DNA of 45,453 nucleotides from an uncultured Bacteroidales bacterium. Lineage in GTDB: Bacteria; Bacteroidota; Bacteroidia; Bacteroidales; FEN-979. The stretch is from the NCBI GenBank assembly GCA_903845055.1, contig CAIMWF010000099.1, positions 1 to 45,453 on the forward strand, read 5' to 3'. The position numbers and the translations under genes are program-made. Below the pieces are notes generated by a model, which was given only the letters and a program-made list of their open reading frames with translations, was not told the DNA's origin and ran no database searches. Positions within the stretch are counted from its first letter, which is position 1. Every line of letters begins with the position of its first letter. Positions 1 through 45,453 of this stretch are shown here, one piece after another.

Positions 1-383
1 AGGGTTACCGGAGAGCCTTCACAAACAATACTGGCAGTGGTATTTATCAACACAGTCATTGGAGGCAAGAGGTTAAGAGTAACTAAACCAGATGACATCC
101 CTGTAGGCAAATAAGAGATTGACAAATAAAAGGTACCCCCATGATATCCTGGTGACCCTGGGTTTATAACCGGGTTCATGTCATTTGAGTTCCATCCCAC
201 CAGGTCACTCCAGGTGTAGGTTGAGCCCGGCAGACCGCAACCTGTCAGCCCACCACAATACAGGTTGATGGGAGCCCCGTAGCAAACATTGGAGGGAATT
301 GCAGTCTGGGCAGCGGTGTTCAGGGAAAAAGCAGAAATTAAGAGCAGCAAACAAGCTGTTTTAAAAAGATACCTGGAATGCAT
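1..383 (-). CDS. Secreted cell-surface protein, N-terminal part only
   Basis: The gene reads leftward off the window edge, so only about 127 codons are visible. From the ATG at 383 the protein begins with MHSRYLF, followed by a hydrophobic stretch and a likely cleavage after NTAAQ, which is a typical signal peptide. The mature part is rich in Gly, Ser, Thr and Cys (a segment around YCGGLTGCGLPGS) and has a short Ig/PKD-like motif, SIVCEGSPVT, at the edge, as in large Bacteroidota adhesins with repeated Ig-like domains. The frame stays open upstream to about 576 with further ATGs at 416 and 422, but the start at 383 places the signal peptide best. The C-terminus, where a T9SS sorting domain would be, is outside the window. 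Function unknown. Confidence 0.7.
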   Translation of the reverse strand, partial: MHSRYLFKTACLLLLISAFSLNTAAQTAIPSNVCYGAPINLYCGGLTGCGLPGSTYTWSDLVGWNSNDMNPVINPGSPGYHGGTFYLSISYLPTGMSSGLVTLNLLPPMTVLINTTASIVCEGSPVT

Positions 384-990
384 AATGTGCGACCAGGGCT
401 TCCTCAGGAATTCCATGTTCATTGATGCATTTTGGTCAAACCCGGAAGAGGCAACCCTGGTGGCAGCCGCATAGTTCCCGTCCCTGCAATATGTTCCAAT
501 ATCAAGCCCCAAATTACCGTATAAAAAAGTTAAGGTAAAAGTACAAAAATTATCATCCGAAAACGAAAAACTTCAGATTCTTTTTTTAGAAAAATAAGGT
601 TTGCTTTGCCGGTATCACAAGAACATGCAGAAACCATACTATTTACAGGTGATACGGTTAATACACGCTTCCATTCCCGCTATCTGCTCCCTGGCGATAC
701 GAACCATCTGATTTAATGCCAGCAAGTTAAATAAATTTCACCGGACCGGGGAAGAAAAGTGAAATTAAATTCTAACATATGCATATTTTCATCTTTAGAC
801 TTGATAAAATAAACTTTATATCTCGCTGGCAGGCAATCAATGGTAGGCCATGCGGACACAACATGTTAATAAAATGTCATGTTAAATAAAAACTCCGGCA
901 CGGGTAACACCTGTTCCGGGTATGGTAATCCGGAAGCCGGGTATTATTTTTCAGCGGAGCAATACCCCGACCCTGTTTAACAATGGTATA

Positions 991-1017
991 AACATGAAAT
1001 CTTTCATGTTATTTTTT
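991..1017 (+). terminator. Palindrome followed by T-run (terminator-like or operator)
   Basis: The 20-base sequence at 991-1010 is self-complementary (AACATGAA / TTCATGTT around a four-base loop) and is followed by ATTTTTT. This is the shape of a weak intrinsic terminator reading rightward. No gene is seen upstream on this strand, and the palindrome ends 19 bases before the promoter at 1030-1060. It could end an unannotated small RNA or be an operator. Confidence 0.35.
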
Positions 1018-1029
1018 ACCTGTTAGGTA

Positions 1030-1060
1030 ATTGATAACATAATAATGTATATTACCTTTA
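1030..1060 (+). promoter_or_regulatory. Bacteroidota-type promoter for the Lcl-domain gene
   Basis: ATTG at 1030-1033, 19 bases, then TACCTTTA at 1053-1060. This fits the Bacteroidota consensus TTTG-N19-21-TAnnTTTG with one mismatch in each half. The ATG at 1078 lies 17 bases downstream. Confidence 0.5.
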
Positions 1061-1077
1061 CAAATAAAACATGGAAT

Positions 1078-1830
1078 ATGAAAACCAGAAATATATCAGC
1101 ATTACTATTGTGGATGGCTATTTGCTGCACGGTAAGCCTCCATGCACAGGTCCTGATCAGCAACGGGGCCGGCACTTCCGACCCGTCGGCACAACTTGAA
1201 ATACGTTCAACAGGCAAGGGTTTGCTTTTACCGAGAATGGATTTCAACGACCGCCCCCAGTCACCAACTGCAGGATTGATCATTTTCGTCACAACCCATG
1301 GACCCAAAGGCAACAACGCGGTATATGTTTACAATGGCACTGCCTGGGTGAGGTTGTCCTATTCGACCTACCTTCTTGGAGATGCAGCACAGGGCGGGAT
1401 CATCTTTAATATAGATTCAACCGGCCAGCACGGTTATGCCTGCATGAATTATGAACTGGGTAATTACTCCGTACCCTGGGGATGCGACAGCACCCTGATC
1501 GGGCCATTGGCGCAGGGTACAGACTTTGGAACGGGGAAGGCCAACACCCATGCCATTGATTCGATCTGCCCTCAGGTTAATATTGCAGCCAGGGTTTGCA
1601 GTTCACTCAACCTCAACGGTTACAGCGACTGGTTCCTGCCGTCGCATGACGAACTGGATTCGATCCATGCGCACAAGGAACTCTTCGGTCTCACCAGCGA
1701 GTGGTACTGGAGTTCATCGGAATATAGCGATACTGCCGCGTGGATCGTCCTGATGGATCACCCGGTTGGACAATCCTGGATCACCGGGAAAAGCTGGCAT
1801 CTGAATTTCCGGTGCATCAGGCAGTTCTGA
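1078..1830 (+). CDS. Secreted protein with Lcl/DUF1566-like C-terminal domain
   Basis: A 250-residue exported protein. The start at 1078 (MKTRN) gives a clean signal peptide ending in SLHAQ; the in-frame ATG at 1045 overlaps the predicted promoter and is rejected. After the signal comes a segment often seen in Bacteroidota surface proteins (SAQLEIRSTGKGLLLPRM). The C-terminal half has the hallmarks of the Lcl/DUF1566 fold: GYSDWFLPS, then WYWSSSEY, and a terminal FRCIRQF. Proteins with this domain are surface-exposed, and some bind host ligands; no enzymatic role is known to me. It stands alone between two intergenic regions. The family call is good, the role unknown. Confidence 0.8.
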   Translation: MKTRNISALLLWMAICCTVSLHAQVLISNGAGTSDPSAQLEIRSTGKGLLLPRMDFNDRPQSPTAGLIIFVTTHGPKGNNAVYVYNGTAWVRLSYSTYLLGDAAQGGIIFNIDSTGQHGYACMNYELGNYSVPWGCDSTLIGPLAQGTDFGTGKANTHAIDSICPQVNIAARVCSSLNLNGYSDWFLPSHDELDSIHAHKELFGLTSEWYWSSSEYSDTAAWIVLMDHPVGQSWITGKSWHLNFRCIRQF

Positions 1831-2040
1831 TCACTGTATACCAGTTTCAGTGAGTCATGATGAGTCTGCCTTATTTTTCACTTATATTTCTCTTATAAAA
1901 CTTCGTGGATTCATCATGTGTCCCAAACTGTCCTTTATTGAGAAACTTACGGGTAAAAAGGTTTGTACTAATTTGACAGTACATTTTTTTCAAGATCCTT
2001 TGACCGCAGTTCATGGTCATCACTGAATGTTGAACAGGTT

Positions 2041-2077
2041 ATAATAAAAAAACCACTCACACAAAGCGTGCAAGTGG
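2041..2077 (-). terminator. Intrinsic terminator of tRNA-Arg
   Basis: Read on the minus strand, a 10-base-pair stem (CCACTTGCAC with GTGTGAGTGG, two G-U pairs, five-base loop, 2053-2077) is followed by a run of eight T with a late A. It begins 10 bases past the tRNA 3' end. Confidence 0.8.
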
Positions 2078-2086
2078 CTGATTTCC

Positions 2087-2163
2087 TGGTGACCCCGACA
2101 GGATTCAAACCTGTAACCTTCTGATCCGTAGTCAGATGCTCTATTCAGTTGAGCTACGGGGCC
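2087..2163 (-). tRNA. tRNA-Arg (anticodon ACG)
   Basis: A 77-base tRNA with encoded CCA. The acceptor stem GGCCCCG pairs with CGGGGTC (one G-U pair). The anticodon loop is CTACGGA with anticodon ACG at 2129-2127, and the T arm is ACAGG-TTTGAAT-CCTGT. The A34 of this anticodon is normally converted to inosine by TadA to read CGU, CGC and CGA codons. The gene has its own terminator and a promoter element about 100 bases upstream. Confidence 0.95.
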
Positions 2164-2170
2164 TTTGTTA

Positions 2171-2206
2171 TTTACGATTGACGATTGACGAAGTACGATT
2201 TGGGAT
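2171..2206. repeat. Short intergenic ACGATT-type repeat
   Basis: The motif (T)ACGATT occurs four times in 36 bases next to the tRNA 5' end. The same unit recurs in the gaps at 3905-4003, 4738-4792 and 25401-25435. Confidence 0.7.
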
Positions 2207-2260
2207 TCCAATCAAAGGGCAACCCTGATTCGGACGCATGGTCGGCTTTCGTTTCGGGGT

Positions 2261-2269
2261 GCAAAGATA
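2261..2269 (-). promoter_or_regulatory. Promoter -7 element, probably for tRNA-Arg
   Basis: On the minus strand the sequence is TATCTTTGC, an exact TAnnTTTG match, about 100 bases upstream of the tRNA. No clear -33 element at the expected spacing. Confidence 0.4.
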
Positions 2270-2291
2270 ATATTATTTTCAAAATAAATTA

Positions 2292-2299
2292 TACCTTTG
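2292..2299 (+). promoter_or_regulatory. Promoter -7 element for the lyase-led cluster
   Basis: TACCTTTG, an exact TAnnTTTG match, 51 bases before the lyase ATG. It is divergent to the tRNA promoter only 22 bases away. The -33 half is not recognisable. Confidence 0.5.
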
Positions 2300-2350
2300 C
2301 AAATTTGATTTCCGAATATAATTGCAGACAGGACTAAACCAATCGAAACA

Positions 2351-3901
2351 ATGATACGCGTTGGGATACAGAAATTAACACCTGATGATTTCTACAGGAT
2401 TCTTTTCCTTGATGAAAAAATTGAACTTGACCCGCTGGCAGTTGAAAAAGTAGAGGCTAATTATTTATTTCTGAAAGAATTTGCCAAGGGTAAAGTCATT
2501 TATGGGATCAATACCGGCCTCGGGCCGATGGCTCAATATAAAATAAACGGAAACAGCGAACTTCAGCTCCAGTATAACCTCATCCGCAGCCATTGTTCCG
2601 GTTGCGGCACCCCGCTTCCCGAAATTTATGCCAAAGCCACCATGCTGGCACGGCTGAACACCTTCATGCAGGCAAAATCGGGCATCCATGTCGAGGTAAT
2701 CCATCTGCTCAAGGAACTGATCAATCGAAATATCAACCCTCACATCCCCGAACATGGCGGGGTTGGAGCCAGCGGCGACCTCGTTCAGCTGGCCCACCTC
2801 GCACTCAACCTCATCGGGGAGGGCGAAATCTGGTATGAAGGCAAACTCCAGGATACTGCGGCAGTTTTCGAAAAAGAGAAGCTCACGCCTGTCACCATGC
2901 ATATCCGGGAAGGGCTATCGCTGATCAACGGCACCTCCGCCATGACCGGTATCGGCATGATCAACCTTGTGCATGCCAAGAACCTGCTCGACTGGGCCGT
3001 CCTCGCCTCTTCCATGATCAATGAAATCGTGGAATCATACGACGACCATTTTTCCGACGGGCTGAACCGCGTTAAGACCCATTACGGTCAGAACCAGGTG
3101 GCCCGCATGATGCGCTCCATCCTGAGCGACAGCCAGCTGATCCGCCGGCGGGCCGAGCACCTCTACAACGGCCAGTCGGGAGAGGTGGAGGTGTTCACAC
3201 ATAAAGTCCAGGAATATTATTCCCTGCGTTGCGTTCCCCAGGTACTCGGCCCGATCCTCGATACCATCCTCTATGCCGAAAAAGTACTGATCAACGAGGT
3301 GAATTCCACGAACGACAACCCCATCATCGACAGCGATGCAAAAAATGTATTCCATGGCGGTAATTTTCATGGCGATTATGTGGCCCTGGAGATGGATAAA
3401 CTTAAGATTGCGGTAACCAAACTTTCAATGCTGGCCGAGCGTCAGTTGAATTACCTGATGAACGACAAACTGAACCAGAAGCTGCCTCCCTTTGTAAACC
3501 TGGGAAAACTCGGCTATAACCTTGGCATGCAAGGGCTCCAGTTCACGGCTGTTTCAACGGTTGCCGAAAACCAGACCCTCTGTTTCCCCATGTCGATCCA
3601 CAGCATCACCAATAACAACGACAACCAGGATATCGTCAGCATGGGGACCAACGCCGCCATGATGACCAAACGGGTGATCGACCATTCCTATATCGTATTG
3701 TCGATCCACATGATCGCCATCCTGCAGGCCATCGAATTCCTGAAAACGGAAACGAAGATGTCGGCATATTCCCGGAAAAAATTCCAGGACCTGCGAAAAA
3801 TCGTACCTGCATTTGCAGATGACACGACGAAATACAAGGAAATTCAGCAGATTGCCAATTACATTCTTGAAAATAAACCGAAATTTCCACTCACGGATTG
3901 A
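2351..3901 (+). CDS. MIO-dependent ammonia-lyase (HAL/TAL/PAL family)
   Basis: A 516-residue lyase that removes ammonia from an aromatic amino acid or histidine. The self-processing MIO triad Ala140-Ser141-Gly142 lies in GGVGASGDL, and catalytic Tyr51 in YGINTGLG; length is normal for the family. The selectivity loop reads Ser80-His81 (NLIRSHCSG), a pair I associate with histidine lyases. However, no other histidine-degradation gene is nearby and the gene leads a ketosynthase/ACP cluster, as the lyases of aryl-polyene and flexirubin clusters do, where they supply cinnamate or 4-coumarate as starter. I infer a tyrosine or phenylalanine lyase role from context, but the substrate is not settled by sequence. 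The gene is followed by a 110-base gap full of short repeats. Confidence 0.85.
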   Translation: MIRVGIQKLTPDDFYRILFLDEKIELDPLAVEKVEANYLFLKEFAKGKVIYGINTGLGPMAQYKINGNSELQLQYNLIRSHCSGCGTPLPEIYAKATMLARLNTFMQAKSGIHVEVIHLLKELINRNINPHIPEHGGVGASGDLVQLAHLALNLIGEGEIWYEGKLQDTAAVFEKEKLTPVTMHIREGLSLINGTSAMTGIGMINLVHAKNLLDWAVLASSMINEIVESYDDHFSDGLNRVKTHYGQNQVARMMRSILSDSQLIRRRAEHLYNGQSGEVEVFTHKVQEYYSLRCVPQVLGPILDTILYAEKVLINEVNSTNDNPIIDSDAKNVFHGGNFHGDYVALEMDKLKIAVTKLSMLAERQLNYLMNDKLNQKLPPFVNLGKLGYNLGMQGLQFTAVSTVAENQTLCFPMSIHSITNNNDNQDIVSMGTNAAMMTKRVIDHSYIVLSIHMIAILQAIEFLKTETKMSAYSRKKFQDLRKIVPAFADDTTKYKEIQQIANYILENKPKFPLTD

Positions 3902-3904
3902 CTT

Positions 3905-4003
3905 ATTTACGATTTTTGAACCCGGAATTCCGATTTCAGTAAATGGAACGGAATCCGGTCGTCCATACCTGAAATCGTATATCGTATATCGTAAATCGTA
4001 AAT
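3905..4003. repeat. Inverted ATCGTAA/TTACGAT repeats between lyase and reductase
   Basis: At the left end of the gap is TTTACGATTTTTG (from 3906) and at the right end (3971-4003) a tandem array ATCGTAT-ATCGTAT-ATCGTAA-ATCGTAA in the opposite sense, so the array could fold back on the left copy. Same unit as at 2171, 4738 and 25401. Confidence 0.75.
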
Positions 4004-4011
4004 AAAAAAAT

Positions 4012-4740
4012 ATGAATTTTGCACTGGTTACAGGCGGATCCAGGGGAATTGGCAGGGCGGTCAGCCTGAACCTGGCTGAAATGGGTTTTTACATCCTGGT
4101 CAATTACCGCAACAACCTCGCCGAGGCTGAGACCACCCTCGCCCTGATCAGGGAAAAAGGCTCCGACGGGGAACTCATGCCGTTCGATGTCGCCTCGCAG
4201 GAGGAGGTTGAACGGGCCCTGGGCAAGTGGCAGACAGCCCACGAAGGGGAATATATCAGTGTCGTGGTGAACAATGCGGGAATCCGCAAAGATGCCCTGC
4301 TGATGTGGATGAAAAACGAGGAATGGAACGAGGTGATCAACACCAACCTGCACAGTTTCCTCTACGTCACGCGGTTCCTGCTCAAGGACATGCTTCTTAA
4401 AAGATGGGGACGGATCATCAACGTTGTTTCACTTTCGGGATTGAAGGGTTTGCCGGGCCAGGCCAACTATTCGGCCGCGAAAGCCGGGGTGATCGGAGCA
4501 ACGAAGGCGCTCGCGCAGGAGGTGGCAAAGAAAAACGTAACCGTGAATGCCGTCGCACCGGGGTTCATTAAGACCGACATGACCAGCGACCTTGATGAAG
4601 GACAATTAAAGACCATGATCCCGGCCGGTCGATTTGGAAACCCGGAGGAAGTTGCCGCCGTGGTTTCATTTTTAGCTTCGCGTCAGGCTTCCTATGTGAC
4701 AGGCGCCGTGATCAACGTGAACGGGGGGCTTTATACCTGA
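4012..4740 (+). CDS. FabG-like 3-oxoacyl-ACP reductase (SDR family)
   Basis: A 242-residue short-chain dehydrogenase that would reduce the beta-keto group after each condensation, using NAD(P)H. The nucleotide-binding motif TGGSRGIG is at 7-14, NNAG at 87-90, and the catalytic set Ser140, Tyr153, Lys157 (in NYSAAKAG) is intact. Length and C-terminal VNGG match FabG. In aryl-polyene clusters the equivalent is ApeQ. It lies between two repeat-filled gaps, downstream of the lyase and upstream of the first ketosynthase. A housekeeping FabG role cannot be excluded, but the setting argues for cluster-specific use. Confidence 0.9.
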   Translation: MNFALVTGGSRGIGRAVSLNLAEMGFYILVNYRNNLAEAETTLALIREKGSDGELMPFDVASQEEVERALGKWQTAHEGEYISVVVNNAGIRKDALLMWMKNEEWNEVINTNLHSFLYVTRFLLKDMLLKRWGRIINVVSLSGLKGLPGQANYSAAKAGVIGATKALAQEVAKKNVTVNAVAPGFIKTDMTSDLDEGQLKTMIPAGRFGNPEEVAAVVSFLASRQASYVTGAVINVNGGLYT

Positions 4741-4792
4741 TTTACGATTTACGATTTACGATTTACGATTTTGGATTTACGATTTTGGATTT
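4738..4792. repeat. Tandem TTTACGA array
   Basis: GATTTAC units repeat about six times right after the reductase stop codon, the last two spaced by TTTTG. It fills half of the 114-base gap before the next ketosynthase. The gap has no clear promoter. Confidence 0.85.
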
Positions 4793-4854
4793 AAATATTT
4801 TCCATTTAAGATTTTTTTACAATTTTGCCATTTTACCATTTCACCATCTAGCAT

Positions 4855-6072
4855 ATGCACAGGGTTGTCATAACAGGCATGGGTATTTATTCGGTGATCG
4901 GAAAGAATCTTGATGAAGTAAGGGATTCTCTTTTCCATGGCCGTTCGGGGATTATTTTTGACCAGGCCAGGAAGGACCTCGGGTTCCGCTCCGGGCTTAC
5001 CGGGATGGTCGAACGACCGGTTCTAAAGGGGGTCCTCGACCGCAGGATGCGCGTCGGGTTGCCGGTGCAGGGCGAGTACGCCTACATTTCGACACTTGAA
5101 GCACTCCGTCATGCAGGTATCGATCAGGCCTTTCTCGATACGCACGAGGTCGGCATTCTTTTCGGGAACGACAGTTCAGCCGTTCCGGTTGTAGAATCTG
5201 TCGATATCCTCCGGCAGAAAAAAGATACCATGATGATCGGCTCGGGGTATATTTTCCAGTCGATGAATTCCACCGTTTCCATGAACCTCTCCGTCATCTT
5301 CAGGCTGAAGGGGGTTAACTTCACCATCAGCGGCGCTTGTGCAAGCGGGTCGCACGCCATCGGGATCGGTTACCTGCTGATCAAGCAGGGGCTGCAGGAC
5401 ATGATCATCTGCGGGGGGGCCCAGGAGATCAACCCCGAATCGACTGCCAGCTTTGACGCACTGAATGCATTTTCCACAAGGGAATCAGACCCTGCCGGCG
5501 CCTCGCGCCCGTTCGACCGCGACCGCGACGGGCTGGTCCCAAGCGGGGGTGCCGCAACCGTGATCATCGAAAGTTATGAATCGGCCCTCAAACGCGGGGC
5601 AACAATTCTCGGCGAGGTGATCGGTTACGGATTCTCATCAAACGGCGATCATATCTCCATGCCGAATGTGGAGGGCCCGAGTATCGCCATGCAGAAAGCA
5701 ATCGGTGACGCAGGCATCCGGGCATCCGAAATTGACTATATCAACGCACACGCAACCTCAACACCTGCAGGCGACAGCAATGAGGCACGGTCGATCAGCC
5801 TGGTTTTCGGGGACTCCAAACCCCTGATCAGCAGCACCAAATCGATGACCGGCCACGAAATGTGGATGGGCGGCGCCAGCGAAGTGGTCTATTCCACCCT
5901 GATGATGAACAACGGGTTTGTAGCCCCGAACATCAACCTGGTCAACCCCGATGCGGACTCGGAAAAGCTGAATATCGCCACCCGGACAACCCCTTTCCAG
6001 ATAGGCACATTCCTGTCAAATTCCTTTGGATTCGGGGGGACAAACTCTTCGCTGGTCATCCGGAAAGCATAA
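4855..6072 (+). CDS. Beta-ketoacyl-ACP synthase (KAS I/II type), first of four
   Basis: A 405-residue condensing enzyme. The nucleophile Cys162 lies in ISGACASGSH, the two histidines are His299 (INAHATSTP) and His334 (MTGHEMWMG), and Lys329 and the terminal NSFGFGGTNSS are present, so it should be active. It resembles FabB/FabF and the ApeR-type ketosynthases of aryl-polyene clusters. It is more distant from the paired ketosynthases at 14302 and 18916 than those are from each other, and it has no degenerate partner next to it; it may act early (starter elongation) or alone. An ACP gene follows after 51 bases. Confidence 0.9.
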   Translation: MHRVVITGMGIYSVIGKNLDEVRDSLFHGRSGIIFDQARKDLGFRSGLTGMVERPVLKGVLDRRMRVGLPVQGEYAYISTLEALRHAGIDQAFLDTHEVGILFGNDSSAVPVVESVDILRQKKDTMMIGSGYIFQSMNSTVSMNLSVIFRLKGVNFTISGACASGSHAIGIGYLLIKQGLQDMIICGGAQEINPESTASFDALNAFSTRESDPAGASRPFDRDRDGLVPSGGAATVIIESYESALKRGATILGEVIGYGFSSNGDHISMPNVEGPSIAMQKAIGDAGIRASEIDYINAHATSTPAGDSNEARSISLVFGDSKPLISSTKSMTGHEMWMGGASEVVYSTLMMNNGFVAPNINLVNPDADSEKLNIATRTTPFQIGTFLSNSFGFGGTNSSLVIRKA

Positions 6073-6075
6073 TCC

Positions 6076-6105
6076 TTTATTTTTTAATTAAAATGCCTAT
6101 TTTTG
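6076..6105 (+). promoter_or_regulatory. Candidate internal promoter before the ACP gene
   Basis: TTTA at 6076-6079, 18 bases, then TATTTTTG at 6098-6105, an exact TAnnTTTG match. It lies in the 51-base gap before the ACP start at 6124. Spacing is one base short of the usual 19. Confidence 0.45.
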
Positions 6106-6123
6106 CATCGTTAACGAACCACG

Positions 6124-6375
6124 ATGATGCAAAACGATGAAATTATCAGGAAGGTAAACCAGCTCCTGATCGACGAGATAGAAATAGATGAAAACCAGAT
6201 CAGTCCTGCGGCCGATCTGAAAAAGGATCTTGGGATCGACAGCCTTGACTTTGTCGACCTGTTCGTCATCATTGAAAATAATTTCGGCTTTAAGATGAAG
6301 GCAGAGGAGATGGCCGAAGTAAAATCACTGGACGATTTTTATCAGTACATTATTGCACGCGTCAACAGGAACTGA
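6124..6375 (+). CDS. Acyl carrier protein 1
   Basis: An 83-residue carrier protein. The phosphopantetheine attachment Ser40 lies in LGIDSLDFVD, with the usual acidic helix II. It would carry the growing chain between ketosynthase, reductase and dehydratase. The start could equally be the second ATG at 6127. It sits between the stand-alone ketosynthase and the radical SAM gene and may have its own promoter. The second ACP of the cluster (14041) differs clearly in sequence, suggesting separate roles such as starter loading and elongation; this last point is inference. Confidence 0.92.
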   Translation: MMQNDEIIRKVNQLLIDEIEIDENQISPAADLKKDLGIDSLDFVDLFVIIENNFGFKMKAEEMAEVKSLDDFYQYIIARVNRN

Positions 6376-6434
6376 TACCTGGCGTTCATTTACAGGTTTT
6401 ATCATAAATCAAAGAAGGGAACCCGAATACTGAT

Positions 6435-7793
6435 ATGCACAGGAAGAAACTGTTATTTATATCCGCCAACAGATTCACAAACCCTTACCCGGTCTACCCT
6501 CTTGGAATTGCATACCTGGTTGCCTATCTGAAGGAACACCTGCCCGGATACGAGATAAGGATTTTTGATTTCAACATCCAAACCCCCGAATCCTTATCCA
6601 CCTGCCTGACAGATTGGCAGCCCGATTATATCGCGCTCTCCCTCAGGAATATCGACGATGTAAGTTCATTAAGCCGTGAAAGTTTCATCGGGGGTTACAA
6701 AGAGATCGCCGGATTGATCAGGCGGAGTGTGACGGTGCCCCTCATTATCGGCGGATCAGCTTTCTCCATCTACCCACGTGAGCTTTTTTCTTTCATACAG
6801 CCCGAATATGGAATCAAAGGGGAGGGTGAAGAAAGTTTGTTTCAGCTGCTTAGCAGCCTCGATGCCGGCTCCCCCGATCTTAACATTGAAGGACTTGTCT
6901 ACCGGCAGGGAAATAAAATCGTTGTTAATGACAGGAAGCTGTTTATCAAAACACCCGACCTAACCTTTGATGATGACCTGCTTGATTTTTACTGGGACAA
7001 GGCAGGGATGGTCAACATACAGACCAAGCGGGGCTGTCCCTACAACTGCATTTACTGCACCTACCCGCTCATTGAGGGGCACAACGTGCGCACCCTCGAC
7101 CCGGGCAAGATCATCCATACCCTCAAAACACTGATTGAGCGCCACAAAATAGACAACGTTTTCTTCACCGATTCGGTATTCAATATCAGCAATCCCTTCA
7201 ACGACGAGCTCGCGAGGCAGATGATCGCCGCGAAACTCCCGCTCCGGTGGGGAGCCTATTTTTCGCCCCATAACCTTACCCTCGGGCAGCTTAAACTTTA
7301 TGCGGAGGCCGGTCTGACGCACATCGAATTCGGGACGGAATCGCTTTCGGACAGAACCCTGAAAAATTATGGAAAACATTTCACTGTCGAAGATGTAGTC
7401 CGTATTTCAAACCATTGCAACGAGACGGGTATCTATTTCTGTCATTTCATGATCATCGGCGGGCATGGGGAAACCGAAGAGACCATTAATGAAAGTTTTG
7501 AAAATTCCAGGAGAATCGAAAACACGGTCTTCTTTCCCTATGTCGGCATGCGGATTTACCCGGGTACTGTTCTTCATAAAATTGCAATCAGTGAAGGAGT
7601 TGTTGACGTGATGGACGACCTGCTCGAACCGGTTTACTATATGGCACCCGGGATTCGCTACGACACGCTGAAGGAGCGCGCGGAAAAAACCGGCCGGCGG
7701 TGGGTCTTTCCTGACGAGGATTTCGGCCTTATAGCAAAACGCATGAGGAAAAAAAACAAAAAAGGATCCTTATGGCATTACCTGAAGAAATAA
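6435..7793 (+). CDS. B12-binding-type radical SAM enzyme
   Basis: A 452-residue enzyme with an N-terminal Rossmann-like cobalamin-binding-type region (about 5-145; PLGIAYLVAYL, GGSAFSIYP) and a radical SAM domain whose cluster cysteines are Cys201, Cys205 and Cys208 (RGCPYNCIYC). The classical DxHxxG lower-ligand motif is not seen, as in many members of this class. Relatives methylate unactivated carbons or rearrange and cyclise lipids and tetrapyrroles. In this cluster a C-methylation of the aromatic ring or of the chain is a reasonable inference, because aryl-polyene and flexirubin head groups are often methylated, but the sequence does not prove it. It overlaps the dehydratase gene by 22 bases, implying coupled translation. 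Confidence 0.85.
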   Translation: MHRKKLLFISANRFTNPYPVYPLGIAYLVAYLKEHLPGYEIRIFDFNIQTPESLSTCLTDWQPDYIALSLRNIDDVSSLSRESFIGGYKEIAGLIRRSVTVPLIIGGSAFSIYPRELFSFIQPEYGIKGEGEESLFQLLSSLDAGSPDLNIEGLVYRQGNKIVVNDRKLFIKTPDLTFDDDLLDFYWDKAGMVNIQTKRGCPYNCIYCTYPLIEGHNVRTLDPGKIIHTLKTLIERHKIDNVFFTDSVFNISNPFNDELARQMIAAKLPLRWGAYFSPHNLTLGQLKLYAEAGLTHIEFGTESLSDRTLKNYGKHFTVEDVVRISNHCNETGIYFCHFMIIGGHGETEETINESFENSRRIENTVFFPYVGMRIYPGTVLHKIAISEGVVDVMDDLLEPVYYMAPGIRYDTLKERAEKTGRRWVFPDEDFGLIAKRMRKKNKKGSLWHYLKK

Positions 7794-8194
7794 ATATTCC
7801 GCAGAAACCGCCCATGGTGATGGTCGGCCGGTTGATTGAAGCCGGTGCAGGCCAAACGACCACATCCTTCACGGTCAGTGAGGATAATATTTTTTGTGAA
7901 AACGGCGAATTCCGCGAAGCCGGGCTGATTGAAAACATGGCGCAGACCGCAGCCGCAGGCATCTGTTCAAAGGCAGCGGACCAAACCGGGGAGCCGCCGG
8001 TCGGTTTTATCGGCGGCATCAGGAACCTGAAAATCATTGCATTGCCAAAGGCCGGACAGGAGATTGTCACCCGGATTACCATGATGCACCAGGTGTTCGA
8101 CAGTTCTATTGTCAGGGGTGAAATTTTCATTGGAAACCAGCTCCTCGCCTCATGCGAGTTAAAAATATTCCTGGTGAAACAGGTAAATGATTAA
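7772..8194 (+). CDS. Hotdog-fold 3-hydroxyacyl-ACP dehydratase (ApeP-like)
   Basis: A 140-residue hotdog protein. The central-helix motif GLIENMAQTAAA carries Glu54, matching the acid of FabZ-type dehydratases. The FabZ loop GHFPGxP with its catalytic histidine is replaced by IFCENGEFREA (40-50). As far as I recall, the ApeP proteins of aryl-polyene clusters have the same kind of FC-D/E change, which supports the assignment. It would dehydrate 3-hydroxyacyl-ACP to build conjugated double bonds. The start overlaps the radical SAM gene by 22 bases. No second dehydratase is visible in the cluster. Confidence 0.75.
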   Translation: MALPEEINIPQKPPMVMVGRLIEAGAGQTTTSFTVSEDNIFCENGEFREAGLIENMAQTAAAGICSKAADQTGEPPVGFIGGIRNLKIIALPKAGQEIVTRITMMHQVFDSSIVRGEIFIGNQLLASCELKIFLVKQVND

Positions 8195-8199
8195 AAACC

Positions 8200-8229
8200 G
8201 GGGCCCGCGAATGTAAAAATTCGCTCCCC
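8200..8229 (+). promoter_or_regulatory. Stable hairpin within the operon
   Basis: GGGG, CCC, then GCGAAT-gtaaaa-ATTCGC, a T and CCCC form an interrupted stem just after the dehydratase stop codon. No T-run follows, so it is more likely an mRNA-stability or processing hairpin than a terminator. It lies in the 95-base gap before the next gene. Confidence 0.4.
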
Positions 8230-8289
8230 TGTTACAAAGGATTTTCATATCTTGTCAACCCAAATTATTAATGAACCAGAATATATATT

Positions 8290-8685
8290 ATGGAAGCAAA
8301 TCAGAATCCGGTTTATAAAGACAAGGCATACGGTCAGTTCAGGGAACTTTCGTATTCATACCAGGATGGCGGCGCATTTGAAAAGACAGTGGGTTATCAC
8401 GGGGAAGCCGACCGGCTGGTCCTTCAGCAGGCCTGGGACCTATTCAGGGAGCGGATTGAGAGCGCCCGTCAGCTGGTGATCTCGGGCAAGGTAAGCCCGG
8501 TGGTCTATTACATGGAAAAAAACCTGCTTGACCCGCTGAACCTCTCGATGATGGCCGGGGTTGCGCTCTGGCGCGTGAAATTGCACCTGAAACCCGGTTT
8601 TTTTAAACGTCTGAACGAAAAAACGCTGCAGAAATATGCAGATGCCTTTAACATTACCACCGAACAACTCAAAAAAGTCGATTAA
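8290..8685 (+). CDS. Conserved-looking protein of unknown function
   Basis: A 131-residue soluble protein without signal peptide or membrane segment. I do not recognise its family. It is predicted mostly helical, rich in charged residues, with a central hydrophobic patch (DPLNLSMMAGVALWRVKLHL, about 81-100) and a C-terminal stretch KYADAFNITTEQLKKVD. The gene is 14 bases upstream of the BtrH-like gene and downstream of the dehydratase, so it is almost certainly part of the operon. It might be a partner of the BtrH-like or radical SAM enzyme; that is only inference from position. Confidence 0.75.
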   Translation: MEANQNPVYKDKAYGQFRELSYSYQDGGAFEKTVGYHGEADRLVLQQAWDLFRERIESARQLVISGKVSPVVYYMEKNLLDPLNLSMMAGVALWRVKLHLKPGFFKRLNEKTLQKYADAFNITTEQLKKVD

Positions 8686-8699
8686 TCAACATTATCTGT

Positions 8700-9725
8700 A
8701 TGGAAACCACGAAAACAATCATTAATTATACGCACCGCCAGGCCGGACACTGCGAAAGCGGGGCAACTTCGAACCTTTTTAAATTCAACGGGCTGGAAAT
8801 ATCGGAGCCCATGGCCTTTGGCATTGGAAACGGATTGTATTTCAGTTACATCCCCTTTCTCAAGATACAGTTTGCCCCCATGATCTCCTTCAGAAACCTG
8901 CCAAACACAGTCTTCAGGCGGTCGACCTCCTACATGGGGATCGAGGCGACGGTGGTGAAAAAGATCAAGGACCCGAAAGAGGCCATGGAGATGCTTGACC
9001 GAAACCTCGCACAGGGAATCCCCACAGGCTGCCAGGTCGGCGTCTTCCAGCTGACCTTCTTCCCGCCCGAATACCGCATGCATTACAACATGCACAACCT
9101 TGTGGTATTCGGTAAAGAGGGCAACATGTACCACGTAAGCGATACGGTGTTGGAATTTCCGCAGCTGATCACTTACGACGACCTTGTACGGGTGAGGTAT
9201 GCCAAAGGGGCCTTCGCACCGCAGGGTAAGATGTACTGGATCAACCATGCCATCGAAAATCCCGTTGACCTGAAACCGGCCATCATTCTTGGAATTAAAA
9301 AAACCGTTTACGAAATGATCGGGATTCCTTTCCCGCTCATCGGGGTGAAGGGGTTGCGCTGGATGGCCCGCGATATACGTAAATGGCCTAAGAAACACGG
9401 CAACGATACCGCTTCCTTCTATCTTGGACAGATCCTTCGCATGGCCGAGGATTTTGGTACCGGTGGCGCAGGATTCCGTTATATTTACGGGGCTTTCCTT
9501 AAGGAGGCCGGCGAATTGTTCGGGGGTCACCAGGAGTTGCTTGAGGCGTCGGACATGATGGGGAAAACCGCCAACAAATGGCGTGAGTTCACCTATATGG
9601 GGGCAAGGAACTGTAAAAACCGCGCCAAACCCGAAGAGGATTACGGCACACTGTCGGAAAAACTGCTCGAAATTGCCAATGACGAGGAGAAGGTCTACCA
9701 GAAACTTAAAAAAATAAAATTCTGA
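8700..9725 (+). CDS. BtrH-like acyltransferase with papain-like triad
   Basis: A 341-residue protein. The N-terminal half matches the BtrH type: His17-Cys18 in GHCESGATSNL, then His132 (MHNLVVFG) and Asp148 (HVSDT) in the order and spacing of a papain-like Cys-His-Asp triad. BtrH in butirosin biosynthesis moves an acyl group from a carrier protein to an amine. By analogy this protein could unload an ACP-bound chain onto an acceptor, but the acceptor is unknown. The C-terminal half (about 175-341) is helical and resembles the usual second domain of this family. There is no signal peptide, so it should act in the cytoplasm. The stop codon overlaps the next start by one base, tying it to the ABC transporter. 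Confidence 0.75.
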   Translation: METTKTIINYTHRQAGHCESGATSNLFKFNGLEISEPMAFGIGNGLYFSYIPFLKIQFAPMISFRNLPNTVFRRSTSYMGIEATVVKKIKDPKEAMEMLDRNLAQGIPTGCQVGVFQLTFFPPEYRMHYNMHNLVVFGKEGNMYHVSDTVLEFPQLITYDDLVRVRYAKGAFAPQGKMYWINHAIENPVDLKPAIILGIKKTVYEMIGIPFPLIGVKGLRWMARDIRKWPKKHGNDTASFYLGQILRMAEDFGTGGAGFRYIYGAFLKEAGELFGGHQELLEASDMMGKTANKWREFTYMGARNCKNRAKPEEDYGTLSEKLLEIANDEEKVYQKLKKIKF

Positions 9726-10477
9726 TGTCAGAAAAACCCATCATTGAAATCAGGGAACTGACCAAAATTTACAAGGGTGCCGACGAGCCAGCGATCAATG
9801 CGATCTCGCTGGACATTTTCCAAAATGAGATCTTCGGGTTGCTCGGACCCAACGGCGCAGGCAAGACCACGACCATCTCCATCCTGTGCGGACTGTTTGC
9901 CCCGACAAAAGGCAGTGTTACGATCGATGGGCACGACAGCCACGCGGAACCCGCGAAGATCAAACAGATCATCGGGGTCGTCCCACAGGATATCGCCCTC
10001 TATCCAACCCTGACGGGCCGCGAAAACCTTACCTTTTTCGGGAACATGTACGGGATGTACGGTTCACAGTTGCGCGACAGGATCAATCATTATCTCGGGG
10101 AATTCGGGCTTGAAAAACATGCCGACAAACTGGTAAACAAATATTCAGGCGGCATGAAACGCAGGGTCAACCTGATCGCAGGGCTGCTTCACCACCCCAA
10201 GGTCATCATCCTCGACGAACCTACCGTGGGCATCGACGTGCAATCACGCGTGGTGATCCTCGAATACCTGAAGGAACTCAACCGCAAGGGAGTTACGATC
10301 ATATACACCTCCCATTACATGGAAGAGGCGGAACACCTGTGTACCAGGGTAGCCATCATCGACCGTGGCAGAATCGTTACCCTGGGCAACCCGAAAGAGT
10401 TGCTGGTACTTCATCCCGAGTTTAAAAACCTTGAAAATATCTTTATTCATTTCACAGGGAAGGACATGAGGGACTGA
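9725..10477 (+). CDS. ABC transporter ATP-binding protein
   Basis: A 250-residue ATPase with Walker A GPNGAGKT at 41-48, signature SGGMKRR at 141-147, Walker B with catalytic Glu (IILDEP, 161-166) and the switch His in YTSHYMEE. This is the ABC-2 export type, related to lipid and antibiotic exporters. It overlaps the permease gene by one base and the BtrH-like gene by one base, so the three should be translated together. It is the only complete transporter in the cluster and probably moves the finished lipid or its precursor across the inner membrane, replacing the MMPL exporter of known aryl-polyene clusters. Confidence 0.93.
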   Translation: MSEKPIIEIRELTKIYKGADEPAINAISLDIFQNEIFGLLGPNGAGKTTTISILCGLFAPTKGSVTIDGHDSHAEPAKIKQIIGVVPQDIALYPTLTGRENLTFFGNMYGMYGSQLRDRINHYLGEFGLEKHADKLVNKYSGGMKRRVNLIAGLLHHPKVIILDEPTVGIDVQSRVVILEYLKELNRKGVTIIYTSHYMEEAEHLCTRVAIIDRGRIVTLGNPKELLVLHPEFKNLENIFIHFTGKDMRD

Positions 10478-11781
10478 TGATGAAGAAGTATTTTTCCGTT
10501 TGCCGTAAAGAGGTGCTTTTACTTATTCGCGATAAGGCAGGACTTACGATGTTGTTTCTCATGCCGGTTGTGCTCATCATCATCTCCTCGCTGATGCAGG
10601 AATTCGGCTGGAATTCGTTAAAAAAGGATCCGATGGTTCAGGTGCTGTTTGTAAACAACGACCTTGACAGCCTCGGGGTCACGATACGCAAAGGGTTCCG
10701 GCAATCGGGCTCCTTTGAGATCATCGACAGCCTGAACCACAAACCCATCACCGAGTCCGTTGCAAGGGAGGCAGTCAAAAAGGGGGATTACCTGATTGCC
10801 ATCGTGGTTCCCGAAGGAGCCACGCGCTGCATGCGCGCCAACGTGCGCCTGTCGGTAGCCAAGGTGCTTGCCGGCTTCGGGTTTGGGAATCCTTCCCTCG
10901 TCAATTCCATAACCCTGAAGGATTCGGTGAATGTGACCATCTATTTCGACCCGACGGTTAAAAAAACCTTTAAAAATGCAATGGTCAGTTCGGTCCGCGA
11001 AAATTATTACAGGACCCAGTCGGAATGGACCTTCAACACCTTCAACCAGGAAATGGCGGTCCAAATGCCGATGTACAAGCCATCAAACGCCGCATTCCGT
11101 GATGTACTGAGCTTCAGGGAGGTGTTTCCCTCCTACCGCGAAGTTGAGATCATTCCCAACACTACACAGCATAATGTTCCAGCCTGGACCATTTTTGCCA
11201 TGTTCTTCATTGTCATTCCCCTCACGCAAAGCCTTATCCAGGAGCGCGAAGGAGGCAGCCTTTTCAGGCTGCTCACCATGCCCGTACCCTATATGACCCT
11301 CCTGTTGGGGAAAGTGGGCGTGTACCTGGTGGTTTGCATGCTACAAACTGCTGCCATGCTGCTCGCCGGGGTGTACCTGCTCCCCCTGTTCGGCATGCCG
11401 ACGCTGGTTTTCGGAAACAACCTTATTGCGCTCTTCTTCATGACACTTGTGGTTTCAATGGCCTCGGTAGGATACGGCCTGATGGTTGGAACCATAGCAA
11501 GAACACACCAGCAGGCGGCTGCATTCGGTTCAATCTCTGTCATCATGCTTGCCGCCATAGGCGGGCTCTGGGTCCCGATCTACCTCATGCCCCCTTTCAT
11601 GCGGACTTTTTCAACGGTCAGTCCGCTCAACTGGGCAATTACCGGTTATTACAACATTTTCCTGCGCGGGGGAAACCTCATGCAAGTCGCACCAGAGATA
11701 ACCAGGCTGGTCCTCTTTTTTATTTTTACGGTGCTGGTAACCGCCCTGTTTCATAAATTTAAAAATCCCGGGAACAGTTAA
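10477..11781 (+). CDS. ABC-2 type transporter permease
   Basis: A 434-residue permease. One membrane helix near the N-terminus (about 21-41) is followed by a large extracytoplasmic domain (about 45-225) and five to six helices from about 230 to 425. This is the ABC-2/YhhJ-like arrangement, in which a single gene forms a homodimer with the ATPase at 9725. The thioesterase gene starts two bases after its stop codon. Substrate is not readable from sequence; context suggests the cluster product. Confidence 0.9.
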   Translation: MMKKYFSVCRKEVLLLIRDKAGLTMLFLMPVVLIIISSLMQEFGWNSLKKDPMVQVLFVNNDLDSLGVTIRKGFRQSGSFEIIDSLNHKPITESVAREAVKKGDYLIAIVVPEGATRCMRANVRLSVAKVLAGFGFGNPSLVNSITLKDSVNVTIYFDPTVKKTFKNAMVSSVRENYYRTQSEWTFNTFNQEMAVQMPMYKPSNAAFRDVLSFREVFPSYREVEIIPNTTQHNVPAWTIFAMFFIVIPLTQSLIQEREGGSLFRLLTMPVPYMTLLLGKVGVYLVVCMLQTAAMLLAGVYLLPLFGMPTLVFGNNLIALFFMTLVVSMASVGYGLMVGTIARTHQQAAAFGSISVIMLAAIGGLWVPIYLMPPFMRTFSTVSPLNWAITGYYNIFLRGGNLMQVAPEITRLVLFFIFTVLVTALFHKFKNPGNS

Positions 11782-11783
11782 CT

Positions 11784-12197
11784 ATGGAACTTTCAGACAG
11801 GAAGGAAATTATGGTCAGGTTCTCCGAGGTCGACTCCATGCGGATCGTATGGCACGGCAATTACCTGAAATATTTTGAAGACGGGCGGGAATCCTTCGGT
11901 CTTAAATACAACCTGGGCTACCTGGATGTCTACAAACACGATGTAATGATCCCGCTGGTCAAGATAAACTGCGATTACAAGCGGCCTCTTGAATACGGCG
12001 ACACTGCTATTGTTGAAACACGCTATATCCCGGCCGATGCAGCCAAGATCGTATTTGAATACACGATCTACCGAAAAAGGGATATGGAAATTGCGGCAAC
12101 CGGTTCCACCATCCAGGTCTTCCTGACGCCGCAGGGTGAATTATTACTTACCGCACCCGAATTTTTCAATAACTGGAAAAAAAAATGGAGCATATAA
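11784..12197 (+). CDS. 4HBT-type acyl-CoA/acyl-ACP thioesterase
   Basis: A 137-residue hotdog thioesterase. Asp17 in SEVDSMRIVWHGNYLKYFED is the usual catalytic acid, followed by His24, Tyr27 and Glu32 in the family pattern. Such enzymes hydrolyse acyl thioesters; the aryl-polyene clusters contain a similar one (ApeK). Here it may release the chain or clear stalled intermediates. It is two bases after the permease gene and ten bases before the next ketosynthase. The N-terminus of the next gene could be drawn longer to overlap this gene, but that start is not credible. Confidence 0.88.
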   Translation: MELSDRKEIMVRFSEVDSMRIVWHGNYLKYFEDGRESFGLKYNLGYLDVYKHDVMIPLVKINCDYKRPLEYGDTAIVETRYIPADAAKIVFEYTIYRKRDMEIAATGSTIQVFLTPQGELLLTAPEFFNNWKKKWSI

Positions 12198-12207
12198 CTG
12201 CTGTGGC

Positions 12208-13380
12208 ATGAAACCGGTTTACATCCTGAACGACAATATCATCACCTCCCTGGGTTTTACAACTGCCGAGAACATGGCTGCCATTGAACGGGGAGTCATC
12301 GGTATCAGGGAAGTGACTGATCCCGGCCTCTATCCCTCCCCGGTTCAACTTTCTCTTGTCGATACAAAAAGGCTCAATGCCAGGTTCTCAGAAATACTTT
12401 CAGCGCTCCATAAGCCGTTGCCCGTCGACTCATTTACCCGCCTGGAGAAATTCATGATTCTCTCCGTTTACGATGCCCTTGAAAATCAACCGGTGAAACC
12501 CGGAGACCCCGCGACCCTTTTCGTGATCTCCACAACCAAGGGAAACATCAACCTGCTCGAAAACCGGTATAAAACCCTGTTCAACCATAAACGGATCTAC
12601 CTGTGGGAACTGGGCCGCACCATTCAGCATTTTTTCGGGTTTGCAAATACCCCAGTGATTATCTCCAACGCATGCGTCTCGGGCGTGGTGGCGGTAATGA
12701 CTGCCAGTCGTTACCTGCAATCGGGCGCGTTTGACCATGCCATTGTAACCGGCGGGGATATCGCCTCGGAATTTGTCATTTCAGGATTCCAGTCCTTCCA
12801 GGCCCTCAGCCCGGTGCCCTGCAAGCCGTTCGACCTTAACCGCACGGGCCTTTCGCTCGGGGAGGGTTGCGGCACCATGCTGCTCTCGGTGAACCCTGGG
12901 TCATCTCCCGAACCCCGGATCAGGATTGCGGGCGCAGCAACGACAAACGACGCCAACCATATCTCGGGACCTTCAAGGACCGGCGCGGAACTGGCCGAAG
13001 CAATGCGGCGCGCCCTGGCCGAAGGTGGGTTCAGCCTGTCGGAGGCAGACTATATTTCGGCCCATGGCACGGCCACCCCTTTCAATGACGAGATGGAATC
13101 GAAGGCCATTGAACTTTGCGGGCTGCTCGCGGTTCCAGTCAATAGTTTCAAAGGCTACTGGGGGCATACCCTGGGTGCCGCCGGACTCATCGAATCCATT
13201 GCCGCGGTTTCATCGCTCAGGAACAATCTGCTATACCGTTCTGCCGGCTTTGATACCCCCGGTGTACCCTCCCCGATCAGCATACTCGCACAGAACCTGC
13301 GGAAAGAGATCAGTATGTGCCTTAAAACCGCGTCAGGGTTCGGCGGATGCAATGCAGCCATCATATACCATAAAAACTGA
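12208..13380 (+). CDS. Beta-ketoacyl-ACP synthase, second of four
   Basis: A 390-residue condensing enzyme with Cys156 (SNACVSGVV), His286 (SAHGTATPF), Lys315 and His320 (YWGHTLGAAG), hence probably active. The start at 12208 (MKPVYIL) fits the ketosynthase N-terminus; an upstream ATG at 12136 would add 24 residues unlike the family and overlap the thioesterase. It is immediately followed, after one base, by a short ketosynthase-like protein without a nucleophile, so the two probably form a heterodimer, as in ketosynthase/chain-length-factor pairs. It is shorter and more diverged than the pair members at 14302 and 18916. Confidence 0.9.
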   Translation: MKPVYILNDNIITSLGFTTAENMAAIERGVIGIREVTDPGLYPSPVQLSLVDTKRLNARFSEILSALHKPLPVDSFTRLEKFMILSVYDALENQPVKPGDPATLFVISTTKGNINLLENRYKTLFNHKRIYLWELGRTIQHFFGFANTPVIISNACVSGVVAVMTASRYLQSGAFDHAIVTGGDIASEFVISGFQSFQALSPVPCKPFDLNRTGLSLGEGCGTMLLSVNPGSSPEPRIRIAGAATTNDANHISGPSRTGAELAEAMRRALAEGGFSLSEADYISAHGTATPFNDEMESKAIELCGLLAVPVNSFKGYWGHTLGAAGLIESIAAVSSLRNNLLYRSAGFDTPGVPSPISILAQNLRKEISMCLKTASGFGGCNAAIIYHKN

Positions 13381-13381
13381 C

Positions 13382-14032
13382 ATGGACCTTTATATCACCT
13401 CCTATTGCCTGGTACGCGATAACCGCGTTGTAGTGAACGACCGGCTCGTTTTTTATCAGGAAAATATTCTTAAATTTGCAGACTTTATAAAAGCAGTTTA
13501 CCAGCAGGGCCAGATAAACTATCCGAAATTTTACAAGATGGATGCCATCAGCAAACTGGGATTCGTCGCTGCAGAACTGGTTTTAAAGGAGACTTCGACA
13601 GAAGGGCTGGATTCCGGCGCCATTGGTGTGGTTTTGTCGAACGCAAGTTCAAGCCTGGTGACGGATATTGCACATAATGAAACCATCAAAGACCGCAACG
13701 GCTACTTTCCAAGTCCATCGGTTTTTGTCTATACTTTGCCAAACATAGTCATCGGGGAGATCTGTATCAAAAATCACTTTAAAGGCGAAAACGTCTTCCT
13801 GATCTCTGAATCTTTCAATGCCAGGTTGCTCCATGACTATGTGGGCGAATTGTTTGAAAACGGCAGGGTGGATGCCTGTTTATGCGGCTGGACCGAATTG
13901 AACGGGGACATCTTCAATGCAATGACGGTCTGGGTTACCAGGGCCGGCTTCACGAATTCTGAAGCGGGGCAAAGTTACAGGCCCCTGTTGTTCAGTGCCG
14001 AAAATATGAACGTAATAATGTCACATAACTGA
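13382..14032 (+). CDS. Half-length ketosynthase-like protein without active-site Cys
   Basis: A 216-residue protein resembling the N-terminal half of a ketosynthase. The start at 13382 (MDLYITSYC) follows the previous stop by one base; longer upstream starts run through the neighbour in another frame. IGVVLSNASSSL (81-92) and SPSVFVYTLPNIVIGEI (111-127) fit the fold. Where the nucleophile elbow should be, the sequence reads FLISESFNARLL (139-150), so the Cys is replaced. The C-terminal half with both catalytic histidines is absent. It is not a frameshift remnant: the stop is followed nine bases later by the ACP start. A structural or chain-length partner of the ketosynthase at 12208 is the simplest idea. 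Confidence 0.75.
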   Translation: MDLYITSYCLVRDNRVVVNDRLVFYQENILKFADFIKAVYQQGQINYPKFYKMDAISKLGFVAAELVLKETSTEGLDSGAIGVVLSNASSSLVTDIAHNETIKDRNGYFPSPSVFVYTLPNIVIGEICIKNHFKGENVFLISESFNARLLHDYVGELFENGRVDACLCGWTELNGDIFNAMTVWVTRAGFTNSEAGQSYRPLLFSAENMNVIMSHN

Positions 14033-14040
14033 CCGGTAAA

Positions 14041-14295
14041 ATGGAGGAATTAATCGAAAAACTGAAAAAAGAGGTTATCGCACAATTGAACCTTGAAGAA
14101 ATCACCCCGGAGGATATCAACCCCGATGCTTCGCTCTTCGGTGAAGGGCTTGGACTTGACTCTATTGATGCCCTCGAGCTGATCGTACTGCTGGAGAAAA
14201 ACTACGGGATTAAAATTGAAGACCCCAAGGACGGCAAGAAAATATTTCATTCAATCCGTACCATGGCTGAATACATCACGGAGCACCAAAAGTGA
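14041..14295 (+). CDS. Acyl carrier protein 2
   Basis: An 84-residue carrier protein with phosphopantetheine site Ser41 in GLDSIDALEL. The N-terminal helix is longer than in the first ACP and the core is of the type found next to ketosynthase/chain-length-factor pairs. It is nine bases after the half-ketosynthase and six bases before the third ketosynthase, suggesting that it serves these elongation enzymes. Confidence 0.93.
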   Translation: MEELIEKLKKEVIAQLNLEEITPEDINPDASLFGEGLGLDSIDALELIVLLEKNYGIKIEDPKDGKKIFHSIRTMAEYITEHQK

Positions 14296-14301
14296 TTCCC
14301 G

Positions 14302-15543
14302 ATGCCCCAGCGGATCTTTGTTACCGGTTATGGCCTTATTTCCTGTATTGGTAATAATATCCGGGAGAATCTTTCATCATTGTTGCAGTCAAGGCCGGGG
14401 ACCGGAGTTCCCAAACAGATAGAAACCTCCCTGCGCGATGAATTGATGGTTGGAGAAGTTCCCAAATCACACCGGGAGCTTTTCGGACTTGCTGGATTGT
14501 TGCCCGTTGAAGGCTATTCGAGAAATTCCCTTCTTGGCATCATTGCGGCACAGGAGGCAGCTGCCTGCGGCCGGCTGGATTCCCATACCGGGTTGAAGAC
14601 AGGCCTGATTTCCGCCACAACCGTTGGCGGCATGGACCGCTGCGAACTTTTTTACAACGATTTCCTGACCAACGATACCCGGAATATTTACATCGATTCG
14701 TACGAATGCGCCGACAGTACCGAGAAAATAGCCTCGATGCTCGGGATCGTTGATTTTGTGACAACCATCAGTACCGCCTGTTCTTCGGCTGCAAATGCAC
14801 TTATGCTGGGTGCCCGGATGATCAGGAGCGGCAGGCTCGACAGGGTGCTGGCCGGGGGATGCGAGTCACTCACGAAGTTCCACCTCAACGGCTTCAACGC
14901 CCTGAAGATACTTGACAAAGCGCCCTGTAAACCTTTCGATCAGCATCGTGCCGGGATAAACCTCGGCGAAGGCGCAGCATACCTTGTCCTTGAATCGGAG
15001 GATTGCCTGCTTGAAACCGGAAATTCCCCTATATGCGAACTGGCCGGATGGGGTAATACCTGCGAAGCATTTCACCAGACCGCCTCCTCTCCCGACGGAC
15101 TTGGTGCCTACCTTGCCATGAAGATCGCCCTGGAGATCAGCGGCCTTGCATCGCGGGACATCAGTTATATCAACGCACACGGAACAGGGACCGACAACAA
15201 CGATCTTTCCGAAGGGAAGGCCATCGAAAGGCTTTTCGGTGACCGGATCCCGATGGTCAGTTCGACAAAACCCTTCACCGGACATACCACCAGCGCTGCC
15301 GGCGCCATGGAGGCGATCTTTTCAATATTCTGCCTTCAGTACCAGGTGATCTGGCCCAACCTGAACTTTAACGAGCGCATCCATGAACTGAGTTTTTCAC
15401 CGGTTGAAAAGCTGGTCACGATGGTTCCGGTGAATGCCGTTATGTCGAATTCGTTCGGTTTCGGGGGAAACGACACTTCACTCATCTTTAAAAAAGTTAA
15501 TGCAAATAATGCAGATAATGCAGATAATGCGGTTAATGAATGA
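14302..15543 (+). CDS. Beta-ketoacyl-ACP synthase, third of four (paired)
   Basis: A 413-residue condensing enzyme with Cys160 (ISTACSSAAN), His293 (NAHGTGTDNN), Lys323 and His328 (FTGHTTSAAG), so it should be active. Similarity to the ketosynthase at 18916 is very high throughout (for example GLISATTVGGMDR and the LDRV-AGG segment), which marks a duplication. The downstream gene at 15718 is its likely chain-length-factor partner. The last 15 residues (VNANNADNADNAVNE) are encoded by a nine-base tandem repeat and are missing in the paralogue, so the repeat appears to have invaded the 3' end of the gene. Confidence 0.93.
   Translation: MPQRIFVTGYGLISCIGNNIRENLSSLLQSRPGTGVPKQIETSLRDELMVGEVPKSHRELFGLAGLLPVEGYSRNSLLGIIAAQEAAACGRLDSHTGLKTGLISATTVGGMDRCELFYNDFLTNDTRNIYIDSYECADSTEKIASMLGIVDFVTTISTACSSAANALMLGARMIRSGRLDRVLAGGCESLTKFHLNGFNALKILDKAPCKPFDQHRAGINLGEGAAYLVLESEDCLLETGNSPICELAGWGNTCEAFHQTASSPDGLGAYLAMKIALEISGLASRDISYINAHGTGTDNNDLSEGKAIERLFGDRIPMVSSTKPFTGHTTSAAGAMEAIFSIFCLQYQVIWPNLNFNERIHELSFSPVEKLVTMVPVNAVMSNSFGFGGNDTSLIFKKVNANNADNADNAVNE
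15499..15539 (+). repeat. Tandem 9-mer AATGCAGAT inside the gene end
   Basis: About four and a half copies of AATGCAGAT end at the stop codon of the ketosynthase and encode Asn-Ala-Asp units. An inverted set of the same unit lies at 15681-15712. Confidence 0.85.
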
Positions 15544-15680
15544 CCAGTTGAAATTGCGGTCGTCGAGAAATTTATGATTTGCCGGAATTGAAAAAAAATG
15601 CAAAATACCGGTCTGTTTTAAGACAAACCTGATGATCTTTATTGAATCACACAGAAACCCATGACTAAACTCATTGTTTT

Positions 15681-15712
15681 CATTAGCTGCATTACCTGCA
15701 TTACATAATTCA
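15681..15712 (-). repeat. Inverted copies of the AATGCAGAT 9-mer
   Basis: On the minus strand the sequence contains AATGCAGGT and AATGCAGCT followed by AATG. Together with the array at 15499 it frames the 174-base gap between the ketosynthase and its partner, and the two could pair in RNA. Confidence 0.75.
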
Positions 15713-15717
15713 TTTAT

Positions 15718-16773
15718 ATGTTATATATCAACGGCATCGGCATCATTTCCCCGCAGAAGACGATGGTTTCAAGGGAGTTCCTCCCTGAGGTCATGGAATA
15801 TACTGCTGAGTACCTCAGGTGCATCGAACCGGTTTACAGGGACTATATCGAGCCGATCCAGTCGCGCCGCATGAGCAGGCTGATAAAAATGGGTATCGCA
15901 GCGGCCAGGATGAGCATGGCTGATGCAGGATGCACCATGCCTGACGCCATCATCACCGGTACCGGTCTGGGCAGTGTTGAGGACACCGAAAAAATCCTGG
16001 GGGAGATCACCCGGGAGGAGAAATTCCTGAACCCTACCCCTTTCATCCAGTCAACCTACAATACCATCAGTTCACAGGTTGCGATCCAGCTCAAATGCCA
16101 TAATTACAACTCCACCTATGTACACCGCACTTTCTCCTTCGAAACCGGGCTGACCGACGCGTTCCTGCATATGGAGGAAAAGCCCGATGCAGACATCCTG
16201 GCAGGTGCGATCGACGAGATGACCATGAACCACCTGGTGATTACCCGCAGGATCGGGCAGTGGAAAATGTCGGCAGTCAACAACCTCAAACTGCTGGTGG
16301 AAAAAACCCCGGGCGCACTGGCGGGCGAAGGGGCTGCATTTTTCGTCCTTGGCGGGAAAAGAAACGTTTCAACCTATGCTGAACTTTCGGATGTTGCAAC
16401 CTGCATCAACATCCGGAATTCATTCAATCCTGAAGTGTTCATCCATGAATTTTTAAGCCGTCATAACCTGGGCTTGCAGGATATCGACCTGCTCCTGCTC
16501 GGGATCAACGGCGACAGTGACCAGGATCCCGTCTACACGGACTTTGCGGGAAAATTCTTTCCGGGGAAATCCTGGGCATGGTACAAGCATCTGTGCGGCG
16601 AATATCACACTGCCACGGGTTTCGGATTATACATTGCCTCCGGAATCCTGAAAAACCAGGTTTATCCTGAAATTCTGCGCCTCAACAAGGTCAGCCCGGC
16701 AGGCCTGAAAAACATCCTGGTTTACAACCATTACAGGAATATCAACCATTCTTTTATGCTGGTCAGGGGATAA
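15718..16773 (+). CDS. Chain-length-factor-like ketosynthase homologue, first copy
   Basis: A 351-residue ketosynthase-fold protein without the nucleophile: the elbow reads HRTFSFETGL (136-145). Other ketosynthase landmarks remain, such as ITGTGLGSVEDTEK (79-92), AGEGAAFFVLGG and GEYHTATGFG, the last aligning with the second catalytic His region. Aryl-polyene systems use such an inactive partner (ApeC) in a heterodimer with an active ketosynthase (ApeO). The paralogue at 20127 has the same pattern. Its stop codon is one base from the end of the convergent sensor kinase gene. Confidence 0.85.
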   Translation: MLYINGIGIISPQKTMVSREFLPEVMEYTAEYLRCIEPVYRDYIEPIQSRRMSRLIKMGIAAARMSMADAGCTMPDAIITGTGLGSVEDTEKILGEITREEKFLNPTPFIQSTYNTISSQVAIQLKCHNYNSTYVHRTFSFETGLTDAFLHMEEKPDADILAGAIDEMTMNHLVITRRIGQWKMSAVNNLKLLVEKTPGALAGEGAAFFVLGGKRNVSTYAELSDVATCINIRNSFNPEVFIHEFLSRHNLGLQDIDLLLLGINGDSDQDPVYTDFAGKFFPGKSWAWYKHLCGEYHTATGFGLYIASGILKNQVYPEILRLNKVSPAGLKNILVYNHYRNINHSFMLVRG

Positions 16774-16774
16774 T

Positions 16775-18796
16775 TCAAACAATCGGGGCGTCTCCCGCGG
16801 AGGATTGTCTCCATGGCAGACCGGGTGTATCCTGCGACGGGATCGTAAAGCTGAAGGTACTTCCTTTTCCCTCCTCGCTGTGGACCCAGATCCGGCCGCC
16901 ATTTCTTTCAATGAAATCCTTGCAGATGATCAGCCCGAGGCCTGAACTCGGTTCACCTTCGGTTCCCCTCCGGGAGGTCTGGTTGTCAATCCTGAAAAGC
17001 TTATTGATCATTTCCATGCTCATCCCGATGCCGGAATCCTTGATGGAAACCTCGATAAAACTCCCACCGGAAGGCTTTGCCGAGATATTGATCGTCCCTC
17101 CTGCATGGGTAAATTTGACAGCATTGTACGACAGGTTCCGGATGATGCCGTGTAACATGTTGTCATCGGCGAAAACCGTGATATTTTCAGGAATGTCATC
17201 ACTGATGATGATGCCCTTTTTCCTGGCGGTTTCAAGGACCGATGGCAGGCTTTCAAGAATTTTCTGCTTCAACGGGATCAGGCAGGGGTCAAACCCGGTT
17301 ACCCCCCGCTCGATGCGTGACCACGTCAGGAGGTTTTCAAGCAGGTTGTAGAGGTTGATGGCGGACTTACGCAGAATCACCGCAATCTTCTGGATCTCAT
17401 CAAAACGCATGGTGCCGAGGTCTTCATCCATGAGCTGGGTAAACCCCAGGAAAGAATTGAACGGACTGCGGAGGTCGTGGGCAATAATTGAGAAAAATTT
17501 GTCTTTTTCTGCAACAAGCCTTACCAGTTCTTCGTTTTTCTGCCTGATCTCGGCCTCTGCCTTGATGCGTTCGGAAATATCGAAGACCAGGGATATGAAA
17601 TAGTCGACCGACCGGTCGTTCTTGCGAAGGCATTGTATTTCCAGGTGGGTGCTCACAATGCCGCCATCTTTACGCACAAAACGTTTCTCAAGATTATAGC
17701 CGTCAATTTCATCGTAAAGCACCCTTTTGTATTGCACCAGCTCTTTTTCAAGGTCGGCGGGATGGGTCAGTTCAAACCATGTTTTCCCTTTCAGCTCACC
17801 CTTGCTGTACCCGAGCATGCCTGCCAGCGTTGTGTTCACCTCGAGCCAGCTGCCCAGGGGAGATGAAATGGCACGCCCGGTGAGCGGTAGTTCAAAATAA
17901 CTCCGGAACCTTGCTTCACTGTTGCGGAGCTCTTCTTTGGCAAGTTTGTTTTCAGTGATATCCCGCCAGCTCGACCGGCTGGCAACGATGTTTCCTTTCT
18001 TGTCGCGTACGGCCGTGACATTCAGGCTCACATCCAGTAAGCTCCCGTCCTTGCGGCAAATCTGGAACTCCATGTTGTTCATCTGCCCGGAAATTTTAAA
18101 CTCTTCAAAGGCGTGCAGCGCAAGTTCACGGCAGTCCGGATGATACATTTCAATGACCGGCCGTCCGATAAGTTCCGATTTGCCGTAACCAGTCTTTACT
18201 GCCGTGGTTTGATTGCATTGGATGATGGTTCCCGTAGCCGGGTCTACAGAAAGGTACATGTCGGGGGCATGTTCATACAAGTCATGGTACCTTGCCTCGG
18301 AATCAAGGATTTCCTGCTCCGCCTGCCTTCGCTCGGAAATATCGCGTATGAATGCACAGTTAAATTCCCTGGCACCATAAACCATGAAATTGGCAATAAT
18401 CTCAACAGGCACCAGGTTCCCGGCCAGGGTTTTATATGTACTTTCAAAGCGCATCGATCCGGATCTTCTCAGTGATTCCCAGTGCAGGTTCCAATATGAC
18501 ATCTGGTAACCGGCCGCCACTTCATCAATGGAAAGACCGACCAGTTTATCTGTTTCATAACCCAGCAGATTGCACGAGGCTTTGTTGCAGTATTCAATCC
18601 TGCCATCGGCATTAAGCCATAAAACCGCGTCGGCCATGTGTTCAATTGAAAACTGCATCAGGCGCAGGGTCTGTTCCGCCTCCCTGAATCCTGCAATTTC
18701 ATTTTCGTAAAATGCTGTTGCTGCTGCCAGTTCTTTCTGCAGATTCTTTAATTCAGATAAAAGCTGATCCTTTGTCTTGTCCTGATCCTTCATCAT
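16775..18796 (-). CDS. PAS-domain sensor histidine kinase
   Basis: A soluble, cytoplasmic kinase of 674 residues from the start at 18796 (MMKDQDK); a longer frame to 18922 would run into the neighbour's start and lacks support. A short coiled coil is followed by three PAS domains with PAC segments (about 30-400), the phosphoacceptor His near residue 440 (IIAHDLRSPF), and an ATPase domain with N box (NLSYNAVKFTH), DSGIGMS and GLGLIICKDF. No receiver or output domain is fused, and no response regulator lies next to it. The gene is antisense between two duplicated ketosynthase pairs. It may sense redox or a ligand and control the cluster, but this is inference. Confidence 0.9.
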   Translation of the reverse strand: MMKDQDKTKDQLLSELKNLQKELAAATAFYENEIAGFREAEQTLRLMQFSIEHMADAVLWLNADGRIEYCNKASCNLLGYETDKLVGLSIDEVAAGYQMSYWNLHWESLRRSGSMRFESTYKTLAGNLVPVEIIANFMVYGAREFNCAFIRDISERRQAEQEILDSEARYHDLYEHAPDMYLSVDPATGTIIQCNQTTAVKTGYGKSELIGRPVIEMYHPDCRELALHAFEEFKISGQMNNMEFQICRKDGSLLDVSLNVTAVRDKKGNIVASRSSWRDITENKLAKEELRNSEARFRSYFELPLTGRAISSPLGSWLEVNTTLAGMLGYSKGELKGKTWFELTHPADLEKELVQYKRVLYDEIDGYNLEKRFVRKDGGIVSTHLEIQCLRKNDRSVDYFISLVFDISERIKAEAEIRQKNEELVRLVAEKDKFFSIIAHDLRSPFNSFLGFTQLMDEDLGTMRFDEIQKIAVILRKSAINLYNLLENLLTWSRIERGVTGFDPCLIPLKQKILESLPSVLETARKKGIIISDDIPENITVFADDNMLHGIIRNLSYNAVKFTHAGGTINISAKPSGGSFIEVSIKDSGIGMSMEMINKLFRIDNQTSRRGTEGEPSSGLGLIICKDFIERNGGRIWVHSEEGKGSTFSFTIPSQDTPGLPWRQSSAGDAPIV

Positions 18797-18804
18797 GGCG
18801 ACGG

Positions 18805-18835
18805 TAAATATACATGAAAAAACATTAAAATCAAG
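18805..18835 (-). promoter_or_regulatory. Candidate promoter of the sensor kinase
   Basis: On the minus strand CTTG at 18835-18832, 19 bases, then TATATTTA at 18812-18805. The start codon follows within ten bases, so the transcript would be almost leaderless. Confidence 0.35.
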
Positions 18836-18885
18836 GACAGTATTAAAAACTTGCAACAGGGCTCGATTATGACGGGATATTCTCT

Positions 18886-18893
18886 TAATTTTG
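18886..18893 (+). promoter_or_regulatory. Promoter -7 element for the fourth ketosynthase
   Basis: TAATTTTG, an exact TAnnTTTG match, 22 bases before the ATG at 18916, in the 119-base divergent region shared with the kinase. The -33 half is not clear. Confidence 0.45.
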
Positions 18894-18915
18894 CGCAAAA
18901 CTGTTACAGTAAAAA

Positions 18916-20130
18916 ATGACAAAACGGGTTTGCATAACGGGGACCGGAATTATCTGTGCCATTGGAAACAATGTCCCCGGTACGTTGGATTCCCTGATGT
19001 ATTCTAGGACGGGCATCGGTGAGATTTCGCTCCTGAAAACCTTACTACGGGGGATTATCCCGATGGCGGAAGTCGCAATGACGACCGGAGCGCTGATGGA
19101 GGCTGCCGGTGTTGCCGGGCAAACCTGTTACACACGTACGGCCCTCCTTGGCATGATCGCTGCTGCCGAATCGGTGAGGTCGGCCGGGATTGAAGATATC
19201 CGGGAATACCGCACCGGGCTGATATCGGCTACTACCGTGGGGGGGATGGACCGTACTGAAAATTTTTTCTCCGAATACCTGGCGGATCCGAAAAGGGGCC
19301 GGCTGAGAGACGTTGTCAACCACGACTGCGGCGACAGCACCGAGCGGATTGCACTGCACCTGGGAATCGCGGATTTTGTAACCACCCTCAGCACCGCGTG
19401 TTCTTCGTCGGTTAACGCCATAATGCTCGCATCGAACCTCATCAAATCGGGGCAGCTCGACCGCGTGGTTGCCGGTGGAAATGATTCGGTCACGAAATTC
19501 ACCCTGAACGGTTTTAATACGCTGATGATCCTCGATAAAAACGGATGCCGGCCATTTGATGAAAACCGTGCAGGCCTGACGCTTGGTGAAGGTGCTGCAT
19601 TCCTGGTGCTCGAATCGGAGGAGGCGGCAATTAAAAGAGGTGCCCGCATCCTTGCCATCGTATCGGGATATGGCAATGCAAATGATGCCTACCATCAAAC
19701 CGCCTCTTCACCGGAAGGCACAGGCGCCTACCTTGCCATGTCGAAGGCGCTTTCCATGAGCGGGCTCGATGCCGCCGGCATTGATTACATCAACGTTCAC
19801 GGAACCGGCACGCAAAACAACGATCTCTCCGAAGGGGTTGCCCTTGAACGGCTTTTTGGCAACCGGGTTCCGCCTTTCAGTTCAACGAAAGGATTTACGG
19901 GCCACACCCTCGGTGCCGCCGGGGCCGTTGAGGCTGTGATCTCCATCCTTTCCCTGCAGCACGGGATGATCTTTCCGAACCTTAATTTTTCAGTTCCGAT
20001 GAAGGAGCTTAACATACAGCCTGTCAGCAAGCTGCAACAAGGCCTTACCCTTAATCACATATTATCCAATTCCTTCGGATTCGGGGGGAACAATTCCTCG
20101 GTTATCCTTTCAAAACCCGGCATCCAATGA
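18916..20130 (+). CDS. Beta-ketoacyl-ACP synthase, fourth of four (paired)
   Basis: A 404-residue condensing enzyme with Cys162 (LSTACSSSVN), His295 (NVHGTGTQNN), Lys325 and His330 (FTGHTLGAAG). It is a close paralogue of the protein at 14302. It overlaps the chain-length-factor-like gene at 20127 by four bases, so translation is coupled, as expected for heterodimer partners. It appears to have its own promoter, which would allow this pair to be expressed separately from the upstream operon. Confidence 0.93.
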   Translation: MTKRVCITGTGIICAIGNNVPGTLDSLMYSRTGIGEISLLKTLLRGIIPMAEVAMTTGALMEAAGVAGQTCYTRTALLGMIAAAESVRSAGIEDIREYRTGLISATTVGGMDRTENFFSEYLADPKRGRLRDVVNHDCGDSTERIALHLGIADFVTTLSTACSSSVNAIMLASNLIKSGQLDRVVAGGNDSVTKFTLNGFNTLMILDKNGCRPFDENRAGLTLGEGAAFLVLESEEAAIKRGARILAIVSGYGNANDAYHQTASSPEGTGAYLAMSKALSMSGLDAAGIDYINVHGTGTQNNDLSEGVALERLFGNRVPPFSSTKGFTGHTLGAAGAVEAVISILSLQHGMIFPNLNFSVPMKELNIQPVSKLQQGLTLNHILSNSFGFGGNNSSVILSKPGIQ

Positions 20131-21218
20131 CCCATGTCTACATCAACGGTACGGGCATCATCTCTCCTCAGGAGACCTTCGACACCGCCCTTTTTCTGGA
20201 AAACCCGGTTATTCCCGTATCAAACCGTCTAAGGTGCGTGGAACCGGTTTACCGGGAATTCATCCCTGCCGAAATGATCAGGCGGATGGGCCGGGTCATC
20301 AAAATGGGAGTCGCCGCATCAAAATGCTGTTTGAAAGATGCAGGGACCGGTGATGGCTCCGGGGTTGCCCTAGAAATCATACCCGAAATGATTATCACTG
20401 GCACCGGGCTCGGATGCGTGGAGGATACCGAAAAGTTTCTCACCTCTATGATCGTCAACAGGGAAGAATTTCTTACCCCGACCTCCTTCATCCAGAGCAC
20501 CCACAATACGGTGGCCGGACAAATCGCCCTGCTGCTGAAATGCCACGGGTACAATTTCACCTATGTACACCGGGGGATCTCCTTTGAAAGCGCCCTTATC
20601 GACGCCATGACCCAGTTGCAGACAGGTGCCGTTTCCAATGTACTTGCCGGCGCGACAGATGAACTGACAAACCATTCCTTTGCAATCACCTCACGCATGG
20701 GCTACTGGAAACAAAAACTTGTCGGCACCACCGGCCTCCTGAACGACCCCCGGCGCGGTTCCATAGCCGGTGAAGGAGCATCCTTCTTTTTTCTTGAAAA
20801 TCAACAGGTGCCGAACACCTATGCCGAACTGCGCGGCATTGCCACCATGCTGCGCCCGGAATCGCTGCAGGAAATCCGTAACAGGCTGCATTCATTTCTC
20901 GGCACCTTCGGGCTTACCGCCGGCGACATCAGCGTGGTGCTCCTGGGATTGAACGGCGATCCCCGTCACGACCGAATTTACCGCGACCTTGCACGATCTG
21001 AGTTCGACGGTGTTCCCCAGGCTTTTTACAAGCATCTCTGCGGGGAATATCACACCGCATCTTCGTTTGCGATGTGGCTTGGATCGAAGATCATTAAAAG
21101 ACAGCATGTTCCTCCCGTCACCATGTTGAACCACGCGCCTGGCAGCATCGAACATGTGCTCATTTACAACCATTTCCGGGAGAATAACCACGCTTTCATC
21201 CTCCTAAGCCGTCCGTAA
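20127..21218 (+). CDS. Chain-length-factor-like ketosynthase homologue, second copy
   Basis: A 363-residue ketosynthase-fold protein. The elbow reads HRGISFESAL (148-157), so there is no nucleophilic Cys, while ITGTGLGCVEDTEK (90-103), IAGEGASFFFLEN and KHLCGEYHTASSF are kept. It aligns along its full length with the first copy at 15718. The four-base overlap with the ketosynthase gene upstream supports a stable pair. The deacetylase gene starts directly after its stop codon. Confidence 0.87.
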   Translation: MTHVYINGTGIISPQETFDTALFLENPVIPVSNRLRCVEPVYREFIPAEMIRRMGRVIKMGVAASKCCLKDAGTGDGSGVALEIIPEMIITGTGLGCVEDTEKFLTSMIVNREEFLTPTSFIQSTHNTVAGQIALLLKCHGYNFTYVHRGISFESALIDAMTQLQTGAVSNVLAGATDELTNHSFAITSRMGYWKQKLVGTTGLLNDPRRGSIAGEGASFFFLENQQVPNTYAELRGIATMLRPESLQEIRNRLHSFLGTFGLTAGDISVVLLGLNGDPRHDRIYRDLARSEFDGVPQAFYKHLCGEYHTASSFAMWLGSKIIKRQHVPPVTMLNHAPGSIEHVLIYNHFRENNHAFILLSRP

Positions 21219-22019
21219 ATGGTTTCTTTCCGACAGGTAACCGTGATATTTTTCGCCCTTATTCTGGTTTGCCTGCTCGTGAATTTTTTCCTGTGGAGCA
21301 AACCTCATTCACTGGCAGGCATCTCCCTGCCTCTCGCAGCATTGATCCTTTTCATTTTCTATTCAGTTATCACGCTGGTATTAGCATTCTTCCCGGCTTC
21401 CGGTTTTTATCTTCCCGTATTAACCCGCGGGAATACCCTTGAAAAAACGATTGCACTCACCTTCGACGATGGCCCGGTTCCGGGGAATACCGAACTGGTG
21501 CTCGATGTTTTGAAACGGCACGGGGTAAGCGGCACCTTTTTCTGCAAGGGCAGGAACGTGGCGGCGCACCCGTCGCTTGCGAAACGGATTGCGGGCGAAG
21601 GTCATCTTCTCGGGAATCACACATTCAGCCACTCCCCTTTCATTGACCTGTTCCCGACCCGCCGTATTGCGCTTGAACTCGAACGGACAGACAAACTCAT
21701 TTCAGGCATTACCGGCAGGACTCCCCTCTTCTTCCGCCCACCTTACGGGGTGATCAACCCGATGGTGGCAGGGGCCGTGAAAACAGTCAACAGACAAACC
21801 GTTTGCTGGTCAGTAAGGTCATTTGATACCATGAACCGGACTCCTGAGAAAACCATGAGGCGCATCATCAGCCGCCTGAAGCCGGGAGTTGTTATCCTGC
21901 TGCATGATCATACGCCTTTTACCCGGGATCACCTTGATGAACTGATCACGGCCATCTTCCACGCAGGTTATTCAATTGCAGCACTGGACAAACTGTTAAA
22001 TACCGAAGCCTATGCATAA
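21219..22019 (+). CDS. Membrane-anchored polysaccharide deacetylase (NodB/CE4)
   Basis: A 266-residue protein with two N-terminal membrane helices (about 7-26 and 37-58) and a periplasmic NodB domain. The metal and catalytic motifs are present: TFDDGP (81-86), His134 and His138 in NHTFSHSP, RPPYG (173-177) and LLHDH (227-231). CE4 enzymes remove acetyl groups from N-acetylated sugars. Its place directly after the ketosynthase pair and overlapping the LolA-like gene by eight bases suggests that the cluster product, or a sugar on it, is deacetylated outside the inner membrane. A cell-wall role is the alternative. Confidence 0.88.
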   Translation: MVSFRQVTVIFFALILVCLLVNFFLWSKPHSLAGISLPLAALILFIFYSVITLVLAFFPASGFYLPVLTRGNTLEKTIALTFDDGPVPGNTELVLDVLKRHGVSGTFFCKGRNVAAHPSLAKRIAGEGHLLGNHTFSHSPFIDLFPTRRIALELERTDKLISGITGRTPLFFRPPYGVINPMVAGAVKTVNRQTVCWSVRSFDTMNRTPEKTMRRIISRLKPGVVILLHDHTPFTRDHLDELITAIFHAGYSIAALDKLLNTEAYA

Positions 22020-22719
22020 CTGCTCCGTCATGCCGGGTTCGCGGATCATCCCGGTCTTTTTCGCCGGATCAAGCCGGCCGTCTCTTGTTTTTATTTTGAT
22101 CGCCTCGTTGCTGATGGTGATTCCCAAAGGGTCGAGGTCGCAAGACCAGGTTACGGATCGTGCCGTCATCGAAAGCGTGAAATCGGGGATCAACCTTGCG
22201 GCGCAACGCACACAGACCATTTCGAGCGATTTTTCACAGGTCAAGGAGCTCAGCATGATCAGGGAGAAGATCATCTCAAAAGGGAAATTCTATTTTAAAA
22301 AGGATCGGATGCTCCGCTGGGAATATGTTCAGCCCTATGCCTACCTGATCATCATCCGGGGCGACCAAATCACGGTGAAGGACGATAACAAGGTAAACAC
22401 GTTCAACATCCAGTCCAACAGGATTTTCAGGGAGATCAACCGGATCATCCTCGGGAGCATCCGCGGAACCCTGCTGTCGGATGAGAAAAATTTCAGCGCT
22501 GAATATTCTTCGAATGCCGCTAGCTGGATCGTGAAACTGAAGACGCTGTCGCCAGGACTGAAGAATGCCGTGTCGGAGATCCTGATTTCTTTCGACCGCA
22601 GGGATTATGCCGTAATAAAAGTTGAGATCATGGAACCCGGAGGCGATTATACCCGGATCACGTTTACCGACCGAAAAATAAACCAGCCAGTTGATGATGC
22701 AAAATTCCTTGTTCCTTAA
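22012..22719 (+). CDS. LolA-like outer-membrane carrier protein
   Basis: A 235-residue exported protein of the LolA type. A hydrophobic segment (about 25-38) acts as signal peptide with likely cleavage near GSRSQ; the start may be the Met at codon 7. The body has typical LolA features: SSDFSQVKEL, GKFYFKKDRMLRWEYVQPY, and a late YTRITFTDRKINQPVDDAKF. LolA carries lipoproteins through the periplasm; the cluster-specific copies in aryl-polyene loci are thought to carry the pigment or a lipoprotein partner. It overlaps genes on both sides. Confidence 0.85.
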   Translation: MHNCSVMPGSRIIPVFFAGSSRPSLVFILIASLLMVIPKGSRSQDQVTDRAVIESVKSGINLAAQRTQTISSDFSQVKELSMIREKIISKGKFYFKKDRMLRWEYVQPYAYLIIIRGDQITVKDDNKVNTFNIQSNRIFREINRIILGSIRGTLLSDEKNFSAEYSSNAASWIVKLKTLSPGLKNAVSEILISFDRRDYAVIKVEIMEPGGDYTRITFTDRKINQPVDDAKFLVP

Positions 22720-23398
22720 GCTGTTGCTGCTGCCGGTTTTTGCCGGTTGTGTCTCCATCAGGCCATCTCACCTGGAGCAGGAAATGACAGTTGCGCCTGA
22801 TCAGCAGTGGCTGCAGCCGGGGATCACCATGACCAACAGCCTGTTCAGGGCCACGCTGGACATAAAAGGTCACCACCTCACCGGTCTGCTGATGATCAAA
22901 CGGATGGATACCGTTGCGGATTCCACACGCGCCGGGGCGTCGATGGGTTCCCGGCAACCAGCCGGTAAGGGACGCCAGGATGTCGCCACGAGGATTGTTT
23001 TTGCCAGTGAGATCGGCATGACCTATTTTGACCTGGAACTGAAACCCGGGGGTGATCAAGTAATTTCCTGTTTCGGCCCGCTGAACAAAAAAGCATTGCT
23101 GAACATACTCGAAAGCGATTTTACCCTTCTCACGGGAGTCTCGCCATTAAGGATCACGAAAACCTGCCGGCAAACCACGACCAGGCGCCGGATTTATGGT
23201 GGCAAGGCAGGATCCCTCAAATCGTGGTACACCCTTTCGGAGGAGGGTGACACCCTGTTTTCAACGGCTGCCCGTTCCAACATGGTCAACCCCGTTTTTA
23301 TCAAATATAACGGTTCCCTCCGGGAGGGACCCTCGAAAATAAATATGGACAACCCGGTAATCGGTCTAAATATGTCGCTGAAATTGCTTAAACGGTGA
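22694..23398 (+). CDS. Cluster lipoprotein (DUF3261-like)
   Basis: A 234-residue lipoprotein. The signal MMQNSLFLKLLLLPVFAGC has a clear lipobox (FAGC). The start at ATG 22694 lies within the 3' end of the LolA-like gene (26-base overlap); a TTG three bases earlier is less likely. The body is mainly beta, with no catalytic motif that I can see. Known aryl-polyene clusters carry a DUF3261 lipoprotein next to LolA, and this protein fits by size, order and signal; the family assignment is inferred from these, not from a strong motif. It is the last gene of the cluster. Confidence 0.7.
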   Translation: MMQNSLFLKLLLLPVFAGCVSIRPSHLEQEMTVAPDQQWLQPGITMTNSLFRATLDIKGHHLTGLLMIKRMDTVADSTRAGASMGSRQPAGKGRQDVATRIVFASEIGMTYFDLELKPGGDQVISCFGPLNKKALLNILESDFTLLTGVSPLRITKTCRQTTTRRRIYGGKAGSLKSWYTLSEEGDTLFSTAARSNMVNPVFIKYNGSLREGPSKINMDNPVIGLNMSLKLLKR

Positions 23399-23417
23399 AA
23401 CAATTTCAAAAAATTCC

Positions 23418-23425
23418 TAAGTTTG
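23418..23425 (+). promoter_or_regulatory. Promoter -7 element for the beta-barrel gene
   Basis: TAAGTTTG, an exact TAnnTTTG match, 27 bases before the ATG at 23453. This shows that the porin-like gene is transcribed apart from the cluster and that the earlier ATG at 23423 is not the start. Confidence 0.5.
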
Positions 23426-23452
23426 CACAAAATCAACAAAAACGAACGACCT

Positions 23453-24196
23453 ATGAAAAAAACAGTATCCATCATTCTTTTTGCATTACTTCTTTCTGCA
23501 GGCCCGCTGATGGCCCAGCAGCAACTTTATTTCGGCGTCGGCGGAACCGGCCTCAGTTCCTGGATTACCAACGTATCCAATTATGGTCTGAAATTCAACA
23601 TGGATTATAAAAACATCACCATTGGAGGATCGGGTAATGTCAATGTTGGTTTTGACTTCAACAAACACATCGGTCTGAAGCTGGAAGTTGGTTACGCAAA
23701 AATCGGCCAGGACCTCACCAAGGACACCCAGGTGACACCCGATACCGTTTATACCCGCAAGGTCCAGCTGCATTATCTCCAGATTCCGCTGATGTTCAAG
23801 TACCGCACCGGCGGCGAGGTTGCCAAATTCTATTTAATGTTCGGCCCGCAGTTCAACTTCCTGCTCAATGCCAAACAAACCTACACAAAGAATGGAGCTA
23901 CTTTCGGAGATAAAGTCCCCGGTAACTGGAGCAAACCAACCATCATTGGCGAAAGCACCATCACCGACCGTTACAGTTCGCTTGATGTCATGGGCCGCAT
24001 CGACCTTGGCGTCGACTTCACCCTTGCAAAACATCTCCTTATCAATTTCGGCGTCACCATGGCTTACGGCCTCCTCGACATCAATGGCACGGACTGGAGA
24101 ATGAACAACAAGGACGGAAATTACAGCGCATCACACAATGTTTATGCCGGCGTCAATTTCGGCGTCTGTTATGTCCTGCCCATGGGTTCCAAGTAA
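23453..24196 (+). CDS. Outer-membrane beta-barrel protein (PorT/porin family)
   Basis: A 247-residue exported protein. The start at 23453 (MKKTVSI) gives a good signal peptide ending in LMAQQQ. The body has alternating amphipathic strands with phrases common in the Bacteroidota porin family: VGFDFNKHIGLKLEVGYAKIGQ, QIPLMFKYRTG, YLMFGPQFNFLLNAKQ, and a terminal GVNFGVCYVLPMGSK. The final residues do not end in the usual aromatic residue. Function is unknown. It ends at a bidirectional terminator. Confidence 0.82.
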   Translation: MKKTVSIILFALLLSAGPLMAQQQLYFGVGGTGLSSWITNVSNYGLKFNMDYKNITIGGSGNVNVGFDFNKHIGLKLEVGYAKIGQDLTKDTQVTPDTVYTRKVQLHYLQIPLMFKYRTGGEVAKFYLMFGPQFNFLLNAKQTYTKNGATFGDKVPGNWSKPTIIGESTITDRYSSLDVMGRIDLGVDFTLAKHLLINFGVTMAYGLLDINGTDWRMNNKDGNYSASHNVYAGVNFGVCYVLPMGSK

Positions 24197-24237
24197 TCCC
24201 GGCACGTGAAAATATATTAACGGGGTTTCCTGTTTTC

Positions 24238-24273
24238 AAAAAAAATGCCCCGCGGTTAAGGGGCATTTTTTTT
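24238..24273. terminator. Bidirectional intrinsic terminator
   Basis: A strong stem, AAAATGCCCC with GGGGCATTTT around an eight-base loop, has an A-run on the left and a T-run on the right. It can end both the porin transcript and the hydE transcript. The hydE stop codon (24256-24258) lies in the loop, so the stem encodes the last residues of HydE. Confidence 0.9.
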
Positions 24274-25371
24274 TGGAGTGAACCCGGCCTGCCGGTCTCT
24301 TCCCGCGAAATGTTTTGAATCGCCCCATTCGCCATACCCGATGGTATCCCCTGCCATGTGGATTCTCGCTTCCAGGCAACTTTTGCATTCCTCAGCCTCT
24401 TCATCCAGGCAGGGTTTGTTTTCGTAGAGCAGGTAGTCCTGGCGGTATTTTACAGGGGTCAGGTTGGGCATGATCACGTTTGCACCCACGAGCAACGCCT
24501 TTTCACGTCCCTGGGGATCGATGGTCTGCATGGCGGTGGTGGCGGCAATGTTGATGTCTTTCATCATGATCCGGAGGATGGCCACCATCTTCAGGGAGAG
24601 GTCGAACCGCTCCTTCAGCGGTAAAAGGCTGCTGCTGTATTGATAAAGGGGGGTATCCACATGTTCGATGTAGGGTCCCATGCCTGCCATGTCGATGTCG
24701 AACTCCCTGAAAAAAACCAGGTCGTCGGCAAGGTCTGCCACGGTTTGGAAAGGCAAACCGATCATCACGCCGGTGCCAACCTGGAAACCAATACTTTTAA
24801 GGGTCTTAAGCGCTTCCAGGCGCCGGTAGTAATCATGGGTTTTGTTGTTCGGGTGGAGTTTCATGTAGAGGGAGGGATTCGACACTTCGATGCGCAGCAG
24901 GTATCGGTGTGCACCGGCATCAAACCACCGCTGGTAGGTTTCCCGGGTTTGTTCGCCCAGGGACAAGGTCACATGTATTTGCCCTTCCGTACGCGCATGG
25001 ATATTCTTTAACAGCGATTCTATTTTCGAAACGAACGCCTTGTTGGTCCGCTCACCCGACTGGATGACAATGGAGGCATATTCATTTTTCCAGGCATAAT
25101 CCACCGCTTCGAGCACTTCTGCATCGGTCATCTGGTAACGGGCATAGCGGCTGTTGCCGGCACGGATGCCGCAATAGAAGCAGTTCTTGTTACAGAAATT
25201 GGAGTATTCAATCAGCCCCCTGAAATAGACCTTGCGGCCAACCTGCTCCGTTTTGGTCTCCTTCGCCTTTTCGAAAAGCCTCAGACGATCGGGGCCCTTG
25301 CTGTCAAGCAAGAAGAGCAGGTCTTCCCTGGAAAAAACGGCCCTGGCAAATATTTCTTCAATGGTATTCAA
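24256..25371 (-). CDS. hydE: [FeFe]-hydrogenase maturation radical SAM enzyme HydE
   Basis: A 371-residue radical SAM protein. The SAM cluster cysteines are Cys60, Cys64 and Cys67 in NFCNKNCFYCGIR, and the family phrases NSRYARYQMTD, IQSGE, HVTLSLGE and MGPYIEHVDTP follow. The C-terminal CLDEEAEECKSC has the three cysteines that hold the accessory cluster in some HydE proteins. HydE helps to build the dithiolate-bridged diiron centre of the H-cluster together with HydF and HydG, which are not in this window. BioB-like or PylB-like enzymes are the alternatives, but the C-terminal cysteines and motifs favour HydE. It points to hydrogen metabolism and anaerobic life. Confidence 0.88.
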   Translation of the reverse strand: MNTIEEIFARAVFSREDLLFLLDSKGPDRLRLFEKAKETKTEQVGRKVYFRGLIEYSNFCNKNCFYCGIRAGNSRYARYQMTDAEVLEAVDYAWKNEYASIVIQSGERTNKAFVSKIESLLKNIHARTEGQIHVTLSLGEQTRETYQRWFDAGAHRYLLRIEVSNPSLYMKLHPNNKTHDYYRRLEALKTLKSIGFQVGTGVMIGLPFQTVADLADDLVFFREFDIDMAGMGPYIEHVDTPLYQYSSSLLPLKERFDLSLKMVAILRIMMKDINIAATTAMQTIDPQGREKALLVGANVIMPNLTPVKYRQDYLLYENKPCLDEEAEECKSCLEARIHMAGDTIGYGEWGDSKHFAGRDRQAGFTPKKNAP

Positions 25372-25400
25372 TGAGATCCTGAATTTCGGTAAAAACCGTC

Positions 25401-25435
25401 TTAAATCGTAAATCGTATATCGAAAATCTTAAATC
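25401..25435. repeat. ATCGTAA-type repeat between ychF and hydE
   Basis: AAATCGTAAATCGTATATCG followed by AAAATCTTAAATC fills the 62-base gap between the two minus-strand genes and touches the ychF stop codon. Same unit as at 2171, 3905 and 4738. Confidence 0.75.
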
Positions 25436-26525
25436 AGACATTAAACCTGATATGCAAAATATCCCCGTCGCCCACCATGTAATTCTTTCCTTCGATCATC
25501 AGTTTTCCGTGTTCTTTGCAGGCGTGTTCCGAACCGTACTTCATAAAGTCGTCGTATTTCATAACTTCCGCCCGGATAAACCCGCGTTCGAGGTCGCTGT
25601 GGATCACTCCGGCCGCCTGGGGCGCCAGCATCCCCTTTTTAATGGTCCAGGCGCGTATCTCCTTAGGGCCGGCGGTAAAAAAGCACTGCAGGTCGAGCAG
25701 GTGGAATGCCGAACGCACCAGCCGGTTCACGCCCGGCTCGGCGAGGCCGGCGTCGGCCAGGAAGGTCAGGCGGTCCTCCTCGGTTTCGAGTTCGGCGATC
25801 TCCGCCTCCATTCTGGCCGCGATCACAAGCACTTCGGCTTCCTGATCGGCAACCGATTCCATAAATCTTGAAGTGTAGTCATTGCCACTAACGGCCGAGG
25901 CTTCATCCACGTTGCAGACGTACATCACCGGTTTGTCGCTTAAAAGGAACATATCCTCCATGAACCGGCGGTCATCCTGTGAAACAGGCGCGGTTCGGGC
26001 CGACATGAACGATTCAAGGTGATCCTTCACCACGTGAAGCACTTCGAGCCCGTGTTTGGCATCCTTATCACCGGCCTTGGCCATTTTTTCCATCTTCCCG
26101 ATCTTCTTGTCCACCGACTCCAGGTCCTTGATCTGTAATTCCAGGTCGACAATCTCGCGGTCGCGCACGGCGTTGATAGACCCTTCGGGATGCGGCAGCT
26201 GCGGATCTTCAAAACAACGGATCACATGGATCAAAGCATCGACATTACGGATATCCGAGAGGAATTTGTTGCCTTCCGTCTGGCTCCCCCCCTTTGTCAG
26301 GCCCGGGATGTCGACCATCTCGATGGTGGTCCGGATAACCTTGACCGACTTGATAATGTCGTCAATGGCCTGCAAACGTGCATCGGGAACATTCATCACC
26401 CCAAGGTTCGATTTCGTCCCCGAAAATGCCGCCGCATGGGTTTCCGCACGGTTGTTGGAGATACAATTAAACAAGGTGGTTTTCCCGGATCCGGAAAGAC
26501 CTATGATTCCGCATTTCAATGGCAT
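25434..26525 (-). CDS. ychF: Ribosome-associated ATPase/GTPase YchF (OLA1 family)
   Basis: A 363-residue P-loop protein of the Obg-related YchF family. The P-loop GLSGSGKTT is at 9-17, the switch motif DIPGLTKG follows, the base-recognition motif is NVDE rather than NKxD (which explains the family's preference for ATP), a coiled coil lies at about 125-175, and a TGS domain ends the protein (AAGVIHSDLERGFIRAEV and DGDILHIRFNV). It is a housekeeping protein linked to translation and stress. Length is normal. Confidence 0.95.
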   Translation of the reverse strand: MPLKCGIIGLSGSGKTTLFNCISNNRAETHAAAFSGTKSNLGVMNVPDARLQAIDDIIKSVKVIRTTIEMVDIPGLTKGGSQTEGNKFLSDIRNVDALIHVIRCFEDPQLPHPEGSINAVRDREIVDLELQIKDLESVDKKIGKMEKMAKAGDKDAKHGLEVLHVVKDHLESFMSARTAPVSQDDRRFMEDMFLLSDKPVMYVCNVDEASAVSGNDYTSRFMESVADQEAEVLVIAARMEAEIAELETEEDRLTFLADAGLAEPGVNRLVRSAFHLLDLQCFFTAGPKEIRAWTIKKGMLAPQAAGVIHSDLERGFIRAEVMKYDDFMKYGSEHACKEHGKLMIEGKNYMVGDGDILHIRFNV

Positions 26526-27008
26526 ATACTGTTCGTTTAAAGTGCGAAGTTAAGCCATTTTCCGGCATTCTTCCCAATTTGGGGTCAATCTTGTCGGGTA
26601 AAATTACATATTAAGCTGACAATTATTGCATTAGCCAACCACATCCATCTGGGTCCTGCCTATGCCAACATGGCAATCATGACATTGCCGGACATCCGAG
26701 ACATTCAGGTTCTTGCATTGAAACCGGCTTCCTTGACAAAGGGGGGTAAACAGAACATCACGACTGTCATTGTTATGTTGGACTCCGGCAGTTAAAACAA
26801 CCGCCAGGTAGTTGCACCTGATCGTATGAGTGATTTATTTTGTAAATGATTAAAATAATATTTTTAACACTAAATGAAGTAAAAATTTGTAAATTGCATC
26901 GTGAACCAGCAGAAATTATCATCCGCAGGAATGGATATTACCGGTTATATCATTATGAAAACCAGTTAAGTGAAGATACCGAACCAACAATAGTTAAATA
27001 TTTTTACT
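26526..27008. other. Intergenic region with a stop-free remnant-like frame
   Basis: About 480 bases without a convincing gene. On the minus strand a frame free of stops runs from 26834 to 26631, without an ATG, and contains Cys-His-Asp-Cys-His, a CxxCH motif. A plus-strand frame from 26846 to 27034 overlaps the next gene and looks spurious. The right part is very A/T-rich and probably holds the promoter of the response regulator. Confidence 0.5.
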
Positions 27009-27398
27009 ATGAAACCCAAGATACTGATCATTGACGATGAGCACACCATCCGGATGCTTCTTGAAAATTTTCTCTCAAAAAACTATGAAGTTGTCACAAA
27101 GGAGGACGGGGACAAGGCGCTTGAATGGCTCGAAGGCAACCTCCCCGACCTGATCATTTGCGACATCCAGATGCCCAATATGGACGGCTATGAATTTTTA
27201 AAGGCGCTCAGGCAGCGTGGTTTTACCAAGCATACACCTGTGCTGATGCTTTCGGCCAACGGTGAAAGAAGTGAAGACCGGGTAAAATGTTACCAGTACG
27301 GTGCACAGGATTTTCTTCCGAAACCCTTCAGTCCTGTTGAGCTCAAGGAGGTAATTAAAAAGAATATCTATCCGATACATTATGCAGTTAAGTGGTAA
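27009..27398 (+). CDS. Single-domain response regulator
   Basis: A 129-residue CheY-like receiver and nothing else. Asp9-Asp10, phosphoacceptor Asp52 (ICDIQMPNMDGYEF), Ser82 and Lys105 (FLPKPF) are all present, so it should be phosphorylated normally. No output domain is fused. It is the first gene of the exopolysaccharide locus, 11 bases ahead of a transferase that carries a degenerate receiver. It may act by protein contact with that transferase, or be a phosphorelay step; no cognate kinase is adjacent. Confidence 0.93.
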   Translation: MKPKILIIDDEHTIRMLLENFLSKNYEVVTKEDGDKALEWLEGNLPDLIICDIQMPNMDGYEFLKALRQRGFTKHTPVLMLSANGERSEDRVKCYQYGAQDFLPKPFSPVELKEVIKKNIYPIHYAVKW

Positions 27399-27409
27399 TC
27401 AATTGACTT

Positions 27410-28609
27410 ATGGGAGAAAATACTGTTTCCATCTTATACATTGGCGGGGCTGATGAGGCTGTTGAAATTCTGGCAGCGCACCCGGAGGTTTCAGTCGTTC
27501 ACAAGCGCGATGCGCAGGCTGCCATCCAGTATCTCAAAGCCGGGAATAAACCGAAGGCCATCCTTTGCGAGCTGAATATCCCGGGAGGCAGCGGGTTTAC
27601 CGTATATGATTATATCCGGGCCGAACCCATTGAAGATCCTGAATATGAATATATTGTTTTCATCCTGTTGTGTCACGAATTCAAGGATGAAAATTTTGTA
27701 AAGGCATTCCGCCTGCGGATGGATGATTTCTTCGTCCTGCCGCTGCCCGAAGCCGAAAGACTGGTGAAACGCATCCGGTACCTGATGAATTTCAGGCGGA
27801 TCGATCAGAAGTTCACCTATCACATGCCCCTGATCAAGAGGCTTTTTGACATTGTCGTCGCCACAACCGCCCTGGTGCTGCTTTCACCGCTCCTGCTAAT
27901 CGTGGTCATCGCCATCAGGCTCGAATCGAAGGGTAAGGTTTACTATATTTCCAAGAGAAGGGGGCGCGGGCTTGACGATTTTAATTTTTACAAGTTGCGC
28001 TCGATGCGGGTCGGTGCCGATGCCGAGTTGAAGAAACTGGCTCAAAGCAGCAACCAGTATGCGGGCACATCTAAAGCCGTTACCATCGATTTTAACGACC
28101 CCTGTCCCAGGTGCGGGGAAAGGACTGACGGGTCGCCCTGTTCCGAGCTCATTTACATCGGATCGCACCAGATATGCGACTACTGGTATACCGAACAGAA
28201 GGCGAAGGTTGAACGGTCGAAAGCAACATTCGTTAAAATATCAAACGATCCCAGGGTCACCAAAGTCGGTAAGTTTATCAGGAACACCAGCATTGATGAA
28301 CTCCCGCAACTTATCAATGTGATCAAGGGTGACATGTCTATCGTAGGTAACCGTCCCCTGCCCACCTACGAGGCCGACCAGCTGACTAAAAAATACAGCA
28401 ACAAGCGGATGATCGCCCCTGCCGGCATCACCGGGCTCTGGCAGGTTGAACTGAGGGGGAAAGGCGGGGTGATGTCGGAAGCAGAGCGGGTAAGACTCGA
28501 TAACAACTATGCCGACAACTTCTGCGACAACAAGTACAGTTTCCTGTTCGACCTGAAACTGATTATACGCACGGCAAAAGCTCTTTTTCAAAAAGATTCG
28601 ACGGTCTGA
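27410..28609 (+). CDS. Pseudo-receiver fused to phosphoglycosyl transferase (WcaJ/PglC type)
   Basis: A 399-residue fusion. Residues 5-128 fold like a receiver domain but the phosphoacceptor is Glu54 (AILCELNIPGGSG), so it cannot be phosphorylated in the usual way. Residues 140-395 are a monotopic phosphoglycosyl transferase: the re-entrant hydrophobic segment at 146-170, FYKLRSMR at 193-200, catalytic Asp296-Glu297 in SIDELPQL, and VGNRPLP (312-318). It should load the first sugar phosphate onto undecaprenyl phosphate. A 45-residue insert holds Cys232, Cys235, Cys244 and Cys256, which looks like a small zinc site. It is 11 bases after the response regulator. Confidence 0.88.
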   Translation: MGENTVSILYIGGADEAVEILAAHPEVSVVHKRDAQAAIQYLKAGNKPKAILCELNIPGGSGFTVYDYIRAEPIEDPEYEYIVFILLCHEFKDENFVKAFRLRMDDFFVLPLPEAERLVKRIRYLMNFRRIDQKFTYHMPLIKRLFDIVVATTALVLLSPLLLIVVIAIRLESKGKVYYISKRRGRGLDDFNFYKLRSMRVGADAELKKLAQSSNQYAGTSKAVTIDFNDPCPRCGERTDGSPCSELIYIGSHQICDYWYTEQKAKVERSKATFVKISNDPRVTKVGKFIRNTSIDELPQLINVIKGDMSIVGNRPLPTYEADQLTKKYSNKRMIAPAGITGLWQVELRGKGGVMSEAERVRLDNNYADNFCDNKYSFLFDLKLIIRTAKALFQKDSTV

Positions 28610-28624
28610 GCAAAAAGAGAAATC

Positions 28625-29374
28625 ATGGGATTCAAAAACTTGTTTTTTCTTCTTGTTGTTTCCAGCCTGGCGGCTTCGGTTCCGGCTTTTTCGCAGGCCG
28701 AACGACGTTTTGATCCCCTCCGGGACGATATTGCATCGAAAATACCCCCGCTGTCCGTGCTGCTCGATTCTGCCGTCGCACATAACCATTACGTTCAGTT
28801 CAGGAACCTGCAGATAATCGTGAATGAATGCAAACTGAAAGCCAAGCAGGCCGAGTGGACACGCAACCTCGGGATACAGGGGAACCTGGGTTACGGGAAC
28901 CTTTACAACTATTCTTCCAATTCCGAATCCGGGATCCCGACCTCAAACATCACCACATCGAGGAGTGAAAGCAATTATAACGGTGCTGTTTACCTGAACA
29001 TGCCCGTCAATACGGTTGCCGACCGGAAAAACCAGATCAAACTGGCGAAGACGGAGATCGAACAGGCAAGGGAGATGGCCGGGGAACAAAGTTCAGAAAC
29101 GCGCCAGCTGACCATCAAACAATACAATGACGTCATACTGAAACAACGGCTGCTGAGGATCCGTTCGAAATATATGGAAACGGCAAGGATCAGCATGCAG
29201 ATGGCTGAGAAGGAATTTTCGAACGGTATCGTAACCGTAACCGAATATACACGTATATCAGAAATAGTTACACATTCAGAAGCAGACTATGAAACCGCAC
29301 GCATCGATTTTCTGACCGCCTACATGGTCCTGGAGGAGATTGTGGGCATGAAGTTTCATCTGAGTAACCCGTAA
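28625..29374 (+). CDS. Half-size TolC-like outer-membrane efflux protein
   Basis: A 249-residue exported protein with a signal peptide ending in PAFSQ. The pattern of heptads and strands fits a single OEP repeat: a first long helix (about 45-80), a beta hairpin rich in Asn, Ser and Tyr (about 83-125), then helices carrying ARISMQMAEKEFSNGIVTVTEY, a classic TolC segment. TolC proteins have two such repeats and about 450 residues, so this has about half. The ends are clean (stop, then the next gene 10 bases on), so it is not a broken gene. It may help polysaccharide export where a Wza-type protein is not found. Confidence 0.78.
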   Translation: MGFKNLFFLLVVSSLAASVPAFSQAERRFDPLRDDIASKIPPLSVLLDSAVAHNHYVQFRNLQIIVNECKLKAKQAEWTRNLGIQGNLGYGNLYNYSSNSESGIPTSNITTSRSESNYNGAVYLNMPVNTVADRKNQIKLAKTEIEQAREMAGEQSSETRQLTIKQYNDVILKQRLLRIRSKYMETARISMQMAEKEFSNGIVTVTEYTRISEIVTHSEADYETARIDFLTAYMVLEEIVGMKFHLSNP

Positions 29375-29384
29375 CCCGTTACCG

Positions 29385-32114
29385 ATGAAAGTTAGCGATC
29401 TGTTAAAACTACTGAGAAAACACATGGTGCTGCTGATCGCTACACCGCTCATACTTGCATTGCTGGTCATCCTGCTTACCCGAAAGCCCAATTACACATA
29501 CTCCTCCGAGACAACCCTTTACACGGGCATTGCTTCTGGTTCAAGTGTGGAAATGGATAAGGCTTTCAGCTACTTCGCCAACAATACCGCCTTCGACAAC
29601 CTTATCAATGTCATCAATTCGCGCGAAACCCAGCAGGAGGTCGCCATCAGGCTGCTTGCCCAGCACCTTATCCTTAAAAGTCCCGACCCGAGGTACATTT
29701 CTGCTGAATCTTTTGCCGATCTCAATAAAATCACCCCGGCCTATATCAGGAAACTGGTCGCAAAATCGTATACGCAGTCTCCCGTGTATTTTTCCAAACC
29801 TCAGCCCCCGAAAACTGCAACAAAAGTTGCAGCCAGGACCAGCCCCAAAACTGAACCGATTACACACACGGTCAGTCCGGGTGAAACGGTTTATTCCATT
29901 TCACGCTGGTACAATGTTCCTGAAGAGCAGATAAGGTCGCAGAACGATTTAGAGGACAACGCCATCTCCCCCGGGCAGGTTCTTAAGATAAGCCCAGCCG
30001 GCGCCGACAGTCCTGGCAATGCCCTGGCTGATACCACCGCCGGTGAAGCCAGGCCCGACAGCGCCTCCTCTTTTTCATTTTCTGATCTTTACAGTTCCGA
30101 TGACTTTAAAACGCTCCCGGCATCGATCAACCGCGAAGGATACGAGCAGACCATCCTGAGCCTGAAGGCCTACATGGCAAGCAACGACACCAATTTTGTT
30201 TACAGGCTTCTCTATTTCGAAGACCCGCATTATTCCATCAAGGCCATTTCAACCGTCAATGTTCAGCGCATAGCCAGCAGTGACCTTGTCAAACTTAAAT
30301 TTGATTCGGACGACCCCGGGATATGCCAGCAAACCCTGGCCATGCTGACCCAGGTATGCATCGTGAATTACAAGCTCATCAAAGAAAACCGGTCCGACGC
30401 CGTTGTCAAATATTTTGAATACCAGCTCAAGCAATCTGCAGGCCGGCTTAAAATAGGTGAAGACAAATTGTTGAAATTCAATGAGGACAACAACATCATC
30501 AACTATTACGAGCAAAGTAAGGCGGTGGCTGTCGTGAAGGAGGACTTGGATGTGGATTACCACAACAAGCGCATCAAACTGGCCGGGTTGAAGGCGGCGA
30601 TCGCGCGGATCGAGGATAAACTCGGGAACCAGAAACTGGTTCAGCTTAAAAGTTCCACGATCATTGACAAGCGGAACCAGTTGAGTGAAATAAATTCCAA
30701 ACTGGCAAACGTTGAACTGGCTGCAAACGGGAATCCTGTTGATGACAAACAACTGGCTAAGCTGAAATTCAGTGCATTGAAACTCAAGGATGAAATCCGG
30801 GTTGCGGTAAACGACCTTTACAGTTACGGCAACAGCGTCGACGGTTTACCCATCAGCACGCTTCTGAACGACTGGATCAACAATGTGATCGAGTATGAAG
30901 ACACCAAAGCGGGGCTTGAAGTGCTGGGCGACCGCATCAAGGATTTCCAGAAACAATATGCCATATACGCACCGGCCGGTGCCAATATAAAGCGGATCGA
31001 GCGTGAAATATCTGTTTCGGAACAGGAATTCCTGGAAATCCTGCATGGTTTGAACCTTGCCAAGCTGAAGTTGCAGGATGCCGAATTGTCATCCTCCATC
31101 AAAGCGGTGGACCCACCCTTCTACCCCCTGTCGCCGAACCCGACCAAAAGGAAGATCCTCGTGATTGTCGCCGCACTGTTCGGATTCCTGGTTGTCTTCA
31201 GTTCCATCATGGCCATGGAATATTTTGACGAGACGCTTAAAAACGCAGCCAATGCCGAAAAGGTGATCAGGCTGAAGGCGATCGGCGTCTTTCCGAAGAT
31301 CATCATGGAGGCAGGAACCCTCAATTTTCCTTTCATCACCAACAGGCTTCTTGAGATCGTCCTGCAGCAGATCGACATGCTCACCGATTCAAAGGCTGTC
31401 AAATCCGGGCCACGGATCATCCTGATGACCAGTTCGAACAATATAGAGGGAAAGACCGTAACCGGCGGAAATATTGCGTGGAAACTGAAGAACCTGGGCA
31501 AAAAGGTACTGTATTTGAACTTCTCACACGAATCGCTGAGGTCGGCAACCAGGAGCCAGGTAGGATATCCGGACACCTCGCGGCCGGAATCTCCGGCAGG
31601 GTTCAGCCCGGCTAAAAACCGTTCCAGGTTCATCACACGCATGCTTGGTTACGGCGACAACCGAACCGATCCATTCAGCCCCTTCCTGCAAAACCCGGAA
31701 CATTACCTGTATGCCGACGAATATTTCCAATACCCGATCACTCCCGAATATTACGAAACGCGCAGCTACATCGACCTGCTTGAAAACAGCGGGATTTCAT
31801 ATGATGCCATCCCCGATTATGTGATCATTGAGATTCCCCCGATCCTCTATTATTCATTCCCGCAGCAGCTGGTTGCATCGGCCGACCTGGCAATCCTGGT
31901 TTGCCGCGCCAACCGGGTCTGGTCGGCAGCCGACCAGGGTGCACTCGACCTCGTCATGAAAATTTCATCCAGGGAACCTGTCATCCTGTTGAACGGGGTT
32001 GATCTGATCGCGGTTGAATCCATCCTGGGTGACCTCCCCAGGAAGCGTTCCCGGCTGCGCAGGATCTTCAAGAATCTCGTCCGCCTGCAGTTTTATGCCC
32101 GGCAACAACCTTAG
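29385..32114 (+). CDS. Wzc/Wzz-like polysaccharide co-polymerase with LysM insert
   Basis: A 909-residue inner-membrane protein. TM1 (about 15-32), a Wzz-type periplasmic domain with long coiled coils (about 335-560), TM2 (about 587-610) and a cytoplasmic BY-kinase-like domain. A LysM motif lies at about 161-203 (HTVSPGETVYSISRWYNVPE and ISPGQVLKI). The P-loop reads SSNNIEGKT (about 683-691), close to the BY-kinase form, but the Walker B-like motif is VIIEIPP instead of a hydrophobic run ending in Asp. The C-terminus has one Tyr and no Tyr cluster. It should control chain length and export in the Wzy pathway; kinase activity is doubtful. Confidence 0.87.
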   Translation: MKVSDLLKLLRKHMVLLIATPLILALLVILLTRKPNYTYSSETTLYTGIASGSSVEMDKAFSYFANNTAFDNLINVINSRETQQEVAIRLLAQHLILKSPDPRYISAESFADLNKITPAYIRKLVAKSYTQSPVYFSKPQPPKTATKVAARTSPKTEPITHTVSPGETVYSISRWYNVPEEQIRSQNDLEDNAISPGQVLKISPAGADSPGNALADTTAGEARPDSASSFSFSDLYSSDDFKTLPASINREGYEQTILSLKAYMASNDTNFVYRLLYFEDPHYSIKAISTVNVQRIASSDLVKLKFDSDDPGICQQTLAMLTQVCIVNYKLIKENRSDAVVKYFEYQLKQSAGRLKIGEDKLLKFNEDNNIINYYEQSKAVAVVKEDLDVDYHNKRIKLAGLKAAIARIEDKLGNQKLVQLKSSTIIDKRNQLSEINSKLANVELAANGNPVDDKQLAKLKFSALKLKDEIRVAVNDLYSYGNSVDGLPISTLLNDWINNVIEYEDTKAGLEVLGDRIKDFQKQYAIYAPAGANIKRIEREISVSEQEFLEILHGLNLAKLKLQDAELSSSIKAVDPPFYPLSPNPTKRKILVIVAALFGFLVVFSSIMAMEYFDETLKNAANAEKVIRLKAIGVFPKIIMEAGTLNFPFITNRLLEIVLQQIDMLTDSKAVKSGPRIILMTSSNNIEGKTVTGGNIAWKLKNLGKKVLYLNFSHESLRSATRSQVGYPDTSRPESPAGFSPAKNRSRFITRMLGYGDNRTDPFSPFLQNPEHYLYADEYFQYPITPEYYETRSYIDLLENSGISYDAIPDYVIIEIPPILYYSFPQQLVASADLAILVCRANRVWSAADQGALDLVMKISSREPVILLNGVDLIAVESILGDLPRKRSRLRRIFKNLVRLQFYARQQP

Positions 32115-32124
32115 GAACCACTGA

Positions 32125-33492
32125 ATGAAACGCGCCTTTCGGAAAATAACACGCGAAGCCAACTTCCTTTCCCTTACCGGGAACCTGACCATTGCCTTTT
32201 TCGGCTTTGCAGGGTTTGCCCTGATGGCCAGGACCTTCCCCGTGGATGTTTTCGGGCAATGGGTGCTGTATATCTCTTCAGGCACTTTTATCGAAATGTT
32301 CCGTTTCGGTATAACCAACACTGCGATCATCCGTTACCTTTCGGGGGTTGATGAGGCTGACCGTATCAAATACATCGGTTCCAACGGGCTGATCGGTCTC
32401 ATTGCCACCATCCTGATCACCTGCGTACTGGTAACATGCCATCTTCTTTTTCCCGTTCCTATCAAACATTCAGGTTATGAGCTGTTTTTCGCATGGTACC
32501 CCCTCCTTGCTTTTGTCAACCTGCCCCTCAATACAGCGCTGGTCATCCTGCAGGCAGATCAGAAATTTGGCAAAATATTATTGGTCAAGGCATTGAACAG
32601 TGTAGGATTCTTCGTCGTCCTGCTATTGAATTACCTGTTTTTCAAAATGACGCTGCTGCAACTTATTTGGGCACAACTTCTCCTGACCCTTCTCACCTCC
32701 GCCGTATGCCTGGTCAATGGCTGGGACGGGCTCAAATTCATTACCAAAGCAAGTCGTCACACCAACAAAGTGCTGCTTGATTTCGGGAAATACACCACCT
32801 TCACGCTGATTGGCACCAACCTCCTGCGCAGCGCCGACACGCTGATCATCAGCCTGAGCCCGATGGGAACGGCAGCCGTCGCGTTGTACAGCATCCCGAT
32901 GAAACTGACCGAGATCCAGCAGATCCCCCTGCGCAGTTTCGTGGCCACCGCTTTTCCAAAAATGTCGAAGGCCAGCATCCAGGGACGCATTTCCGAGGTG
33001 AGATCGGTTTTTTACTCCTATGCGGGCGCCATGACCTACCTTTTTATCCTGATAAGTCTCGTGACATTTACATTTGCCGGATTTTTCGTTCTGATGCTTG
33101 GCGGACACCAATACATGGGCACTGACCCGGTCACAGGGGTCAATACGGTCAACATCGTCAGGATATTTTCCCTCTACGGGCTGCTGCTACCTATTGACAG
33201 GATGACGGGCATCGGCCTCGATTCCATCAATAAACCCGATAAAAACTTCATCAAGGTGATGATCATGGTTATTGCCAATGTCATCGGGGACCTGGTTGCA
33301 GTATTCATTTTCAAATCGCTGCCGATGGTAGCCATCGCCTCCATCATTTTCACTGCCATAGGCGTATGGGTGGGTTACCGTTTCCTCAATAAGGAGATAC
33401 AGATTGAACAGCGCCTGGTCTTCACCTCCGGCATTGATTTCTACAAAGAAATGTACCGGAAATTCAAGGGTATGTTGATTCGTGCCTCCTGA
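32125..33492 (+). CDS. Polysaccharide flippase (Wzx/MATE-like)
   Basis: A 455-residue integral membrane protein with about 12 to 14 predicted helices spread evenly, a short charged N-terminus and phrases common to the RfbX/PST family (FGFAGFALMARTFPVDVFGQW, early in the protein). It should flip lipid-linked repeat units to the periplasm. It is ten bases after the co-polymerase gene and followed by the polymerase gene. Confidence 0.87.
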   Translation: MKRAFRKITREANFLSLTGNLTIAFFGFAGFALMARTFPVDVFGQWVLYISSGTFIEMFRFGITNTAIIRYLSGVDEADRIKYIGSNGLIGLIATILITCVLVTCHLLFPVPIKHSGYELFFAWYPLLAFVNLPLNTALVILQADQKFGKILLVKALNSVGFFVVLLLNYLFFKMTLLQLIWAQLLLTLLTSAVCLVNGWDGLKFITKASRHTNKVLLDFGKYTTFTLIGTNLLRSADTLIISLSPMGTAAVALYSIPMKLTEIQQIPLRSFVATAFPKMSKASIQGRISEVRSVFYSYAGAMTYLFILISLVTFTFAGFFVLMLGGHQYMGTDPVTGVNTVNIVRIFSLYGLLLPIDRMTGIGLDSINKPDKNFIKVMIMVIANVIGDLVAVFIFKSLPMVAIASIIFTAIGVWVGYRFLNKEIQIEQRLVFTSGIDFYKEMYRKFKGMLIRAS

Positions 33493-33534
33493 AAGGCCTG
33501 TGACTGAATTTCACAAACAGAATGTACCTGGTTT

Positions 33535-34995
33535 ATGCTGAATCAAGTGAATCCGTTCGATACAGAAACAGGCTCCGGGAACCTGGGAAAGCCTGGTTAT
33601 CTTGTTTTCCTGCTATTCCTGACACTTGTTTCAGCCTTCCTGATCAGTAAAATGGGAATCATTGGGGGGGTGATCCTGGTCATCCTGCCCTTTATCGTTG
33701 TTTACCTTAACTATCTTTTCAGGTTTCCCATCCTGGGTTTTTACACCGCGGTTGTATTCGGGTTCATTTTAATCGGCATCGGCCGGTATCTCAAGGGAGT
33801 ACAGGTGGGACTGGCCATGGACGGAATCCTTTACGCAACATACATTGCACTTATTTTCAATAAGTTTCGTGAAAAGGTCGATTGGAAGCCTGCAAACAAG
33901 GATGTCACCTACCTGGCGATCCTGTGGTTCGGGTATTCGGTTTTTGAAATTGTGAACCCCGAAGCACGGAGTACCGCCGCCTGGTTTTCAGGAAGGGGAG
34001 TCGCGCTATACATGCTGCTGCTCGTCCCCCTCACCCTGATTTTCATCAATACGAACAAAAAGCTGGACCTTTTTCTATTTATCTGGGGGATCTTCACCAT
34101 CCTGGCAACCCTGAAGGGGATCGTGCAGCTGAACATCGGTATTGACAAATGGGAAAAGGGCTGGCTTGACGATGGGAATGCCCAGACACACATCCTGTTT
34201 GGAAAATTACGGGCATTTTCTTTCTTGAGTGATGCGGGACAGTTCGGAGGGAACCAGGCATATTCGGCCGTGGTTGCAACGATTGTTTCACTGGTCCAGA
34301 AAAACTGGAAAGGCAGGCTTTTTTTCATTATAGTTGCCGTTTGTGGTCTTTATGGCATGATCATTTCGGGAACACGTGGTTCCATCAGCATCCCGCTGGC
34401 CGGGTTCCTGGCCTTTTTTGTGCTGCGGAAAAATGTCGGGGTGATGATTTTCGGTTTCCTGCTGCTCATTGTCGTTTTTATCTTTTTCAAATATACCTCC
34501 ATCGGCCAGGGGAACGACCAGATCAGGAGGATGCGCACGGCATTCGACCCGAACGATGCTTCGTTGCAGGTCAGGCTTGAAAACCAGAAGAGACTCAGGG
34601 TTTACCTGGCCTCCAGGCCTTTCGGCGGCGGAATAGGCCATGGGGGTGTCAAGGCCCAGCGCTACCTCCCGAATGCGTTTCTTTCGAGCGTTGCGACCGA
34701 CAGCTGGTATGTGCTTATCTGGGTGGAACAGGGCATTATTGGTCTCCTGATGCACCTTTTCATCCTGTTTTATATCCTTATCAAAGGGTCGTGGTTTGTG
34801 ATGTTCAGAATCCGGGACCCGATCCTTCGTATGAAGATTGCAGCGCTCACCTCGGGCATGTTCGGCGTAATGGTGGCCTCATACGGGAATGCGGTACTCG
34901 GACAAATGCCAACCAGCATCCTTATATATGTCTCCATGGCCATCATGCTCAACAGTGAAGTATTCGACACTCCGAAGGAAACTGTAAAAAATTGA
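33535..34995 (+). CDS. O-antigen polymerase/ligase-like membrane protein (Wzy)
   Basis: A 486-residue membrane protein with about ten to twelve helices and one long extracytoplasmic loop (about 340-390; FDPNDASLQVRLENQKR, RPFGGGIGHGG), the hallmark of the Wzy/WaaL family. It should polymerise repeat units, or ligate them. The start at 33535 overlaps nothing and follows the flippase by 42 bases. A promoter-like element follows the gene. Confidence 0.88.
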   Translation: MLNQVNPFDTETGSGNLGKPGYLVFLLFLTLVSAFLISKMGIIGGVILVILPFIVVYLNYLFRFPILGFYTAVVFGFILIGIGRYLKGVQVGLAMDGILYATYIALIFNKFREKVDWKPANKDVTYLAILWFGYSVFEIVNPEARSTAAWFSGRGVALYMLLLVPLTLIFINTNKKLDLFLFIWGIFTILATLKGIVQLNIGIDKWEKGWLDDGNAQTHILFGKLRAFSFLSDAGQFGGNQAYSAVVATIVSLVQKNWKGRLFFIIVAVCGLYGMIISGTRGSISIPLAGFLAFFVLRKNVGVMIFGFLLLIVVFIFFKYTSIGQGNDQIRRMRTAFDPNDASLQVRLENQKRLRVYLASRPFGGGIGHGGVKAQRYLPNAFLSSVATDSWYVLIWVEQGIIGLLMHLFILFYILIKGSWFVMFRIRDPILRMKIAALTSGMFGVMVASYGNAVLGQMPTSILIYVSMAIMLNSEVFDTPKETVKN

Positions 34996-35005
34996 TTCGC
35001 CTGCA

Positions 35006-35039
35006 ATTGTTTTTTTACAATATATAATTCGTACTTTTA
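35006..35039 (+). promoter_or_regulatory. Candidate promoter within the polysaccharide locus
   Basis: ATTG at 35006-35009, 22 bases, then TACTTTTA at 35032-35039, one mismatch to TAnnTTTG. It lies in the 96-base gap before the glycosyltransferase gene at 35092. Confidence 0.4.
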
Positions 35040-35091
35040 ACCATTAATAAACTGGCATTGTTGCATTATTGAAACAAAAACAAGAGACCTC

Positions 35092-36282
35092 ATGACAGGC
35101 AGAGATTTTATCATAACCGGTTTACAGCCATGGGATATTCCCATCGGTTCAAACGCCATCGATATCGCCAGGGAAATAGCCGTTGACAACCGGGTGCTCT
35201 ATGTCAACAGCGCCCTGGACCAGATGACTATTTTCCGCAATCAACCGAAACCCGACACGCAGCAACGGCTGGATGTATACCGAAAAAAAAAGGAGCCGCT
35301 CCGGCAGCTTTCCGATTCCCTCTGGGTGCTTGATTTCCCTTTTTCCGTTTGGTCGGTGAATGAATTCCCGGATGGTTTTTTCTTTGATTTTTTCAATAAA
35401 AGAAATAATAAAAAGATATTCGATTATGTAAAAAAAGTAGCCGCCGGGCTTCATTTCAAGGATGTCATTCATTTTATCGACAATGACATTTACCGAAGTT
35501 TTTACAGTAAGGAATTTCTTAAGCCCTCCTTGTCGGTTTACTACCGCAGGGACAACCTCCAGCCTTTTGCCTATTGGAAGAAACATGTCGGAAGGCTTGA
35601 GCCGCTGCTTATCGGTAAAAGCGACCTCGTGGTTTGCAACTCACCCCAACTTGCAGATTTTGCCAGGCCCTTCAATCCGAAAAGTTGGGATATCGGGCAG
35701 GGGGTCGACCTGTCAGCCTATGATCCCGGACTGAAATTTGAAACGCCGCCAGAGATCGCGGCGATCAGCGAACCCCGGATCGGGTACATCGGCGATATCA
35801 ACAGCCTGCGCCTGGATGCGGACCTGATTTATGAACTGGCCAAAAGCAAACCGGGTTATTCGTTTGTCATGATAGGAAGGGAAGACAAGCTTTTTGCAGG
35901 TCATGCGCTTCACAACCTGGGCAATGTTCATTTTCTTGGCAGCATTCCAAAAAGCATGGTTCCGACCTATATGTCGGCCCTCCAGATATGCCTGAACCCG
36001 CAGCTTGTCAATGAAATTACCATCGGCAATTACCCCAGGAAAGTGGATGAGTACCTTGCATTGGGCAAACCGGTGATTGCTACGAAAACCGCTACGATGG
36101 AGCTTTTCAGGGACCACTCCTATCTTTGCACCTCGGTGGCCGGTTACCAGGCGGCCGTTGAGGATGCGCTGGTCAACAACAGCGCTGAAAAAACACGGCA
36201 GCGAATACTATTTGCCCAGTCGCACAGCTGGAAAAACAATGTCAACCAGCTTTTTAAATGCATCGGGGAATCATTAACCTAA
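35092..36282 (+). CDS. Glycosyltransferase, GT4-like
   Basis: A 396-residue GT-B protein. The N-terminal domain has no signal; the C-terminal nucleotide-sugar domain has RIGYIGDINSLRLDADLIY, VHFLGSIP, and a late PRKVDEYLALGKPVIAT segment that corresponds to the EX7E region. It resembles the TuaH/GumK-like members found in exopolysaccharide loci. Donor and acceptor are unknown. It opens the second half of the locus behind its own candidate promoter. Confidence 0.87.
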   Translation: MTGRDFIITGLQPWDIPIGSNAIDIAREIAVDNRVLYVNSALDQMTIFRNQPKPDTQQRLDVYRKKKEPLRQLSDSLWVLDFPFSVWSVNEFPDGFFFDFFNKRNNKKIFDYVKKVAAGLHFKDVIHFIDNDIYRSFYSKEFLKPSLSVYYRRDNLQPFAYWKKHVGRLEPLLIGKSDLVVCNSPQLADFARPFNPKSWDIGQGVDLSAYDPGLKFETPPEIAAISEPRIGYIGDINSLRLDADLIYELAKSKPGYSFVMIGREDKLFAGHALHNLGNVHFLGSIPKSMVPTYMSALQICLNPQLVNEITIGNYPRKVDEYLALGKPVIATKTATMELFRDHSYLCTSVAGYQAAVEDALVNNSAEKTRQRILFAQSHSWKNNVNQLFKCIGESLT

Positions 36283-36292
36283 TAACGAAATT

Positions 36293-37228
36293 ATGTACTA
36301 CAGGAACGTCGCAGATCTTAACAGGATAATCCTCAAGCGCCTGAATATAATTCCGCGCGATTTCGACCTGATCGTCGGCATACCACGAAGCGGGATGCTT
36401 CCGGCCAACCTGCTGGCCCTTTACCTCAACCGCCCGTATACCGACATCCATTCCTTTATTAACGGGCACATTTATAAGGCAGGTGCCAGGAGCCAGTTCT
36501 TTGACATCAAAGATTTTAAAAAAGTCCTGGTAGTGGATGACAGTATTGCATCCGGTTCGGCGATGGACAAATGCAGGGAAAGCCTGAAGCACCTGGAAAA
36601 GGATTTTTCGTTCAGTTTCTGTGCCATATACGTGATCCCCGGTAAGGAAAAAACAGTAGATCATTATTTCGAAGTCGTTCCTTTGCCAAGGTATTTCCAG
36701 TGGAACATACTCAACCACACAAGTCTCGAAAAAGCATGCTTCGACATCGACGGCGTTTTATGCACCGATCCAACCGAAGAACAAAACGACGACGGTGAAA
36801 AATACCGTGACTTTATCCTCAACGCCCCCCCGCTGTTCATTCCGGGGAGCAAGATCGGAACCATCGTCACCTCGCGCCTTGAAAAATACAGGAAGGAAAC
36901 GGAGACATGGCTCGCTGCCAATAATGTTAAATACAACGACCTGGTGCTGCTTGACCTTCCCGACAAGGAGGCGCGGATGCGGGCCAACAGTCACGCAGTT
37001 CATAAGGCCAAAACCTATATGAACAATCAATACATCCTGTTCATTGAAAGTTCGCTGTCGCAGGCCATTGAAATCAACAGGATCACCAAAAAACCGGTTC
37101 TGTGCACAGAGAACTTTGAAATGATATTCGATGCCGAATCAATCATGTACAATATCAAAAGCGGCAAATATTTCCCCTTCCTCAGGAAGATTGCACTCAA
37201 AATCAGGAACAAGCTTCGCGGGAAATAG
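36293..37228 (+). CDS. Phosphoribosyltransferase-HAD phosphatase fusion
   Basis: A 311-residue protein with two domains. Residues 1-135 carry a type I phosphoribosyltransferase fold with IVGIPRSGMLPANL (27-40) and the PRPP loop VVDDSIASGSA (80-90). Residues 146-311 look like a HAD domain, beginning with FDIDGVLCTDP (150-160; Asp151 and Asp153), then VTSRLEKYR and a late NNQYILFIESS. The pair suggests that a phosphoribosyl or related sugar phosphate is made and dephosphorylated. It is in the middle of the glycosyltransferase genes, so a role in making an unusual sugar donor is likely but unproven. Confidence 0.82.
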   Translation: MYYRNVADLNRIILKRLNIIPRDFDLIVGIPRSGMLPANLLALYLNRPYTDIHSFINGHIYKAGARSQFFDIKDFKKVLVVDDSIASGSAMDKCRESLKHLEKDFSFSFCAIYVIPGKEKTVDHYFEVVPLPRYFQWNILNHTSLEKACFDIDGVLCTDPTEEQNDDGEKYRDFILNAPPLFIPGSKIGTIVTSRLEKYRKETETWLAANNVKYNDLVLLDLPDKEARMRANSHAVHKAKTYMNNQYILFIESSLSQAIEINRITKKPVLCTENFEMIFDAESIMYNIKSGKYFPFLRKIALKIRNKLRGK

Positions 37229-37271
37229 GGATTATCAAGTTCATACAAACATATTTTAACGCATCCCATCG

Positions 37272-38486
37272 ATGAACCCTGTTTTAAATACCTTCTTCCT
37301 GGTTGTCCAGATCGTTGCATTTGCAGCACTGTTGCCGCCAACCCTGTACATCTTTATCTTTGCCTCGGCCGGGCTGTTCTATAAACAACGTCCCTACCCG
37401 TCGGCTGTTGCACCGAGAAAAATAGCCGTACTTATTCCCGGGTACAAGGAGGACGATGTGATCGTTGAGGTTGCACAAGATGCGCTCGCGCAGGATTACC
37501 CGAAAGACAGGGTTGATATCGTGATTGTTGCCGATTCTTTCCAGCCGGAAACCCTTGCCCGGTTAAAGGAACTCCCGCTGATCGTCATCGAGGTGAAGTT
37601 TGATAAAAGCACCAAATCAAAGGCCCTCAATAAAGCCATGGAACTGCTGACAATCCAATACGACCTGGCGGTGGTGCTGGATGCCGACAACCTGATGGCA
37701 CCAGATTTCCTCGCGAAGATCAATGCGGCTTTCGAGTGGAACTACATGGCGGTGCAGGGACACCGTGCGGCCAAAAACATGGACACCCCGCTTGCCATCC
37801 TGGATGCCGTAAGCGAGGAGATCAACAACCACATTTTTCGCAAAGGACACCGGGTTCTTGGTCTTTCATCGGCCATCATCGGCTCGGGAATGGCCTTCAG
37901 GTATTCATTTTTCAAGGAGATGATGGCATCCGTAACAGCCATAGGCGGTTTTGACAAGGAGATCGAGCTTCGCATGCTGAAGGCAAACCACACCATCGGG
38001 TACCTCAACGATGCACTGGTTTTCGACGAAAAAGTTCAGAAAGCAGAAGTTTTCAGCAACCAGCGCCGGCGGTGGCTCTCGGCCCAGCTGCATTACTTCC
38101 GCACCGATATTTTATCATCATGCAAAGCCCTGGTTACCAAGGGGAACCTTGATTATTTTGACAAGGCGATCCAGTTTGTGCAACCACCCCGCGTATTGCT
38201 GCTTGGCGCTGTTCTCTCAGCCCTGATCTTTTTTATCGTGATCAATTTTTTCGTGGGACTGCCATTCCTTTACAGCCTTTTATGGCTTGGGCTCGGGTTG
38301 CTGTGCATCATGGCCTTTCTCTTTTCGGTTCCCGGGAAATTTTACAATACGGCCACGCTGAAAGCCCTGGGAAGTCTGCCGGGCGGGATGTTGCTCATGA
38401 TTGGTTCGCTGCTTAGGATCAGGGGAGCCAACAAACAGTTTATCCACACGAAACACAGCGCGGCAACGCCATCACCAAAAAAATAA
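37272..38486 (+). CDS. Membrane glycosyltransferase, GT2 family
   Basis: A 404-residue processive-type GT2. One membrane segment at the N-terminus (about 5-30), a GT-A domain with VLIPGYKEDD (54-63), VVLDADNLMAPDF (about 133-145, the DxD motif), a FDKEIELRM stretch, QRRRW (about 265-269, the Q/RxxRW motif), and C-terminal helices (about 310-390). These are the motifs of cellulose- and hyaluronan-synthase-like enzymes that extrude a polymer or act on lipid-linked acceptors. Substrate is unknown. Confidence 0.9.
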   Translation: MNPVLNTFFLVVQIVAFAALLPPTLYIFIFASAGLFYKQRPYPSAVAPRKIAVLIPGYKEDDVIVEVAQDALAQDYPKDRVDIVIVADSFQPETLARLKELPLIVIEVKFDKSTKSKALNKAMELLTIQYDLAVVLDADNLMAPDFLAKINAAFEWNYMAVQGHRAAKNMDTPLAILDAVSEEINNHIFRKGHRVLGLSSAIIGSGMAFRYSFFKEMMASVTAIGGFDKEIELRMLKANHTIGYLNDALVFDEKVQKAEVFSNQRRRWLSAQLHYFRTDILSSCKALVTKGNLDYFDKAIQFVQPPRVLLLGAVLSALIFFIVINFFVGLPFLYSLLWLGLGLLCIMAFLFSVPGKFYNTATLKALGSLPGGMLLMIGSLLRIRGANKQFIHTKHSAATPSPKK

Positions 38487-38513
38487 CTTTCAGTTAATGT
38501 TCAAGATCGTCAT

Positions 38514-39665
38514 ATGATAATAGGGATAGAGGGACAACGGCTTTTCCGCAGGAAAAAACATGGTATGGATATGGTGGCCCTGGAGCTGATCAGGAACCTC
38601 CAGCAGATCGACCATGAGAATGAATACGTCCTGTTCATCAAACCTGATGCGGATGAAATGGTGCTGACCGAAACATCCAATTTCAGGATCGTACGGCTTG
38701 AAGGAGGATTTTACCCGCTCTGGGAACAGGTTGCCCTGCCGAAAGCCGCCAAAACAGCGGGTTGCCGGTTGCTGCACTGTACAAGTAACACGGCGCCTGT
38801 CAACACCCGGATTCCGCTCATTGTCACCCTTCACGACATCATATACATGGAAAGCAGCTACCTCAGGATCATGCAGGGAACCGGTTCACCCTACCAGAAA
38901 TTCGGCAACGTTTACCGGAAGATGGTGGTTCCGCGCATTGTCAGGGAGAGCAGGAAGATCATCACCGTTTCACATTTTGAAAAGAACCGGATCGGCGAAT
39001 TTTTCGGAATGCAGGGCGACCCCCGGCTCACGGCTGTATACAACGGCGTGAGCGAACACTTCAAACCGGTAACCGATGCCGGAGAACTGGCCCGGGTGAG
39101 GGAGAAATACCACCTGCCGGCACGCTATTTCTTCTTCCTTGGCAATACCGATCCGAAGAAAAACACCAAAGGGACCCTGAAGGCCTATTCCGATTTTTTG
39201 AAACAAACCGGGAGCGACATAAGGCTGGTCATGCTTGACTATGACCGTGCCGAACTCGACAAATTACTTGAAGAGATCGGGGATAAATACCTGATCGAAC
39301 GCATCGTACTAACCGGTTATGTTGTCAATACTGATCTCCCTGCCATATACGGCCAGTGCGAGGTGTTTCTCTACCCGTCGCTACGCGAAAGTTTTGGCAT
39401 CCCGATGCTTGAGGCGATGGCGTGCGGGGTACCGGTGATCACTTCCAACACCTCGTCGATGCCTGAGGTTGCAGGAGATGCAGCCTGCATTATTGATCCA
39501 TTCAACCCGGCTGAAATAACGAATGCCTTGGTGACGATCACAGGCGACCCTTTACTTAAAAGCAGACTTGCCGGGAAAGGGATTGAAAGGGCAGCGCAGT
39601 TTTCATGGAAAGCAATGGCAGAAAACGTTTTGAAGATTTATAATGAAACGGGCCGCGATTTATAA
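38514..39665 (+). CDS. Glycosyltransferase, GT4 family
   Basis: A 383-residue GT-B enzyme with the usual late signature YPSLRESFGIPMLEAMACG (about 285-303), whose two Glu lie in the EX7E motif, and PVITSNTSSMPEVAGDAA after it. The N-terminal domain has HCTSN and HDIIYMESSYLR. It resembles mannosyl- and rhamnosyltransferases of exopolysaccharide loci; the sugar is not readable. It is 27 bases after the GT2 gene. Confidence 0.92.
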   Translation: MIIGIEGQRLFRRKKHGMDMVALELIRNLQQIDHENEYVLFIKPDADEMVLTETSNFRIVRLEGGFYPLWEQVALPKAAKTAGCRLLHCTSNTAPVNTRIPLIVTLHDIIYMESSYLRIMQGTGSPYQKFGNVYRKMVVPRIVRESRKIITVSHFEKNRIGEFFGMQGDPRLTAVYNGVSEHFKPVTDAGELARVREKYHLPARYFFFLGNTDPKKNTKGTLKAYSDFLKQTGSDIRLVMLDYDRAELDKLLEEIGDKYLIERIVLTGYVVNTDLPAIYGQCEVFLYPSLRESFGIPMLEAMACGVPVITSNTSSMPEVAGDAACIIDPFNPAEITNALVTITGDPLLKSRLAGKGIERAAQFSWKAMAENVLKIYNETGRDL

Positions 39666-39707
39666 ACGGGAAAACGTGACCACGGGAAACGCGGTAAAAC
39701 TGAAAAT

Positions 39708-40493
39708 ATGAAAAAACTGAAAACCTATTTCTGGTACCTGGTTGAATACCTGAAATACGGAGATTTTCTATCGATCATTGCCTCGGCCAGGTACCTGTTC
39801 AACAAGTCTTCCCACCGGAGGGACCGGGTTATCCGCACCTCGATCGGGACCTTCTTCTGCCGGAAAAATACAAATGATTTTCAATTCGCCAACTTCCATT
39901 ATGAATGGGGGGTAAAAAAATACCTGCTCGACCACAAAAAGGATTTCAATGTTTTTATTGACGGGGGGGCCTGTGTCGGGGATTACTGCGTACTGCTTTC
40001 CCGTTACAATATCCGTTGCATCGCTTTCGAACCGGTGATGAATAACTTCAATGTCATGATGAAGAATTTCAGGCTTAACAGTCTCGGTGATCACGTTATG
40101 GCATACCCGGTTGGACTGGGGGATGTCAACGGGTTCTCATATTTCAACTTCAACCCAGTCAATACCGGTGCTTCTCACATTGTTCCGGATGGAAGTGAGA
40201 CCGACTGTAAAGTCGAAATCCGCACCTTCGATTCCCTCGTGCCTTCGCTGAAGCTCAACAAGGATGATTTCATCCTGTTGAAGCTCGACCTCGAGGGGAT
40301 GGAGCCGGCCGCGATCATGGGTGCAAAAGAATTCATCCTGCAATACCCAAACATCACGTTGGTGCTTGAGGACAAGCATACCGGCGAACATCCAATCAAA
40401 GAGGCACTGGACAGCATCGCCGGTTTTCAATACGGGATTGTTGACGAATTCAACATCTTTGCCACCAAAATAAGCAATTTTACCTCTAATTGA
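39708..40493 (+). CDS. FkbM-family methyltransferase
   Basis: A 261-residue SAM-dependent methyltransferase. Motif I is FIDGGACVGDYCVLLSRY (about 84-101), the acidic residue after beta 2 is in CIAFEPV, and the late LKLDLEGMEPAAIMGAKEFI (about 191-210) is characteristic of FkbM proteins. It would methylate a hydroxyl of a sugar in the repeat unit. The stop codon is eight bases before the next ATG. A TTG start upstream of that ATG would overlap it but is not needed. Confidence 0.9.
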   Translation: MKKLKTYFWYLVEYLKYGDFLSIIASARYLFNKSSHRRDRVIRTSIGTFFCRKNTNDFQFANFHYEWGVKKYLLDHKKDFNVFIDGGACVGDYCVLLSRYNIRCIAFEPVMNNFNVMMKNFRLNSLGDHVMAYPVGLGDVNGFSYFNFNPVNTGASHIVPDGSETDCKVEIRTFDSLVPSLKLNKDDFILLKLDLEGMEPAAIMGAKEFILQYPNITLVLEDKHTGEHPIKEALDSIAGFQYGIVDEFNIFATKISNFTSN

Positions 40494-40501
40494 ACCAAAA
40501 T

Positions 40502-41686
40502 ATGACGGCATTAAAAATCATCTTCTGGGTTCTCCTTTTCATCGTATTCTATGCTAACATCGGCTACGGCATCCTTTTATTCATTCTTGTGAGGATCAAA
40601 AGGATTTTCAGGCGGCGTCAAACCAATCCGGCATCGGGATATGAACCCGAAGTGACCCTTTTTATCGCAGCTTACAACGAGAAGGATTTTGTTGCTGAAA
40701 AGATCAGGAATTCAATGGCCCTGGAATATCCTAAGAACAAGCTGCACATGGTGTGGGTTACCGATGGATCTGATGACGGCACACCTGAATTGCTGCGACA
40801 ATATGAAGGCATCGAGGTTTACCATCTTGACCAGCGTAGCGGTAAGATCGGCGCCATGAACCGGGGGATGAAGTTTGTAAAGACACCGGTTGTTGTTTTC
40901 TGCGATGCGAACACGATGCTCGGCCGGGAATCAATCCGGCGTATCGTTAACCTTTTCAGCGATCCAAAGGTTGGTTGTGTTTCAGGTGAAAAGCGGATAT
41001 TCAGCAAGGAAAAAGATACCGCCGCAGGTGCAGGCGAAGGACTCTACTGGAAGTATGAATCAACCCTGAAGAAATGGGACGCCGAACTCTACTCTGTTGT
41101 CGGGGCCGCGGGTGAACTGTTCGCCATCAGGACAGAATTGTACCAGGAGGTGGAGCGTGACACCCTGCTCGACGATTTTATTATTTCCCTCCGCGTTGCC
41201 CAGAAGGGATATACGATCCAGTACGATCCCGACGCCTACACCATTGAAACCGCCTCGGCAAATGTTAAGGAGGAACTGAAGCGAAAGGTAAGGATCTCCG
41301 CCGGGGGAATCCAGTCGGTGGTCAGGCTGCGATCGCTCCTCAATATTTTCAGGTACGGGACCCTCTCCTTCCAGTACATTTCGCATCGGGTACTGAGATG
41401 GACGCTTGCCCCGCTTTCGCTGTTGTTCATGCTGATCACAGGTGTGATCCTGGCACTGAACGAAGGTTTGTTTGCCTTCGGGCTCTATGGTATTATTTTC
41501 TGGATGCAGGTTTTATTCTACCTGGCCGCGCTGCTCGGCTGGTACCTCGAAAACCGGGCAATCCGCGTGAAACTGCTATTTGTTCCATACTATTTCTTTA
41601 TCATGAACCTTTCGGTATTCCTTGGTTTCAGGAGATACATAAAAAAATCTCAATCGGTTAACTGGGAACGGGCTAAACGTGGATAA
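40502..41686 (+). CDS. Membrane glycosyltransferase, GT2 family, second
   Basis: A 394-residue GT2 from the ATG at 40502; the longer frame starts with TTG inside the methyltransferase gene and is rejected. An N-terminal membrane helix (about 4-27) is followed by a GT-A domain with LFIAAYNEKDF, VTDGSDDGTPELL, VVFCDANTMLGRES and LDDFIISLRV, and three C-terminal helices. It lacks a clear Q/RxxRW motif, so single-sugar transfer to a lipid-linked acceptor is as likely as polymerisation. The next gene overlaps its end by eight bases. Confidence 0.9.
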   Translation: MTALKIIFWVLLFIVFYANIGYGILLFILVRIKRIFRRRQTNPASGYEPEVTLFIAAYNEKDFVAEKIRNSMALEYPKNKLHMVWVTDGSDDGTPELLRQYEGIEVYHLDQRSGKIGAMNRGMKFVKTPVVVFCDANTMLGRESIRRIVNLFSDPKVGCVSGEKRIFSKEKDTAAGAGEGLYWKYESTLKKWDAELYSVVGAAGELFAIRTELYQEVERDTLLDDFIISLRVAQKGYTIQYDPDAYTIETASANVKEELKRKVRISAGGIQSVVRLRSLLNIFRYGTLSFQYISHRVLRWTLAPLSLLFMLITGVILALNEGLFAFGLYGIIFWMQVLFYLAALLGWYLENRAIRVKLLFVPYYFFIMNLSVFLGFRRYIKKSQSVNWERAKRG

Positions 41687-43388
41687 CTGCAGATTTTTAC
41701 TGTATTCGCGGCTGGTCCGCCTCCTCTGCTGCCTGCTTGCAATGGGTTGTTCCCATGCCGGTGCAGTTGCACAGACAAAGAGGATGAAGATCATCGTAAG
41801 CAATACGACCACACTTGTTGATGGCACGGTAGCCCCATTCAACCAGGTCCATCCCGGCGACACACTTTTCTTCCAGGCGGGCATGCGCGATTACATCCTG
41901 ATCCGGAATTTTCAGGGCGCCACTGGTAAGACCATTGTTTTTATGAACCTCGACAGTGTTGTTGTCATCAGCACCGATCATAATTTTGGTGTTTCCATCC
42001 AAAACTGCAGGTTCATCAGGTTCACCGGTTCAGGCTCCTCCGAAAACTTTTACGGATTCATGATCCGGCGTGTGCTTGCCGGCACCGGCATTGGCGCCGG
42101 GAACATGTCTTCGGATATTGAAATTGATCACATTTACCTCAACAATGTACCGATCGCGGGCATTTATGCCAAGACCGACCCCGATTGTTCCTTTACCAAT
42201 ACCCGCGACAAGTTCACGCAATACAATACCGTCATTCATGATAATTACATCATGAGAACAGGCAATGAAGGGTTGTATATCGGCAGTACCAAGTATACGG
42301 GCCAGCTGGTCAGGTGCAACGGGGCAGACACCCTGCTGTTTCCCGCGCTGCTGAACGGGGTTAAAATATACAGCAATATCATCAATTATTCCGGATGGGA
42401 CGGGATCCAGGTCAGTTCGGCATCAGCGAACTGCCAGGTTTTCGACAACCTCGTGATGTATGACAGCCAGGGTGAGGTGCCATCGCAGATGTCGGGAATT
42501 ATCCTGGGTGGCGGCTCTAAATGCGATTGTTTCAACAATTATATCGCCGACGGCAAAGGGGACGGGATCGAAAGTCACGGGCTCGGCGGATACCGCATTT
42601 TCAACAATATTATAGTGAATGCAGGAAAAACATACCTGCCCGGCGACAGCAGCAAGATGAAACATGGGATCTTCGTTTCCGATGTTTCAGTTCAGACCGA
42701 TTCGTCGTTTTATATCCTTTTCAACGACATCATCAACCCGAAATCCGACGGCATCAGGTTTGCCAGCTCCATCAGCAGCCACAACCTGGTTGCTTCGAAC
42801 GTAGTAATAAATCCCGGTAATTTTGATTATTATGAACACGGAAATACCGGTTTCAAAGGGAAAGATGCCTATATTATGATCCCGAATCCCGGGTCAGATG
42901 TGGAAATTGCCGGGAATTACCTTGCCAGGACTCCCGACAGCGCGGGGTTTGCCTCCCAGGGTTACAGCCTGCAGCCGGGTTCGCCCCTGATCGATGCTGC
43001 CTATATGGACACACGCGGAGTCAATTTTGATTTCTATCATCACGCCAGACCATACGGGCCCGGGTTCGACATCGGGGCATTTGAATACAACCCTGCTTAC
43101 CTTGGAATACCAAAAAAAGAACTGGCTACCAGGATCGTCATTCCCCTATTCCCCAACCCTGTTGGATGCGAATTTACAATCCGGTACCAGAACGAAACAC
43201 GGTGCGATGTCACCCTTTACATATACAATCTCCAGGGGGAGAAAATATTCCAGCGCGTTAGGCGGCAGGTACCGGCCGGGAATCAATCGGTCACCGAAAA
43301 TGTTTCAGGCATCACCGATGGAATCTACCTTTATACATTGCATATCGGTGACCGTTCGTTTTCCGGCCGAATGGTAAAAAAAAACTGA
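41679..43388 (+). CDS. T9SS-type right-handed beta-helix protein
   Basis: A 569-residue exported protein with an unusual GTG start that overlaps the GT2 gene by eight bases. The signal peptide is hydrophobic with several Cys and ends near HAGAVAQ. From about residue 60 to 440 runs a right-handed parallel beta-helix with repeated N-x-I and DG-I strands (GVKIYSNIINYSGWDGIQVSS, GILGGGSK-like turns). The C-terminus (about 487-569) is a T9SS type A sorting domain: LFPNPVGCEFTI, YIYNLQGEKIF and TDGIYLYTLHIGDRSFSGRMVKK. Relatives are polysaccharide lyases, epimerases or adhesins; catalytic residues cannot be assigned. Confidence 0.88.
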   Translation: MDNCRFLLYSRLVRLLCCLLAMGCSHAGAVAQTKRMKIIVSNTTTLVDGTVAPFNQVHPGDTLFFQAGMRDYILIRNFQGATGKTIVFMNLDSVVVISTDHNFGVSIQNCRFIRFTGSGSSENFYGFMIRRVLAGTGIGAGNMSSDIEIDHIYLNNVPIAGIYAKTDPDCSFTNTRDKFTQYNTVIHDNYIMRTGNEGLYIGSTKYTGQLVRCNGADTLLFPALLNGVKIYSNIINYSGWDGIQVSSASANCQVFDNLVMYDSQGEVPSQMSGIILGGGSKCDCFNNYIADGKGDGIESHGLGGYRIFNNIIVNAGKTYLPGDSSKMKHGIFVSDVSVQTDSSFYILFNDIINPKSDGIRFASSISSHNLVASNVVINPGNFDYYEHGNTGFKGKDAYIMIPNPGSDVEIAGNYLARTPDSAGFASQGYSLQPGSPLIDAAYMDTRGVNFDFYHHARPYGPGFDIGAFEYNPAYLGIPKKELATRIVIPLFPNPVGCEFTIRYQNETRCDVTLYIYNLQGEKIFQRVRRQVPAGNQSVTENVSGITDGIYLYTLHIGDRSFSGRMVKKN

Positions 43389-43392
43389 AATC

Positions 43393-45240
43393 TCACGCCA
43401 GGTAATCCGATAATTTTCCTGTTTTCTTTCCTTCAACAACCTTATCCCACCAGATGGTGATGATCAGGAGGTTGAGCATCTGGTTCGATTTGACCTGCTT
43501 GTACCAAAACCAGTAACCCCTCCCGGTTGACAGTGCCTCGTATTGTACAAAAAATGCGTCAAGAAAATTCTTGTCCTTTAACGATTTCGCAAAGGCCGAA
43601 CCCCTGATGTAATGGTAAATTTTTTCACGGCGCTCTGTGTTATTGAAGAAGATCTCAAGCGGCGAAAAGCCACCCTGCTTCGGGCGGTTTGTAACCGCAT
43701 CGGGCAACAGGGGTTTTACCAGCTGTTTGTGGATGTATTTTGTCACTCCCTTTCCCTTCATCGATTCCTTTACGGTCCCTTTTGCCCTCAGGTTGATGGG
43801 CAGGTGCTGCAGGAAATGATAGAGATCGAGATCGGTATAGGAGAATGCGAGGTTAACCCCGAACCGTTCCGACAACCGGGAAGCTTTAAAAATGATCACT
43901 TCATTCACAGAATGACGGAGATGCAGGAAGTAGTTTCGCTGCAGGAACAATTCGTCATAACTTTTAAAGGAGTGCGGGATATCGGCAAGGTAAGGATGAT
44001 CGGGAATGTTCCGCATGCTAAACATCTTGTTGAGCTGGTAATCATGAAATCCAAAGGTTTCCGGCTCCATCACCTTTAATATCTTCTGGTTCTGAAAATG
44101 GATCCTGAAGGAAAGGTTGTCATGATCGAAAAGGCTGTTATCGCTGAGTTTGTCGAATAAAACTGAAAACGGTTTGAGTCCCAGCCGCTGCATTTTATAA
44201 TGGAGGGCGGTTTCCCTGATCCCAGCGCCGAAATATTGGTCGTTCCCATCCCCGCCAATGGTGACGGGCAGGTCTTCGCCACTCACCATCTTCATGGCCG
44301 AATGGTTGAGCATGAACCCCGATTCGGAAAAGGGATCACCCATGTAATCAATGATATCGGGTAAAAATTCGATCTCGGTACCATCCATGAGATACTCATG
44401 ATGCTCGGCGCCGAATTTGTCGGCCATCATCCGGGCATAGGGCAGTTCCGACGCCGGGTTGTCCTTGAACCCGATGGAATAGGTTTTGATGGTTCCGGGG
44501 TGGACCTCCCGTAGCATGGCAATATTGCCCCCCGAATCGTAACCCCCGCTCAGCAGGGCACCCACGGTTTCCGATCCGCCGATGCGGCGTACCAGCGATT
44601 TCTTCAGCAAATCGCTGTATTGGGCAATGGCGTCATTCAGTGAAATTTCTTTCCGTTCAGCCTGTAAAATTTCATTATAATCAAAAAGTTTCTCAAACCT
44701 GAATCCGTCAGGTGTATGCAGCAGCACCTCCCCGGCCGGGATCTTGCTGACCCCCTCGAGTGAGGTGCCCGGGGCGGGAATATATCCTATTTTCAGAAAA
44801 GTTGTAACCCCTGTCAGGTCGGGCCTGGCGACAAAATCGCTGAAATCATTCAATCCATGGTAAGAATCGGTAAAAAAATCCTTTGTAAAATAGATCATCC
44901 GGTCCTCACCGTTACGGTCGCGCACAATGGTCGTTTTTCCCGGCTCAGTGAGAATGACTGTAAATTTACCATTAAGCCGCCTGAATCCGCTGAGCCCCTC
45001 CCTGTCAAACAGTTCAAAAAGAAGTTCTGCAACATTTTCAGTATGGTATGAAAGATGCTTCCCAATTTCTTCCACGTTGTAAATCCTGCTGTGAAGGTAT
45101 ATCTTCCGGTTACCCCTCCCGGCCATCTTGTAACCACTGCAAAACACCGATCCTGCAGCATTTTCAGATCCTTTGCCATGGATCAAACTGCCAGAAACAG
45201 GACCTGCCTGGTCAAAGAGAGCGTAGAAAAATGTTTCCAT
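43393..45240 (-). CDS. Asparagine-synthase-like protein lacking the glutaminase Cys
   Basis: A 615-residue protein of the AsnB family. The start at 45240 (METFFYAL) fits; a longer frame to 45288 adds 16 residues without support. In AsnB the second residue is the Cys nucleophile of the glutaminase domain, here it is Glu, so the domain (1-195) cannot release ammonia from glutamine. The synthetase PP-loop SGGYDSGG (231-238) is intact, and GGDGNDQYFG replaces the usual GGDGGDELF. It probably uses ATP to form an amide on some carboxylate, perhaps a uronic acid in the polysaccharide. It is convergent with the beta-helix gene, four bases apart. Confidence 0.85.
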   Translation of the reverse strand: METFFYALFDQAGPVSGSLIHGKGSENAAGSVFCSGYKMAGRGNRKIYLHSRIYNVEEIGKHLSYHTENVAELLFELFDREGLSGFRRLNGKFTVILTEPGKTTIVRDRNGEDRMIYFTKDFFTDSYHGLNDFSDFVARPDLTGVTTFLKIGYIPAPGTSLEGVSKIPAGEVLLHTPDGFRFEKLFDYNEILQAERKEISLNDAIAQYSDLLKKSLVRRIGGSETVGALLSGGYDSGGNIAMLREVHPGTIKTYSIGFKDNPASELPYARMMADKFGAEHHEYLMDGTEIEFLPDIIDYMGDPFSESGFMLNHSAMKMVSGEDLPVTIGGDGNDQYFGAGIRETALHYKMQRLGLKPFSVLFDKLSDNSLFDHDNLSFRIHFQNQKILKVMEPETFGFHDYQLNKMFSMRNIPDHPYLADIPHSFKSYDELFLQRNYFLHLRHSVNEVIIFKASRLSERFGVNLAFSYTDLDLYHFLQHLPINLRAKGTVKESMKGKGVTKYIHKQLVKPLLPDAVTNRPKQGGFSPLEIFFNNTERREKIYHYIRGSAFAKSLKDKNFLDAFFVQYEALSTGRGYWFWYKQVKSNQMLNLLIITIWWDKVVEGKKTGKLSDYLA

Positions 45241-45453
45241 AAATTTTGCTATTAAGTAAGATTTTCTGCACCACATAATATTTGCCACGCTAATTTATAA
45301 ATTAAAACAACCGTAACTATTCACCCCCTTTTTTTTAAATCCAAGGGTTATTAACAATTTTCAGGGTTGTTTTACTATTTCGTTTATAAATCTAAACGAT
45401 ATTAACCGTTTCCGGTTGATTGATTGTTTGTAAGATAGCTGATTTTACTATTG
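45241..45453. other. A/T-rich intergenic end of window
   Basis: No gene is seen to the right edge. The stretch is very A/T-rich and probably holds the promoter of the asparagine-synthase-like gene and of a gene outside the window. No element matches the Bacteroidota consensus well enough to call. Confidence 0.4.

Follow-up and report, generated by a model that had tools for sequence, protein, structure and literature searches.

The closest described systems to the locus analysed here are the flexirubin clusters of Flavobacterium johnsoniae and Chitinophaga pinensis, which combine flx and dar genes (PMC3992019) and were compared with it through Flavobacteriaceae-like genomes. In the available excerpt of its description, the arcuflavin dar cluster of Azoarcus shares a BtrH-like protein, an ABC ATPase and permease and an ACP and ketosynthase module, the BtrH-like protein and the ABC parts being included in its gene table; it differs in having darA-darB and a chorismate-derived hydroxybenzoate starter, and the words "radical SAM" do not occur in the text of that paper (PMC3949708). 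The ladderane/PUHC clusters of Kuenenia and Desulfotalea, as far as the excerpt of PMC2649909 goes, group a B12 radical SAM enzyme with type II fatty-acid-like genes, among them many paralogues of FabF, and with phytoene-desaturase-like genes and one resembling phenylacetyl-CoA ligase, and neither an aromatic lyase nor a Dar module is described there; the likeness is one of general gene types by description, TIGR04072 membership being the only point tested. The aryl-polyene (APE) cluster of E. coli shares the type II polyene core, an acyltransferase and the LolA/LolB-like and RND transport parts, and its gene table includes ApeB, a SAM-dependent methyltransferase, and contains neither a radical SAM gene nor a BtrH-like or ABC one (PMC8253772). 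In the open-licence PMC literature, no paper was found to contain both "flexirubin" and "radical SAM".

The window, that is, the whole stretch of 45,453 nucleotides analysed, holds between positions 2351 and 23398 the core half of a flexirubin-type cluster, with all the genes of Table 1 on the + strand by ORF prediction and Pfam and NCBIfam scans. We lean, with some reserve, to reading it as the core half of an aryl-polyene lipid cluster without DarA-DarB, having a TIGR04072 radical SAM enzyme in that position and following the path proposed below. Every part named in a preliminary description of this DNA was found where it had been placed, and active-site alignment agreed with its count of four active ketosynthases, which keep Cys-His-His, and three inactive partners, which lack it. 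Two genes had gone unmentioned, the DarG-family gene and an antisense PAS histidine kinase (16775-18922) within the run. The NCBIfam cut-offs were passed by six flexirubin/Dar models (FlxA, FlxB, DarG family, DarH, LolA2 and LolB2), and the flexirubin-specific DarG equivalog NF053545 was missed (109.8 bits, cut-off 170).

Table 1: Genes of the core half of the cluster, with their positions in the window.
Gene product	Position	Strand	Evidence
FlxA-type tyrosine ammonia-lyase	2351..3901	+	NCBIfam NF053541, 823 bits, cut-off 700
FlxB-type ketoreductase	4012..4740	+	NF053542, 394 bits, cut-off 340
KS1, active ketosynthase	4855..6072	+	Pfam; Cys-His-His kept
Acyl carrier protein 1 (ACP1)	6124..6375	+	PF00550
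Cobalamin-binding radical SAM enzyme, TIGR04072 (rSAM_ladder_B12)	6435..7793	+	411.7 bits, cut-off 360
Hotdog-type dehydratase	7772..8194	+	No Pfam match; weak FabZ similarity in NCBIfam
DarG-family protein	8290..8685	+	NF053536, 111.9 bits, cut-off 70
DarH, BtrH-like papain-fold acyltransferase (BtrH_N/DUF4872)	8700..9725	+	NF053550, 395 bits, cut-off 300
ABC transporter ATPase, Dar module	9725..10477	+	PF00005; position matches canonical clusters
ABC-2 permease, Dar module	10477..11781	+	PF12698; position matches canonical clusters
4HBT thioesterase	11784..12197	+	PF13279; 41-53% vs canonical counterparts
KS2, active ketosynthase	12199..13380	+	Pfam, active site; first in-frame ATG 12208, scan start 12199
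Short chain-length-factor-like partner without active-site residues	13382..14032	+	No Pfam/NCBIfam match
Acyl carrier protein 2	14041..14295	+	PF00550
KS3, active ketosynthase	14302..15543	+	Pfam, active site
KSx1, inactive ketosynthase partner	15718..16773	+	Cys and His residues absent
KS4, active ketosynthase	18916..20130	+	Pfam, active site
KSx2, inactive ketosynthase partner	20127..21218	+	Cys and His residues absent
Polysaccharide deacetylase-like protein, FlxP-like position	21219..22019	+	PF01522, 111 bits
LolA2, flexirubin-type carrier	22012..22719	+	NF053544, 210.5 bits, cut-off 125
LolB2, flexirubin-type lipoprotein	22691..23398	+	NF053540, 65.1 bits, cut-off 60

Within the reach of their contigs, 24 further MAGs repeat the gene content and order, and the run is therefore not due to chance; all the relatives of this branch are MAGs, 25 genomes with the one of the window. 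FlxA was present in 20 of 27 loci (identity 73-92% across these relative loci), and the other six loci of Bacteroidota type end at a contig edge upstream. Collinearity was observed with five of five complete canonical flexirubin clusters of Flavobacteriaceae-like genomes (10 regions fetched), where FlxA, FlxB, the ketosynthases, ACPs, dehydratase, DarG, DarH, ABC genes, thioesterase, deacetylase, LolA and LolB appear in the same order. Identity with the canonical counterparts was 65-69% for KS1 (seven canonical regions showing one), 29-47% for the dehydratase, whose gene overlaps that of the radical SAM enzyme by 22 bases, 40-46% for the short chain-length-factor-like partner, at the same position, and 33-37% for the deacetylase-like protein, for which the NCBIfam deacetylases stayed below cut-off. 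Unlike the canonical clusters, this one lacks DarA and DarB and shows a B12 radical SAM enzyme in their slot, an extra KS3-KSx1 pair that none of the fetched canonical regions has and, elsewhere in the genome, a second half with a KSIII, hydratases and further radical SAM enzymes.

The absence of the aromatase DarA and the ketosynthase DarB, the pair for dialkylresorcinol synthesis, had been described from the window and extends genome-wide: each was found in 0 of 25 genomes (own and 24 relatives; best DarB match 87 bits, cut-off 550) and in 6 of 6 canonical genomes. DarB was also present in 22 of the 22 other sampled genomes with DarH over the cut-off. The claim of a distinct branch is supported. 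It had been allowed beforehand that the missing genes might lie elsewhere in a split cluster, and this held for the ligase and the MMPL exporter and failed for DarA and DarB.

In canonical clusters, DarA-DarB occupy the interval from LpxL to the dehydratase; a relative of the same order (G238) has the methyltransferase FlxJ there, and this branch the radical SAM enzyme. Among the relative loci that span the interval from ACP1 to the dehydratase, 18 of 18 hold LpxL and the radical SAM gene there, and in 8 loci of 7 MAGs the two form one ORF. The enzyme is a real addition to the cluster. The protein contains PF02310 and PF04055 and a CxxxCxxC motif whose cysteines (C201, C205 and C208) are invariant in an alignment of 33 rows. 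In a survey sample of 296 genomes from within the Bacteroidota, 291 gave a match to TIGR04072, mostly generic B12 radical SAM proteins, and the cut-off was passed by the own genome only; 14 of 14 control genomes were below it. By sequence and by fold, the nearest solved structure is TsrM, a C-methyltransferase (the model had a mean pLDDT of 72.7, with the cluster-binding loop below 50). No relative of the methyltransferase FlxJ above 36.4 bits was found in the 25 genomes with the radical SAM enzyme. That the radical SAM enzyme methylates does not follow from this loss, since two canonical genomes that have no such enzyme, G057 and G174, lack FlxJ as well and the genome has other methyltransferases: the second half has one of its own, and the MMPL proteins of the own genome and of G312 carry a SAM-dependent methyltransferase domain at their end, which is missing from the MMPL protein of canonical G057. 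These observations weigh against a methylating role. C-methylation of the ring or chain is the single likeliest reaction, at less than even odds.

The BtrH-like protein and the ABC exporter had been taken as substitutes for the usual parts. This was rejected, DarG, DarH and the ABC-2 genes having an identical order in canonical flexirubin clusters and the Azoarcus dar cluster having both parts in the excerpt available. The DarG-family and DarH models pass their NCBIfam cut-offs, so that the two belong to the standard Dar module. What sets this branch apart is the absence of DarA/DarB, with a TIGR04072 radical SAM enzyme in the slot. DarH has the PF14399 BtrH_N domain, and its C18, H132 and D148 are near-invariant (98% or more, 60 alignment rows). 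Searched by sequence against solved structures, it gave no match up to E 1, the match being one of fold: the predicted model resembles CtaG (E 4e-10), CcbD (E 5e-7), at 11-14% identity, and AziU2/U3. CtaG and CcbD are carrier-protein acyl transferases. The known BtrH/CtaG/CcbD members, which share with DarH the domain, the fold and the Cys-His-Asp set, acylate amino groups. The kept residues and predicted fold make the suggested DarH-type transfer from a carrier protein well founded.

The own genome carries the ligase, glycosyltransferase and MMPL exporter on contigs other than that of the window; in three relatives they stand within the 47-52 kb run in which both halves are joined. The ligase, a putative FlxY-type 4-coumarate ligase by homology, is on contig C149 and shares 60% identity with the ligase-type gene next to the canonical cluster of G057; the glycosyltransferase (C149:16027-17271) is 44-49% identical to canonical ones, and the exporter is at C85:30861-34724. 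A ligase was present in 26 of 26 genomes searched and MMPL in 27 of 27. The second half comprises the KSIII, a ketosynthase, a malonyl-transferase-like protein, two hydratases, a hydroxyacyl dehydrogenase, four more radical SAM enzymes and a phytoene-desaturase-like gene; in G308 it is adjoined by no more of the first half than its end, from KS4 to LolB. A beta-branching (HMG) cassette is not claimed, the ketosynthase keeping its cysteine by reading and HMG-CoA synthase being a weak tenth match; the KSIII, two hydratases and ketosynthase resemble such a cassette. The own copy may be partly degraded, because its parts are spread over three groups of contigs, LpxL on C85 carries a single in-frame TAG and just one DarG-DarH pair is present where most relatives have two.

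From gene content and order, family membership, the DarA/DarB absence, conservation and predicted folds, which the analysis shows, we infer every reaction, the acceptor and the product as follows. FlxA would convert tyrosine into 4-coumarate, to be activated by the FlxY-type ligase. From this starter an aryl polyene would be built on the ACPs by the four ketosynthases and their inactive partners, together with FlxB and the dehydratase. The radical SAM enzyme would modify the carrier-bound aryl polyene, and DarH, as a Cys-His-Asp transferase, would take the acyl group over from the ACP and pass it to an acceptor that is not a dialkylresorcinol made by DarAB; a lipid produced by the second half is a plausible candidate. 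LpxL, the glycosyltransferase, MMPL and LolA2/LolB2, joined in relatives by a C45-type acyltransferase, would place the product in the outer membrane. Because DarA/DarB are missing and a B12 radical SAM enzyme is in their position, the product is probably a different kind of aryl-polyene lipid from the orange flexirubins. More tentatively, the 47-52 kb cluster might be an anaerobic counterpart of flexirubin that couples a type II aryl-polyene line, with tailoring by cobalamin radical SAM enzymes of the ladderane-associated family, to a second lipid line, several DarG-DarH transferases joining the acyl products into an undescribed class of outer-membrane lipid.

It seems unlikely that the locus is just a divergent flexirubin cluster, in which the KSIII, hydratases and radical SAM enzymes of the second half would make a cyclohexanedione- or resorcinol-like partner and the product would be an aryl-polyene ester of an alkylated ring. 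DarG and DarH are retained, and the KSIII (C33:9618-10742) has StlD/DarB as its best NCBIfam subfamily (102.6 bits, cut-off 450) and StlD among its top solved relatives; the DarB model matches with 45-87 bits in 22 of 24 relatives and with only 29-38 bits in G302 and G305. However, DarA is absent, and the KSIII lies among hydratases and a hydroxyacyl dehydrogenase, a setting unseen beside DarB in the canonical regions fetched. As DarB proper it was rejected (65-87 bits against 550), and by its sequence the divergent enzyme could still make a resorcinol-like partner. We give a similarly low chance to ladderane-type chemistry, with the TIGR04072 enzymes acting on the polyene chain instead of the ring (cyclisation, reduction or branching) to yield a strained or branched aryl lipid. 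The family is that of the ladderane-associated enzyme, the phytoene-desaturase-like gene would fit, and in the tree the radical SAM enzyme groups (100/96) with one from a Desulfobacteraceae member, the gene of which overlaps that of a dehydratase and has an ACP, two radical SAM genes and a ketosynthase nearby. Against this, there are long-branch warnings on the trees, the nearest solved structure is a C-methyltransferase and the excerpt of PMC2649909 gives no proven reaction for the family.

Still less probable is an ordinary aryl polyene without resorcinol, like that of E. coli, with DarG, DarH and the ABC genes as leftovers and the radical SAM enzyme only replacing ring methylation by FlxJ. 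In G238, of the same order, FlxJ fills the slot of a FlxA cluster that has no DarG, DarH or ABC genes at this place, and L093 shows no DarH within the 9 kb after its first DarG; other genes also follow the first DarG in L087 and L090. Against it, DarH and ABC stand directly there in 15 of the 18 relative loci running well past the first DarG, 12 of these 15 with two DarG-DarH pairs, and the DarH triad is kept. Finally, the earlier claim that the cluster works without a ligase, MMPL exporter or glycosyltransferase agrees with their position outside the window run and is now very improbable, being refuted at genome level: all three occur in this genome, and relatives have them within the full cluster.

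Under our favoured reading, of an aryl-polyene lipid cluster with the radical SAM enzyme in place of DarA-DarB, DarH is uncoupled from dialkylresorcinol: the transferase persists in this lineage without DarA/DarB, and its natural acceptor there must therefore differ from dialkylresorcinol. The ladderane-associated radical SAM family is also set in a pathway with a known light-absorbing type of substrate, aryl polyenes, which, with an acyltransferase adjoining and sometimes fused, makes TIGR04072 chemistry assayable. The branch is one of uncultured, probably anaerobic Bacteroidota. The isolate names of its MAGs indicate stratified lakes and a sulfidic cave (habitat as read from the names), and this occurrence suggests that flexirubin-type clusters extend beyond aerobic pigmented strains, so that a "flexirubin" call from genome mining of such a bin need not mean classical flexirubin.

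The cluster at issue is a flexirubin-type cluster, a clearly altered form of the known kind. Its 21 genes were profiled against Pfam, NCBIfam or both (see the table; G numbers are sampled genomes, L numbers fetched loci, and C33, C85 and C149 other contigs of the window's own genome). These matches confirm the gene list of the preliminary description, together with the active-site alignment, in which Cys-His-His is kept in four ketosynthases (KS1-KS4) and missing in three inactive partners (KSx1, KSx2 and CLF). The window DarG stays below the cut-off of the flexirubin-specific NCBIfam DarG equivalog (110 vs 170 bits).

Features of the window and of related stretches, with their matches
Feature	Location	Match	Bits	Cut-off
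Flexirubin-type cluster	window 2351-23398 (+)
FlxA	cluster	NCBIfam	823	700
FlxB	cluster	NCBIfam	394	340
DarG family	cluster	NCBIfam	112	70
DarH	cluster	NCBIfam	395	300
LolA2	cluster	NCBIfam	210.5	125
LolB2	cluster	NCBIfam	65.1	60
Radical SAM protein	cluster	TIGR04072, lipid biosynthesis B12-binding/radical SAM protein (rSAM_ladder_B12)	412	360
PAS histidine kinase, antisense	window 16775-18922 (-), between KSx1 and KS4
HydE, [FeFe] hydrogenase maturase	window 24256-25371 (-)	TIGR03956	346	254.6
Exopolysaccharide-type run: sugar transferases, chain-length/kinase protein, flippase, ligase-like, asparagine synthase-like	window 27410-45288	ORF reading
Ligase, FlxY type	C149+C33	60% identical to canonical ligase
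Second DarH	C149+C33		321
Dar/transfer-type genes: ACP, DarG-like protein, ABC permease, methyltransferase, glycosyltransferase, desaturase-like protein	C149+C33
Lipid-type genes: KSIII, ketosynthase, malonyl-transferase-like protein, hydroxyacyl dehydrogenase, two hydratases, thioesterase, dehydratase	C149+C33
Four radical SAM genes	C149+C33	profile match of one made on G315 homologue
MMPL with acyltransferase and C-terminal methyltransferase domains	C85 (L153:12840-16721)
MMPL with the same domains, G312	L142:1302-5207
LpxL copy with one in-frame TAG	C85
FlxJ methyltransferase, G238	L155	NF053543	633	560
Sulfotransferase-family gene, G312 second half	L141:8799-9881	PF13469

DarH, the BtrH-like protein, scores over cut-off in 22 other sampled genomes; up to 40 kb around it was retrieved from 10 of them. 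Five are complete canonical regions (G057, G107, G174, G182, G226; Flavobacteriaceae-like) and five are partial or rearranged (G017, G099, G253, G269, G277). DarB was named there by NCBIfam, and the genes called DarA are presumed to be so from their position. The complete regions run FlxA, WG-repeat protein, FlxB, KS1, ACP1, LpxL, DarA, DarB (with one additional gene ahead of DarA in G174), two dehydratases, DarG, DarH, ABC ATPase, ABC permease, thioesterase, KS2, CLF, ACP2, KS4, KSx2, deacetylase and LolA; downstream lie a glycosyltransferase, MMPL, desaturase-like and C45 proteins, and a ligase is visible in three of the five. The window shares this gene order. Missing from it are the WG-repeat protein, LpxL, DarA and DarB; it encodes a single dehydratase where the canonical regions have two, and its radical SAM gene occupies the place of LpxL-DarA-DarB. 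Considering that BtrH-like and ABC genes stand in the same order in the canonical clusters, they are ordinary parts, and their proposed role as a special core is not upheld. In the Azoarcus dar table (PMC3949708), darA-darB are accompanied by a BtrH-like peptidase, ABC parts, an ACP and a ketosynthase, and the C. pinensis flx set listed in PMC3992019 includes deacetylase, LolA, glycosyltransferase and exporter.

In a DarH tree with long-branch warnings, two window-type paralogues are united (100/100) beside canonical DarH, the DarH of the second half (the KSIII, hydratase and radical SAM run described below) is separate (100/95), and G017 falls outside the remaining canonical rows. The predicted DarH model (pLDDT 81) matches CtaG (E 4e-10), AziU2/U3 and CcbD, with TM about 0.6. 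Like BtrH, CtaG and CcbD are carrier-protein acyltransferases. The variants named in their structure entries (CtaG C11A, H128A and D144N; CcbD C19S) are taken to correspond to DarH C18, H132 and D148. BtrH is described in PMC10318531 as an acyl carrier protein:aminoglycoside acyltransferase.

The absence of DarA and DarB is borne out, with 0 of 25 genomes (the window's own and 24 relatives carrying its type of radical SAM protein) for each, against six canonical controls. The best DarB score was 65.5 bits in the own genome and 87 in the relatives, for a cut-off of 550, which five of the six controls exceeded, the sixth reaching 519. A single canonical protein as DarA query found all six controls, at identities down to 44%, and nothing in the 25 genomes. 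Since the window's genome is 95% complete, one missing DarA or DarB could be an assembly gap; 25 together hardly could. A DarB census covered another 25 genomes: the 22 with DarH over cut-off, plus G158 (DarH below cut-off), G230 and G238 (both without DarH). DarB matched at E < 1e-60 in all 22, with 21 above its cut-off, and had no match in G158 and G230; G238 has a 499-bit match on a separate contig from its FlxA cluster.

The relatives came from one scan of a species-genome collection with the window radical SAM protein, which gave 27 loci. Twenty-five lie in 23 MAGs labelled Bacteroidales, Bacteroidetes or Draconibacterium; one (L098) is titled Alphaproteobacteria, probably a binning or naming error, since its radical SAM hardly differs from the one in Bacteroidales L097; and the last (L109) is from Desulfobacteraceae, at 36%, and was left out of the 24 relatives. 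Judging by their isolate names, the relatives appear to come from lakes (Pavin, Loclat, Alinen, others) and from a cave described as sulfidic, settings that we read as anoxic; HydE shortly after the window cluster fits an anaerobic host. FlxA is present in 20 loci, six further Bacteroidota-type loci end upstream at a contig end, and none was seen in the Desulfobacteraceae locus. In all 18 loci spanning ACP1 to dehydratase, this slot holds LpxL and then radical SAM, the two forming a single ORF in eight loci of seven MAGs (L099, L100, L101, L102, L103, L104, L105, L107). L090 keeps FlxB, radical SAM and dehydratase, with KS1/ACP1 and LpxL relocated. Where the ABC genes are reached (15 loci), two DarG-DarH pairs are present in 12 and one pair, as in the window, in 3 (L095, L100, L103). 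In L087, L090 and L093 other genes succeed the first DarG, and L093 has no DarH in the 9 kb past it. The window kinase looks like a local insertion, given that KSx1 and KS4 are only 38-100 bases apart in four relatives (G301, G312, G315, G316); the G308 cluster is broken at this position.

In the radical SAM tree, which carries long-branch warnings, the window type and the Desulfobacteraceae enzyme group together (100/96). A weaker fork (94/74) including G209 links them to the TIGR04072-like enzyme of the second half (whole, 100/99), while the majority of the remaining Bacteroidota B12 radical SAM proteins fall elsewhere. In L109, too, the TIGR04072-type gene overlaps a FabZ-like dehydratase gene, and an ACP, a ketosynthase and two further radical SAM genes lie nearby, so the association of radical SAM with dehydratase may predate its flexirubin setting.

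The pointers to the reaction disagree. C-methylation is the single likeliest, though it falls short of an even chance. Both the predicted model (pLDDT 73) and the sequence are nearest to TsrM, a C-methyltransferase, and in G238, which belongs to the same taxonomic order and has an FlxA cluster (DarG, DarH and ABC genes missing at that locus), the slot is occupied by FlxJ; canonical clusters, however, have DarA-DarB there. None of the 25 genomes with the radical SAM protein has FlxJ kin (six show matches of just 27-36 bits), but neither do canonical G057 and G174. Moreover, the second half already has a methyltransferase, and the MMPL proteins of the window's genome and of G312 end in a methyltransferase domain that the G057 MMPL lacks. 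The family, TIGR04072, is ladderane-associated, and its account in PMC2649909 gives no proven function.

Among the open-licence PMC papers searched, none pairs "flexirubin" with "radical SAM", and only the Azoarcus paper has "flexirubin" with "BtrH". The nearest prior mentions seen are the "Flexirubin" calls for groundwater Bacteroidales bins in the antiSMASH table of PMC5383146 and, in PMC9902471, clusters from the Cariaco Basin that were called "ladderane" although their phyla are non-anammox; neither mention describes the window gene set. The E. coli APE gene table is that of PMC8253772.

The ligase, MMPL and glycosyltransferase that the cluster was said to do without all lie on other contigs of its own genome. 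C149 and C33, whose ends overlap exactly over 141 bases, hold a second lipid-type locus (L033, L034), and MMPL is on C85. A ligase was found in 26 of 26 genomes searched and MMPL in 27 of 27. The second half was retrieved for eight relatives: in G312, G315 and G316 it directly follows LolB, giving a FlxA-to-ligase run of 47-52 kb on a single contig with MMPL and a C45 protein within. It adjoins only KS4-LolB in G308, with FlxA-KSx1 on a separate contig; the halves are about 20 kb apart on one contig in G301, far apart on one contig in G302, and on different contigs in G306 and G297. As the second half lies elsewhere here and is contiguous in three relatives, the window holds half of a larger set of genes, split in its own genome. 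The sulfotransferase-family gene of G312 was not seen in the second-half stretch of the window's genome. In L131 (G315), L135 (G301), L137 (G316) and L142 (G312), radical SAM and hydroxyacyl dehydrogenase form one ORF of 858-867 aa, a second radical SAM fusion to a fatty-acid-type enzyme.
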